Below are positions 1-64,000 of a stretch of 64,000 nucleotides of DNA, one piece after another. A program made the translations under genes and the position numbers. Every line of letters starts with the position of its first letter. Within the stretch, counting starts at the first letter, position 1. Source of the DNA: Chondrosia reniformis (taxonomy: Eukaryota > Porifera > Demospongiae > Chondrillida > Chondrillidae); the NCBI GenBank assembly GCA_947172415.1, contig OX359192.1:4590501-4654500 (forward strand), read 5' to 3'. The notes beneath the pieces are model-generated. The model was given only the letters and a program-made list of their open reading frames with translations. It was not told the DNA's origin and did not search any database.

Positions 1-40
1 ACAAACAACTATTACTACAACTAGTACATACAACTAGTAC
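1..40 (-). repeat. 13-bp satellite, ACA orientation (end of a block)
   Basis: Units of ACATACAACTAGT run into the orientation switch that follows. The block continues beyond the left edge of the window. Confidence 0.8.
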
Positions 41-105
41 ATACAAAATGTATGTAATATATCAATGTACTATATACTTGTAGTTCTAGTCTATTGTACT
101 GGTTT
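41..105. repeat. Core A, copy 1 (ACA-to-TTG switch)
   Basis: The satellite changes orientation here. A short inverted centre (ACATAC then GTATGT) is followed by a non-satellite stretch with ATCAATGTACTATATACTT, then TTG units. The same stretch recurs at about 10297, 15571 and 45831, each time at an ACA-to-TTG switch, so it is a conserved module and not an accidental junction. Confidence 0.75.
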
Positions 106-977
106 TATGTACTAGTTGGTTGCACTATTTGTATGTACTAGTTCTATGTGTATGCACTAGTTCTACGTACTAGTTGTTGTACTAGTTTAATGTGCTAGTG
201 GTGTGTTCTAGTTGTATGTACTATTTCCATGTTCTAGTTAGATTAAACTAGTTGTACGTACTAGTTGTATGTACTAGTTGTATATAGTAGTTACATTTTC
301 TATATGTATGTACTATTTGTATATACTAGTTGTATGTACTAGTTTTATGCACTAGTTATATTTACTAGTTGAAGGTACTAGTTGTATGAACTAGTTGTAT
401 GGACCAGTTGTATGTACTAGTTTTGGTAGTAGTTGTATGTACTACTTCAATGCACTAGTTCTGTGTAGTAGTTGAATATAATTCAGTTTGATGTACTAGT
501 ATAGTAGGTGTATATACAAGTTCTATGTGTATGCACTAGTTATATGTACTGGGTCTATGTACCAGTTTTAGGTACTAGCTACATGTACAAGGTGTTTGTA
601 CTAGTTTTGTGAACTAGTTGTATATACCACCTGTATGTACTAGTTGTGTGTACTCGTCACTACTTGTATGTACTAGTTGTATGAACTAGTACTAGTAACA
701 TTTACTAGTTGTAGGTACTAGTTTTTTGTACTAGGACTACTTATGTTTAGTAGTTGTAGGAACAAGAGGTATCTACTGGTTGTATGCACGAATTGTATTC
801 GCTTCTATGGACTAGTGGCATGTACTAGTTTTATGTCCTAGTTGTATGTACTACTTGTAAGAATTTCGTTTATGTATAGTTCTATATGTACATGCTAGTC
901 ATATGTACTAGTTGCATGTACTAGTTATGTCCTAGTTGCCTGTTCTAGTTGTATGTACTAGTTATATATACTATTTC
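106..977 (+). repeat. 13-bp satellite, TTG orientation
   Basis: Degenerate ACTAGTTGTATGT units. The first ~200 bases (with TTGGTTGCACTATTTG) match, unit by unit, the starts of the TTG blocks at 15631 and 45881, so these are copies of a longer parent sequence. No gene is supported here. Confidence 0.9.
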
Positions 978-1020
978 TATGCTATGTCTATGGTGTCTTT
1001 ATTTCACAACTAATTAGGTA

Positions 1021-1502
1021 GTGATATTTACCCCAAAGAACTTATTCTTAAAAAGACAAATACCAGCCCTAAAAAATCCCCCATTTTAGACTTAGATATA
1101 ACCATTACTAACAATCAATTTATCACTGAAGTATATGATAAGCAAGAGGACTTTAACTTTGATATAGTAAACTTCCCCCATTTAGATAGTAATATTCCTA
1201 ATACCCCAGCCTATGGCGTCTTTATTTCACAACTAATTAGGTATTCCAGAATATGTAGTGAGTTCTCCAGTTTTCAGGCTAAAAGTTTGCAGTTATGCAG
1301 TAGGCTTATTAAGCAGGGTTACAAATACTTTAAGCTAAAGTCAACCTTTAAAACCTTCCTATCCCGGCAGCCTCTAGTTAGAATCAAGTATAAGCAAAAA
1401 GTAGCTAGTATGCTTAAGGACTGTCTTGTGTTACCCCATATTGTGTTACCCCACCTCCAAAGAAATGTTACTACTAGAAGACCTAAGGGTAGACTTACGT
1501 AA
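1021..1502 (+). pseudogene. C-terminal fragment of a reverse transcriptase-type protein
   Basis: One open frame runs from about 1023 to the stop at 1500-1502, about 160 codons. Readable landmarks in order are DIYPKELILKKTN, LDLDITITNNQF, VYDKQEDFNFDIVNFPHLDS, AYGVFISQLIRYSRICSEF and LIKQGYKYFKLKSTFKTFL. From memory this block is a conserved C-terminal region of retroelement proteins that are multicopy in cnidarians, molluscs and sponges, lying after the catalytic palm; the catalytic aspartate motifs are not present here. The frame is joined upstream to a misplaced 33-bp copy of its own later sequence (988-1020 repeats 1211-1243), so this copy is 5'-truncated and rearranged. No start codon applies. 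Family assignment to Penelope-like elements is an inference from the ribozyme downstream. Confidence 0.6.
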
Positions 1503-1677
1503 TATGTCCTACTTGTGTCTATAGTTATGCTGAGTCTGTTTTACCTGTACAAGCAAGATTACTAATAGATTTATAATTAATTCATAAAAGTTAATTGGAC
1601 CTACATTCCTTTCATAAAATTAAATTTCATCATGTGTCTTAGTTAACACCTTATTTAACTTTTGGCGCCAAAATAGT

Positions 1678-1687
1678 GTATATAAGG
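1678..1687 (+). promoter_or_regulatory. TATA-like site upstream of hammerhead motif
   Basis: GTATATAAGG lies about 75 bases before the hammerhead core. The Penelope-like element at 16481-19387 has the same arrangement (GATATATAAG before its hammerhead), which supports an internal promoter in the terminal repeat. No other core promoter element was identified. Confidence 0.4.
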
Positions 1688-1750
1688 CCCCTAGATTTAG
1701 CATAGTGAGCCAAGGATTCACAGAAGATCAAGATAAAGAAAAAGACAAAG

Positions 1751-1811
1751 ACTCCCAGGATCACTGATGAAGGGTGGAATTCCCAGAAACGGCTGTCTGA
1801 CCCAGTGGAGA
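1751..1811 (+). ncRNA. Hammerhead ribozyme-like motif (copy A)
   Basis: The core CTGATGA (1764-1770) and GAAAC (1786-1790) are both present and correctly ordered. Stem II can form GGG/CCC. Stem III can be the two pairs AC/GT closing GGCT, placing a GTC cleavage triplet before TGACCC. Stem I pairs CCCAGGATCA with TGACCCAGTG with about seven of ten matches. This is the type I layout with very short stem III known from Penelope-like elements and newt satellite. Activity is unproven. Confidence 0.6.
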
Positions 1812-1956
1812 AGAAGATGAAAGAAGGGAAAAGAAGGAAGAAAAGACTACTGTATCTTCATCTAAAGCTCTCTTTAGGTTTAGTTCCCCTATAGGCTCTT
1901 TTTACAGAATAGGCATATAGCATGTAGGAAAATGGTATCTTAGATTTTTCATATGC

Positions 1957-2839
1957 ACTAGTTGTATGCACTAGTTGTGTGTACTCGTTACTTGTTGCAT
2001 GTACTAGTTGCATTTACGAGTTGTATGAACTAGTGGTAGTTATATTTTTTAGTTATAGGTACTAGTTGTTTGTACTAATAGAATGTATATTTACTAGTTG
2101 TAGGTTGTAGTTGTGGGAACTACTTGTGTGTATTAGATGTATGTACTAGTTACTAATTATATATACTAGTTGTAGTGTTAGGTTAATATACTAGTTGTAT
2201 ATATTACTTGTAAGAAATAGTTGTATGTACTAGTTGTGTATGTATACACTAGTTATATGAACTAGTTGTAGTACTACTTGTCCGTACTAGTTGGATGTAC
2301 TAGATGTATATACTAGTTGTAAGTTCTAGTTGTATGTCCTATTTGTATGTGGTAGTTGTATGTAGTTTGTACTAGTTGTGTGTACTAGTTGTATGTGTCA
2401 GTTGTATGTACTAGATGTATGTAGTCTATATTAGTTGTATGTACTAGTTATATGTACTAGTCATATGTCCTACGGCTAGTTATAAGTACTAGTTGTTTGT
2501 ACTAGTTTTGTTATATGTACTAGTTGTAGGTACTGGTTGTATGTACTAGTTGTGAGTATTAGATGTATGTACTAGGTTTAGTTATAATTACTAGTTGTTG
2601 GGAATAGTTGCCTGTACTAGTAATGTGTAATAGTTGTATGTACCAGTTACTAGTTGTATGGTCTAGTTGTATTGACTAGTTTTGGGTACCAGTTTTATGT
2701 ACTTGCTGTTTGTACAAGTTTTATGTTCTAGTTGTATGTACTAGTTGTATAAAATAGTTTTAAGAACTATATGTATGTAATATTTGTACGTACTAGTTGT
2801 ATGGACTAGTTGTATGTACTAGTAGTATGTACTTGTTGT
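1957..2839 (+). repeat. 13-bp satellite, TTG orientation
   Basis: Continuation of the block interrupted by the insertion at 978-1956. Units become better conserved near the switch at 2840. Nothing else seen. Confidence 0.9.
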
Positions 2840-2960
2840 ACAGTGAAAAAATGTATGTCAAAACAACATCAAATGGTTAAAATAAAAGCTAATTTTATTG
2901 TTTAAAATGACATACTAAAAATTAAAACAACAAGCTAGTGGTTAAAACAACCATACATGC
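2840..2960 (+). repeat. Core B, copy 1 (TTG-to-ACA switch)
   Basis: Non-satellite module of about 120 bp with the landmarks ATGTCAAAACAACATC, GGTTAAAATAAAAGC and GACATACTAAAAATTAAAAC. It lies exactly where the satellite flips from TTG to ACA. Same orientation at 20811 and 62461; reverse orientation at 11880 and 43988. Confidence 0.8.
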
Positions 2961-5900
2961 AACAACTAGTTCTTATAACTAGAACTTATACCAAGTACAT
3001 ACAACTAGTACATATAACTAGTACTTACTCATGGAACTAGTACATACCACCAGTACATAGATATATATAGTACTACAACTACATTCTACAAGTAGGATAT
3101 ACTAGTAGTTTATACAACTACTACAAACAACTAGTACATACAACTAATTTTACAACTAGTACATAGAACTAGAGTATGCAACTAGTAGATTCAACCAGTA
3201 CATACAATTAGTACATACAACTAGCACATACACCTAGTACATACTACCAGTCATACAAGTGGTACATACAACTAATACATAAAACTAGTATATTTAATTA
3301 CTACTTCAACTACTACATACACCGAGTACATGCAACTAGTACATACAACAAGTATTACAACTAGTTCATACAACTAGTACATTAAATTACTACTTCAATT
3401 ACTACTTACAACTAGGACATACAAGTAGTGCAGACAAATAGTATTACAACTAGTAAATAGAACTGGAGAATACAAGTGGTAGATACATCTAGGACATACA
3501 ACTAGTACATACAACTAGTACATGCAACTAGTGTTAAAACAGGTTGATAAAAGTAGTGCAAACAACTAGTATTATTACTAGTATATTAACCTAGAGTATA
3601 TGGTTAGTACATACTACTAGTAAATATAACTAATACTTACAACTAGTACATGTAACTACTATATATAATTGTTATATAAAACTAGGTCATATAACTTGTT
3701 TTACATAGAACTAGTGCATATAACTAGTACATTCAACTGGTTCATACAACTAGTACATACAACTAGTACATATAACTATAACATCCAACTAGTATAATAG
3801 CTACTACATAGAACTGGTGCATACAACTAGTAAATACAAAGAGTACATACAACTAGTCCATACAACCAGCACAAATAACTAATATGTATAACTAGAAAAC
3901 TAGTCAATAAAACTAATACTAGTACATACAACTAGTACACACCACTAGCACTTTACCAATAGTAAATATAACTAGTACTAGTACATACAACTAGTACAAC
4001 TAACTAGCTCATACTACTAGTTCATACAACTAGTACATACAACTTCTACATACAAAAATTACCACTTCAACTACTACAGACAACTTGAACACACAACCAG
4101 GACATACAACTAGTACATATGACTAAAGCATATAATTTATGCATACAATTAGAACATTCAACTAGTACGTACAAATAGAAACTAGTACATCCAACTTGTA
4201 CATGCAACTAGTATGTGCAACTAGTACAATCAACTAGTATCATACAACTAGTGTGTACAAATAGAACCTATACCTAGTAAATATAACTACTATTAGTAAA
4301 AACAACTAGAATATACAACTAGTACATACAACTAGGACATACAACTAGGACATACAACTTGTACACATAACTAGTACATACAACTAGTATATTAAATTAC
4401 TACTTCAACTACTACATGCAACTAGTACACGCAACCAGGACATAAAACTAGTACATATGTCTATAGCATATATCTAATACATCCAACTAGGATATCCAAC
4501 TAGTACATACAAATAGTAACTAGTACATACAATCTTGTACAAACTAGTACGTGCAACTAGTAGAATCAACTAGTATCATTCAACAAGTGTGGACAAATAG
4601 TAAATAGAACTACTAATAGTACATACAACTAGAACATACAACTAGTACATACAACTAGTACATACAACTAGTAAATATAACACGTACTAGTGCATAAAAC
4701 TAGTTTATAGAGCTAGTACTTGAAACTAGTAAATGCAACTACTAAATAGAACTAGTACTAGTACACACAACTAGTAGTTACAAGTAATACATACAAGCCA
4801 TACCTGCAACTAGTACATACAACTAGTACATTCAGCTAAAACCTATGACTTATACATACAACCAGAACATACAAGTAATACATGCAAGTAGTACATTCAA
4901 CTAGTACTATAGCTAATACCTACAACTAGTACATACAACTAGTACACACAACTAGTACATACAACTAGTACACACAACCAGGACATAAAACTAGCACATA
5001 TGTCTATAGCATATAACTAATGCATACAAGTAGAACATACAACTAGTACATACAAATAGTAACTAGTACATACAACTTGTACATACAACTATTACATGCA
5101 AGTAGTACAATCAACTAGTATCAACTAGTATCATAAAGCTAGTGTGAACCAATAGTACCTACGCCTAGTAAATATAACTACTAAAAGTATATACAACTAG
5201 AATATACAACCAGTACTTACAACTGGTACATACAATTAGAAAATATAACAAGTACTACTACATATAAATAGTAAAGGTAACATGTAAACTAGTACTTGCA
5301 ACTAGTAATTGCAACTAGTAAATAGAACTAGGACTAGTACACACACAAGAAGTATATACAACTAGTACATACAACTAGTTCATGCAACTAGTTCATACAA
5401 ATAGCACATTCAGCTAGTACCTACAAATAGTACCTACAACTAGTAAATATAACTAGTACTAGTACATGCAACTAGTTAAAATGACTAGTACATACAATGA
5501 GTACATAAAACTAGTACACAAAACTAGTAAATATAACTAGTACTAGTACATACACTTAGTATATACAACTAGTTCATGCACCTAATTTATACAACTAGTA
5601 TATACAACTAGTCCAATGAACTGCTACATACAACTAGTACATGCAATTAGTATTAGAACTAATGCATACAAATAGTTATTACAAAGATTACATACAACTA
5701 GCACATACGACTAGTACATTAAACTAGTAACGAGTACACACAAGGAATACGAACAACTAGTAACTAGTATATAGAACGAGTGCATAGAACTAATACATAC
5801 AACTAGTACTCCAACTAGTACATTGAACTACTTCAAGCAACTAGTACTAACAACTAGTACATACAACCATTGCATACAACTAGTTTATAATTAGTACATA

Positions 5901-6323
5901 TGACTAGTACACATACCTAGTACATACAACCAGAACATACAACCAGTACATACAACTAGTACATAAAACTAGTATATACAACTAGTACATAAAACTAGTA
6001 AATGCAATTATTACGTATAACGAGGACATACAACTAGTAAAGAGTACATACAACGAATACATGCATCTAGTTCATACAGCTAGTACATACAACTAGCCTA
6101 TACAACTGGTACATTCGACTAGTACATGCAATTAGTACATTCAACTATTACTATTGCTAGTAAATAGAACTGGTGGATACAACTAGTAAATACACAGATT
6201 ACTTAAAACTAGTACATACAGCAAGTACATACAACTAGTGCTGAGAAAATACAATGAGTACCTACAACTAGTAAAGAGTACATACAACGAGTATATATAA
6301 CTAGTTGTGTGAACCAACTAGTG
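2961..6323 (-). repeat. 13-bp satellite, ACA orientation
   Basis: About 3.4 kb of degenerate ACATACAACTAGT units with internal higher-order repeats. The stretch near 3500-3780 (landmark TATTAACCTAGAGTATATGG) aligns with 21640-21850 and 62880-63120, showing these blocks are copies of one parent. Open frames here are repeat artefacts. Confidence 0.9.
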
Positions 6324-7025
6324 CATATCAGGGAGTACGGTAGTACTCCCTATGTAGGGATGACAAGGTTTTTTCATTTTCCCCATACATCGGTATAGGA
6401 GATAAATCCCGGAATAGGCCGAAAATCGACAAAACAAGGCTATGTATAGCTAAATATAGAATATACATACTCCAAATAGACCTTAAAGGCAAGCGAATAT
6501 GTCCCTCTGGCGAAATAAGAACCTTTAAAAATTCCCATTTTCATCTTCTTCATATTCTTATTATTATTATTCTTCTTTGTCAGCCATAACTAAAAAAGTA
6601 TATCAGCTTTTGGACTAATTGTTAAACGAAACTATTGCAAATTTTGAGAGCTGTATTCCTTTGCAGAAGCCAGAGCGATAGCGTTATTATTGAGTATGAC
6701 GGTTTCATGGCCCCAAAGTCAAGACCTCAATAAATTCGCCATTTTAGTGACGTTATATTCAGTCGAAGATAGCAAAATCAAAATGGGTTTAAATATAATC
6801 GAATTCTAGCTTATGCTCCATAAAAAGTAAAGAAACTAGAGAAAACTAAAAATTTTCTACAAAAATAGTGAAGAATGCATGAATCCTACAAGCAAGGGTG
6901 TTGTATGATCCATGCATATGTAGCTAATGCTTCACTGTGTAGCATCCTTTTCTTGTTTATGTGCTTTTTGTCCCATCCCAACATCTTCACTATCTTTGTA
7001 GAAAATTTTTATTTTTCTCTAGTAA
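6324..7025 (+). mobile_element. Unclassified ~0.7-kb element with hairpin end and palindromic end (copy 1)
   Basis: Left end has the hairpin GGGAGTAC-GGTA-GTACTCCC; right end is a shortened copy of a palindromic module ending TTTTTCTCTAGT. A second copy lies inverted at 10337-10973, about 80% similar by eye over most of its length. Copy 1 has an extra segment at about 6680-6830 and a deletion in one arm of its palindrome. No coding frame is evident, so it would be non-autonomous. Superfamily unknown; no clear target duplication. Confidence 0.6.
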
Positions 7026-10000
7026 TTAGTATATACAGCTAGTACATATAATTAGTTCTACAGCTAGTACATAGAACTGGTGTCTAAAACTAGTAAATTC
7101 AAATAGTTACATACAACTAGTTAATACAACTAGAACATAAAAATAGTAACAATGACATACAACGAGTACATGATATTATATTATAACATGTACATTCAAG
7201 GAGTACAAACAACTACTTCCTAACGTTATTACATACATCTAGTACATACAATTAGTACAGAATACTAGTATATACAACTAGAACCTACCCCTAGTAAATA
7301 AAACTATTCTAGTACATAAAACTATATAGTTCAAATAACTAGTACATACAACTAGGTCATACAATTAGTATATACAACTAGTACATACAATTAGTACATA
7401 TGACTACTACATTCAATTAGAACCTACAACTACTACAAACAACTAGTACCTGAAACAGGTAAATATAACTAGAACTAGTACATACAACTAGTTCAAACAA
7501 GTAATACATAAAACGTGTACATACAACTAGTAACAAGTTCATACAATGGGTAGATACTACAAGTTCATACAACTAGTTCATACAACTAATATATACAACT
7601 AATACATACAACCGGTACATAAAACTAGTACATGCAACTCGTACATACAACTAGAACATACAAATAGTAACGACTACATACAACGACTACATACAACGAC
7701 TACATGCAATTAGTAACATGTACATACAAGGAGTACATACAAATAGTTCAAAAAACTAGTGCATACAACTATACTAAAATTATACATGGAGTAGTACATA
7801 CAACTAGTGCTCTTTCTAGTACAGAAAATATGTGCAAACAACTTGAAAACTTGATTATACAACTAATATATGCAACTAGTATATATAACTAGTCCATATA
7901 ACTAGTACATACAATTAGAACATGCAACTAATACATTCGACTATTAACTAGTACATCCCAATAATACATAAAATAATACCTATAACAAGAATAAAAAACT
8001 AGTACAAACAACTAGTACATAAAACTATTATGAACCACTAGTTCCTCCAACTAGTAAATATAACTAGTATTAGTATATACAAGTAGTAAATACAACTAGT
8101 ATATACAACTAGTACAAAAAACTAGTAAATATAACTAGTACTACAACTAGTATGTTGAACTAGTTCAAGCAACTAGTACCTACAACTAGTTCATAATTAG
8201 TACATATGACAAGCCCACATACCTAGGACTTACAGCTAGTACCTAAAGCTAGTACATAAAACAAGTACCTACAACTAGTACATAAAACTAGTTCATGCTG
8301 CTAGTCCATTCAACTAGTACATACACCTAGTACATACACCTAGTACATACAACTAGTAGATACCACTGCTACCTACAACTATATAGTACATAGAATGAGT
8401 ACATACAACTAAAACATACAACAAGGTCATTCAACTAGTACAAACAACTATTACCTACAACTAGTAAATATAACTAGTAAATGCTATTTGTTCATACAAC
8501 GAGGAAATATAAGTAGTAACGAGTGAATACAAGGTGTACACACAACTAGTTAGGAGTTCATACAACCAGTACCTGCAACTAGTTCTTAAAACTAGTACAT
8601 ACAACTAATTCATACAACTAGTACATACAACTAGGTCATAAAACTAGTACATACCCTTAGTTCATACAACTAGTACATACAACTAGTACATACAACTAGT
8701 ACATACAACTAATACATACAACTGGTAAATTCAACTAGTACATGCAACTAGTACTTACAACTACTACTACAGCTGGTACATAAAACTTGTACATACAACT
8801 AGTGCATACAACTAGTACATATAAGTAGTTCATACAAATAGTACAAACAACTACCGCATGCAACTTGTACATACAACTAGTACATACAACTAGTACATAC
8901 AAGTAGTAAATATAACTAGTACTTACAATTAGTATACACAACTAGTACAAACAACTAGTACATAAAGCTAGTATGAACAACTAGTACCTACAACTAGTAA
9001 ATAAAATCAGTACTAGTTATTAGCAACTAGAACATAGAACTAGCACATACAACTAGTAAATAAAATGGTATATATTACTAGTACTAGTACATGCAGCTAG
9101 TACATACAACTAGTACATACAATTAGTATATGCAACTAGTTCATTCAACTAGTACCACTGCATAGAATTGGTCCCCAAAACTAGTAAATACCAAGAGTAC
9201 ACACAACTAGTACATAAAACTAGAACATACAACAAGTACATACAACTAGTAAATATAACTAGTACTGGTACTTACAACTAATTCAAAAAACTACTACTTA
9301 AAACTAGTATATACAACTAGTAATGAGTATATACAACGAGTTCTTTCAACATATAACTAGTACATGCAACTAGTACATACAACTAGAACTACAGTTAGTA
9401 CATAGAACTGGTTCATACAATTAGTCAATACAAAGAGTACATACAACTAACAGATAGGCCTAGAACATTCAGCTAGTAACGAGTACATACAACTAGTAAA
9501 GAGTCATTACAAGGAGTACAAAGAACTAGTTCATACAACTTATACATACAACTAGTTAATACAACTAGTCAATACAAGTAGTTCATACTACTGGTCCATA
9601 CAACTAGTTCATACAACTACTACATACAACTAGTACCAACAGCTAGTAAATATAACTTGTACATGCAATTAATACATTCAACAAGGACATACAACTAGTA
9701 ACAAGTAGATGCAACGAGTATGTGCAACTAGTTCATACAGCTAAGTCATACGAATAGCACATTCAACTAGTACATACAACTAGTACCTACATCTAGTAAA
9801 TATAGCTAGTACTAGTACATACAACTAATTCAAACAACCAGTACATACAACTAGTAACGAGTATATATGACGAGTTCATACAACTAGTAATGAGTACATA
9901 CAACGAGTATATACAACTAGTTCATACAACTAGTTCATACAACTACGACATAAACCTAGTACATAAACCTAGTATATTCAACTAGTACATACACCGAGTT

Positions 10001-10296
10001 CATACAACTAGTCCATGCAACTAGTACATACAACTGCTACATACAACTAATACATACAACTAGTAAATGATTAGTACATATCACTAGTACACATATCCAG
10101 TACATACAACTACTAAATACAACTAGGCCATAAAACTAGAACCTCCAACGAGCACATGCAACAAGGACATACAATTAGTACATATAACTAGTACATACAA
10201 CATGTAAATATAACTATTACATACATCTAGTAAATAAAACTAGTACATACAACTAGCACAAACAACTAGTACTACAACTAGTACATACAACTAGTA
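7026..10296 (-). repeat. 13-bp satellite, ACA orientation
   Basis: About 3.3 kb of degenerate ACATACAACTAGT units. Short variant blocks such as AACGAGTACATACAACGAG recur. Apparent open frames (for example 8735-8941 on the minus strand) are repeat translations and not genes. Confidence 0.9.
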
Positions 10297-10336
10297 CATA
10301 CAAGATTTATGTACTATATCAATGTACTATATACTT
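10297..10336. repeat. Core A, copy 2, interrupted by an insertion
   Basis: CATACAAGATTTATGTACTA and the following ATCAATGTACTATATACTT match the other core A copies up to 10336. The expected continuation (TAGTCTAATG) reappears at 10973-10982, on the far side of the element inserted between them. Confidence 0.7.
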
Positions 10337-10580
10337 ACTAGAGGAAAATAAAAATTTTCTACAAAAAAGTGAAGATGTAGGGATGGCATACAAAGCACAG
10401 AAACAAGAAAGGGATGGTACACAGTGAAGCATTAGCTATATATGCATGAATCATACAATACCCTTGCTTGAAGGATTCATGCATAGCTAATGCTTAACTG
10501 TGTAACATCCCTTTCTTGTTTCTGTGCTTTGTGTGCCATCCCTACATCTTCACTTTTTTGTAGAAAATTTTTATTGTTCC
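10337..10580. repeat. Palindromic module (MITE-like) at the element end
   Basis: Arms of about 115 bp are near-perfect inverted copies around a short centre at about 10454-10470. Landmarks are AAAATTTTCTAC, GTGAAGATGTAGGGATGG and GAAGCATTAGCTA, each found inverted on the other side. Transcripts could form a long hairpin. The related module at about 6835-7025 is incomplete on one arm. Confidence 0.75.
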
Positions 10581-10973
10581 CTTGTTTCTGTACTTTTTAT
10601 GGAGTAGAAGCTCAATAATAGTGTTATTGCTCTCGCTTTTACAAGAGAATACAGTTCGGAAAATTTAGAGTATTTTTGCTTAAGAAGTAGTCCGAAGGCC
10701 TATTTCGGCTTTTAGTTAAAGCAGGCAAAAAAGATGAAGAAGATGAAGAAGAAAAAAAGTAAATGGGAGATTTTAAAGTTCGTTCATTTGCCAACGATAC
10801 ACGATTGCTTGCCTTCAAGGCCTATTTACAGCATGGCTGTTCTATATTTAACTCTACATAGTCTCGTTTCAGCGATTTTCAGCCTATTTCGCTCCTATAC
10901 CAATGTATGGGGAAAACAAAACAACCATTACTTTCCCTACATAGAGAGTACTACCGTACTCTCTGATAGGTAT
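10337..10973 (-). mobile_element. Unclassified ~0.64-kb element (copy 2, inside core A)
   Basis: Inverted relative to 6324-7025. It starts with a complete palindromic module and ends with the hairpin AGAGTAC-TACC-GTACTCT. Insertion in core A is shown by the core A sequence on both sides. The A/G-rich frame at 10734-10988 runs out into satellite and is not considered a gene. Confidence 0.6.
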
Positions 10974-11879
10974 AGTCTAATGGACTAGTTGTATGTACTA
11001 GTTGTAAGCACTATTTGTAAGTACCACTTCTATGTGTATGAACTAGTTCTACGTACTAGTTATACTTCTAGTTTCATGTATAAGTGGATGGGGACTAGTT
11101 ATATTATAACTAGTTGTACATACTAATTGTATGTACTAGTTGTATATAGTAGTTATACATACTAGATGCATGTACTAGTTGTATGTACTAGTTGTAGTTT
11201 TAGTTTAATATACTAGATGTAAGTACTAGTTATATGTAGTAGTTGTGTGTAATACCTGTATGTACTAGTTGTATGTACTAGTTATATGTGCTAGTTATGT
11301 AATAGTTGTATGTACTAGTTGCGTGTTCTGGTTGTAAGTACTAGTTGTATGTAAAAGTTGTATTGCTAGTTTTGTGTATTAGGTTTAAGTACTATAGGTA
11401 TGTACTAGTTTTATGTACTAGTTTTATGCACTAGTTATATTTACTAGCTGAAGGTACTAGATGTATGCACTAGTTGTATATACTATTTGTATATAATAGT
11501 TGTATATACCATTTGTGTGTCCTTGCTGTATGTAGTAGTTGAAGTACTAGTTTAATATTCTAGTTGCATGAACTAGTGGTATGTACTAGTTGTATGTAGT
11601 AGTTGTATGTACTTTTTGTATGTACTAATTGTATGTACTAATTGTATGGACTAGTTGTATCTACTACTTGCATACTCTAGTATGTACTAGTTGTAATATT
11701 AGTTGTTTGGACTAGTTGTTAGACTACTTGTTTAGTTGTTTTTATGTTGTAGTAGTAGTATTATATACTTTAATGTACTAGTGGTATATTCTAATAATAC
11801 GTGCTACTTCTATGTGTAGGTACTATTTATATGTACTAGTTGTATGTACCAGTTATATGTACTAGTTATATGTATTAGT
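10974..11879 (+). repeat. 13-bp satellite, TTG orientation
   Basis: About 0.9 kb of TTG units following the interrupted core A. The start resembles the starts of other TTG blocks. No gene seen. Confidence 0.9.
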
Positions 11880-12010
11880 TGTGACAGGAAAGGTTGTCAT
11901 AACGACTACCTAGTTGTTTTAATTTTTGGTATGCCATTTTAAACAATAATATTAGCTGCTATTTTAACTAAATGATGTGGCCTTGATATACAATTTTTTT
12001 TCATGGTGCG
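11880..12010 (-). repeat. Core B, copy 2 (reverse orientation)
   Basis: Reverse complement of the module at 2840, including TTTTAATTTTTGGTATGCCA and ATGATGTGG. It still sits at a TTG-to-ACA switch, so only the core and not the switch type is reversed. It begins GTGACAGGAAAGGTTGTC, shared with the copy at 43988. Confidence 0.8.
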
Positions 12011-13010
12011 ACTAGTACATACACTTGTGCATCGATCTAATGTATACAACTAGTACATACAACTAGTACAAACAACTAGAACATAGAACTGGTACAAACA
12101 ACTAGTCCATAACATTAGTACATGCAGGTATTACATAGAACTGGTACCTACAACTAGACCATACAACTAGTAACTAATATATACAACTAGTACATACAAC
12201 TAGTATATACAACTAGTACCTACAACTAGTAAATAAGACTAGTACTAGTATATACATCTAGTACATACAGCTATTACATAAAACTGATACATATAACTAG
12301 ACCATACAACTAGTAAAGAGTACATACAATGAGTACATACAACTAGGTCATACAACTACTATATACATACAAGTAGTACATACAACTAATGTATACAACT
12401 AGTACATACAACTAGTACATACAACTAGTACATACAACTAGTACATACAACTAGTAATGTGTACATACACCTAGTTCATGGAACTAGTGTACACAACTAG
12501 TGCATACATCTAGTACATACAACTATTACAGACAACCAGTACTAGTATTTTGCATAGAACTAGTACATACAACTAGTGCCAACAACTTGTACAGACAAAT
12601 AAAACAGACCACTAGTACATAACTAGTACATATAACTAGTACATATACCTAGTACATGCAACTAGTACATACAACTAGTACATACAACAAGTACATATAA
12701 CTAGTACATACAACTAGTGCCAACAACCAGTAAATTTTACTACTACTAGTATATACTAAATCTAGAGCATTCCACTAGTACCTTCAACTAGTAAATACAA
12801 CTTATATTAGAACATAAAACTTGTACATTAAACTAGTACATACAACTAATAACGTTTACTTACAACTAGTACATACAAGTAGTAAATAAAACTAGTTCAT
12901 ACAACTAGTACATGCAACTATGATATACAACCAGTACAGACAACGAGTACATTCAACCAGTACATTCAACTAATACCTACAACCAGTACTAACAATTAGA
13001 AAATATAACT
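12011..13010 (-). repeat. 13-bp satellite, ACA orientation
   Basis: About 1 kb of ACA units up to the non-LTR element; the final AATATAACT (13002-13010) is its left target duplication. Confidence 0.9.
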
Positions 13011-15290
13011 GATTGGTTGAAGAAGAAGGGGAATGGTGAGCAAGTGAATAGCAGGAATGATTATTTGAGAGCCAGAAACTCATATGCGAAGGCAGTTAAA
13101 AAGGCCAAGAGGGACTTTCAGACACGAAAGCGGAGGGAGCTGGAATCGGAGTTAAGTTCTCCAAAGAAGTTTTGGAGGCCCATAAAGAGACTTAATGTGT
13201 GCAACTCAAAGAAGAAAAGGAACCTTCTAGAAGTACTGGATGAAGATGGAAAACTGAGAACAGATGAGGAGGCTGTTTAGGTCTGGGCTAAACATTTCAG
13301 CAAGTTGCTGGGAACCCATATGGAGAAGGATGACAATACCCCTCCACAGGGTAGTCATAGGGGTGTTCAATCTGAGTATGAAGATCGCTTGTGTCATCCC
13401 CTAACTATGGAAGAAGTACAGTGGGCGTTACACAGAGTGAGGAAGAACGCAGCTCCAAGGCAAGATGAGGTAGGGGCAGAAATCATGATGGCAGATTGTA
13501 TGGCTGACCTGTGGCTGAACCTGTTTCAGGTGTGCTGGGAGTTTAGAATTGTTCCTTCAGTATGGAAGGAGAGTATAGTGGTTCCGGTACCGAAGAAGCA
13601 AGCAAGAGGGGTGTGTGAAGTGGACAATTTCCATGGGGTATCTCTGTCATCTATCGTGTGCAAAACCATGTCTATGGTACTGAATGTGAGATTGTCAACA
13701 GTGGCAGAAGAAGAAGGATTAATAGCTGAGGAACAAGGTGCGTTCCGAAAGATGAGAGGATGTTGAGACCAGGTATTATCATTAGTGCTATGGGGTCAGA
13801 TGGAGATGATGAAGAAATCAAGGGGATTGATGGCAGCATTTATTGACTACTCCAAAGCTTATGACAGAATAGATAGTGGGAAACTGTGGAAGTGCCTAGA
13901 ATCTATGGGAGTGAATGGCAAATTCCTGTCTTTTCTCCAATCGCTTTATGCTGGTACATCATGTTGGGTCAAAGTTGGTGACAGACAAAGTCAAGTTTTG
14001 AATGTCAATGTAGGCCTCTGCCAGGGCTGTGTCCTCTCTCCAGTGTTATTTTTTGTACATAAATAGCTTGGTAGATCAGTTGAAGAGCGCCATTTGTGCA
14101 ATTGAGTGTGCTGGAGAGATCATACCAGGCTTGTTTTTGCTGACGACAATGCGTTGCTCACTCCGGGTGAGTTAGGGAACAAGAAGAGTTTGGATGTGCT
14201 AGTAGAGTGGTTCAGAGACTGGGGGGTGAAATCATGCATGTGAGGCAGAAGAGAGTGGCTAAGACAGATGTGGAGTACGTTATTGATAATGAGGATATTC
14301 CCATGGTGGAACAGTATAAGTACTTGGGATGTGTGGTTGACGAACATTAAGAGTTGAAGAACATGGTGGAGGAGAAGGCTTTGGCGGGCAAGAAGGCCCA
14401 GGGTACTTAATTTCATTGGTGTAGGACAGAGTTAGGTGACATAGGAGTGGGGGTGTTTAGGAAGCATTGGTGGAGTCGACGATGCTGTATGGTTCAGAAA
14501 TTTGGGGGTGCAATCGGGATCTGGAGAAGATAGAACAGGTTCAGATGAGGGCCCTGAGGTTGTTCTTTGGTGTCGAACTCTTCACCTGAAAGTTTAACTT
14601 CTAGCAGAGATGGGAGACCTACCGGTCAAGTGGCTGGGGAGGATGCGATGTGTGCTATTTTGGGGTAAGGTCCTGACCAGCAGAACATATGATGGACGGT
14701 TGCTAAGGCGGATAGCAGTGGAAGCAGTGAGGTTTGGCAGAGGTACTTGGATTTGTAAGATGAGCACGTGTTGGGGGCAGTTTGGGTGGAAAGATGTAAA
14801 TGTGGAGGTACTCAGGGAGTTTTGGACTGTGGAAGTGAGAGAGATGCTGGAGGCCATTGCTTGGAGGAAAACAAGGGAGGAATGGGGCCAGGCGATGGAG
14901 ACAAAGTCTAAGTTGGAGATACTGAAGATGATTGTGAAGTTGGGAGAGTGGTCGGAGTGTGCGAGAGTAGGGAGACGGGCGGACAGGAGGACGATGATAA
15001 AACTAAGAGGCACAGCAGGATTTCAAATCGAGATGGCAAGATGGAGGGGAGTGACCAGACAGGTAAGAATATGCAAGGAATGTGACAGGGGTGAAGTGGA
15101 AGACGTGGAACATGGGCTGATTAGGTGTGAAATATGGAAATCCCAACGCGTACCATTGGAGGCCTGGATGCAACGGCATAGTGACAAGTGCAGTACCCAG
15201 GATTCTTCTGCATCTCTACTCTCGGCTGCATGTAGCAACTATGAACTCTTGTCAATTATTTTGTGTATGTGGCAAGCAAGGTTCAGTTAA
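13011..15290 (+). pseudogene. Decayed LINE ORF2: reverse transcriptase and C-terminal Cys/His motif
   Basis: The protein would copy the element RNA into DNA at the nicked target. Readable blocks are a basic N-terminal linker (RNDYLRARNSYAKAVKKAKR), the RT fingers (VWKESIVVPVPKK), motif A FIDYSKAYDRID near 13839, motif B GLCQGCVLSPVLF near 14012, motif C FADDNALLT near 14136, and a C-terminal C-x2-C...H-x4-C cluster (CKECDRGEVEDVEHGLIRC) near 15070. The reading frame is broken by an in-frame stop at 13278, another at 13764 and several frameshifts between 14060 and 14600, so it is inactive. The endonuclease domain is absent. Clade not determined; an AP-endonuclease-type LINE is likely from the layout and tail. 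Confidence 0.85.
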
Positions 15291-15410
15291 CTATATTTTA
15301 CATGTTCATATTATTTATTTTGTCTTGTTGTAAGTGCTGCATGGGGCCAATCCGTGCCCTAGTGCCAATGGACACGGTGCACCCTAATAATATTGATTGA
15401 CTGATTGATT
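13011..15410 (+). mobile_element. 5'-truncated non-LTR (LINE) retrotransposon
   Basis: Bounded by the direct repeat AATATAACT (13002-13010 and 15411-15419). The 3' end carries an ATTG-type microsatellite tail (ATTGATTGACTGATTGATT) after a short untranslated region. The 5' half, including any endonuclease, is missing, as expected for incomplete target-primed reverse transcription. The satellite near 45620-45640 looks like the equivalent site without the insertion. Confidence 0.88.
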
Positions 15411-15570
15411 AATATAACTAGTAATAGTAGATACAACTAGTATATATAAATAGTACATTAATCTGGAACTACAACTACTACATAGAAATAGTACATAAAA
15501 TTAGTACATAAAACTAATACATACAACTAGTACAAACAATTAGTGCTACAACTAGTACATACAACTAGTA
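15411..15570 (-). repeat. 13-bp satellite, ACA orientation
   Basis: Remainder of the ACA block after the LINE. It aligns closely with 45630-45790, including a shared TGGAACTACAACTACTACAT landmark. Confidence 0.9.
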
Positions 15571-15630
15571 CATACAAGATGTATGTACTCTATCAATATA
15601 CTATATACTTGTAGTTCTAGTCTAATGTAC
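15571..15630. repeat. Core A, copy 3 (ACA-to-TTG switch)
   Basis: CATACAAGATGTATGTACTC followed by TATCAATATACTATATACTT and TAGTTCTAGTCTAATGTAC. It is the most complete core A together with copy 1. Confidence 0.75.
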
Positions 15631-16480
15631 TAGTTCTAGGTACAAGTTGGTTGCACTATTTGTATGTACTAGTTCTATGTGTATGTACTATATAGTTCTA
15701 CGTACTAGTTGTTGTACTAGTTTAATGTGCTAGTTGTGTGTACTTGTTGAATGTACTAGTTCCATGTTCTAGTTAGGTTAAACTAGTTGTACGTACTAAT
15801 TGTATGAAATAGTTGTATATAGTGGTTATATGTACTATTTGTATGTACCAGGTGTATTTACTAGTTGTAGTTCTAGCTTAATGTACTAGTTGTAAGTAGT
15901 AGTTATATGTAGTAGTTGTATCTAACAGCTAGTTGTATGTACTAGTTATATGTATTAGTAATATGTACTAGTTGTATGTACTAGGTGTATGTACTTGTTC
16001 TATGTACTAGTTATGTAATAGTTGTATGTACAAGTTGTATGTACTAGTTGTATGGACTAGTTGTACGTACGAGTTGTATGTATTAGTTGTATGTACTACT
16101 TTTAGGTACTAGTTCTGTTTAGTAGTTGTAGTTCCAGTTTTATGAACTAGTTGTATATACTAGTTGTATATACAAGTTCTATGTGTATGAACTAGTTATA
16201 GGTACTGGTTCTCTAAACCAGTTATATGTACTAGCTACATGTAGAAGTTGTTACTAGTTTTACTAGTTTTATGAGCTAGTTATATGTACCAACTGTATGT
16301 ACTGGTTGTGTGTACTCGTTACTAGTTGTATGTACTAGTTGCATGTAGTAGTTGTATGGGCTAGTACTATTACATTTACTAGTAGTTTTTTGTACTAGGA
16401 CTCCTAATATTTAGTCGTTGTAGGAACAAGACGTATGTACTAGTTGTCTGTCTTAGATGTTTGTACTATTTACTAGTTAT
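15631..16480 (+). repeat. 13-bp satellite, TTG orientation
   Basis: TTG units aligning with the block at 106. The last 12 bases TTTACTAGTTAT (16469-16480) are the left target duplication of the Penelope-like element. Confidence 0.9.
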
Positions 16481-16576
16481 GAATCACTTTGAAGATCTCT
16501 GTGTGGCTAGGTGTATTCATGCTTCAGAATCTGGAACTGCACTAGCCAAGGGATTATGACAGATGTCGCTTGTCAA

Positions 16577-16626
16577 TGATTACCAAACGTTTCGACCCAA
16601 TCTCGGGTCTTCATCAGTGGTAGTAA
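16577..16626 (-). ncRNA. Hammerhead ribozyme motif (5' inverted repeat)
   Basis: On the minus strand: CTGATGA, stem II GACCC/GGGTC, GAAAC, then GTTTGGTAATCA. Stem I pairs TACCA before the core with TGGTA after it. Stem III is only the self-complementary ACGT, the form thought to act as a dimer in Penelope-like elements. All core bases are intact. Confidence 0.75.
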
Positions 16627-16833
16627 GATTACAGGGCATGGTGACTTATATATCGGTAGGGGGAGGGGCAGGTGAGATGGCTGTGGGCGGGAAAATAATG
16701 GGCGGGAAGCTGGGAGTGTGGGTGGTCACGTGAGGTATATTTTATGCAGTAAGATAAAACAAACAGTGCAGTAAGTAAGGAATAAATAGTGAAAGTGTGT
16801 GACTGGATGGGTCAAGGGGTGGGTGGGGCTTGA

Positions 16834-17142
16834 CTAGTCTGAGGATCGAGGCTGGCGGACAAGGAGGTCATAAACCGGGGGGAGGTTGCCTTCATCTCTA
16901 TTCATTGTGTTCAATTCAGATCGGATGTGCCACGATTCCAGCAGGCATCTCTGGTGATATTGCTGCTGAACATCCATCACTGTGGCACCCTCCCAGTCAA
17001 TGTCGTGCGACTCCTGTGCAGCATGCTCTGCCACTGCCGACTGTGCCAGGTGTCCACTCACTAGAGCCCGTTTGTGTTCCTTCAGCCGTTGGGCCAGTGT
17101 TCTGCCAGTCTGGCCTACATACACTCTAGGGCAACCGTTGCA
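16834..17142 (-). pseudogene. GIY-YIG endonuclease C-terminal part in the inverted repeat
   Basis: Minus-strand frame starting at the repeat boundary with CNGCPRVYVGQTGRTLAQ and continuing without a break to a stop at 16834 (ending RQPRSSD). It carries the YVG half of the GIY-YIG signature, the conserved arginine of GRTLAQRLKEH and the downstream His/Glu region. The GIY half and the entire RT are absent because the repeat ends there. It is more intact than the 3' copy, which has lost two bases at the equivalent point. Confidence 0.85.
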
Positions 17143-17153
17143 ACAGATGGATA

Positions 17154-18545
17154 GTGAACGTCTCCTCCAGGACGCTTTCTGTAGCTGAAAAGGAAGTCCT
17201 AGCAAGAGGGCTGAACTTTGCACCAGCCCCCAAAAGGATCCCTGTCACGGAGATCGTCACTGCTGTGGAGGATGGCCTCAGAAGGGCCAACCACTCTGAA
17301 GCACAGCTAGCGAGGACAAGAATTGTAGGGTGCCTTAACAGGGCCAGACCACCTCCCACCAACCTCAGCCCAACTGAACACAAGGCCATCAAGCTCCTGA
17401 AGGAGGATGAATCAGTCATCATTGCCCCAGGTGACAAGGGGAATGTGACAGTTGTAATGGACCGTAAAGACTATGATGGAGAGGTCAGGGCCCTGCTTGC
17501 TGATACGGACACGTACAAAAGACTAACAAGGGACCCTACATTGGCCCAGGAGAGGAAGATGAACGCTCTACTTCTGCCATTGATGAGATCTGGGGCCATT
17601 TCTGAGCGGCTCTATCAACGGCTGAGGAGCTCTGCTGGGAAGGTTCCCCTCCTCTATGGACTTCCGAAGGTGCACAAGACAGGGATCCCCCTCCGGCCAA
17701 TAGTGTCATTCGTCAACTCCCCCACCTACGCTTTATCAAAGCACCTGGTCTCCATTCTGGCTCCATTGGTTGGTAAGTCCCAGTCACATGTTCGTAACTC
17801 AACAGAGTTTGCCTCTTTCATCACAAGACAGACCATACCCCAGGAGATGACTATGGTGTCCTTTGATGTAGTGTCACTTTTTACCAAAGTGCCAACGGAC
17901 CTAGCCATCAGGGTGGCGTGTCAACGCCTCGCTGAGGACCCATCACTACCAGAGCGGTCGGCATTATCACCTGATGAGGTTGTCAGTCTCCTGAAGTTTT
18001 GCCTGGATGCCACATACCTAGCATACAGAGGAGAGGTGTACCAGCAGGTCTATGGTACGGCAATGGGCTCCCCCGTTTCTGTCACTGTGGCCAATCTGGT
18101 TATGGAAGATGTGGAACAAAGGGCACTCAACACCTGTGCATCCCCACCTGCATTCTGGAAAGGTTACGTTGACGACATCTTCACGGTGTTACCCAGAGGG
18201 CAGATCCAACAGTTCCATGACCACCTCAATTCTATTGAACCAACCATCAAGTTCACAATTGAGATGGAACAGGAGGGATCACTCCCATTCCTAGACACCA
18301 GGGTGACTCGAAACGGTGATGGCTCACTGACCACCACAGTCTTCAAAAAGAAGACCCACTCAGACCGGTACCTGGACTTCGACTTCCACCATCCTCTAGC
18401 GCACAAAGTGGCAGTGTCTCGGACACTACTCACCCGGGCAGATCGTATCTGCGAGAGTGCCCCAGACAGAGATGTTGAGAAGAGACGGATCACTGAAGCC
18501 CTCAACAGCAATGGTTATCCCACTGCACTGGTGAAGAAGAACTGA
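17154..18545 (+). CDS. Penelope-like reverse transcriptase (partial ORF)
   Basis: 463 codons open to a stop at 18543. N-terminal LSVAEKEVLARGLNFAP is the usual Penelope-like lead-in. Then come GLPKVHKTGIPLRPIVS, motif A FDVVSLFTKVP (about residues 240-250), motif B YGTAMGSPVSVTVANL (about 303-318), catalytic YVDD (338-341), a primer-grip-like region SLPFLDTRVTRN and thumb KKKTHSDRYLDFDFHHP. The protein would reverse transcribe the element at an endonuclease nick. The listed start is only the first codon after the inverted repeat; the true N-terminus appears replaced by that repeat. The frame ends one base out of phase with the GIY-YIG frame that follows, so the original single protein is broken at about 18540. 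Confidence 0.92.
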   Translation: MNVSSRTLSVAEKEVLARGLNFAPAPKRIPVTEIVTAVEDGLRRANHSEAQLARTRIVGCLNRARPPPTNLSPTEHKAIKLLKEDESVIIAPGDKGNVTVVMDRKDYDGEVRALLADTDTYKRLTRDPTLAQERKMNALLLPLMRSGAISERLYQRLRSSAGKVPLLYGLPKVHKTGIPLRPIVSFVNSPTYALSKHLVSILAPLVGKSQSHVRNSTEFASFITRQTIPQEMTMVSFDVVSLFTKVPTDLAIRVACQRLAEDPSLPERSALSPDEVVSLLKFCLDATYLAYRGEVYQQVYGTAMGSPVSVTVANLVMEDVEQRALNTCASPPAFWKGYVDDIFTVLPRGQIQQFHDHLNSIEPTIKFTIEMEQEGSLPFLDTRVTRNGDGSLTTTVFKKKTHSDRYLDFDFHHPLAHKVAVSRTLLTRADRICESAPDRDVEKRRITEALNSNGYPTALVKKN

Positions 18546-18547
18546 CA

Positions 18548-19073
18548 TCCGACACCCCACTCACTCCCCCTCTTAAACTGGACACTCCCAAAGCCGTGGT
18601 GGTCATCCCTTACGTTAAGCATCTGTCAGAATCCATTCGGCGTATCCTCTCCCCGCTGAAGATCCGTACCTGCTTCAGACCACACCGGACTCTAAGACAG
18701 GCACTGGTCAATTTGAAGGACCGGGTCCCTCTCCAGCAGAAGGCAGGGGTGATCTACAGGATCCCCTGCAACGGTTGCCCTAGAGTGTATGTAGGCCAGA
18801 CTGGCAGAACACTTGCCCAACGGCTGAAGGAACACAAACGGGCTCTAGTGAGTGGACACCTGGCACAGTCGGCAGTGGCAGAGCATGCTGCACAGGAGTC
18901 GCACGACATTGACTGGGAGGGTGCCACAGATGGATGTTCAGCAGCAATATCACCAGAGATGCCTGCTGGAATCGTGGCACATCCGATCTGAATTGAACAC
19001 AATGAATAGAGATGAAGGCAACCTCCCCCCGGTTTATGACCTCCTTGTCCGCCAGCCTCGATCCTCAGACTAG
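18548..19073 (+). pseudogene. GIY-YIG endonuclease domain of the Penelope-like element
   Basis: This frame is continuous in sense with the RT but shifted by one base. Order: linker VVVIPYVKHLSESIRRIL, a basic segment with RTCFRPHRTLRQAL, then GVIYRIPCNGCPRVYVGQT, with a C-x2-C pair between the GIY and YVG halves as is typical for Penelope-like endonucleases, then GRTLAQRLKEHKRAL. It would nick target DNA to prime reverse transcription. A second break, loss of two bases near 18928 compared with the 5' inverted copy, shifts the frame before the C-terminal tail (MDVQQQYHQRCLLESWH), which continues to a stop at 19071-19073. With two frame breaks this copy cannot make a full protein without recoding. 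Confidence 0.88.
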
Positions 19074-19252
19074 TCAAGCCCCACCCACCCCTTGACCCAT
19101 CCAGTCACACACTTTCACTATTTATTCCTTACTTACTGCACTGTTTGTTTTATCTTACTGCATAAAATATACCTCACGTGACCACCCACACTCCCAGCTT
19201 CCCGCCCATTATTTTCCCGCCCACAGCCATCTCACCTGCCCCTCCCCCTACC

Positions 19253-19262
19253 GATATATAAG
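19253..19262 (+). promoter_or_regulatory. TATA-like site in Penelope-like terminal repeat
   Basis: GATATATAAG follows a C-rich stretch and precedes the hammerhead core by about 28 bases. The mirror copy exists in the 5' repeat on the minus strand. Confidence 0.45.
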
Positions 19263-19280
19263 TCACCATGCCCTGTAATC

Positions 19281-19330
19281 TTACTACCACTGATGAAGAC
19301 CCGAGATTGGGTCGAAACGTTGGGTAATCA
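19281..19330 (+). ncRNA. Hammerhead ribozyme motif (3' repeat)
   Basis: CTGATGA at 19290-19296, stem II GACCC/GGGTC and GAAAC at 19313-19317 are intact. The base after the cleavage site is G where the 5' copy has T, which replaces the first stem I pair (A-T) by an A-G mismatch, so this copy may be weaker. Confidence 0.72.
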
Positions 19331-19387
19331 TTGACAAGCGACATCTGTCCCAATCCCTTGGCTAGTGCAGTTCCAGATTCTGAAGCA

Positions 19388-20810
19388 TTTACTAGTTATA
19401 TGTACTAGTTGTGTGTACTAGCTGTATCTACTTGTTGTATGTACTAGATGCATGTACTAGTTGTATGTACTAGTTGTATGTATTATTTCTATGCATTAGT
19501 TCTATGTACTAGTTGTATGTCCTAGTTGTATGCAATAGTTGTCTGTACTAGTTGTATATACCTCTTGTGTGTACTCGTTACTAGCTGTGTGTACTAGTTG
19601 AATTTGCGAGTTGTATACACTAGTGCTAGCTATATTTGCTAGTTGTAGGTACTAGTTGTTTGTACTAGTAGTATGTATATTTACTAGTTGTAGGTACTAT
19701 TTGTGTGGACCAGTTGTGTATATTAGATGTAGGTACTAGTTACTACTTATATGTACTAGATGTAATGTTAGTGTAATGTGCTAGTTGTATATTCCACTTG
19801 TAAGAATTAGTTGTATGTACGAGTTCTATATGTGTGTGGTAGCTCTATGTACTAGTTGTATGTTCTAGTTGTATGTACTAATTGCATGTACTAGTTGTAT
19901 TTACTAGTTGTAGTACTAGTCGTATGTACTAGTTGTATGTACTAGATGTATGTACTACTTGTATGTTCCAGTTGTATGTTCTAGTTGATTGTAGTAGTTG
20001 TATGTTGTAGTTGTATGTACCAGCTGTTTGAACTAGTTGTATGTACTAGTTGAATGTGCTACTTGTATGTACTAGTTGTGTGTACTAGTTGTATGTCCTA
20101 CTACTAGTCATACTTACTATATAGTTGTAGGTACTAGTTGGATGTCATTGTTGTATGTAATAGTTGTATAGACTACTTCTTTACATTAGTTCTATGTACT
20201 AGTTGTGTATTTATTACTTGTAAGTACCAGTTGTATGTACTAGTTTTATATGTATGTACTAGTTATATGTACTAATTGAATGTACTAGGTAAATGAACTA
20301 ATTATATGTCCGAGTGCATGTACTACTTCTTTGCATTAGTTCTACGTACTAGTTGTAGTACTAGTTGTATGTTCTAGTTGTATATACTAGATGTATGTAC
20401 TAGTTGTTTGTAGTAGTTTTATTTACTAGTTGCATGAACTAGTTGTATGTACTCGTTACTGGTTGTATCTACTAGTTCTATATATTAGTTGTATGTACTC
20501 GTTGTATGTACTAGTTGTCTGTACTAGATGTATGTACTAGTGCTAGTTTTATTTACTAGTTGGAGGTAATAGTTGCCTGTACTTGTTAGATGTACTAGAT
20601 GTATGTATGAGTTACTACTTGTATGGTCTAATTATATATGCTAGTTGTATGTTCTAACTCTAGTTACTAGTTTTATGGACTAGTTGTATATACCAGTCCT
20701 ATGTACTATTTGTTTGTACAAGTTTTATGTTCTACATGTATGTATTACTTGTATGTACTGGTTGTATGTACTATTTGTATGTACTAGTTGTCTGTACTAG
20801 TTGTATGTAT
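19388..20810 (+). repeat. 13-bp satellite, TTG orientation
   Basis: Continuation after the Penelope-like element. No gene seen. Confidence 0.9.
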
Positions 20811-20932
20811 TTGAAAACATTGTATGTCAAAACAACATCATATGGTTAAAATATCAGCTAATTTTATTGTTTCAAATGACATACCAAAAATTAAAACAAC
20901 TAGCTAGTTGTTATATCAACCGTACTAGTCAC
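20811..20932 (+). repeat. Core B, copy 3
   Basis: Same orientation as copy 1, with ATGTCAAAACAACATC, ATGGTTAAAATATCAGC and GACATACCAAAAATTAAAAC. Confidence 0.8.
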
Positions 20933-21389
20933 AACTAGTACATATAACTAGTACATATAACTGGGACAAACAACTAGTACATATAACTAGTACTTATACA
21001 TAGAAGTGGTGCATATAACCAGGACAGAGATCTAGTACTACAACTACAACATACAACTAGGGCCTACTACTACTATATACAACTACTACAGACAACTATT
21101 ATATACAACTTATATTACAACTAGTACATAGAACTAGAGTATGCAAGCAGTAGATACAACTAGTACGAACAATCAGTACATACAACTAGCAAATACTACT
21201 AGTCCATAAAACTAGTACATACAACTAGTGCATACAACTAGTATATTAAATTTCTACATCAACTACTACATTCAACCAGGTCATACAACTAGTTCATACA
21301 ACTAGTATAACAACTAGTACATAGAACTAGAGTATACAACTAGTATATACAACTAGTACAAACAACTAGCATATACAACTAGTACATGC
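20933..21389 (-). repeat. 13-bp satellite, ACA orientation
   Basis: ACA units aligning with 62576-62880. CATGC at 21385-21389 is the left target repeat of the retroelement fragment that follows. Confidence 0.9.
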
Positions 21390-21628
21390 CAAGGATTCAC
21401 AGAAGATTAGGATAAAGAAAAAGACAAAGACTCCCAGGATCACTGATGAAGGGTGGAATTACCAGAAACGCCTGTCTGACCCAGTGGAGAAGAAGATGAA
21501 AGAAGGGAAAAGAAGGAAGAAAAGACTCCTGTATCTTCATCTAAAGCTCTATTTAGGTTTAGTTCCCTTATAGGCTCTTTTTACAGAATAGGCATATAGC
21601 ATATAGGAAAATGGTATCTTAGATTTTT
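21390..21628 (+). mobile_element. Ribozyme-bearing retroelement, 239-bp 3' copy (copy B)
   Basis: Nearly identical to about 1707-1949 (roughly ten differences by eye), starting CAAGGATTCACAGAAGAT and ending TTAGATTTTT. The flanking repeat CATGC (21385-21389 and 21629-21633) fits a short target duplication. The paralogous satellite at about 62865-62890 lacks it. Confidence 0.8.
21431..21490 (+). ncRNA. Hammerhead ribozyme-like motif (copy B)
   Basis: CTGATGA and GAAAC are retained. Stem III AC/GT now closes GCCT. One stem II change (CCC to ACC) weakens that stem relative to copy A, so this copy may be impaired. Confidence 0.5.
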
Positions 21629-23140
21629 CATGCACCTAGTGCTACAACTTGTTGATACAACTAGAACAAACAACTAGTATAATAACTAGTATATTAACCT
21701 AGAGTATATGACTAGTACATGCCACTAGTACATATAACTAGTACTTACAACTAGTATATACAACTACTACATGTAATAGTTATATACAACTAGTTCATAT
21801 AACTAGTACATTCAACTGGTACACACAATTAGTACATACAACTAGTACATATAACTATAACATATAACTAATGAATAATACTAGAACATACAACTAGTAC
21901 ATAAAAAGAGTAATTAGTACATACAACTTTTACGTACAAGTTGTACCTACAACTAGTAAATACAACTACTACTAGTACATACAACTAGAATATACAACTA
22001 GTACATACAACTAGTACACACACCTAGTAAATATAACTAGTGCCAGTACATACAATCTAGTTCATACAATTAGTACATACAACTAGTACATACTACTAGT
22101 TCATACAACTAGCACATACAACTATTACATGCGACTAATGCATAGAACTTGTACATACAACTATAACATACAATTAGTCCCATAGCTAGAACATAGAACT
22201 GGTCCATACAACGAGGAAATACAAAGATTACATACAACTAGTACATGCAACTAGTACATAAAACTAGAAAATATAACTAGTACATACTACTAGTACATAC
22301 AACTAGTAAATATAACTAGTCCTAGTACATACAACTAGTACCAACAACTAGTACATACAACTAGTAACTAGTACATACAACTAGTAACTAGTACATACAA
22401 CTAGTTCCTACAAGTAGGACCTAAAACTAGTGTCTAAATATAACTAGTACTAGTAAATACAACTAGTTTATACAACTATACATACAACTAGTTGATACAA
22501 CTAGTTGATACAACTAGTTCATAGTACTAGCAGTTTACAACTAGTAAATATAACTAATACTAGTACAACTAGGACATATAACTAAAACATATAAGCAATG
22601 CAAATAACTAGAACATACAACTAGTACATACAAATAGTAACTAGTATATACAACTTGTACATGAAACTAGAACGTGCAACTAGTAAAATCAACTAGTATC
22701 ATACAACGAGTGTGTACAAAAAGTAAATATACCTAGTAAATATGAGTGATTCTAGTACATACAACTAGAATCACACAACTAGTACATACAACTGGGACAT
22801 ACAACTAGTACATACAACTACTAAATATAAAAGTACTAGTATATACAACTAGTTCATACAACTAGTAAATAGAAGTAGTACTAGTACACATACAACTAGT
22901 ACATACAACTAGTACATACAACTATTACATACAACTAGTACATAGAACTTATACATGCAACTAATACATACAACTAATACATAGAACTTGTATATGCAAC
23001 TAGTACATACAACTAATACATAGAACTTGTACATGCAATTAGTACATACAACTAGTTTTTTAGCTAGTACAGAGAACTAGTGCATACAACTTGGAAATAC
23101 AAAGAGTACATCCAACTAGTACATGCAACTACTACTTACT
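21629..23140 (-). repeat. 13-bp satellite, ACA orientation
   Basis: ACA units; ends in ACTACTACTTACT (23128-23140), the left target duplication of the next element. Confidence 0.9.
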
Positions 23141-26100
23141 TTAGAAACAAAAGCCTTAACAGAGAACGTTGTTACTTCTTACCTTAGTTTACTAAGGCAA
23201 GGAGTGTCTGGCTTTGACAACCCTCAGCCAGTTATGTTTTTCCTTCTTTGGGTTTTAGCCAGAAACCTCGGCTTTGTCTCCTTCCAGCAGCAACACACAG
23301 GTGCGCATCACACCAAAGTTGACCTTCATAATAGGAAGGAGTACCTCCATTCACTAATCCACCACTGCTTTCCCAAGATTGACAGGCAAGGACTGGGACA
23401 GGACTACTTATTGTCCAGGCCCCAATCCCTCAACAGATAAATGTCGCCTCAATATCCTCACAGCCGAACAGAGAACAGTTCTCTGCATGGCTCTCATCAC
23501 TTCTACTGGACCTTTTGACAGCTTTGGAATTCCCCTTATGTCTTCCAGGAGTGTATCCACTGTCCCCAAAGCACCAATTATCATCGGGACTATTTTAATT
23601 CGGTGGCCTCTAAATTGTTTCCTCATATCAGCCGCCAGCTTCTGGTACTTTTGGAACTTCTCTTGCCATCTTCCATTAATATTGCTCTGAGTAGGAACTG
23701 ACATCTCAATAATGTAGATGGACTTACATAGCTGATCCGCAACCACTAAGTCTGGCCTTCTTCTGTCATTTCTTCATCTGTAGGGATACTAGGATCCCAC
23801 AAGATTTTGACAGACCTATTCTCATAGACTGGGTTTGATTCTAGTTTGTACCAGGGCTCTTCCTGCTTCAATCCATATTCTTTCAACAATCTCCACAACA
23901 CTATCAGTATTGCCCGGTCATGCCTCTCATTGTAGAGTGAAAATCCCTTGGGCTCACACATGTTCAGTATGTGTTTGACCGTTTCCATAGCCTTGCCACA
24001 TTCTCTGCATATTAGGAAGCTAGAATTCCTCAGAATCCTATTTCGGTACCACCTAGTGTGCAGCACATCTTCTTGGGCTGCAAGAATCAGAGCCTCAGTT
24101 TGAGGTCTGAGTCTCCCCTCAGAAAGCCCCACATAAGACTCCCTATTTGTGACTTGTCTGTGATATGAGCCCTGGTGAGATTTTTCGGCTAGGTTACTTT
24201 TTAACCTTTCAGTCTGAGCCTCCCGGAGCTCACATGCCACTCTCTTCCATTCTCTTACACTATTTTGTGAGGGATCTGTTTTTAGCCACATTTCCGGATC
24301 TAGTTCTATTCCATGGCTTCCCAGTATCAATCTGGCTTCTTTCAAGACAGTCCTCCCCTGTTTTGAGCACTCCAGCCACTTTTGGTGTTTAACCACAACA
24401 GCTATGAGTGGATCATTGGCAGTATGGAGGTATCTTGCCAGATTCACAACAGCCCTGTCGTGATCCAAAGGAAAACTACAGAGCCCTCTACCACCTTGAG
24501 AGCGAGGCAAGTTCACTCTCTCAATGGTAGAGTTATACTGATGACACTAGTACTTTCTCATGATCTTTCTCACCATTCGGTCCAGTTTTGGAAGCTCACT
24601 TTGAGTCCTTCTGAAAACAGGGTAAGAGTATCTCAATAGAGAGGCACACAACATGTTAGAGGCTTCTGCAGCATTCTCACCATTGAGGTGAGAGCTCCAC
24701 ACTTTGTGGAGTCTCCTCCTCCATTCGTTGATCAAGCAAGCTTTGACCTTGCTTTCATCTACCTCAAACAGTTGTTCTAGCCCTAGGTACTTATGAGTAG
24801 TACCTTTTAAGGCTCCTTATGGATTCTTCACTGCGTTCAGGGTTGTCTGGGCCAGCCAGGATTTCCCCTTTTGCATGTGAGCTGTTCCATACTTTCTCAC
24901 TCCAAACCTCAGGCCAATGGCATTTGAGGTTTTCTCCACACATTCCATGGCTTCCCTGAGTTTATCAGTCCCTCCAGCATATATCTTAAAGTCATCCATG
25001 TACAACAAGTGTGACATGGTGTTCCTTTCCCCATTATGCCAGAGGGTATATCTCTTGGTTCCGTTAAGAACTTGGGATATGGGAGCTATGGCCAGACAAA
25101 AGAGGAGTGGCGATAAGGAGTCCCCTTGGAAGAGTCCCTTGTTATATTTAACAGGGGTGCTCCTAACCACCTTCCCCACAGTCCTCAACTCAAGCACAGT
25201 AGCCCAGTGTTTGGAGAAGAGCTCTATAGACCTCCTGATCCAACCTGGGCACTGGATGGTTTTCAGCACCTTCATCACCCACTTGTGAGGGACTCTGTCA
25301 TATGCCTTCTCATAATCGATCCATGCCACACTAAGTGGCTTGCCCATAATTTTAGCATCTAGACCAATTGTTTGATCTAGCAGTAGACAGTCCACACAGC
25401 CCCACCTCCCTTTCCTCATGGCCCTTTAGGCCATAGGCAAAAGATCATTAGTGTAGGTGTAAATGAGTAGTTCTGATGCAATGTATGCTGTGACAGCCTT
25501 GTACATTGCGTTGAGACACGGATTAGGTCGGTAGTTGGCCGCACTTTTCGGGTCACCCTTTTTGGGGATGAGTAGAGTGCGACCCCTTGTAAACCAGACT
25601 GGGACTGACAGATCTCCACTCACCACCCTCCGTAGTACATCTGCCAAGGCAGACTGTGCAGAAGGGAGTGCTTTCCACCAAAAAGTGTGGATGCCATCCG
25701 GCCCCGGGACTGAGCAGCTTTTGCCTTTTTTATGGCTTTCCTCAGTTATGTCTCATCAATGCTATCAGCACCTTCAGAGGAGGTTCTACCCACCCTCTTT
25801 TTGGTTTTCTTTAGCCATTCTTTCACCCCTGGGTCGTCTTTGTTGACCTTACCAACAGTACCTACAATCTTAGTCCAAAAGTCTCTTACTATCTCAATTG
25901 AGGGCGCTTCGTTGGAGATTGGAACATTGCCATTCATCCGGAACTTCCTTTGGGTATTCGAAAGGTGGTTTTGTTCCTGGAATTTCCTGCGTTCAGCGGA
26001 TCTTCTCTCTTGTAGGGTCCAGACCCTGAGTTTCCCCATTGTCTGTTCCCGAGCTCTGATCATCACATTCAGGTTTAATGAATGGAACTCCCTCCAAAGC

Positions 26101-27421
26101 TTTCTTCGGAGTACTTTCTGGCGTTTGGTCATTGGATTATTATTCTGTTGACGCACTATTTCCACATCCAACCAGGCAAGCAGTCTTCTAAACCTAAGGC
26201 CCTTGGCCTTCCTGTCACTTATGTGACCTTCCTGTCTCTTACTTCCCTTCTGATTGTCTGATTTCCTTTCCTGGTTGCATGGCTGCAATTCATAGGTTGT
26301 TTTTACCCTCACATCCATTGCAACAGAGTAGACCAGGCAGTTCAGGTGCCAGGGCAACCTAGAGCCTTCCTGCCAATCTTTCTCCACCCAATCATTGGCC
26401 TCCTGAAGCAGTGCCGTATCAACATGGTTGAACTGCACCACCCCACAGGGTTTTCTATCAGAGAAATCTCCAGGTTTCTATTAGAGACAGGCAATTTTTG
26501 CTTTGCCTAAAAGTTGCATCAGATGATCATTGCCACTTGTCCTGGGACTGGGATGATTATTTGTATAAGTTTCAACGGGACTGCAGACAGCTCACCATTT
26601 TGTTCAGTCCCAGCCTGAACTTGGTGAAGCTCCTCCTGTCCTTGGGCTCCCACACCTTCCTCCACAGTCCCAGTTAGGGTGGCTACACCACGAGAGTCAG
26701 GTTCCACAAGGTTTAGTCTGGAGAGACCTTGACCTCTTCGGATTCTACTAACTCTTATAGTTAGCGCTACCTTTGTGGTTTTATGGTCTGGCATTGCAGC
26801 ATTCCAAGCCTGGTACAACCGCTCGGCATGCCCTTTTCCATGGGCTTACTTTTTCAGAAGAGCTCCATGAGGATATTATCCCTCCGAAGGTTCCAGATCA
26901 CCTCTTGGATCCTTCTCCTTCTAGAGGCACCTTGAGGGGCATCATTAACCAAATCTGAATCTCGGCTATCCGTTACTTGCAGTAGTCCGTCTCCTACCAA
27001 GTTCCTTTCGGCTTGGAAGGCAAGGGTTTGACTGGTGTGAAGCAAATGTGGGTATTTGCTCAGCCATTCCCGCTCTAAACGCTTCTGATAGCCACCTCTT
27101 TTGGGTTCAGATCACTCATAGCAATCAATTAGTGCCCTAACCATTTCCTGCCTGTTACGCACCATTGGAATCACCTATTCTGGTTGACCCAGGGTATTTC
27201 CCACCACTGGTACACCTAGACCACAGTCTGTCTTGAAAATGGTCATTCTCATGGCACAACGTAACCCAGTGAAACTGACAGACGGGGGTTAGCCCATGCT
27301 AACAGGGAGGCTGATTTAGCCACAGGATGCCACATGAGGGGCTAAGCACCCTGCTCTGTCGGGGGTTGAACTGGACAATACCCAACAACTTGTCAGCTCG
27401 GAATCACAGCCTCCAATTCCC
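23141..27421 (-). mobile_element. Non-LTR retrotransposon with restriction-like endonuclease (R2/R4/NeSL-type)
   Basis: 4.3 kb, minus strand, flanked by the 13-bp duplication ACTACTACTTACT (23128-23140 and 27422-27434). The coding layout (N-terminal region, RT, CCHC, PD-(D/E)XK endonuclease) is that of the endonuclease-at-C-terminus LINE group. It is near full length, with a 5' untranslated region at about 27170-27421 and a 3' untranslated region at 23141-23407. The equivalent satellite without the element appears at about 63410-63450. Confidence 0.88.
23408..27165 (-). pseudogene. Decayed RT/endonuclease polyprotein of the minus-strand LINE
   Basis: Read from right to left: an N-terminal segment (MVRNRQEMVRALIDCYE, then a stop, then GGYQKRLEREWLSKYP), a long charged linker (25746-26441), the RT fingers (TRGRTLLIPKKGDPKS), motif A AWIDYEKAYDRVPHKW, motif B GLFQGDSLSPLLFCLAI, catalytic YMDD near 24991-25002, then CRECGKAMETVKHILNMC (C-x2-C-x7-H-x4-C) near 23960-24010, and RRPDLVV...IYIIEMSVP near 23690-23755, the PD and E positions of a restriction-like nuclease. 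At least one stop and several frameshifts are present, including one inside the RRPDLVV block, so the copy is dead. This group often inserts at preferred sites; whether satellite is a preferred target is unknown. Confidence 0.87.
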
Positions 27422-30400
27422 ACTACTACTTACTACTACTATACACAACTAGTTCGTACAACTGGTACATGTAACTAGTAAATATAACTAGTCCTAGTAC
27501 ATACAACTTGTTCATACAACTAGTTCAAAAAAGTAGTACCCACAACTAGTACATACAACTCGTAACTAGTACACACAACTAGTACCTACAATTAGTAACT
27601 AGTACATACAACTAGTAACTACAACTAGGACCTAAAACTAGTTTATAAATATAACTAGTACTAGTATATACATACAACCAGTTCATACAACTATACATAC
27701 AACTAGTACATGCAATTACTACATACAACTGGTACAAAACACTAGTACATGGAAATAGTACATACAGCTAGTACTACAGCTAGTGCATAGAACTAATACA
27801 TACAACTAGTACATACAACAAGTAAATATAACAAGTACTAGTACATACAACTAGTTCATACCACTAGTACTTGCATCTACTACATGCATCTAGTAAATAG
27901 AACTAGTACTAGTAAACATACAACTAGTACATACAACTAGTACATACAACTATTACATAAAACTACAAAATATAACTAGTACATATAACTAGTATATACA
28001 ACTAATATGTACAACCAGTACCTGCAACTAGTAAATATAATTAGTCCTATGACACACAACTTGTACATACAACTAGTTCATAAAACTTAGACCTAAAACA
28101 AGTTTATAAATATGCCTAGTAGTAGTACACACAACTAACTCATACAACTTTACATAAGACTAGTTCAATCAACTAGTACATACAACTAGTACATACAACT
28201 GGTACGTGCAACTAGTACTACGGCTAGTACATAGAAATGGTTCAAGAGTACATACAAGTAGTAGATACATCTAGTAACAACTACATACAACGAGTACATA
28301 CAACTAGTAACGAGTACATACAATGAGAACATACAGCTAGTTCATACAACTAGTAAAGACAACTAGTACATACAACTAGTAGATGCAATTAGTGTATACA
28401 ACTGGTACAAACAACTAGTACATTCAACTAGTACATACAGATAGTACTACAGCTAGTGCACACAACGGGTGAATGCAACTAGTGTATACAAAGGGTCAGT
28501 AACGAGTACATACATTGAGTAGATACAACTAGAAACAGGTACATACAACGAGTACATACAACTAGTACATAGAATTACTACATACAACTAGTACACACAT
28601 CTAGTCCACAAAACTAATACATAAACCTAGTACATACAACTACTACATATACATAGTAAATACAACTAGTACATATATTTAGTACTACAGCTACTACATA
28701 GAACTGTTGCATACAACTTGTAAATACAAAAAGTACATACAACTAGTCCATACAACCACTTCCAATAAGTAGTATGTACAACTAAAACCTACAACTAGTA
28801 AATATAACTAATACAAGTACATACAACTAGTACAAACAACTAGTAGAAACTGTTAGCACTTTACAACTAGTAAATATAACTAACACTTACACTTCCAACT
28901 AGTAAATATAACTAACACAAGTACATACAACTTGTACATACAAGTAGTACATACTATTAGCACTTTACAACTAGTAAATATAACTAGTACTAGTACGTAC
29001 AACTAGTACACACAACCAGGACATACAACTAGTACATTTATATGACTATAACATATAACTAATGCATATAACTAGAACATACAACTAGTACATACAACTG
29101 GTACGTGCAACTAGTACGTGTAACTAGTTCTTACAACTAGTATTACGGCTAGTACATAGAAATGGTGCAAGAGTACATACAAGTAGTAGATACATCTAGT
29201 AACGACTACGTACGAGTAGATACAACTTGTAACGAGTACATACAATGAGAACATACACCTAGTTCACACAACTAGTAAAGACTACTAGTACATACAACTT
29301 GTAGATGCAATTAGTATATACAACTGGTACAAACAACTAGTACATTCAACTAGTACTTACAGATAGTACTACAGCTAGTGCATACAACGGGTGCATGCAA
29401 CTAGTCCACACAACCACTTCAAATAAGTAGTATGTACAACTGGAACCTACAACTAGTAAATATAACTAATACTAGTACATACAACTAGTACATACAACTA
29501 GTACATACTATTAGCACTTTACAACTAGTAAATATAACTAACACTTATACTTACAACTAGTAAATGTAACTAATCCTAGTTCATACAACTTGTACATACA
29601 ACTAGCACATACTACTAGCACTTTACAACTAGTAAATATAACTAGTACTAGTACATACAACTAGTATACACAACCAGGATATACAACTAGTACATATGAC
29701 TGTAACATATAACTAATGCATATAACTAGAACATACAACTAGTACATACAACTAGCACATACTACTAGCACTTGACAACTAGTAAATATAACTAGTACTA
29801 GTACATACAACTAGTACACACAACCAGGACATACAACTAGTAGTACATATGACTATAGCATATAACTAATGCATATAACTAGAACATACAACTAGTACAT
29901 ACAAATAGTAACTACTACATACAACTTGTACATACAACTAGTACGTGCACCTAATACAATCAACTAGTATGATACAACCAGTTTGTACAAATAGTACCTA
30001 CACCTAGAAAAGATAACTACTACCAGTACACACAACTAGAACATACAACTAGGACATGCAACTAGTAATGAGTACATACAAGGAGTACATAAACCTAGTA
30101 ATGAGTGCATACAACGAGTACTTACAACTAGTACATTCAACAAGTACATTCAACTAGTACATACAACTAGTACTAAAGCTACTACATAGAACTGGTGCAT
30201 TAAATACAAAGAGTACATACATCTAGTCCATACAACCAACACAAATAACTAGTATTTACAACTAGAACTTACAACTAGTAAATATAACTAATACTAGTAC
30301 ATAAAAGTGGTATATAAAATTACTACTTCAGCTATTAAATACAACTGGTACAAACTAGCAGGACTTGTAACTAGTACATACAAATAGTAACCAGTACTTA

Positions 30401-30920
30401 CAACTTGTACATACAACTAGAACGTGCAACTACTACATACAACTAGAACACCCCAACTAGAACATCCAACTAGTACATACAAATAGTACATACAACAAGT
30501 ACCTACAACTAGTACACACAACTGATACACGCAACTAATTCATACAAATTTTACCTACACGTAGTAAATATAAATAGTCCTAGTACAAAAAGTAGTTCAA
30601 ACAACTACTACATACAATTAGGACATACAATTGGTACATACAACTGGTACATACAACTAGTATATTCAACTAGTTCATAAAACTAGAACTACAGCTACTA
30701 CATAGAACTGGCGAATACAACTAGTAAATACAAAGAGTACATACAACTAGTCCATATAACCAGTACAAATAACTAGTATGTACAACTAGAACCTACAACT
30801 AGTAAATATAACTAATACAACTAGTACATACAAATAGTACATACTACTAGAATAATTTTAAAACCTGTAAATATAACTAGAACTAGTACATACATCTAGT
30901 TGATACACTTAGTACATATT
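27422..30920 (-). repeat. 13-bp satellite, ACA orientation, with higher-order repeats
   Basis: About 3.5 kb of ACA units. A block with AATAACTAGTATGTACAACT-like variants and TAGCACTTTACAACTAG recurs at roughly 28740, 29400, 30220 and 30755, showing higher-order repeats of about 0.5-0.8 kb. Apparent frames are artefacts. Confidence 0.9.
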
Positions 30921-31112
30921 ACTACACTGGTACCTTATGGCTGTTCCTTAAGGATAGGCTGCCTTATAGCGATCAACACGTAACAAGCGCTAATTAATAA
31001 AGAATTTTTGTTTTCAATCGTTAAGAGTGAATGCATTATTTACTGTTAACGCTTACACACGGAAGAAATCAAAACCGTAACCCAGCGTTACCAGGTATTC
31101 AATCTCAAACAC

Positions 31113-31308
31113 ATGGTGTGTGACCAATTGAAGCCTCGCCAGTCAGTGAAGAAACCTCGCCAGCTAGCGATGAATAAGCCTCGCCAGCCAGCGAAGAAGA
31201 AGCCTCGCCAGCCAGCAAAGAAGAAGCCTCACCAGCAAAGAAGAAGAAGCCTCGCCAGCAAAGAAGAAGAAGCCTCACCAGCCAGTGAAGAATTTAGCCC
31301 TTCAATAG
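31113..31308 (+). CDS. Repeat-coding frame ending at a strong splice donor (hypothetical)
   Basis: A 24-bp repeat (GCCTCGCCAGCCAGCGAAGA and AGAA) occurs about six times. From ATG 31113 it codes for KPRQPAKK repeats, then the register slips to EASPASEE repeats. The sequence AATAG|GTGAGT at 31304-31314 is an excellent 5' splice site, so this may be a first coding exon, with an intron starting at 31309. The next exon was not found. Low-complexity repeats could also arise without coding function. It does not match a family I recognise. Confidence 0.35.
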
Positions 31309-31784
31309 GTGAGTTCGCTCTTACTTTGACACGCTGTTGTTTTAAGGGCTTCATAGTTTTAGTTCACACCGTTTGTTTATATTTCTTCTAGTAAATGCCT
31401 TTAGGAAATGTATATTCTGTTCCTTCATATTGTTTGTGTGTATTCTATTAAAAGTATTCTGGCCAATTTTTATGTTGTTGTTTTAAAGTGCTTTCCGTGT
31501 TATTGATAGCATGTGTTATTTGGATATCATCAAAAGGCTTTTTTGAAAGCAACTACTGACAATGGACTACACTGATATTTTATCTGTTTATTATACTTCT
31601 ATACTTATACTTGGTATATATATGTTGTTTATATGATGCTTAGGGCCTTTATTTTTATTAAAAAGGCTTTTTAAAGCCATTACATTCAAAGATGGACTTG
31701 ACTGGGACTTGATGTAAAATAAAAGTTGTAAAGTAAAATATATTATGTAATAGACATGCAAGTATGAAGTTAGAAGTATAGTTC

Positions 31785-32455
31785 CTATTTGTTAATTATT
31801 TCTCTGAGGACTTCCTTAATTAGTGTTTTCAATAGCTGAGCCCGATTCTCCTGTTCTTCCTTTTCTTTTTGTTTTTTCTCCTTCTCTTCCTCCTCTATCT
31901 GCTCCATTCGTATCTTTTCTTCCTTTTCTTTTCGTGCTTCTTCCACTAGTCTCCTCTGCACTTCTTCCTCTATCCCTTTTAGGGGCTGCCACAGGCAGCC
32001 CTTTATATTGTTTTCATTTGCGATTACTTTGTATGGCTTCATGTTACGGAAAGATATATATATATAAAACGGGTTGATACGCAACTATTACAACACTTTA
32101 TTTATACGTCGATATATATTTAATACAGGTTCATATATACGCAACTATTATAATACTTTATAATACTTAATTTATACGTCAATACATCGTTTAGTTAACG
32201 AAGCTTTTCTGTCGCTATTTATAATGTTCAGGACACTTAAACGTCCTCAATCGTTAGGATTAAGAATATATATATTAAAGCCCCATGATGCGGCCAAGTA
32301 GTTCGAGTTAATTTGCCGCACCCCGAGTTTTTAAACTCGAACTACTTGTTTTTATTTCTTCTTCTTTTTGCCTCTCTTCTTCTCTTTTTTTCTTCTCTTC
32401 AGCCTTCTGTTTTTCTATTGTCATTCTCCTGCTGACTTCTTCTTCCACCTTCATT
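31785..32455 (-). pseudogene. Highly charged coiled-coil frame split by an insertion
   Basis: On the minus strand, MKVEEEVSRRMTIEKQKAEE begins near 32455 and runs as Lys/Glu-rich coiled coil to about 32350. After the small Helitron-like insertion (31981-32348) the same kind of sequence resumes (GIEEEVQRRLVEEARKEKEE) and ends RAQLLKTLIKEVLREIINK at a stop at 31785. Without the insertion the two halves would give about 100 residues of uninterrupted charged helix; whether they are in phase depends on an A-run at the junction. Role unknown. It may be the C-terminal exon of the decayed gene upstream on the same strand, or a separate small protein. Confidence 0.5.
31981..32348 (+). mobile_element. 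Small non-autonomous Helitron-like element, copy 1
   Basis: Begins with hairpin GGGGCTGCC-ACA-GGCAGCCC and TATATTGTTTTCA, then TATGGCTTCATGTTACGG. It ends with a 54-bp terminal hairpin whose outer arms are CAAGTAGTTCGAGTT and AACTCGAACTACTTG (32295-32348). Both ends match those of the 14.5-kb element at 47144-61621, in the same order. It has no coding capacity and sits in a T-rich stretch. Confidence 0.75.
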
Positions 32456-33168
32456 GTAATCAAAGAAATTACTCCCCAGTCATTAAATCTTTGGTTTTTT
32501 TCTATTTGTTCTCTTTAAGTATTGTTGCTGATTGTGCCATTTATAGGGCTTTCTGTAACTTCTTGATGGGAATCTCCCTGATGTTGACTGATTGTATCCA
32601 TTTTCCATTATTTAGAGTCTTCTTTCTTTAGCTGTTTTCTATTCAATATGATTTCTCTCTTTAGTCATCTATATTTATACTTGTTAGGAGGATACCTTGG
32701 AAAATAAGTTATCCAATCAGATTAATGATTAGAGTAGGATACCATGTAAATTGTGTTAGCCAATGAAGTTGTGACTTAAAGAACCAATCAAATTAGCTTA
32801 AACTGATGATGTTTCATCACCTAAGCATGCATTAACTGGCTATGAATACAACCGTAATTAACACATGAAATATTTATTATAATGTATGTCTAAAGGAAAA
32901 GGTAATGAAGTATGATACAAAAATTCTATATAATTGTTATTGTATTGTTTGAAGCCATATTAATGAATATATATTGTATTATATTGTAGTGTTGAACACG
33001 TCTCCCAATGTTCCATCCTGTGTACACGGGTTACAAAAAGGTATGGCAACTTGGTGTACTTAGCAGATGTTATTTACTTACTGCATCTTTAAACTTGAAC
33101 TTGATGTGTTGCTTGTTGGTTGTCCACTGCCACTCCAAATCAGGAACCACCATCAGTACACTATAGCA
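32349..33168. other. Non-satellite interval within the TIR element
   Basis: A T/C-rich stretch (32349-32640) is the antisense of the charged frame above. The rest is AT-rich with no frame or structure I can name. Confidence 0.4.
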
Positions 33169-36100
33169 CTATTCAGGCTCTAGCCTAAACTCCCTCAGTA
33201 GCTTCACAGTTCTAAATATTTTTTCTACTGCCTTGTATATGTCATCATTCTCTGTTGATAGGTCTTTTTCACCTATATTGGCTTGAATCAACCTGTCCAA
33301 TTCTTTTTTGGTATCTACCTTAAGCTTGAAAAGTTGGCTTTTCAATTTACGCATGAGGTACTTGTGGGTTTGCCTAATATCTAGGGGTATTGGCCTAAGT
33401 ATTTTTAGCTGTTTTCTACACCTGTCCAATTGTAGCAATTCATTTGATGGACCAAGTACTTGGTGAAGTGCCCTTGCCAAACTAGAAGTATAGCATTCAC
33501 CTGTAGTGTCTGTACATACATTGGCATACGTCAGTTCTTCTTTTGTGGGCTCAGGCTCCCAGTTTGTACCATCTTCTTCAGTTATAGAACTGATTGCAAT
33601 ATTAGTTTGCAATTGTGGTTAATAGTGGGTAATGGGGGTAGACATAGATGGACCCTGATTGGAGCTATCTGTACTTAATGGTACGTCAATCCTTATTCCT
33701 AATTTGGATTTCGGAGGTGGTGTTACTACAATCATCTGGCTCTTCGTTAGTACAAATGTCCATTTCATCCATATGACTACAATAACCTCTAACATTTAGT
33801 AGATGTCCAGGAATTGTTTCTGTTACTTGGCCCTGTTCATTGTAAATTTTTATCCCAAAACAGGAATATCAACATTTCCATTTAACAGTTGGAGCCATTC
33901 ACCTCTAGCCTGTGTGACTACATCTTATAATGTAGAATCCCTAAAATGTAAAAGGCTAGGTCCCTTCTCAATATAATTAGGATGAATGTCACCATCATGA
34001 AAGATGATGTCTGACTCACTTTGGTTAATGTCCCACCACTGACCTTCACCTGGTGTTAGGAAAGCTGCTATTCTTTCCAAATGTGCTTGCCAGCTGTATG
34101 GCCTCTCTCTTATGTATTTGAGTGGTATTTCAGTGCCACTGAATTGTTTTAGACATTTTTGCAGCCTGTTTGACTCTAGTGTCACTTTCATGCACAGTTA
34201 CTGAGGTTGAGCCATATAATATCTCTTTGGCCTCTAATCTTATCAGCAGATTAGGAATCAGAGTGTCTGATTTTCTATTACTAGTATCCCTTACACACCT
34301 TTTTGCCTTTTGGAAGATCTGCTCTTCACTTTCAGTGTTGACAGACCCATTATTGATAATCTCTTGCTGAACAGGGCCATGATTTAACAAGGCATGGAAA
34401 TAGGTTTGGGAATAAATCCACACTTAGTTCATGATGTAGCCAGCAGCAGTTGTAAAATCTCAATATTTGTTTAGGGCACCTCTCAACATCTTCAGAATAA
34501 ACACATTGTCATATTTGAACTAGAGTCAAAAACAGTGTTTGGATTTTCCAACTTGCTTTAGCATTTAATAACATTTGACAAATATGTATAACAGCACACC
34601 TAATATCAGATCCTGAAACATGTTCACCCTTAAGAGCCCTAACAATGTAAGCCCTGACATCATCCCTTAAAACAACAGGCTCTTAGAGGTCTCTGTAAGT
34701 AGATGCATGGCATAACCTTTGAAATCATGAAGAGGTTCACAGTCTAATACACAATATTTTTGTAAGTTTACAGTTTTTAGAGACTCCATGGGATAGGGCA
34801 AAAGTAAAGCTGGAACTTTTTGAACACCCTTTAATTCATTAACAAGTTTACTTTCTAGCTGAGGTTTTGTAAAGTCATAAATGTCCATAAAACCTCTTTT
34901 TTTAAGCTCTTGTAGTAACTCTTTTTTTTAAGTTTTTCAAAAGGTTTAAGTGAATTAGGCTGCTTACCAGCATTACCACCAATTGCTAAGAGTTGCATTT
35001 CAGTCAGTGACCTAGGAGGTTGTCTTAGTGTTACAGCTTGATCTATGAATCTACTAAGGTGTACACCACAGCTACAAGGATAATTTCCTCCCTGTTGGGA
35101 GCGTTCAAACTGGACTGCAGGCTTATCACTAATAAAGAACTGTAATACATCAGTGATCTCAATTCCATTAGACGTTTTTACTTTCTCACTAATCTCTGAT
35201 AAGCAATCTAACCTGTCGGAGATAAAATTAGCTTGTGAGCTGTGACTAGAAGTTGAAAAACCAACAAGGTGAATTTCAGGTTTTTCAACTATTTCTTGAA
35301 TTGAAAGCTTCCTTTCTTATCAGGAACTTCAGAATTTGTATAAAATACTGCTGGATCATATGCAGTTTTAACTGTTATCAGTAAGAGACCATAGGAAAGT
35401 ATAGTAGAATGGTCATGCCACATTATTAGATGTCTCTTTCTTTGCAACTTTTGAATGCATGTTCTATTTCAGGTCTAGAAAGGGATTCACAATTACTAAT
35501 GTATTTGCTAACTTCTGATCTAAGATAGGTAAGAGAAATTTTTGTAATTTCCTCATCAGTAGTTAATCTCATATATTTACTATGTTTGTCCAATAGTTTC
35601 TAGCGTAGCTCTGTTGATGGAATTTTATTCCCATGAGCCTGGACTATCTGTATATTGCCATCAGGCATGTACCGTTCTAAGGCCAACATTGCCCAACATT
35701 CAGCTGACCTTCCACTAATATTTTTGCTATGTCCTTATTGACCTCATCTAAGCTAGGAGGGCAGGGGAATGAAATTCTGCCGTGACTACCAGGCATCTTT
35801 GGTAATATTCTCCTATGCCTTTTTGTTTCAGTGGATTTTGTTTCCCCTTCTCGTTTAGTTATATTCAAACCATTTTCCTTGGCAAATATTTTGACTCTTG
35901 CACCAGAATCTGAACTGTTCAGTCGACATTCTGAAGCAAATGACTTCCATTGAATAGTCCTTTCTTCTTTAATAGCTGTAGTTAGTCTTTGGAGGACGGT
36001 TTCAACAACTCGTCCCTTTAAATATGATTTTTTCCTTTTTGGTGTGTCACACACATTTTCCTGAAAGTACAAAGCCTTTCTTTTTCTGTTGTATGAACTT

Positions 36101-36840
36101 TTTCATTCATTTTCTGCTAACATAGTCAAGGCTGCATTTTGTTTATAGAAACTATTAGCATTATCTCTTATTTTGCTTAGCAATTCAATATTGTTTTGCA
36201 ATTTTTCTTTGGCAGATTCCCTTAAACTTAGTTTTTTGTCGTGTAGGTCAACCAGTGTATTGAAGCTCTTTCCTGTGGAAGAGGCTACACTAGTGTTAAG
36301 CACCTGTTATGCTTTTCTAGTACCAGCAGCAGGATTATTAATTATGCCATCTACAAGACTATTTATGGTAGTCTCTCTGTGTTCAGTGTTAGGTTTGCAA
36401 CTATTGAACACAGGCTTAAGTGGGAAAACCTCTTGTACTGACCGGTATTCCATGCAGCAAGCCTCACAGTAGCTCAGGGAATGTCTTATTTTGTTACATT
36501 CACTTAGAGCCTCCCATATCACTATGGGAAAAGTTTCTAGATAAGTCTCCCTAGCCTTAGAGGATCTCCAGCCACTTTTTAAACCTTTTAGAATATTCTC
36601 AAGTAACCTGTCAAAAGGAGTGGACTTACGGGAGTAATAGTCTGTAAAAATAGAATCGTCTAGACCACATTTGGGGCTCCTAAATAAATCTCTGAACCTT
36701 TGTATCTTTTGCTTGTAGGTAAGTTCTGTTTGAGTGTCTTCTGTACCTGATTTTGTGGTTTCCTGAGTTGGAGTGGCTTCATCAATTGTTGGAGAATTTG
36801 CTTTTTTCTGTCTTTGTGAATATGTCTCTAATAATTTCAA
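33169..36840 (-). pseudogene. Decayed gene of a multicopy uncharacterised invertebrate family
   Basis: Read from right to left across several frames: RFRDLFRSPKCGLDD and KLKSGWRSSKARETY-like N-terminus; a basic region KRKKSYLKGRVVETVLQRL; GQCWP then, one frame over, RYMPDGNIQIVQAHGNKIPS; LIMWHDHSTILSYGLLLITV; NFISDRLDCLSEISEKVKT; QFFISDKPAVQFERSQQGG and a CSC pair; KPQLESKLVNELKGVQKVP; VLDCEPLHDFKGYAMHLL; AKRCVRDTSNRKSDTLIPNL; YIRERPYSWQAHLERIAAFL; DIHPNYIEKGPSLLHFRDS; and a C-terminal ALHQVLGPSNELLQLDRCRK. From memory the same ordered blocks occur in many uncharacterised, repeated proteins of corals and sponges. Several stops and frameshifts (near 35675, 35600, 35425, 35310) make it a pseudogene. 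The WHDHS and ISDKPA blocks with the later glutamates could be an acidic catalytic set, so a transposase is possible, but this is speculation. Confidence 0.7.
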
Positions 36841-38106
36841 TGAATATCATTTGTTAAACTATCTGATCTATTCTGTAGGTTGCCAATATGCAAGACAAAG
36901 ATTTTTTTAAATCTATTTTTGTATTATTTATTTGTTTAATAATTTATTTAAAATCGTCCATTGTTAAATTGGCTATAGGATATAGACTTAAAACGGCAGG
37001 CATCCTTTGGCTTAATTGATTTATGTATCGTGTATAATCGTCTCGCTTCGTATCCTTGTCTTATAATCGTCTCACTTAGTATCTTATTAATGTTTTATTT
37101 AATCGTCTCACTTCGAACGTTTTGTATTATACAATTAATGTCTAATATAAGTGAAAGCGGCTTTTCAGGACTCTTTGCATAGTAGCTATAATATGATTCA
37201 CTTCTCTAGCTATCGTGGACTACTTATTTTTTATGTACCTTTTGTAAACGAATAGTTCGTATGCAGCAACTCTTGCAAAGCCGCAGTTGAACTTCAGAGC
37301 AATCTGATTATCGACTGATATCCCTCTTGGCTTTTTTTGGGAGCATAATCTTCTCTGTTGTAGACGAAATTTCGAAATTCGGCGATACTTAGTGTGAATA
37401 ACACCTTACGGGGATCCTCGATCACTTGCGTCAACGTATAGTATATATGTATATAATATCCCAGTTACACAGCTTAGGATTCGCGCAATATTAACATCCG
37501 GCTATAAAACTTCACCGTTTGCGTTTCAAAGGTGTAAATCATCCCATGAATATACTTATTTGCTAATGAATATGATTTATATGTTGAGAAATGGCGTCTA
37601 TTGCAGAAGTGAAGGAAAATTGCCTATACGCTTAAGTTAGAAGATCTTCATAGTCGTGTAGTCAGCTTCAATGGATTCAGTGAGTGTCATTTAGTAAATA
37701 TTATGAAGTCCGTTGGCGTCTGAGCTTTATTTCCCAAGATATGAAAGATTAAATAGCATTTACTAAACTATTAAAAGTGTATTTTCACAGTTTTCTTCTC
37801 AACAGGGGGGCGAATGGAAATGGACTTCTTAATTTTGTTGGCATACATTCTATCCTTTTCAATGAAGTATAGAACGTAGTTCTAGCTTTTTCCTAGACTA
37901 AGCGCATAGTGTCTGAGAGTTTTAAAATCGGCCCTTTTTAACACGTTATATCTTTGACATTGGTTGTTCAATCTCACTCAAATTTTAGATTTCGCTGATA
38001 TATAAATAAGCGCTTCGATGTATACCAGTTTAAGGTAGCAAATCGTTTCTGTTAGAACGAAACTTGCTCTTAAAAGTGTTTATAAAAAACGTAAAAACAC
38101 GCAGAT
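36841..38106. other. AT-rich interval before the right terminal repeat
   Basis: No convincing frame on either strand. Short repeats of ATCGTCTC(A/G)CTT occur three times at about 37037-37110. Presumably the untranslated or promoter side of the minus-strand gene. Confidence 0.35.
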
Positions 38107-38129
38107 CAGTCATATGGCACCTGTGTAGT

Positions 38130-38694
38130 TCATACAACTAGTACATAGAACTAGTACATAGAACTAGTATATAAAATTACTACTTCAACTACTACATACA
38201 ACTAGCACACACAACCAGGACATACAACTAGAACATATGACTAAATTATATAATTAATGCATACAACTAGAACATACAACTAGTACATAGAAATTGTAAC
38301 TAGTACTTACAACTTGTACATACAGTTAGTGCGTTCAACTAATACAATCAACTAGTATCATACAACTAGTGTGTAAAATTACACCTAAACCTAGGAAATA
38401 AAACTACTACTAGTACATAAAACTAGAACATACCACTACTACATGCAATTACTGCATACAAATAGTGCTTACAACAAGTACATACAACTAGTACATACAA
38501 GTAGTACTTACACGTAGTATATATAAATAGTCCTAGTACATAAAGTAGTTCAAACAACTACTACATAAAACTAGTACATACAACTAGTACCTACATGTAG
38601 TAAGTATAAATAGTCCTATAACATAAAGTAGTTCAAACTACTGCTACATACAACTAGTACAAGCAAATAGAAATGAGTACATACAAGGAGTACA
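38130..38694 (-). repeat. 13-bp satellite, ACA orientation
   Basis: ACA units resume directly at the element edge. No other feature. Confidence 0.9.
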
Positions 38695-39201
38695 ACAGGT
38701 AGCTCGACTTTAAAAACTCGTGGGGCTACCGAATTTCCTTGAACTACTTGGCCGCATCATAGGGCTTTGATATGCTATTCTTCGATTGAGGAAGCTTAAG
38801 TGTCCTGAAAATTATAAATAGCGACAGAAAAGCTTCGTTAACTCAAGCTTCCTGAACACCGCCATTTGCAAACACCATATATTGAGGTATAAATTAAGTA
38901 ATGGAATAAGGATTTCTTCTAAATAAATAATGGAATAAGGATTTCTTCTAACTGCGTCGAACTTATCTTTGTAAAGGTTTATCTTTCGACTTTTAGAGCG
39001 TCCAGAGACCAGAAATAAATTAAGTGTTACAATAGTTGCATATGAACTCGTTTTATACATATATCGACATATAAACTGTGTTATAATAGTTGCGTATGAA
39101 CTCGTATTATATATTTATATGTATATAAATATCCGTAACATGAAGCCATACTTAAATCGTGTTATGAAAACGATAGAGGGGGCTGCCTTAGGCAGCCCTT
39201 A
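38695..39201 (-). mobile_element. Small non-autonomous Helitron-like element, copy 2
   Basis: In the opposite orientation to copy 1: a degenerate terminal hairpin (GTAGCTCGACTTTAAAAACTC to TTGAACTACTTGG), the shared interior GCGACAGAAAAGCTTCGTTA, then TAACATGAAGCCATAC and the hairpin GGGCTGCC-TTA-GGCAGCCC, ending AAAAAACGAG. Longer than copy 1 because of a duplicated 39-bp stretch (GGAATAAGGATTTCTTCTAA twice, near 38905-38960) and added sequence. Confidence 0.7.
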
Positions 39202-40506
39202 AAAAACGAGTGATTACAACGTGTACATACAACTAATACATACAACTAGTACATAAAACTGGTACATACAAATAGTACATTCAACTAGTACATACAACTA
39301 GTCCTACAGCTACTACATAGAACTGGCCAATACAACTAGTAAATACAAAGAGTACATATAACTAGTCCGTATAACCAGTACAAATAACTAGTATGTACAA
39401 CTAGAACCTACAACTAGTAAATATAACTAATACTACTACATACAATTAGTACATACAACTAGTACATACAACTAGTACATACTACTAGCATTTTACAACT
39501 AGTAAATATGACTAATACTAGTACATACAATTATTACAAACACCTAGTACATACTACTAGTTCATACAACTAGTACATAGAACTAGTACATACCACTAGC
39601 ATATAAAATTACTGCTTCAACTACTAAATACAACTAGTACACAAAAACAGGACATTCAACTAGTGCATATGACTACAATATATAACTAATGCATACCACT
39701 AGGACATAAAACTAGTACATACAAATAGTAACTAGTACATACAACTTGTACATACAACTAGTACGGGCAACTAATACAATCAACTAGTATGTTACAACTA
39801 GTGTGTACAAATAGTACCTACACCTAGGAATTATAACTACTACTAGTACATTCAACTAGAACATACAACTACCACATACAGCTAGTACAATCAACTAGTA
39901 CATACAACTAGTAAATATAACAAGTTCGATATAGGACATACAACTAGTACATACAATTAGTTCTTGCAACTAGTATATACAACTAGTAAATAGAACTAGT
40001 ACTAATACACACACAACTAGTACAAACAACCAGTACATAAAACTAGTACCTACAACTAGTACATACAACTTGTACATAAAAATGGTACATACAAGTAGTA
40101 CATGGAAATAGTACATTCAACTAGTACTGCAGTTAATACATAGATCTGGTGCATACAACTTGTAAATGGGAAGGGGACATAAAACTCTACTCTAAACTCT
40201 AGTAAATAGAACTAGTACTAGTACACACACAACTAGTACTTGCAATTAGTACATACAATTAGTAAATAGAATTAGTATTAGTACACACACAACTAGTACA
40301 TACAACCAGTGCATAAAACTAGCACCTACAACTAGTACATACAACTAGTACAAAAAACTAGAACACACATCTAGTACATTCAACTAGTTACTAGTACATC
40401 CAAACAGTACATGCAACGAGTTCTTACAAATAGTACATACAACTAGAACATGCAACTACTACATACAAGTAGTACATACAAATAGTACATACAACTAGTT
40501 CATACA
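39202..40506 (-). repeat. 13-bp satellite, ACA orientation
   Basis: ACA units. The higher-order block seen at 30755 recurs at about 39360. No gene. Confidence 0.9.
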
Positions 40507-40564
40507 TATTCTCTTTTTACAGAATAGGCATATAGCATGTAGGAAAATGGTATCTTAGTTTTTT
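40507..40564 (+). mobile_element. Ribozyme retroelement 3' tip (copy C, 58 bp)
   Basis: Matches the last ~58 bases of copies A and B (TTTTTACAGAATAGGCATAT to the T-rich end). Flanked by CATACA on both sides (40501-40506 and 40565-40570). Extreme 5' truncation. Confidence 0.7.
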
Positions 40565-42215
40565 CATACAACTAGTACATACTACTAGTTCATACAACTA
40601 CTACTTGCAATTAGTACATACAATTAGTAAATAGAACTAGTACTAGTACACACACAACTAGTACATACAACCAATGCATAAAATTAGAACCTACAACTAG
40701 TACATACAACTAGTACATACAACTAGTACCTACAACTAGTACATACAAATGGTACATACAGCTAGTACATGGAAATAGTACACTAAACTAGTACTGCAGT
40801 TAATACTTAGATCTGGTGCATACAACTAGTTAATTCAAAGAGTACATAAAACTCGTACATACAACTAGTACATTTAACTATGTCATGTAACTAGTACATT
40901 CAACTAAAATACAAAACTAGTACTTGCAACTAGTACATACAACAAACACTACAGCTAGTACTTAGAACTGGTCCATAAAACTAGTAAATTGAAAGAGTCA
41001 CTAACGAGTACCTACAACGAGTACATACAACTGTTACATACAACTAGTACCTACAACTAGTCCATACAATTACCACATACAACTAGTACATACAATTAGT
41101 ACAAAAAACTAGTAGATGAAATTAGTATATACAAGTGGTACAAACACAACAACATGCAAGTAGTAAATGCAGCTAGTACTACTGCTAGTACATAGAACTG
41201 GTGGCATTCAACCAGTAAATACAAAGAGTCAGTAACGAGTACATACAGCGAGTACATACACCTAGTTCATGCAACTAGTACATGCAACTATTACCAACAA
41301 CCAGTAAATACAATCACTACATATAACTACTATTACAACTAGTGCTTACAACTGGTGCATTCAACTAGTAAATACAAATAGTACATACACTAGAACATAC
41401 AAATAGTTACGACTACCTACAACAAGTGTACACACAAGGAGTACATACAACTTGTTCATAAAACTAGTACTTACAACTAGTACATACAACTAGTACATAC
41501 AAGTAGCACATGCAACAATTACATACAACTAGCATCTAGAACTACAACACACAATTAGTTCATACAACTAGTAGCTATTACTGGTACACACAACAAGTTC
41601 AAACAACTAGTACATACTACCAGTAATGAATTCAAACAACGAGTACAAAAAATTTGTAACTAGTAAATAACGAGCACCTACAACTAGTACAGTTAACTAG
41701 TACATACAACTAGTATGTACAACTATATAGTACCTAGAACTAGTACATAAAACTGGTACAAACAACTGGTACAAACAACTAGTAAATATTACAAGTACTA
41801 GAGCATACAACTAGTACATTTAACTAGTACATACAACTAGTACATACAACTAGTAAATATAACTAGTACTAGTATAAAAACTAGTGGAGTCAATTAGTTA
41901 ATACAACAAGCACATACAACTAGTACATACAACTAGTACATACATCTAGTGCATGCAACTATTACATACAGCTAGTACAAAAATTAGTACATAGAATTAA
42001 TGCATAGAACTAGTACATACAACTAGTACAAAAACTAGTACATTCAACCAGCACATTCAACTAGTACATACAACTAGTACATACATCTAGTGCATCCAAC
42101 TATTGCATACAACTAGTACAAAAATTAGTACATAGAATTAATGCATAGAACTAGTACATACAACTAGTACAAAAACTAGTACATACAACTAGAACAGACA
42201 ACTAGTACTTAACTA
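40565..42215 (-). repeat. 13-bp satellite, ACA orientation
   Basis: ACA units. A ~125-bp stretch is tandemly duplicated at about 41940-42180 (shared landmark ACATAGAATTAATGCATAGA). No gene. Confidence 0.9.
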
Positions 42216-43260
42216 ATATAGTGTGTGCCATCTTAAATTGCCCCTTCAAATTTCAATTATATTTTAGTCTCATAGGCTTTAAAATGTGAGAAGTGTAAAT
42301 ATCCTTGATTAATTTTTGATATTGTAATTAAAAGGGCCGAGGAATAGGAAAAAAATATTTTTAGCCAATCAAATCTCTGTTGCTAAGACGCAAACTAGGG
42401 ATTACATCATTATTGATTGCGAAATTTTAGGATTTTTAATGGCTGACTTTTTTGTAAAGAATTTTCTGATTCTTTGTTGATTGTTTGATGACATGGAGAC
42501 GCCAAAAACTTGGAAGAAATAGAGAACAACTACAAGTTCCTTAGATAAGACAAGTTAAGCGAAAACAATGAAATAGTTAGGTCTGAAGATGAGGATGCCC
42601 AATTAAAGGAAAATCTCCTTATTGAAGATTCTAGTGATTATGACAGTGATACTGAGAATGAAGATCGGGAATATGGGTTTTCTTATGAAAATGCCAAGGC
42701 TACTTACTCAGAATGGATTGAGAGTCTTGAAATAGATGGCAAAATGATGTTGAGTGTTTTTTGATGGATTTCGTGATTAGCAACGTTGGTTTAAAAGCGA
42801 AGGAGTCATCAAAACTGACTGCCATATGGATAAATATTGGAGAAAGATAGAGGATGGAGAAATAAGTATTACAAGTCATATGGAGGTTTCTGTGACTTTA
42901 AGAGGGCCAAGCACAGGAGGCATAATCTTTTAGATGACTAAGACTTGAAAGAAACGTCCTCAACAAGGATACGCTCACAGTTACAACTGATGATGTCAGG
43001 AAATACTTCAGAACATTTAGAGACTATATACAAGCCTATAAGAAGAATTTAGGAGTAGTAGAAGCAGAAGAAGCAGTGAAGACATATAAATCCCGTTGTA
43101 GCATTTTTTCACCTAATTCATAGCCAGCTAAACCTTCGATACTTACTTTTTTCAAATTTGTGTTCTGTAACTTTTCTTGCTTTATCCATACATATTTAAT
43201 CATCCCACTATAGAAGCATTTCCTTAAACAATTATTTTTAAATTTCTACATATATGATAG
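42216..43260. other. Non-satellite insertion, origin unknown
   Basis: About 1 kb of unique AT-rich sequence between ACA units. I see no terminal inverted repeat, tail or target duplication. It contains the decayed coding fragment described next. Confidence 0.5.
42563..42880 (+). pseudogene. Decayed coding fragment, unknown protein
   Basis: An acidic segment (EDAQLKENLLIEDSSDYDSD) is followed by YGFSYENAKATYSEWIESLE and KMMLSVF, then after a one-base frameshift near 42752 by FLMDFVISNVGLKAKESSKL to a stop. The split but coherent amino-acid pattern suggests a once-coding exon. I do not recognise the family with confidence. Confidence 0.4.
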
Positions 43261-43614
43261 TTCACACAACTAGTACATACAACAAGTACATTCAACTGCT
43301 ACATACAACTAGTGCATGAAACTAGTATAGACAACTAATACTCTAGCTAGAACATAGAATTGGTGGATACAACAAAGAGAACATAAAATTAGTACATAGG
43401 CCTAGTACATTCAACTAGTAACGAGGACATACAACGAGTACATAAAACTAGTTCATACAACTAATTCATACAACTAGTACATACAACTAGTTCATACAAC
43501 TAGTTCATACAACTAGTACCTGGAATTAGTATATATAACTAGTACTAATATATAAAACTAGTGGATACAATTAGTAAATACAACTAGTACATACATCTAG
43601 TACCTACAACTATT
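43261..43614 (-). repeat. 13-bp satellite, ACA orientation
   Basis: Short ACA block that stops abruptly at an orientation flip with no core A. Confidence 0.9.
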
Positions 43615-43987
43615 GAACTAGTTGTATGTACTAGTTGTATGAACTAGTAGTTTGTTCTAGTTGTATGTAGTAGTTGTATGTACTACTTGTATGTACTACT
43701 TGCATGTACTAGTTGTATGTACTAGTTGTATGTACTACTTGCATGTACTAGTTGTATGTACTAGTTGTATCTATTAGGTGCATACTCTAGTTCTATGTAC
43801 TAGTTGTTATATTAGTTGTTTGGATTAGTTGTTAGTACTAGTTGTATATACTAGTTGTATGTCCAAGTTGTATGTGGTACTAGTAGTACTAGTTTAATGT
43901 ACTAGTGGTATGTACTAATTATACGTACTGTGTAAGTACCACTTATATGTTCTTGTTGTTTGTACCAGTTATATGTACTAGTCTTAT
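43615..43987 (+). repeat. 13-bp satellite, TTG orientation, well conserved
   Basis: TTG units close to consensus. The junction at 43615 (CTATTGAACTAGTTG) joins ACA to TTG directly. Confidence 0.9.
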
Positions 43988-44440
43988 GTTTTAGTTGTGA
44001 CAGGAAAGGTTGTCTTAACGACTATATAGTTGTTTTAAGTTTTGGTATGTCATTTTATAAAACAAGTATTTCGAGTTTAAAAACTAGTGGGGCTACCGCC
44101 CCCCAAATCAACTCAAACTACTTGGGCATAACATTGGAATTTAATATATATATCGTAATACTAACGATTGAGGACGCTTAAGTGTCCTGAACCTTATAAA
44201 TAGCGACAGAAAAGCTTTGTTCACTAAAGCTTCCTAAACGCCGCCATTTGCAAAACGATGTATTGATGTATAAATTAAGTATTATAAAGTGTTATAATAG
44301 ATGCGTATCAACCCGTTTTATATATATAGATATATATATCTTTCCGTAACATGAAGCCATACAACGTAATCGTCAAATTAGTTGCTATTTTAACTATATG
44401 ATGTTGTTTTGACATACAATTTTTTCACGGTAGCACTAGT
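43988..44440 (-). repeat. Core B, copy 4 (reverse orientation, split by an insertion)
   Basis: The two halves, GTGACAGGAAAGGTTGTCTT to CATTTTATAAAA (43988-44062) and AGTTGCTATTTTAACTATAT onward (44374-44440), together match copy 2. The middle is a small Helitron-like element. Confidence 0.78.
44063..44373 (-). mobile_element. Small non-autonomous Helitron-like element, copy 3
   Basis: Starts CAAGTATTTCGAGTTTAAAA, contains GCGACAGAAAAGCTTTGTTC and ends with TAACATGAAGCCATAC. The GC-rich hairpin end present in copies 1 and 2 is missing, so this copy is truncated. Inserted inside core B. Confidence 0.72.
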
Positions 44441-45830
44441 ACGTATAACTAGTACATTCAACTAGAGGTTACAACTAGTACCTACAATTATTACAGACAA
44501 ATAGTACAAACAACTATTAATGAGTACATACACCTAGAACGTGGAACCAGTATATACACGTAGTACAAACAACTAGTAATGAGTACATACACCTAATACA
44601 TAGAACTAGTGTATACAACTAGTACATACAACTAGCACATACAACTACTACCTAGAACTAGTAAATATAACTAGTACTAGTATAAAAACTAGTGGAGACA
44701 ATTAGTTAATACAACTAGCACATACAACTAGTACATACATCTAATACATCCAACTATTACATACAACTAGTACAAAAATTAGTACAGAGAATTAATGATT
44801 AGAACTAGTTCATACAACTAATACAAAGAACTAGTACATACAACTAGAACAGACAACTAGTACATAACTAGTACATAAAACTAGTACATACAACAAGCAA
44901 CAAGTACAAACAAATAGTACACAACTAGTAAATACAACTAGTTCATACTACTTCATTATACAACTACTAACTAGTGCATACAATTATTACATACAACTAA
45001 TATATACAACTAGTACCTACAACTATATAGTAAATATAAGAGGTATTGGTACATACAACTAGTTCATACTACTTCATTATACAACTAGACCATACAACTA
45101 CTAACTAGTGCATACAATTATTACATACGACTAATATATACAACTAGTACCTACAACTATATAGTAAATATAAGAGGTATTGGTACATACAACTAGTACA
45201 TACAACTAGTACATATAACTGGTACATATAACTAGTACATATAACCAGTAACGTGTATATAAAACTAGCATATACAACTAGTAAATACAACTAGTACATA
45301 CAACTAGTAAATATAACTAGTACATATAACTAGTACATATAACTAGTGCCTACAACCAGTAAATGTTACTAGTACTAGTATATACAAAAAATAGTGCATG
45401 CAACAAGTACCTACAACTATTAAATAGAACTTGTATTAGAACATACAACTAGTACATTAAACTAATACATACAAATAGTAACATGTACATACAACAAGTA
45501 CAGACAACTAGTATATAAAACTAGTACATACAAACAATTAGTACATAGAACTAGGATATACAACTAATACAGACAACTAGTACATTCAACTAGTACATAC
45601 AACTAGTACTTACAATTAGTAAATATTACTAGTATTAGTAGATCCAACTAGTATATACAAATAGTACATTAAACTGGAACTACAACTACTACATAGAACT
45701 AGTACATACAATTAGTGCATAAAACTAATACATACAACTAATATAAACAACTAGTACTACAACTAGTACATACAACTATTACATAAAACTAGTAAAAACA
45801 ACTAGTACTACAACTAGGACAAACAACTAG
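44441..45830 (-). repeat. 13-bp satellite, ACA orientation
   Basis: ACA units. A ~125-bp tandem duplication lies at about 44940-45190 (landmark TATATAGTAAATATAAGAGG twice). Confidence 0.9.
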
Positions 45831-45880
45831 TACATACTGGATGTATGTACTATGTCAATATATTATATACTTCTAATGTA
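45831..45880. repeat. Core A, copy 4 (ACA-to-TTG switch)
   Basis: TACTGGATGTATGTACTATG then TCAATATATTATATACTTC. A piece present in copies 1 and 3 (GTAGTTCTAGT) is lost. Confidence 0.7.
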
Positions 45881-47143
45881 CTAGTTTTATGTACTAGTTG
45901 GTTGCACTATTTGTATGTACCAGTTCTATGTGTACGTACTATTCCTATGTCCTAGGTGTAGTTCTAATTTAATGTGCTAGTGGTGTGTTCTAGTTGTATG
46001 CACTATTTCCATGTACTAGTTAGTTTAACTAGTTGTACATACTAGTTGTATGTACTAGTTGTATATAGTAGTTATATGTACTAGTTGTATGTACTAGCTG
46101 TATGTACTAGTTGTAGTTCTACTTTAATGGACTAGTTGTAGGTACTAGTTATATGTAGTAGCTATATGTAATAGTTTTATGTACTAGTTATATTTATTAG
46201 TTATATGCACTAGTTGTATGTACTAGGTATATGTACTAGTACTATGTACTAGTTATGTAAAAGTTGTATGCACTAGTTGTGTGTGCTATTTGTAATTACT
46301 TGTGTGTGTAGTAGTTGTATTGATAGTTGTGTGTAATAGGTTTATGGACTATTTGTATGTACTAGTTGTATGTACTAGTTCTTTCTACTAGTTTTATGCC
46401 CTAGTTATTTTTACTAGTTGTAGGTACCAGTTGTATATACGAATCATATATAATATTAATATTTACTAGTTGTATGTACTAGTTGTATGGACTAGTTGTA
46501 TGTACTATTTTTAGTACTAGTTGTATGTACTAGTTGTATGGACTAATTCTATGCATTAGTTCTATGAACTACTTGTAGTACTAGTTGTATGGAATAGTTG
46601 TATATGCTGGATGTATAGACTAGTTGTATGTACTACTTGTATGTGCTAGTTGGATGTACCAGTTTCATGTACTCGTTACTAGTTGTATGTACTAGTTGTA
46701 TATGCTAGTTGTATGTATTAGTTGTGTGTACTAGTACTAGTCATATTTACTAGTTGTATGTACTAGTTGTATGTATTAGCTGTGTGTTCTAATTGTATGG
46801 ACTAATTGTATGTACAGTTGTAGTACTAGTTGTATGTGCTAGTTGTATATACTAGATGTATGTACTAATTTTATGTTCTAGTCATATGTTCTAGTTGTAT
46901 GTACTAGTTGTGTGTATTAGAGGTATGTACTAGTTGCTAATTACATATACTAGTTGTAGCCTAGTTTAAAGTACAAGTCATATAAACTACTTTTAAGAAA
47001 TAGTTGTGTGTTCTAGTTGAATGTTCTAGTTGTATGTAGTAGTTGTATGTAGTAGTTGTATGTCCTACTACTAATTATATTTATTAGTTGTAGGTACTAG
47101 TTGTTTGTACTAGTATTAGTTATATTTACTAGCTGTAGGTACT
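45881..47143 (+). repeat. 13-bp satellite, TTG orientation
   Basis: TTG units matching the block at 106 from TTGGTTGCACTATTTGTATG onward. The last ~40 bases are repeated on the far side of the large element (61622-61661). Confidence 0.9.
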
Positions 47144-47240
47144 CGTTTTTGAGGCGCCGCAGGCGCCCTTATATTGTTTTCAGAAATTATGTTAACGTAT
47201 GGCTTCCTGTTCGTAGTCTTGTATATATATATATATATCG
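47144..47240. repeat. Helitron 5'-type end with hairpin (outer)
   Basis: CGTTTTTGAGGCGCC-GCA-GGCGCC, then TTATATTGTTTTCAGAAA, TATGGCTTCCTGTTCG and a TA-repeat. Shares order and sequence with the start of the small element at 31981. Confidence 0.7.
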
Positions 47241-47309
47241 GATGCAAATGACTCCCAAAATAATCACAATCAGGTATATTAAACGCTACAAGACTTTAGC
47301 CACACTGAA

Positions 47310-47895
47310 AAACTGCTGCATACAGAGTAGTAGTCTCTACAGATCATATAAGGTTAAACGCATGGCCTTCCAATTACCTTTTCACACCTTAGTATAGACT
47401 GAGGATGATGCATCTGCATGCCATTATCAGCAAAAATTCCAGTCTCATGCAGGGGGTCTCAGCCAATAATCACCGCAGATTTGACTTGCCTTGAGTGTGA
47501 GCTAGGAGTACCGTTGGTTGCTTGCATGCATTCACATAAACAACAGGGTGAGAGACAATTTGGTAACTTGCACACAAGGGACATTGTTCATGAAATAAAT
47601 TAAAGGCCCCAGCCTTTATGTCCCTGTGTGCAAGTTACCAAATCGTCTCTAACCCTGTTTTTTATGTGAATGCATGCAAGCAACCAATGGTACTCCTAGC
47701 TCACACTCAAGGCAAGTCAACTCTGCGGTGATTATTGGCTGAGACCCCCTGCATGAGACTGGAATTTTTGCTGATAATGGCATGCAGATGCATCATCTTC
47801 AGTCTATACTAAGGTGTGAAAAGGTAATTGGAAGGCCATGTATTTAACCTTATATGATCTGTAGAGACTACTACTCTGTATGCAGCAGTTATGTA
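47310..47895. repeat. Large imperfect palindrome (~285-bp arms)
   Basis: From AACTGCTGCATACAGAGTAG (47310) to its reverse complement ending CTGTATGCAGCAGTT (47893). The centre is a short region near 47585-47615. Arms differ at only a few positions, so it is young or under conversion. Open frames inside have no recognisable product. It is probably a foldback/MITE-type insertion in the Helitron. Confidence 0.8.
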
Positions 47896-48285
47896 TATAT
47901 ATATATATCTGTCAAAAAATGGCCGACCTTCGGCTAGATTTCGTTTTCTAGCTTAAAAGTAGCTTTCTCTTCCTTAGCGTCGAACATTGAACCATTGAAA
48001 GGGATTTAAAAACCACCTTTACTCATACTATGTAACGTAAAGCTTGTGCAAAAACATTTTCTACGAGATAGGGTCTTGAAATTGATGGCATACAAAAGTC
48101 TACCGGAATCGGAACCAGATATTAGCAGTGGGAAACCACCTTTTGGTTTAGAAGAGGTTTGCCAGCTGTAATCTGTCGGTTTGACCTTTGTGTTTGGAAC
48201 TGTGGCTTTTAATCGCTTTCTTAAGGGATAAATGAAGCAACATAAGAAAAGTTTGCAGGTGAATGTTGTTAGAAAAATTGGGATT
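47896..48285. other. Interval without recognised feature
   Basis: AT-rich unique sequence between the palindrome and the tandem repeats. No supported frame. Confidence 0.4.
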
Positions 48286-49545
48286 ACTTCGTCCGGACAA
48301 GGACTTATTGCATAGAGATGTTCTCTACGTGAGTTGAATTGGATATGCCCTAAGTTAGCCAGCAGTCCTGTAATAAACTTTACGCTTTACCTAAATCGTT
48401 TACAAGGACTTATTGTATACAGTTTATAAGCGATGTTGTCTACGTGAGTTGAAGACGAACCCTGACGCCTAGGTAGCATACTTTCTTGTCTTGAAAAAGC
48501 ACTCGCCTTGCTGTAAGAAGGTAAAGAAAACCTTTCTTTCAAGTTAGGCTGTCATTTCAGAGCCCACTTTACCTTACTTTTGCAACATGTGAACTTAAGA
48601 TTTTAAATTAATTAAATTCGGCCGGACAAGGACTAATTGCATAGAGATGTTCTCTACGTGAGTTGAATTGGATGTGCCCTAAGTTAGCCAGCAGTCCTGT
48701 AATAAACTTTACGCTTTACCTAAATCGTTTACAAGGACTTATTGTATAGAGTTTATAAGCGATGTTGTCTACGTGAGTTGAAGACGAACCCTGACGCCTA
48801 GGTAGCATACTTTCTTGTCTTGAAAAAGCACTCGCCTTGCTGTAAGAAGGTAAAGAAAACCTTTCTTTCAAGTTAGGCTGTCATTTCAGAGCCCACTTTA
48901 CCTTACTTTTGCCACATGTGTACTTAAGATTTAAATTAATTAAATTCGGCCGGACAAGGACTAATTGCATAGAGATGTTCTCTACGTGAGTTGAATTGGA
49001 TGTGCCCTATGTTAGCCAGCAGTCCTGTAATAAACTTTACGCTTTACCTAAATCGTTTACAAGGACTTATTGCAGAGTTTATAAGCGATGTTGTCTACGT
49101 GAATTGAAGACGAACCCTGACGCCTAGGTAGCATCGCGCTTGCTTTGCTGTAAGAAGGTAAAGGAAACCTTTCTTTCAAGTTAGGCTGTCATTTCAGAGC
49201 CCACTTTACCTTACTTTTGCCACATGTTACTTAAAATTTAAATTAATTAAATTCGGCCGGACAAGGACTAATTGCATAGAATTGGATGTGCCCTAAGTTA
49301 GCCAGCAGTCCTGTAAGAAACTTTACGCTTTACCTAAATCGTTTACAAGGACTTATTGCAGAGTTTATAAGCGATGTTGTCTACGTGAATTGAAGACGAA
49401 CCCTGATGCCTAGGTAGCTTTCTTGTCTTGAAAAAGCACTCGCCTTGCTGTAAGAAGGTAAAGGAAACCTTTCTTTCAAGTTAGGCTGTCATTTCAGAGC
49501 CCACTTTACCTTACTTTTCCCACATGTGTACTTAGATTTTAAATT
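48286..49545 (+). repeat. Tandem repeat, four units of ~300-330 bp
   Basis: Units begin with CCGGACAAGGACT(T/A)ATTGCA at about 48287, 48617, 48946 and 49251. Each contains TGTGCCCTAAGTTAGCCAGC, GACGAACCCTGACGCC and GCTGTCATTTCAGAGCCCAC. Units 3 and 4 carry small deletions. The phrase CAAGGACTTATTG also recurs inside each unit, hinting at an older half-unit duplication. Confidence 0.88.
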
Positions 49546-50313
49546 CATTTCGAATGTGTAATCAATTATAATATGTAGTCATGTACCATTTCCTTATCGT
49601 TAAACAAACATTGTTTATTTTAAACAGTGTCTATAGATTTGCTACACAAACATTCAATAGGTGAATTGAAGTGAAAATATCAATCGCACATAGGAATCGG
49701 TTCAGGTGAGTAATCAAGTGTACAATTGTCTTCTGTACCTATCTATTGTGACCAACACTATCGAAAGTCCAGCTTGGATTTTAGTGTTGATTTCAGTGAA
49801 TAGGTTTATTGGGCAACTAAAAGCATTGAGAGATTTCTAGGCTTTGCTATGTAATTGGTAGCTTCCAAAGTCTATATTCTTAGCATTATAACAGGATGGA
49901 TTGACTATATGTAATGTATTTTCATGGCAAGGTTTGTGCAGTGTAAATCTCATGGAATTGAGTTGATTTTACGTTGAAAACTAAGCAACGAGCAAAGAGG
50001 GATACCTAGACTTTTCTATAGTCCTTCATGCACCCTCATTACCAAAAATTAGTCAAAACTGTACTGATGGATGCCATGCATTTGAGCATGACAATAAGTT
50101 GGATTGCGCATGGGCTGGGGTGAATGTTGAAATAGAACAACAAATTTGTAGGGACATCATCAAATTACATATACATATAAAAGAAGTATTTTTGAAAATC
50201 TTTTATCTTTTGTTAAGTTGTGGCTTTGAAAAAAGCCGTTTCTGTTTCTTTAATATATTATTAATACTTGTATGAAATGTAAGTTAGTGTATTGCAATGG
50301 TCTAATAGTCTTT
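49546..50313. other. Interval without recognised feature
   Basis: AT-rich unique sequence. No supported frame on either strand. Confidence 0.4.
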
Positions 50314-50689
50314 CTAATGGTAGTTATAGTTACGTGTAAGAAGATGTAGCAACAGCCTGCCTGGTGAGGGTGGTGGTACAGGCTGTGGTATCAATGCTGT
50401 TGGTGGAGCAGGGGCTTCTACTTTGGCTGCTTCCACTTTAGCCTTCTCTTTTTTCCTCATTCTTCTTTCCTTCCGCAACATCTCCCTCTAAATATATTGT
50501 ATCAATATGAATATAATACATACTTTGTATCATTATATACACTTACCACTTTTTCTTCATTTTTTTGTTTCTCATTTATCTACATGAAAGAATAACGAAA
50601 AACATTAATCAACAGGAATACAATGTCGTATGTTGTACCTCCTCCATATGCCGTACCTCTTCCATATGCCGTACCTGGACTTCTTTCAG
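50314..50689 (-). pseudogene. Captured host gene fragment: three candidate exons, coiled coil
   Basis: Minus strand. Exon 1 starts after TTTCTGCTTTGCAG at 50689 and reads LKEVQVRHMEEVRHMEEV. Exon 2 is 50547-50579, between a TTCATGTAG acceptor and a GTG|GTAAGT donor, reading INEKQKNEEKV. Exon 3 is 50314-50487, after ATATATTTAG, reading REMLRKERRMRKKEKAKVEA, a proline-rich stretch (APAPPTALIPQPVPPPSPGR) and a stop after 57 residues. Exons 2 and 3 join in phase into one charged helix. Consensus splice sites in phase argue for real exons. The direction is opposite to the Helitron genes, and no upstream exon is seen inside the element, so the most likely reading is a gene end picked up by the Helitron. 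Parent gene not identified. Confidence 0.55.
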
Positions 50690-51044
50690 CTGCAAAGCAG
50701 AAACATTGATTACATTGAAGAACAGCTGGATATTCCACATTTTTACTATTATTAACATTGCTGTTACTTACATTTCGATTATTCTGCCAGCACAGCAGTG
50801 CCACAACTATCATTAATTGTGTGATGGCCTATGTACATAGTGGAGGTATTGATAGTAACTTGCACTGTACCATGTGCACTTTTACACATATAGCAAACAG
50901 TATATTTCATGCACTTACTATTCTTGCCATCCATTCGCCTGTAAAAAAAGGAGCACCAAAGCCCCTATTATCACCGTGTAAAGAGCCTATGTGCAGTGTG
51001 GATGTATACCAAATAGATGGTAGATTTGGCGAATTACATACAGT

Positions 51045-51397
51045 CTAACTCACAAAGTAACCCGACGCTAGGAATATGGCTGTCGTGTTCACTGCACTAA
51101 GCACCTCTACTCTCAATGCCATTTCTTTCGTTGGTAAATGTTGGTAAAAACCATGGAAACGATGGTAAGCAGTTGCGCGCGTTGTATTGCTATGGAAATC
51201 ATTAATCGTTCCGAGCTCAAAGATCGGCAATGAGTGTTCTCTTTACGAAATTGACGCTGTTCATGAATTCTCCTAGCCTGAAGCTTTCCTCGAGCTTTCA
51301 GGAATTCATCCTATTTGCACTGTGTGCGATACTTAGCTGCCATACAGCGAAAAGAGTGCTTTTCAGCACTAAATCGGTGACGGGAGACGGCGCTGAG
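51045..51397 (+). pseudogene. Candidate captured promoter and first exon
   Basis: From ATG 51230 an open frame reads MSVLFTKLTLFMNSPSLKLS, a hydrophobic segment (FILFALCAILSC) and KRVLFSTKSVTGDGAE, ending at GAG|GTAAGT (51395-51403), a consensus 5' splice site. Upstream DNA (51045-51229) has more CG dinucleotides than the surroundings, as a promoter might. No partner exon is seen downstream within the Helitron. Product unknown; the hydrophobic stretch could be a signal or membrane segment. Confidence 0.4.
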
Positions 51398-51403
51398 GTA
51401 AGT

Positions 51404-52118
51404 AATTTATTTTCTCTAATTGGTGTTTGTATGTATGAGCTGTATAAACAGTTGTTGGGCTGATATTCATATATAGCTAGCCGAATGAGTTATCATATTT
51501 GTTCAACACTGTTGCAATTAGCTATAAAATATGAAATACCATATATCGGTAAAGGAATCCATGTGTTTAAAAGAATACGAATTGACTGTATTCGCAATCC
51601 TTTGACAAGTATTGATTTAACCACAATGGTTTACTGTTATATAGTTGACATCGTGAAATGATTCATTTTGATTGCCAAGAGAATCATTCGAGTAGTGACC
51701 TGGCAATAATTACGTTATTCTAATGATACGAATGTAAATCTAACATGCAGAAAGGTTTGATAGTAGTATAATTTGGGCGTAATGCTATTTGATTGACAAT
51801 GCCACCCAGTGTAGCAGGTGAACAAATGTATAGTCTGCATATATGCTACTATACGCACGACAGAGAGTCGAGTATGCCTAAGGTACAAGCTCCGCGATCT
51901 AGGGTTATATGTAGGTCCAAAAGTCTGTCCAGCTAAAAGGTTGTCTGCGAAGAAATGCTGGCACAAAAATTGTCCTAATGGGCCTAAGATTGCCAGAAGC
52001 TTCCATGTTTTGAGTTTACATTCGAAACATTTGAAGATGCACTAGAGGATCTTGTAACATAACTCAGACACTTTTACGTATACACACTATATGCATGTGT
52101 ACAGGTCTCATCAATTAT
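51404..52118. other. Interval without recognised feature
   Basis: A plus-strand frame at 51818-52045 is open but has no recognisable domain. Possibly intron or further captured sequence. Confidence 0.35.
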
Positions 52119-52190
52119 TGGGGCGCCACAGGCACCCCTATATTGTTATTTATATATATGTGTATATCCGGCAAAAAATATAATGTAATA
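52119..52190. repeat. Second Helitron 5'-type end with hairpin (inner)
   Basis: GGGGCGCC-ACA-GGCACCCC followed by TATATTGTTATTTATATATA matches the outer end (47144) and small-element ends. No 3'-type hairpin lies between the two, so two starts share one end at 61556-61621. Confidence 0.65.
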
Positions 52191-52254
52191 TAATATAATG
52201 TAATAAAATATAATGTAATAATGTAATTGAGAAGTATGTAAGAAAATACAATTC

Positions 52255-54075
52255 CATATCTAAGTCTGAGTAAGGGGTGTGATCCTATAGCTAAGGCTGA
52301 GTAAGGAGTGTGATCCTATAGCTAAGGCTGATTAAGGGGTGTAATCCTATAGCTAAGGCTGATTAAGGGGTGTGGTCCTATAGCTAAGGCTGAGTAAGGG
52401 GTGTGGTCCTATAGCTAAGGCTGAGTAAGAGTTGGTTCTATATAGCTAAGGCTAAGTAAGGGGTGTGGTGCTATAGCTAAGGCTTAGTAAGGTGTGTGGT
52501 CTTATAGTTAAGACTGAGTAATTAAGGAGTATGGTTCTATAGCTAAAGCTAATTAAGGGGTGTGGTCCTATAACTAAGGCTGAGTAAGGGGTTTGTTCCT
52601 ATAGCTAAGGCTGAGTAAGAGGTGTGGTCCTAAAGCTAAGGCTGAGTATGGAGTATGGTTCTATATAGCTAAGGCTGAGTAAGGAGTATGGTTCTATAGT
52701 AAAGCTAAGTAAGGGGTGTGGTCCTATAACTAAGGCTGAGTAAGAAGTATGGTTCTATATAGCTAAGGCTAAGAAAGGGGTGTGGTCCTATAGCTAAGGC
52801 TGAGTATGGAATATGATTCTATATAGCTAAGGCTAAGAAAGGGGTGTGGTCCTATAGCTAAGGCTGAGTAAGGAGTATGGTTCTATAGTAAAGCTAAGTA
52901 AGGGGTGTGGTCCTATAACTAAGGCTGAGTAAGGAGTATGGTTCTATATAGCTAAGGCTAAGAAAGGGGTGTGGTCCTATAGCTAAGGCTGAGTAAGGAG
53001 TATGGTTCTATAGTAAAGCTAAGTAAGGGGTGTGGTCCTATAACTAAGGCTTGGTAAGGTGCATGGGTGGTCTTATAGCTAAGGCTGAGTAAGGGGTGTG
53101 GTTCTATAACTAAGGCTGAGTAAGGGGTGTGGTCCTATAGCTAAGGCTGAGTAAGGAGTATGGTTCTATAGTAAAGCTAAGTAAGGGGTGTGGTCCTATA
53201 ACTAAGGCTGAGTAAGAAGTATGGTTCTATATAGCTAAGGCTAAGAAAGGGGTGTGGTCCTATAGCTAAGGCTGAGTATGGAATATGATTCTATATAGCT
53301 AAGGCTAAGAAAGGGGTGTGGTCCTATAACTAAGGCTGAGTAAGGAGTATGGTTCTATAGTAAAGCTAAGTAAGGGGTGTGGTCCTATAACTAAGGCTGA
53401 GTAAGGAGTATGGTTCTATATAGCTAAGGCTAAGAAAGGGGTGTGGTCCTATAGCTAAGGCTGAGTAAGGAGTATGGTTCTATAGTAAAGCTAAGTAAGG
53501 GGTGTGGTCCTATAACTAAGGCTGAGTAAGGAGTATGGTTCTATATAGCTAAGGCTAAGAAAGGGGTGTGGTCCTATAGCTAAGGCTGAGTAAGGAGTAT
53601 GGTTCTATAGTAAAGCTAAGTAAGGGGTGTGGTCCTATAACTAAGGCTTGGTAAGGTGCATGGGTGGTCTTATAGCTAAGGCTGAGTAAGGGGTGTGGTT
53701 CTATAACTAAGGCTGAGTAAGGGGTGTGGTCCTATAGCTAAGGTTGAGTAAGGAGTATGGTTCTATATAGCTAAGGCTAAGAAAGGTGTGTGGTCCTATA
53801 GGTAAGGCTGAGTAAGGGGTGTGGTCCGATAGCTAACGCTGAGTAAGGGGTTTGATCCTATAACTAAGGCTGAGTAAGGGGTGTGGTCCTATAGCTAAGG
53901 CTAAGTAAGGAGTATGGTTCTATATAGCTAAGGCTAAGCAAGGGGTGTGGTCCTATAGCTAAGGCTTAGTAAGGTGTGTGGTCTTATAGCTAAGGCTAAG
54001 TAAGGGGTGCAGTTGTAGAGCTAAGGTAGAGTGAGGGGTTTGGTGTCCTATAGGCAGGGTAGAGTGAGGGAGTTA
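52255..54075 (+). repeat. 31-33-bp minisatellite with higher-order structure
   Basis: About 58 units of CTATAGCTAAGGCTGAGTAA followed by GGRGTRTGGTYC. Units are grouped: a four-unit block of about 125 bp repeats, and larger copies lie about 471 bp apart (52741 and 53212) and about 597 bp apart (53050 and 53647). The 5' units are more diverged. It lies between the inner 5' end and the coding region. Confidence 0.92.
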
Positions 54076-54720
54076 GGGGGTGTGGTCATCACATAGTGAG
54101 TACCTTGTATCCATGGTAACATTAATGCGCATAAATATGCATCACTGTACATTAATCCTTTTCACACTACATATGAATTCGACTCCTCGATACCTAATAG
54201 TGTAAAACAAATAGTATGGAACGTAAAGCCTGATGATACTGTCATACGGTATCATAATTAAAAACGGCGAATATAAATGGTACATACATCCATTCGGTTG
54301 CGCATTTATATGCATAATGTCCCAACGGTTCGGAGTGACAGCAGAGAGTCAGTCTTTGGGGGCAAGCATATGTATACAAGCCCAACAAGAAAGCATTCAA
54401 AGGAACGTTGCTATATACAAACCAAAACTCGCTCAAGACGCAAAACGTCTACAGTGTATATAGCCTAAATGCACAATGAATCTACAATTATCTCGCTATG
54501 CCAAGAATACACATGGAATGTCATAACATACAATCGTTATTATCTATATAATGCTTGCATAACAAAACACTCTATATATACATGATTATCTTGCAAGTTA
54601 TTGTTGGCAAAATGTTTGTTGGTAAGTTGACATAAACAACAAAAATATACTGTACACAATTATAGTATGTCTACTTCGTCTTCACATATTGATTTCTTTC
54701 ATGTCTGTGTATAGAGTATC
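54076..54720. other. Leader region before the Helitron ORFs
   Basis: AT-rich unique sequence that should hold the promoter and 5' leader. Frames at 54233-54468 on both strands overlap one another and lack domains. Confidence 0.4.
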
Positions 54721-55581
54721 ATGAAATTGATTGGAAAGTTCCTTCCAACTGATGGTAAACTGACAATGTGTAGTCATCGCTCCAAAAGATGTAAACATTT
54801 TATGAGACATAACCCCGGTAAGTCATGCACATTGTACACTGTGGTACACTGTTTAGTCCTACAAAGGCCTGCAATTAAAAAAGCAATTGGTCTATTGGCT
54901 GCTGCTACCTTTATATTCTTTGAAATATACACACTTCAAGCTCAACTAGTAGCTAACTGTAAAGACCAACCTAGTGCTTTTGTTCAAATATGCTATGGTA
55001 CTGCTTTGCATAATCCAACACAATACTCTCTCGATGCAAATCAAGAAAACTTAAACCGTTTGGTTTGCCGTGAGTATGCATACATTAATAGACTAAAGAC
55101 GACATATGTTCGCTACCGAAAACGATTGCATACCTTTTTTCTTTATATTTCAAAACGTCGCTTTCATCGACCTTCATGTCTGGCTTTGCTTCTACTGTTA
55201 CTCCTCTTAAGTGGAGATGTTGAAGTCAATCCAGGCCCTACCACCAGTAAAGAAAGGCAGGATAATAAAGAATTGGATGCAGGTTTAATTCAAGATACCT
55301 CCAAAGAAAAACAAAAGCGGGAAGACAGCTATAAACAGTTAATCTCCATAGAGTCTAGTGGTGAACAAAGTATGCAAAGTTATTGCATCTCAATTGGATC
55401 ACCCTTGCCAATTAAAATTGAACAGCAGTACACGACAGACATTGACAAGCACCCACAGGCAAAGAAAGGATTACCAATTAATGAGACAGAAAAACGTGAT
55501 CAGCAGTTAAGCAAAAAAAGGACTTGTCTCGAGCAAGATTCAGGAGTCGGGTGTTGTCAGGAGCAACACATTGATACCTGA
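54721..55581 (+). CDS. Helitron upstream ORF with 2A-like peptide
   Basis: 286 codons from ATG 54721. A basic Cys/His-containing start is followed by a hydrophobic segment (residues 56-75, GLLAAATFIFFEIYTL), a tyrosine/arginine-rich middle, and a leucine run directly before GDVEVNPGP (residues 165-173, bases 55213-55239). That is the D-V/I-E-x-N-P-G-P signature of 2A ribosome-skipping peptides. The C-terminal ~110 residues are polar and charged. The stop overlaps the Rep-helicase frame by 11 bases; that frame lies one base ahead and is open from 55511, just at a run of seven A (55513-55519). One extra A would explain the split, so this may be the N-terminus of the Rep-helicase protein. 2A skipping would release a leader from the downstream protein. 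Skipping itself is unproven here. Confidence 0.75.
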   Translation: MKLIGKFLPTDGKLTMCSHRSKRCKHFMRHNPGKSCTLYTVVHCLVLQRPAIKKAIGLLAAATFIFFEIYTLQAQLVANCKDQPSAFVQICYGTALHNPTQYSLDANQENLNRLVCREYAYINRLKTTYVRYRKRLHTFFLYISKRRFHRPSCLALLLLLLLLSGDVEVNPGPTTSKERQDNKELDAGLIQDTSKEKQKREDSYKQLISIESSGEQSMQSYCISIGSPLPIKIEQQYTTDIDKHPQAKKGLPINETEKRDQQLSKKRTCLEQDSGVGCCQEQHIDT

Positions 55582-58500
55582 CATACCCGTGTCCAAACTC
55601 ATTCAGGACGGAGCATTTCCTGTTCATCAGTTGGAAAGAATTTCCTCAGCACCTGTGAGTGTTTTCAATGGGCCTCAACTGGAGCTAATGGCATTCCCTA
55701 CTTTGTATCCCAATGGAAGAAATGGTTTTGGAACACATAGGAATGCCAAACTTTCTCCCTTGTACTACTTTCAAACCCGTGTCATGAGTAGTGATGCTAG
55801 ATGGGCACGGCATCCATCTTACCTCTTTTGGGCTTGTAATATTGTAGAAGCATACAAGCTGCAAAGTAGCATTTCTATTGCTCTACGTCTGAGGAATCCA
55901 GGAACTCAGAATATGAACACCAATAAAGACAAAGATAAACATGAAGAAAGCAAGGAACATTATCTCACAGCAGGTGATTTGAAGGGATCATCGGCAAAAG
56001 AAAATCCAGATGTAAGTGAAAACTGCCACAGTTTCATGAGGGATATTCGTGGTACTGCAGCCTACTGGCAGTCAGCAAAAATTCATCTGTTCACAATGTT
56101 GCGTTCCCTTGGAACTCCAACATTCTTCATCACATTCAGTGCAGATGACCATCACTGGAAAGATCTCATGGTGGTTTTAGCCAACTGCAGTGGACGGAAC
56201 CTGACTGAGGAGCAGGTGGACCTACTCACTGATGAAGAGAGGAGAGACTTTATGGCCAGTAATCCTGTGGTTACTGCTCGCCATTTTGCACATCGCTTCC
56301 AATGTCTGGTGAAAGAAGTCATTAAAGGTTCAGGAAAGCCAATTGGAGAAGTGATTAATTTCTTCTGGAGAATTGAGTTTCAGTTGCGAGGAACACCACA
56401 TGTTCATTCCTTGTGGTGGATTAAAGATGCTCCAGACTTGGACACCAAGGCAGGCAGCCAATCAGCTCCTGAGTTCATTGATAGGTACATATCCGTTCAA
56501 TTCCCAGATGAGGGCTGTGGAAAGGATGAACTCAGATCAACCATCATTCGGGTCCAGCAGCACAAGCATACTACTACTTGCCAGAAGACATGCAAAAAGA
56601 AGAAAGAATGTCGTTTTGACTTCCCCAGACCTTTGTCGTGTGAAACACGCCTGAAGAACAATAACGATGTAGGAAACAAGTCACGCTTTTACCTTCTTAA
56701 GCGGAACAAAGGGGAAGAAAATATCAATGCTTTCAACATTCATCTGCTCCTTGCATGGAAGGCCAATATGGATATACAGTTAATTGGATCAGTTTATGGT
56801 ACTGCATCGTACATTTGTTCTTACATGTGCAAGGGAGAAAGTGAAGAAGTGAAGAAGGCCATCAGAGATGCTCTCAACACTCTACCTGCTAATGCTTCAA
56901 TTCGCAAAAAACTATCCAAAGTAGGCAATACTATGCTGTCACATCGAGAGCTTAGTGTCCAAGAGGCTGCCTACAGACTTTGCAATTTGCCACTGAAGGA
57001 CTCGACTAGGAAAGTAGTGTTTGTTAACACCGTCCGACCTGAAAAGCGAATACGACTTCACAAGAGCCGATCTGAACTATTTGAACTGGGAGATCATGAC
57101 ACTGCCATCTTTCAACCAGGTTTGTTTGATAGGTATGCTGCAAGGCCAAAGGGAGATGACTTTGAAGAAATGACTCTGGCTTACTTTTCTGTGTGGTATG
57201 ATACTATACCAAGGGAAGACAGTCGTAAAAAAGATGACTATACAGGACCTGGACGGCGATCGCAACCTCGATACAAGTTGCAAGATAATATGGGTTGGAT
57301 CAAGTTAAGGACCAAACGGGCATGTCTACGTACTCCGGTGATGACGCCCTCAAGCCATGGTGATGACTACTACTATAGTCTCATGTTACTGTACATTCCA
57401 TGGAGGCAAGAAAAGGCTGACTTGCTCCAAAACCATGAAACCGCCATGGCTGCTTTCATTGCTCGTGAAAGTGAACTTAAAGTCCTCAATGCTCAACATG
57501 AAGCATTTGCAGAGGAAGTACAGCGAGCAGTGCAACAGCTACAGGCTGTAAAGGATGCCGCATACATGGATCTTGTGGCTCCTAATGTGCAACACGGAGA
57601 AAGAGAAGATGCCAAGCATCCAACGGAGGAGGCTGATGGAGGACTGTACAATGGAGATAATTTTATAGAACAAGAGAATATGGAAGACTTGGCAGATGTA
57701 GCACCTACATTGCTGGAGGATTTTGATGCCAGTGGTGCCATCTCTCGATCTCGCCTCACTGAGAAAGCAGTTAGGGAGCTGATTCTGAGCCTAAATGCAA
57801 AACAGAGAGAGGCATTCGAGATTGTTGTCAGGTATATGGCAGAACTACATAAATACCATATGGGAACAGTATCATCTCCTCCAGAATGCTTCCACCTGTT
57901 CATTACAGGTGGGGCTGGAACAGGAAAATCACACTTGATCCATGCCATCAGGGAGCATATTGAAAGATCAGTGCAGGGAAGCAAGGATTTCCATGGATGC
58001 ATGGTCATGGCACCTACAGGAGTGGCTGCTTTTAACATCAATGGACTCACTATTCATCGAGCACTGAGTCTGCAAGTGGAACATGGAAGGTCAGCGCATC
58101 AATTGCATTTGAGTGCTTTGGCTCTCAATGAACTTCGTCGACTTTGGAAAGGAGTTCACACTATCATTGTAGACGAAATCAGCATGGTTTCTTACGAGGT
58201 ACTCGTAGCTGTTCATCAAAAGTTTTGCGAGATCTTTGCTACGGATGACATTTTTGGAGGAGTTAATGTTATTGCTGTTGGGGATTTGTACCAACTGTCC
58301 CCTGTAAATGGACATTATATATTCAGCAGTGCAAAGGTGCAATCAAGGAGGCTTGCATCCCATTTGTGGAAAGACTTCTTCAGTATGATTGAATTGGAAG
58401 ATAACATACGACAGCACAATGATCAGTCTTTCTCATCACTGCTGAATAGAATTCGAATAGGAGACCACACTCAGGAAGACATTGCCATCTTAGCAACTCG

Positions 58501-59209
58501 CAAGACATCCAACAATCAAGTGGATCTTTTGTCATCACCATTTTGCAATGCACTTAGACTGTTCCCTCGGGTTTCTGACTGTGACTTCTATAATGACCAG
58601 GAGCTGCACAAATTGACTTCTGCAACAGTGCAGTTGTTTGAAGCATCACATGTGATTTTGGAGAGTCGCAGATGCACACATGGGGCAGTATCCTATGAGC
58701 ATATACGAGAAGAACTCATTCCGAATGATGACAAAGAGTGTGGTGGCTTACCAAGGCGTTTGAAACTGGCTGTTGGGTCGGAAATTATGTTGAGAAGAAA
58801 CATAAAATGCGGAGATGGACTTGTGAATGGTGCTCGAGGTATCATAGTAGGATTTAAATGGCCAGGAAACGTAAAAAATCAACCAAGCCCAGGTGCACTA
58901 CCTGAGTATGTTCTTATCAAATTTCATGATCCTCGAGTTGGACAACTAAACAAAGTTCCAATTGAAAATGGACACCAGGAAGTGGTGCCAATTGAACCAA
59001 TGTCAGTCAGGTTCTATGGACGACAGGGTACTGTGCTTCAGAGAACACAGTTACCTCTCATTCTTTGTTGGGCTGCTACTCTACACAAGGTTCAAGGTCT
59101 GTCATTAGATGCAGCTGTGCTGGACCTGGGAGAAAAAGTGTTCGAACCAGGGATGGCATATGTGGCCTTGAGTCGGGACTCTAGATGGCGTGGCTCTATC
59201 AAGCTTTGA
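55571..59209 (+). CDS. Helitron Rep-helicase (RepHel)
   Basis: 1212 codons, the replication initiator and helicase that moves Helitrons by rolling-circle-type transposition. N-terminal Helitron-like region (AFPTLYPNGRNGFG, LSPLYYFQTRVMSSDARW). Rep domain: FRGTPHVH-type HUH motif (H277 and H279 in EFQLRGTPHVHSLWW) and two tyrosines in YICSYMCK (Y414, Y418). Pif1-type helicase: GGAGTGKS Walker A (780-787), VDEIS Walker B (D868-E869), GDLYQLSPV, the late NGARGIIVGF motif, HKVQGLSL and YVALSR. All key residues are intact. The start given is the first near-start codon; the frame is really open from 55511 and probably continues the upstream ORF. The 3' end is broken: after YVALSR the conserved continuation (DGVALSSFEPQKVKANKQ) lies in another frame from about 59178, a small indel. 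Confidence 0.95.
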   Translation: MIPDIPVSKLIQDGAFPVHQLERISSAPVSVFNGPQLELMAFPTLYPNGRNGFGTHRNAKLSPLYYFQTRVMSSDARWARHPSYLFWACNIVEAYKLQSSISIALRLRNPGTQNMNTNKDKDKHEESKEHYLTAGDLKGSSAKENPDVSENCHSFMRDIRGTAAYWQSAKIHLFTMLRSLGTPTFFITFSADDHHWKDLMVVLANCSGRNLTEEQVDLLTDEERRDFMASNPVVTARHFAHRFQCLVKEVIKGSGKPIGEVINFFWRIEFQLRGTPHVHSLWWIKDAPDLDTKAGSQSAPEFIDRYISVQFPDEGCGKDELRSTIIRVQQHKHTTTCQKTCKKKKECRFDFPRPLSCETRLKNNNDVGNKSRFYLLKRNKGEENINAFNIHLLLAWKANMDIQLIGSVYGTASYICSYMCKGESEEVKKAIRDALNTLPANASIRKKLSKVGNTMLSHRELSVQEAAYRLCNLPLKDSTRKVVFVNTVRPEKRIRLHKSRSELFELGDHDTAIFQPGLFDRYAARPKGDDFEEMTLAYFSVWYDTIPREDSRKKDDYTGPGRRSQPRYKLQDNMGWIKLRTKRACLRTPVMTPSSHGDDYYYSLMLLYIPWRQEKADLLQNHETAMAAFIARESELKVLNAQHEAFAEEVQRAVQQLQAVKDAAYMDLVAPNVQHGEREDAKHPTEEADGGLYNGDNFIEQENMEDLADVAPTLLEDFDASGAISRSRLTEKAVRELILSLNAKQREAFEIVVRYMAELHKYHMGTVSSPPECFHLFITGGAGTGKSHLIHAIREHIERSVQGSKDFHGCMVMAPTGVAAFNINGLTIHRALSLQVEHGRSAHQLHLSALALNELRRLWKGVHTIIVDEISMVSYEVLVAVHQKFCEIFATDDIFGGVNVIAVGDLYQLSPVNGHYIFSSAKVQSRRLASHLWKDFFSMIELEDNIRQHNDQSFSSLLNRIRIGDHTQEDIAILATRKTSNNQVDLLSSPFCNALRLFPRVSDCDFYNDQELHKLTSATVQLFEASHVILESRRCTHGAVSYEHIREELIPNDDKECGGLPRRLKLAVGSEIMLRRNIKCGDGLVNGARGIIVGFKWPGNVKNQPSPGALPEYVLIKFHDPRVGQLNKVPIENGHQEVVPIEPMSVRFYGRQGTVLQRTQLPLILCWAATLHKVQGLSLDAAVLDLGEKVFEPGMAYVALSRDSRWRGSIKL

Positions 59210-60400
59210 ACCACAGAAGGTCAAGGCTAACAAACAAGTGCATGCAGAAATGGCCAGGTTACGGAAGAGAAGTGGTTCACATGATACATCAGACAATGAG
59301 TCACAAACATCCCACCTCTTGGTGCACAGTATTTCCTCTCTATCCAACAAACCCAATCAACCAATGACCAGTTCCGTTCCTGTCGTTGCTACTCCAGTAC
59401 CCTCAGTGCAGAGGAATTCTTCTCCACCCATCCAAACCAACTCACCAACCAAATCTGCTCCAGGTACACACATGCCCTCGGTGCAGAATAATTCTTCTTT
59501 AATAATCCAACCCCAGACCCCAATCATTTCTGTTCCCCATGTTGCTTCACCAGTACTGTCACTTCAAGAAGAGTTAGAAACTATGGTGAACTGTGAAAAT
59601 CCGGCTACTGATTTGATGAGCAATTGGGCAAAGTGTCATGAGGGTGATATTACAGCTGCCTTGATAGAAATAAATCAGCCATCCCGTGCAATTCTCAGCA
59701 GCTTCCACAGTACAGATGTTGGCGTGAGGGAAAAATTTTTACCTGCCTTTACATTGTTTTATGTTCCAGTGTACACTACAGGAAGTGGAAACTGCATGTA
59801 CAACATGATTTCATTAACCCTTACTGGAACAGAGCAGTACATGTCTCACTTGAGTTGCTGACTGCCTACAGCCTCATTACACATCGAGAACATATGTTTG
59901 AGGTCATTCAACCAACTGCAAGAATTCTTCTACCCTTAAATGCACTAAGTGCAGCTTCAGTTTTTAAGGAAGCAGAAATTCAGTGGTTGGACCTCGTTCG
60001 CAGTTCACTACAAGATGGATCCTGGGGGAATCAATTTCATTTACACGCCCTCTCTATTGCTTTGGAGAGGTCCATTTGCCTGTATGGAGTTATGCGTAAC
60101 AGAACGGTTCAACATCAAGGCAGGCAGTTGCAATGCATTGATGTGACTACTTCAGCAGCTGAATTACAGAACCTCTTTGATGCTAAAGACAAGCGACTGA
60201 ACAACAGCATTATTTACCATCCAAATGTGGAAAAATATTCCCCACTTTTAGGATTCTTTGATGCAAGCCACTTTACTGCTATTTTACCAACAAATGCATC
60301 ACGTAACTCCACAGAATTTTCTCCATTCACCACCTTTGCCTCCCTCTGGAGTGTGTGTTTCAATAACTATCTAACTATTTATGACAATCTTTGGAAGTGA
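59178..60400 (+). pseudogene. Helitron C-terminal region with OTU cysteine protease
   Basis: The frame from 59178 continues the helicase C-terminus, then a Ser/Thr/Pro-rich linker (about 59330-59570), then an OTU-like domain: the catalytic Cys block YTTGSGNCMYNMISLTLTGTE (C at 59793-59795) and, after a one-base deletion near 59850, LLTAYSLITHREHMFEVIQP, WGNQFHLHALSIALERSICL and the catalytic His block FDASHFTAILP (H at 60269-60271). OTU proteases normally cleave ubiquitin and are known as part of Helentron-group proteins, where their job is unclear. With breaks at 59177 and 59850 this part is not made from the RepHel frame unless recoding occurs. It ends at a stop at 60398-60400. Confidence 0.85.
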
Positions 60401-61555
60401 CATACGTTAATGGTACATGCAAATAGGCTAGCTGCCAAAGCGTGATGTATATGGCAGTGGGCGGAAGACCTTTTATCATGACATTGATATTGGCAAAAGA
60501 GAGAGACCCAGATTGTGTTAGACTAGCATTTTGAGCAGTCATATTTTTAAGAATCTCACTTAACTTTAATTGACATTTAACAAAATAAACTTTTTGTTTA
60601 GTTTCTATTACAAGTAGCATAATGATGATCCAGTGATGACTATATATACATACATTAGTATTACAAGGTCAACAGAACAAGTAATTTACAAAATTGCATG
60701 TAACAAATCTCCCTATTATAATATAATGAATAATTGAAACTCGTTGTTTTGGATTACGTACACAACTATGAATTTAACATTTTACCGTTATAATAATTAA
60801 TAGACGATCGTACAACAAAAAAGAAGAGATATTTCGGTATGAATTTAAATTTTACATAATAGATAGGTATACACATAGTTAATGCGTTGGTATAATTATT
60901 TATTTAATCACTATATGTATAATTGTATAATTATATGTGTTATTGTATATTATATGTGTGTTTATATATATTTGTGTTTATATAGTATATGTGTAATTAT
61001 ATTGTATATATTTGCACATGCATATGCATGTCTTTTACACATTTTCATGTGACTGATACATGCCTTTGTAAAGTATGTGTGTAGTAGCTGACACTCTCCT
61101 GCACAATTTAGCAGGATAATAGGTGTTAGAGCTACTACTTATAACAGACTAAGTAAGATCTGTTCATGAATGTATTAGCATTCTACAAACTTAGACATAA
61201 TGTCTTCATGTTTGTGCAACTTTTGCACACTATATTAGTGAGTACTTTATACTCACTTTGTCCAACTAACTGTGTTTGGTTACAGTACATTGATTATAAT
61301 TTTACAGTTTCCTTTAATGCAGGCACTTCCAAGACATGCACTAAACATGTCACACTGGCTACCACAGCCATCTGTACATCCTCCATTACATCCAGGGCTG
61401 GTAACATGCTTACGGGCATCCACTTGCCCCTCGAAAGCAAACACCTCACTGTGGAATGCATTCATGCCTACCTCAGCGTGGTGCATCCTGGGATCTCTCT
61501 AGCTATTAGGGTGCTGCTAAATGGCATGAGTAAAGGTGACATCTATGAAATACGC
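60401..61555. other. Helitron 3' non-coding region, with a possible captured exon
   Basis: Mostly AT-rich with TA/TG-rich runs (60890-61020). From about 61323 the sequence becomes G+C-richer after TTCCTTTAATGCAG, a good splice acceptor, and stays open for about 60 codons (from ALPRHALNMSHWLPQPS) to a stop near 61504. This may be a captured terminal exon, but no family is recognised. Confidence 0.35.
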
Positions 61556-61621
61556 CAAGTAGTTCGAGTTTGCATAGGGGCGCCAGGCGCCCCCACGAGT
61601 TTTTTAAACTCGAACTACTTG
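61556..61621. repeat. Helitron 3'-type end, 66-bp terminal hairpin
   Basis: Outer arms CAAGTAGTTCGAGTTT and AAACTCGAACTACTTG enclose an inner GC-rich inverted repeat (GGGGCGCC-A-GGCGCCCC). The small elements at 32295 and 38695 end the same way with different inner sequence. Much larger than the usual Helitron end hairpin. Confidence 0.78.
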
Positions 61622-62460
61622 TTTGTACTAGTATTAGTTATATTTACTAGTTGTAGGTACTAATTGTATGTTCTAGTTGTCCGTATTAGATGTATGTAAA
61701 GGGTACTTCTTGTATGTACTAGGTGTATATACTAGTTGTATGTACTAATTGTTTATACTAGTTCTATGTACAAGTTGTAGAATTAGTTGATGTACTAGTT
61801 GTTTATACTAGCTCTATGTACTAGTTGGAGTACTAGTTTTATGTACTTGTTATATTTACTACTTGTAAGAACAAGTTGTATGTACTACTTCTACATGTAT
61901 ATACTAGTTATATGTACTAATTGAATGTACAAGGTATATGAACTAGTTATTTGTCTGAGTTATTTATTAGTTGTATGTACTACTTCTTTGCATTAGTTCT
62001 ATGTTGTAGTTGTAGTAATAGTTGTATGTTCTAGTTGTATATACAAGATGTATGTACTAGTTGTATGTAGTAGTTGTGTGTAGTAGTTGGATATACTAAG
62101 TGCATGTATTAGTTGTATGTACCAGTTACCAGTTGTGTGTACTAGTTGTATGTACTAGTTGTGTGTACTAGTTGTATGTACTATTTTTACGTGCTATTTG
62201 TATGTACTAGTAGTAGTTATATTTACAAGTTGTATGTACCAATTACTAGTTGTATGGTCTAGTTCTATATACTAGTTTTATGTACTAACTGTAGGTACTA
62301 GTTGTAATGACTAGTTGTATGTACTAGTTCTATGAACTAGGTAAATGTACTCGTTAATAGTTGTATGTACTAGTTGTATGTATTTCTTGTAGGCACTAGT
62401 TTTATGTACTAGTTGTATGTACCAGTTGTATGTACTAGTTGTATATACTAGTTGTAGGAT
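61622..62460 (+). repeat. 13-bp satellite, TTG orientation
   Basis: The first 40 bases repeat the satellite left of the large element. No gene. Confidence 0.9.
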
Positions 62461-62575
62461 GTTGTTGTAAAATAATACGTCAAGACAACATCATATGGTT
62501 AAAATAACAGCTAATAATATTTGACAAACCAAAAATTAAAACAACTAGCTAGTGGTTATAACAACCAAACCAGTC
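62461..62575 (+). repeat. Core B, copy 5
   Basis: Same orientation as copies 1 and 3: ACGTCAAGACAACATCATAT, GGTTAAAATAACAGC and CCAAAAATTAAAACAACTAG. A short deletion shortens the central AT-rich part. Confidence 0.8.
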
Positions 62576-64000
62576 ACAACTAGTACATATTACTAGTACC
62601 TAAAACTGGTACATACAACTAGCACATACAACAAGTACTACAATTAGTTCATACAGCTAGTCCATACAACTAGTGCATACTACCAGCTCATACAACTAGA
62701 ACATACAACTAGGGCATACAACTAGTATATCAAATTACTACTTCAACTACTACATACAACTAGGGCATAAAACTAGTACATACAACTAGTATAACAACTA
62801 GTAAATAGACCTAGAGCATACAACTAGTAGATACCTCTACAACATAAAACTAGTACATGCAACTAGTACATGCAACTAATGCTACCACTAGATGATACAA
62901 CTAGTACAAACAGCTAGTATTATAACTTGTATATTAACCGATTTTATATGGCTAGTACAAACTATTAGTACATATAACTAGTACTTACAACTAGTACATA
63001 CAACTACTACATATAATTGTTATATACAACTAGTTCATATAACTTGTATTTACACATAGAACTAGTACATATAATTAGTACATTCAACTGGTACACATAA
63101 CTAGTACATACAACTAGTACATACTACTTTTACCTAAAACGAATACCTTCAACTAGTAAATATACTACTACTAGTACATACAACTAGTACATACAACTAG
63201 TATATAGAACTTGTACATGCAACTTGTACATACAACTGGTCCTATAGCTAGAACATAGAACTGGTGCATACAACAAAGAAAATACAAAGAGTACATACAA
63301 CTAGTACATGCAACTAGTACATAAAACTAGAAAGTTTAACTAGTACATATAACTAGTACTTACAACTAGAACATGCAACTAGTACATTCAACTAGTTACT
63401 AGTACATCCAACTAGTACATGCAACTACTTCTTACTACTAACTATACACAATTAGTTCATGCCACTGGTACATGCAACTAGTAAATATAATTAGTCCTAT
63501 AACATACAACTTGTACATAAAACTAGTTAATAAAAGTAGTACCCACAACTAGTACATTCAACTAGTAACTAGTACATACAACTATATAGTTCCTATAACT
63601 AGGACCTAAAACTAGTTTATAAATATAACTAGTACTAGTACATACAACTACTTCATACAACTATACATACTACTGATTCATACAACTAGTACATACAACT
63701 AGGATATACAACTAGTACATAATATTAGTATATACAACTGGTACAAACAACTAATACATGGAAATAGTACATACAGCTAGTACTACAGCTAGTTCATAGA
63801 ACTAATACATACAACTAGTACATACAACTAGTAAATATTAAAAGTACTAGTACATACAACTAATTCATACACCTAGTTCATACTACTAGTTCATACACCT
63901 AGTACATAGAACGGGTACATACAACCAGTATATAAAATTACTACCTCAACTACTACATACATCTAGTACATATAACTAGTACATGCAATTAGTAATGAGT
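62576..64000 (-). repeat. 13-bp satellite, ACA orientation
   Basis: Aligns over its whole length with 20933-23140 plus 27422-27700, but without the two insertions found there, so it preserves their empty sites (about 62870 and 63420-63440). Runs off the right edge. Confidence 0.9.

Follow-up and report, generated by a model that had tools for sequence, protein, structure and literature searches.

A zigzag 13-bp satellite domain on chromosome 4 of Chondrosia reniformis, with two recurrent junction sequences, a transposon end and a decayed palindrome

Arms and turns of the 13-bp satellite

The stretch of DNA analysed here (the window; 64,000 nucleotides, C4:4,590,501-4,654,500 of the 8,954,400 of chromosome 4 of Chondrosia reniformis) reads as a 13-bp satellite whose arms lie in two orientations, TTG and ACA, and meet at turns. 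The preliminary description had said as much, and the pattern continues past the window. An automated count found 10 turns in the window, five from TTG to ACA and five from ACA to TTG, and two short sequences recur at them. Core B occupies all five TTG-to-ACA turns (2842/2953, 11922/12006, 20814/20891, 43999/44412 and 62460/62536), being divided by an insertion at 43999/44412. Core A, a tight palindrome ACATACA-(2 to 4 nt)-TGTATGT with locally conserved satellite monomers, is found at four of the five ACA-to-TTG turns; three were detected by the automated test (palindromes 39-55, 15570-15586 and 45832-45848), and at the fourth (10296-10336), which that test missed, the palindrome and first monomers are followed by an insertion. 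The earlier count of at least nine turns, with A at four and B at all five, was therefore right. The features of the window are as follows.

1..1031, no strand: ACA arm 1-52, turn A1 (palindrome ACATACA-AAA-TGTATGT, 39-55) and TTG arm 42-1031
1949..2842, minus: TTG arm up to the first B turn
2841..2962, plus: core B1, the terminal ~115 bp of a CACTG transposon; CAGTG (2841) faces the TTG arm and the inner end abuts the ACA arm
2953..10306, plus: ACA arm, with insertion 6331-7022
10296..10336, plus: truncated core A (A'), cut by insertion 10337-10977
10978..11922, minus: TTG arm
11892..12007, minus: core B2, in reverse orientation, a separate subfamily (93/96 support)
12006..15583, plus: ACA arm, interrupted at 13011-15408
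15570..15690, plus: core A turn, palindrome ACATACA-AGA-TGTATGT and first conserved TTG monomers
15572..20814, minus: TTG arm, with a Penelope-like element at 16520-19383
20820..20921, plus: core B1
20891..43617, plus: long ACA arm, with insertions 21393-21626, 23141-27419, 30926-38123, 38696-39213 and 42214-43256
43590..43640, no strand: ACA-to-TTG turn without core A (43612/43617), with another short palindrome, ACAACTA-TTGAAC-TAGTTGT
43612..43999, minus: TTG arm
44008..44419, minus: core B in reverse orientation, divided by insertion 44066-44374 and left out of the tree
44412..45840, plus: ACA arm
45832..45950, plus: core A turn, palindrome ACATAC-TGG-ATGTATGT; its sister is C4:4,698,806-4,698,903(-)
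45834..62460, minus: TTG arm, with a Helitron and other repeats at 47150-61611
62476..62566, plus: core B1 with an 8-bp deletion common to its inverted sister C4:4,684,288-4,684,378
62536..63995, plus: ACA arm, leaving the window toward the palindrome centre (C4 ~4,667,345)

Across the surrounding 264 kb (C4:4,530,501-4,794,500), the automated count gave 32 turns, with B at 14/16 TTG-to-ACA turns and A at 11/16 ACA-to-TTG turns. At one of the two turns without a full B (4,573,714) a B fragment of ~30 bp was recognised by eye, and the other (4,709,091) holds a 1.1 kb insertion. At two of the five turns lacking a full A (4,555,170 and 4,600,806), one shared insertion breaks A at an identical base, as judged by eye; the remaining three are at 4,582,879, 4,634,117 and 4,727,674.

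Among the matches listed, the satellite is located mid-chromosome on 13 of 14 chromosomes, and it is therefore probably pericentromeric. Of 36 representative places on 13 chromosomes, chosen from satellite match lists (one of them the best 100 rows), 35 fall at 0.30-0.60 of chromosome length; on C14 no satellite was among the matches listed by several genome searches, one of them again the best 100 rows. It is possible that the domain acts as a centromere. The accessible text of the Chondrosia genome note (PMC12181767) contains no match for 'satellite' or 'centromer', and the literature matches listed include no published description of a Chondrosia satellite or of such a zigzag domain. Candidate miRNA families in the window were rejected, their Rfam matches scoring far under the curated scores.

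Relatedness of the turns and a decayed palindrome

The preliminary description had proposed two unique, conserved switch modules. This holds for core B, which is non-satellite sequence, but not for core A, which is covered by satellite monomers. Off chromosome 4 lie 55 of the 76 core-A match rows, as 72-84% matches (the best 40 of 1143 candidates were scored), and all seven of those inspected are ordinary array away from a turn, the closest being ~0.3 kb from one on C13; core A is thereby rejected as a unique module elsewhere. Among the chromosome 4 rows, 9/21 are weaker partial matches beside known A turns and were left uncounted. On chromosome 4 the cores do not lie mostly outside the switches, whereas elsewhere they do (4/4 B copies and 7/7 inspected A-like matches).

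Likeness between A turns was scored per base on 250-bp arms, using only those free of insertions (nine left and nine right of 11). Right arms of different A turns scored 0.516 (36 pairs) and left arms 0.450 (36 pairs), compared with 0.419 for an A arm against a random arm and 0.411 for two random arms, both controls being taken at the best of 13 phases. A arms are thus more alike across turns than unrelated arms are, the property by which a higher-order repeat is recognised. For B (400-bp arms, insertions kept) the inner side scored 0.438 against 0.389 for random arms, and the outer side 0.341, a value that stands without a matched control. The earlier statement that arms after equivalent cores are diverged copies can be kept for A. 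Copying by descent is also supported by the cores themselves: three A' turns carry an insertion at an identical base (10337-10977 in the window, and near C4:4,555,170 and C4:4,715,944), the closest tandem A pair (4606070/4590539) is 94% identical, and in the core trees the three B2 copies form a clade with B1 and B2 separate. Most branches of the two trees are weak, with strong support for 1/8 and 2/11. Because the three reverse B copies of the left half form their own subfamily, flipping of B copies in place by arm recombination is needless there; the reverse copies of the right half group with B1.

The two arms of a single A turn scored 0.404 (n=8), no higher than the 0.411 of random arms, which rules out that they are a fresh inverted duplication. 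The same result bears on a possible assembly origin of the turns, through wrong joins or chimeric reads with a missed adapter. Errors of this kind typically arise in tandem and inverted repeats; however, a missed-adapter read would give near-identical arms, and the same junctions recur as diverged copies. There is moreover no N in the 264 kb, and the accessible text of the genome note describes a HiFi assembly with QV 69.8 and reads of ~12.9 kb mean (10.31 Gb in 0.80 million reads; PMC12181767). We give an assembly artefact virtually no credence.

About 135 kb of the domain form a decayed palindrome centred near C4:4,667,345. Three pairs of sister cores lie across this centre with support of 100/99, namely B 4652976+/4684288-, B 4593352+/4726574- and A 4636332+/4698903-; at 90-94% identity they are as close as the closest tandem pair. 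The best satellite-only pairs across the centre comprise 20 inverted and 6 direct ones; 12/20 inverted pairs are collinear, a number matched by 1 of 20,000 permutations, and the other 8/20 do not join the chain. For A 4606070/4710496, also expected to be sisters, identity reaches only 80% over 320 bp, with a neighbouring 1.3 kb at 92%. Identity between the palindrome arms declines from 95-98% within ~6 kb of the centre to 82-87% at ~60-75 kb, a gradient that one plain duplication would not give. This structure, like the larger unit with inverted arms, supports the earlier suggestion of a chromosomal domain organised in repeated palindromes.

Such an architecture could mean that selection keeps A and B at the turns as functional modules that might, for instance, belong to a palindromic centromere core. 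The centromere of fission yeast has a central core with inverted flanks, and the mid-chromosome location of the satellite, the ~135 kb palindrome and the recurrence of cores at 25/32 turns would all be compatible with this. The arms and cores have nonetheless drifted, and the core is lost at several turns. Furthermore, in ~80 kb read from other chromosomes, ~48 kb of which is satellite, there are 2 turns, 0/2 with B, compared with 32 in 135 kb on chromosome 4. From these sequence data, retention of the cores by selection appears very unlikely.

Core B and the left end of a CACTG transposon

Core B has at least 20 genome matches (genome-wide repeat match counts are lower bounds). Sixteen are on chromosome 4 (15 copies, one split), all within 4.556-4.753 Mb, and four are in the satellite of chromosomes 3 and 11, with none elsewhere among the matches found. 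Each of the four copies on chromosomes 3 and 11 forms the left end of a CACTG transposon that lies in satellite without a turn. From there the sequence continues into a common body that includes a transposase-like coding region and is 95-99% identical from locus to locus (91% in the one body alignment that takes in array). The left end is CACTGAAAAAA in 4/4 copies and the right end TTTTTTCAGTG in the sole copy read to its end (c3p), in keeping with a TIR that starts CACT(A/G). At the three of four loci fetched far enough, satellite on both sides of the transposon runs the same way, and the arrays lie outside the CACTG/CAGTG termini (both ends read in one copy).

The coding region resembles Transposase_21 (E 1.8e-4, 21.3 bits, under the cut-off of 28.6) and DUF4218 (E 1.6e-3, 18.7 bits, under the cut-off of 27) weakly. 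A 53% identical relative on chromosome 7 scored 29.4 bits, barely over the cut-off, in a genome-wide family search whose 55 rows do not include the chromosome 3 and 11 copies. No target-site duplication was found for the B-bearing transposon or for TTG-B-ACA. In the only copy with both ends the flanks are GTA and TCC, with no duplication visible by eye; two extra bases relative to the monomer register, also noted by eye, would fit a mutated 2-bp duplication. Growth of the satellite from subterminal repeats of the transposon was considered by matching 13-mers of its ends to the monomer with 3 mismatches, against 100 dinucleotide shuffles. The observed number was reached by 10/100 (left) and 46/100 (right) shuffles, and a control stretch inside the transposon outscored the ends against its own shuffles (1/100 reach), giving this origin no support.

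On chromosome 4, B copies align with the transposon from about its terminus to GTCA and then turn into ACA monomers. The inner junction letters GTCACAACT are kept in 10/14 aligned copies, and the B join was therefore probably one event. The terminus is worn (CAGTG in 5/14 copies, CACTG in 0/14), and in the 264 kb domain the intact right end is matched only by pieces of 14-29 bp. Aberrant transposition can invert and duplicate flanking DNA, and a CACTG transposon or its single end might have made the B turn in this way with a neighbouring copy, as a variant of the break and joining proposed below. Alignment of one side of the B turn to the left terminus and the lack of longer right-end matches would fit; however, the inverted join lies on the inner side of B, ~115 bp within the element, where a cut by transposase is unexpected, and it is simpler to suppose that the inserted element broke internally and was then joined end to end with satellite. 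We regard a turn made by transposase as distinctly unlikely.

The preliminary description had also suggested that the window might be made up of multiple copies of a large foldback-type element. In such a reading the copies would lie side by side, with the arms as TIRs of tandem repeats, as in FB, TU and Tetris, and B or A as the middle. Arms are indeed inverted around B at 14/16 TTG-to-ACA turns, and there are foldback elements whose TIRs contain tandem repeats that form satellites, such as Tetris (PMC4079207, as far as its accessible text goes). Yet TTG-B-ACA is confined, among the matches found, to a single ~200 kb interval of chromosome 4, and 4/4 copies elsewhere lack the inverted arm and instead terminate a TIR transposon, with same-direction arrays outside its termini at the three loci fetched far enough. 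In addition, arms flanking the same A turn resemble each other no better than random arms do, and no target-site duplication is seen. The foldback reading was thus not supported, and we consider it extremely unlikely.

Proposed history of the domain and known systems

We consider it likely that this is a satellite domain of pericentromeric type in which a few old rearrangements reversed the direction of the array and the flipped blocks then multiplied, the cores being junctions copied by descent. According to this model, a CACTG-ended transposon would initially have inserted into a TTG array, as is seen on chromosomes 3 and 11. A break ~115 bp inside it, joined to satellite of the opposite direction, would have produced the B turn. 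The A turn, whose junction is observed, may have arisen where a short self-complementary part of the monomer folded back or was inverted. A unit [A' - TTG - B2 - ACA - A - TTG - B1 - ACA] would then have been copied ~5 times in tandem, with losses and drift; the order of the cores, from which the tandem period was taken, suggests this four-arm unit and its copying route, and its related copies are observed. Subsequently, ~60-75 kb of array would have been duplicated in inverse orientation to give the ~135 kb palindrome. The order of events from the B turn to the palindrome is the one we infer. Further transposons, present today as insertions, would have entered the domain. The repeated presence of the cores at turns would reflect the copying of the junctions that contain them, and the cores would not steer the switch.

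The identity gradient could also reflect a living palindromic centromere or pericentromere in an early-branching animal, with a transposon end recruited as spacer of each B turn. Its inverted arms would recombine and convert each other, with the strongest effect near the centre, so that arm-to-arm exchange would shape the domain. We hold this to be rather unlikely.

The common picture of a satellite is a tandem array that runs one way. The Chondrosia domain, a candidate pericentromeric satellite for a sponge, would instead record an array folding, copying and refolding, at three readable levels (monomer, four-arm unit and large palindrome), one junction being marked by a transposon end. Because each core can be recognised, it works as a tag from which the order of events could be pieced together, something that is difficult inside satellite DNA.

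CACTA/EnSpm transposons have CACTG...CAGTG ends, a coding region with Transposase_21 and DUF4218, and a 2-3 bp target-site duplication. The Chondrosia element shares the ends and, weakly, the coding region, but differs in its low profile scores, in showing no clear duplication and in the four near-identical copies found; on chromosome 4 only its worn left end survives, as core B. The Tetris/TIR-220 satellite of Drosophila virilis likewise ties a DNA transposon with inverted ends to a heterochromatic satellite, and the accessible part of its description places repeats inside the TIRs and gives target duplications of 8-10 bp (PMC4079207). In Chondrosia, by contrast, the CACTG ends have the satellite on their outer side, and no signal that it descends from the transposon was found. 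Fission yeast centromeres and large chromosomal palindromes have inverted repeats around a centre, with identity highest near it, as does the chromosome 4 domain; its arms, however, are decayed (82-98%) and found on one chromosome so far. Human alpha satellite forms higher-order repeats of a centromeric satellite, which the Chondrosia domain resembles in its short monomer, tandem units of diverged monomers, mid-chromosome location and transposon insertions. It differs in that its monomer is 13 bp, its unit holds inversions of its own (four arms and two junction types), and the whole is set within a large inverted duplication.

Turns of the satellite and the cores that mark them

The window spans positions 4,590,501-4,654,500 of chromosome 4 (C4). 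The 13-bp monomer, ACTAGTACATACA, covers 29,155 of its 64,000 bases and 135,115 of the 264,000 bases of the surrounding region, in blocks of <0.1 to 7.7 kb that run in one of two directions, ACA or TTG. An automated count gave 10 changes of direction (turns) in the window and 32 in the 264 kb. In the larger region core B, a non-satellite module, was found at 14 of the 16 TTG-to-ACA turns, and core A, a palindrome with conserved monomers, at 11 of the 16 ACA-to-TTG turns; at 2 further ACA-to-TTG turns core A is split by a common insertion at the identical base (A′). Counted from the cores, 14 of 15 chromosome 4 copies of B and 11 of 12 counted copies of A lie at a turn. The lone off-turn B (4,752,753) has ACA monomers on its inner side and ~1.8 kb of non-satellite DNA on its outer side, and the twelfth A (4,715,093) is a partial copy adjoining the same insertion that interrupts the A′ turns.

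Other elements in the window (positions of the window)
1716-1948 and 21391-21627: a ~235-bp element, present twice, with CTGATGA...GAAAC, reminiscent of a hammerhead ribozyme core; no Rfam match; a longer copy lies inside a reverse-transcriptase-like element on chromosome 11
16520-19383: Penelope-like element inserted in a TTG arm; neighbouring ORFs match reverse transcriptase (RVT_1, E 1.3e-5, short of its cut-off) and GIY-YIG (E 1.3e-4, narrowly above its cut-off)
47485-47716: 232-bp long hairpin, likely a miniature inverted-repeat element; Rfam miRNA family matches below cut-off
48288-49549: tandem array, four copies of a 329-bp unit
50196-50242 (-): match to the histone 3′ UTR stem-loop (35.4 vs Rfam gathering score 34); by eye, none of the seven ORFs of ≥60 aa in 49600-52100 is histone-like
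52256-54053: tandem array, ~57 copies of a 31-bp unit
54715-60400: Helitron (Helitron_like_N, 3.5e-30; PIF1 helicase, 8.5e-26); the ORF preceding it carries the 2A-like motif GDVEVNPGP

Origin of the two cores

The simplest account of this arrangement is descent from two copied junctions, which we consider likely: each core would lie at turns because it is itself the junction where direction changes. One of these old junctions would have formed at the end of a transposon, the other at a palindromic stretch of monomer. Both would then have been multiplied, by tandem duplication and by a single large inverted duplication, an order of events that we infer.

A genome search with core B, in which counts of repeats are lower bounds, returned 20 matches, 16 on chromosome 4 (4.556-4.753 Mb), 2 on chromosome 11 and 2 on chromosome 3. 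At the four copies off chromosome 4 the order is TTG array, B, common body. This body is 95–99% identical between loci (91% in one alignment that takes in array), and its coding region matches Transposase_21 and DUF4218, both below cut-off. The left end reads CACTGAAAAAA in all four copies. Three copies were followed as far as the right end, which is present in one, where it reads TTTTTTCAGTG, and is replaced or interrupted by other insertions in the other two. At three of three loci the satellite beyond the element continues in the same direction. Based on these ends, the body and the same-direction satellite on both sides, core B is, as judged from sequence, the left end of a CACTA-like transposon sitting in a one-way array.

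The chromosome 4 copies of B align to this left end, and their worn terminus points towards the TTG arm (CAGTG in 5 of 14 aligned copies, CACTG in none). After GTCA they pass directly into ACA monomers, in an order common to them over at least 70 bp of aligned length, and the inner junction letters GTCACAACT are conserved in 10 of 14. Searching the 264 kb with the transposon body (E 1e-15) gave no match beyond B itself and two repeats nested in or beside the transposon, and the right end gave nothing longer than matches of 14–29 bp. Because the CACTG terminus is worn in all 14 aligned copies, we hold the overall explanation with slightly less confidence.

The hallmark of core A is a near-perfect palindrome with a spacer of 2–4 nt.

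Core A palindromes (positions of the window)
39-55: ACATACA-AAA-TGTATGT
10296-10312: ACATACA-AGA-TTTATGT
15570-15586: ACATACA-AGA-TGTATGT
45832-45848: ACATAC-TGG-ATGTATGT

The remainder of core A consists of satellite monomers, and variants on both sides are common to the 11 A turns compared. Since short self-complementary pieces were also seen by eye at a turn lacking A (window 43612) and at two turns on chromosomes 3 and 13, these turns may plausibly have arisen by fold-back there.

Kinship of the copies and the large palindrome

Trees were built from 11 copies of A (pairwise identity 67–94%) and 14 of B (68–91%), omitting a split B at 4,634,508-4,634,919. Three reverse-orientation B copies of the left half (B2) stand apart from the 11 others (support 93/96), and most remaining branches of both trees are weakly supported. 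Read by eye, the order at 4.555-4.667 Mb fits a four-arm unit, A′-TTG-B2-ACA-A-TTG-B1-ACA (B1 being other B copies), repeated about five times with losses. A long-hairpin insertion, adjoined by a second repeat family, interrupts three A turns at an identical base and is a good marker of their shared descent.

Long-hairpin insertion at A turns
window 10337-10977
C4:4555170-4555946
C4:4715162-4715944

By sequence comparison, the segment at 4.667-4.727 Mb repeats that at 4.593-4.667 Mb in inverted orientation. Across the centre, two pairs of B and one of A are sisters (support 100/99), and long inverted matches there are ordered collinearly, for example 4,662,731-4,666,049 with 4,673,881-4,670,567 (97.9%) and 4,655,066-4,658,836 with 4,682,703-4,678,935 (94.2%). 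Some of the unfiltered long matches, direct ones included, are copies of inserted elements and not satellite. Restricted to satellite, the 44 best pairs comprise 21 inverted and 23 direct, of which 20 inverted versus 6 direct span the centre; the other direct pairs are mostly neighbours inside one arm or copies inside one half. Twelve of the 20 centre-spanning inverted pairs form one collinear chain (permutation mean 6.6; 1 in 20,000 reached 12), and eight lie outside it. Identity drops from 95–98% up to ~6 kb from the centre to 82–87% at the far ends, a gradient that points either to conversion around the centre or to a history of more than a single event.

Genomic distribution and known systems

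The genome comprises 117,379,552 bases in 15 contigs (among them C1 10.41, C3 9.42, C4 8.95, C5 8.80, C8 8.13, C11 7.63, C12 7.52 and C13 6.90 Mb). The available portion of the genome note (PMC12181767) gives 14 chromosomes and a mitochondrion, with chromosome 4 at 8.96 in its Table 3, and the strings 'satellite' and 'centromer' are absent from that portion. The monomer was seen mid-chromosome on 13 of 14 chromosomes, chromosome 14 having none among the matches listed. Thirty-five of 36 representative places, hand-picked from listed matches and scaled for six chromosomes by lengths from the rounded published table, lie at 0.30-0.60 of chromosome length, and the domain may be centromeric. Uniform copies at C3:7,003,512-7,003,624 lie off the mid-chromosome block, at 0.74 of chromosome 3, and are possibly a second block. 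A 26-mer was counted 34,478 times genome-wide versus 510 times in the 264 kb, of which 135 kb is satellite; by rough scaling this suggests a genome total of several Mb.

The chromosome 4 zigzag looks unusual in this genome, because about 80 kb read on chromosomes 1, 3, 5, 8, 11, 12 and 13, a small sample centred on A-like, B or satellite matches, held about 48 kb of satellite and two turns (C3:4,157,957 and C13 near 2,744,850, core B at neither), as against 32 turns in 135 kb of satellite on chromosome 4. Direction also changes on a larger scale elsewhere, with matches on both strands of chromosomes 5, 9, 10, 12 and 13.

The preliminary description had suggested, as one of two possibilities, several copies of a foldback-type element, but neither of the two foldback features tested was found. 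The arrangement comes closest to a higher-order satellite repeat, one that contains inversions. Among published cases found, the closest in which a DNA transposon with inverted repeats is tied to a satellite is Tetris (PMC4079207), which carries its repeats inside the element, whereas the sponge satellite lies outside the transposon ends.
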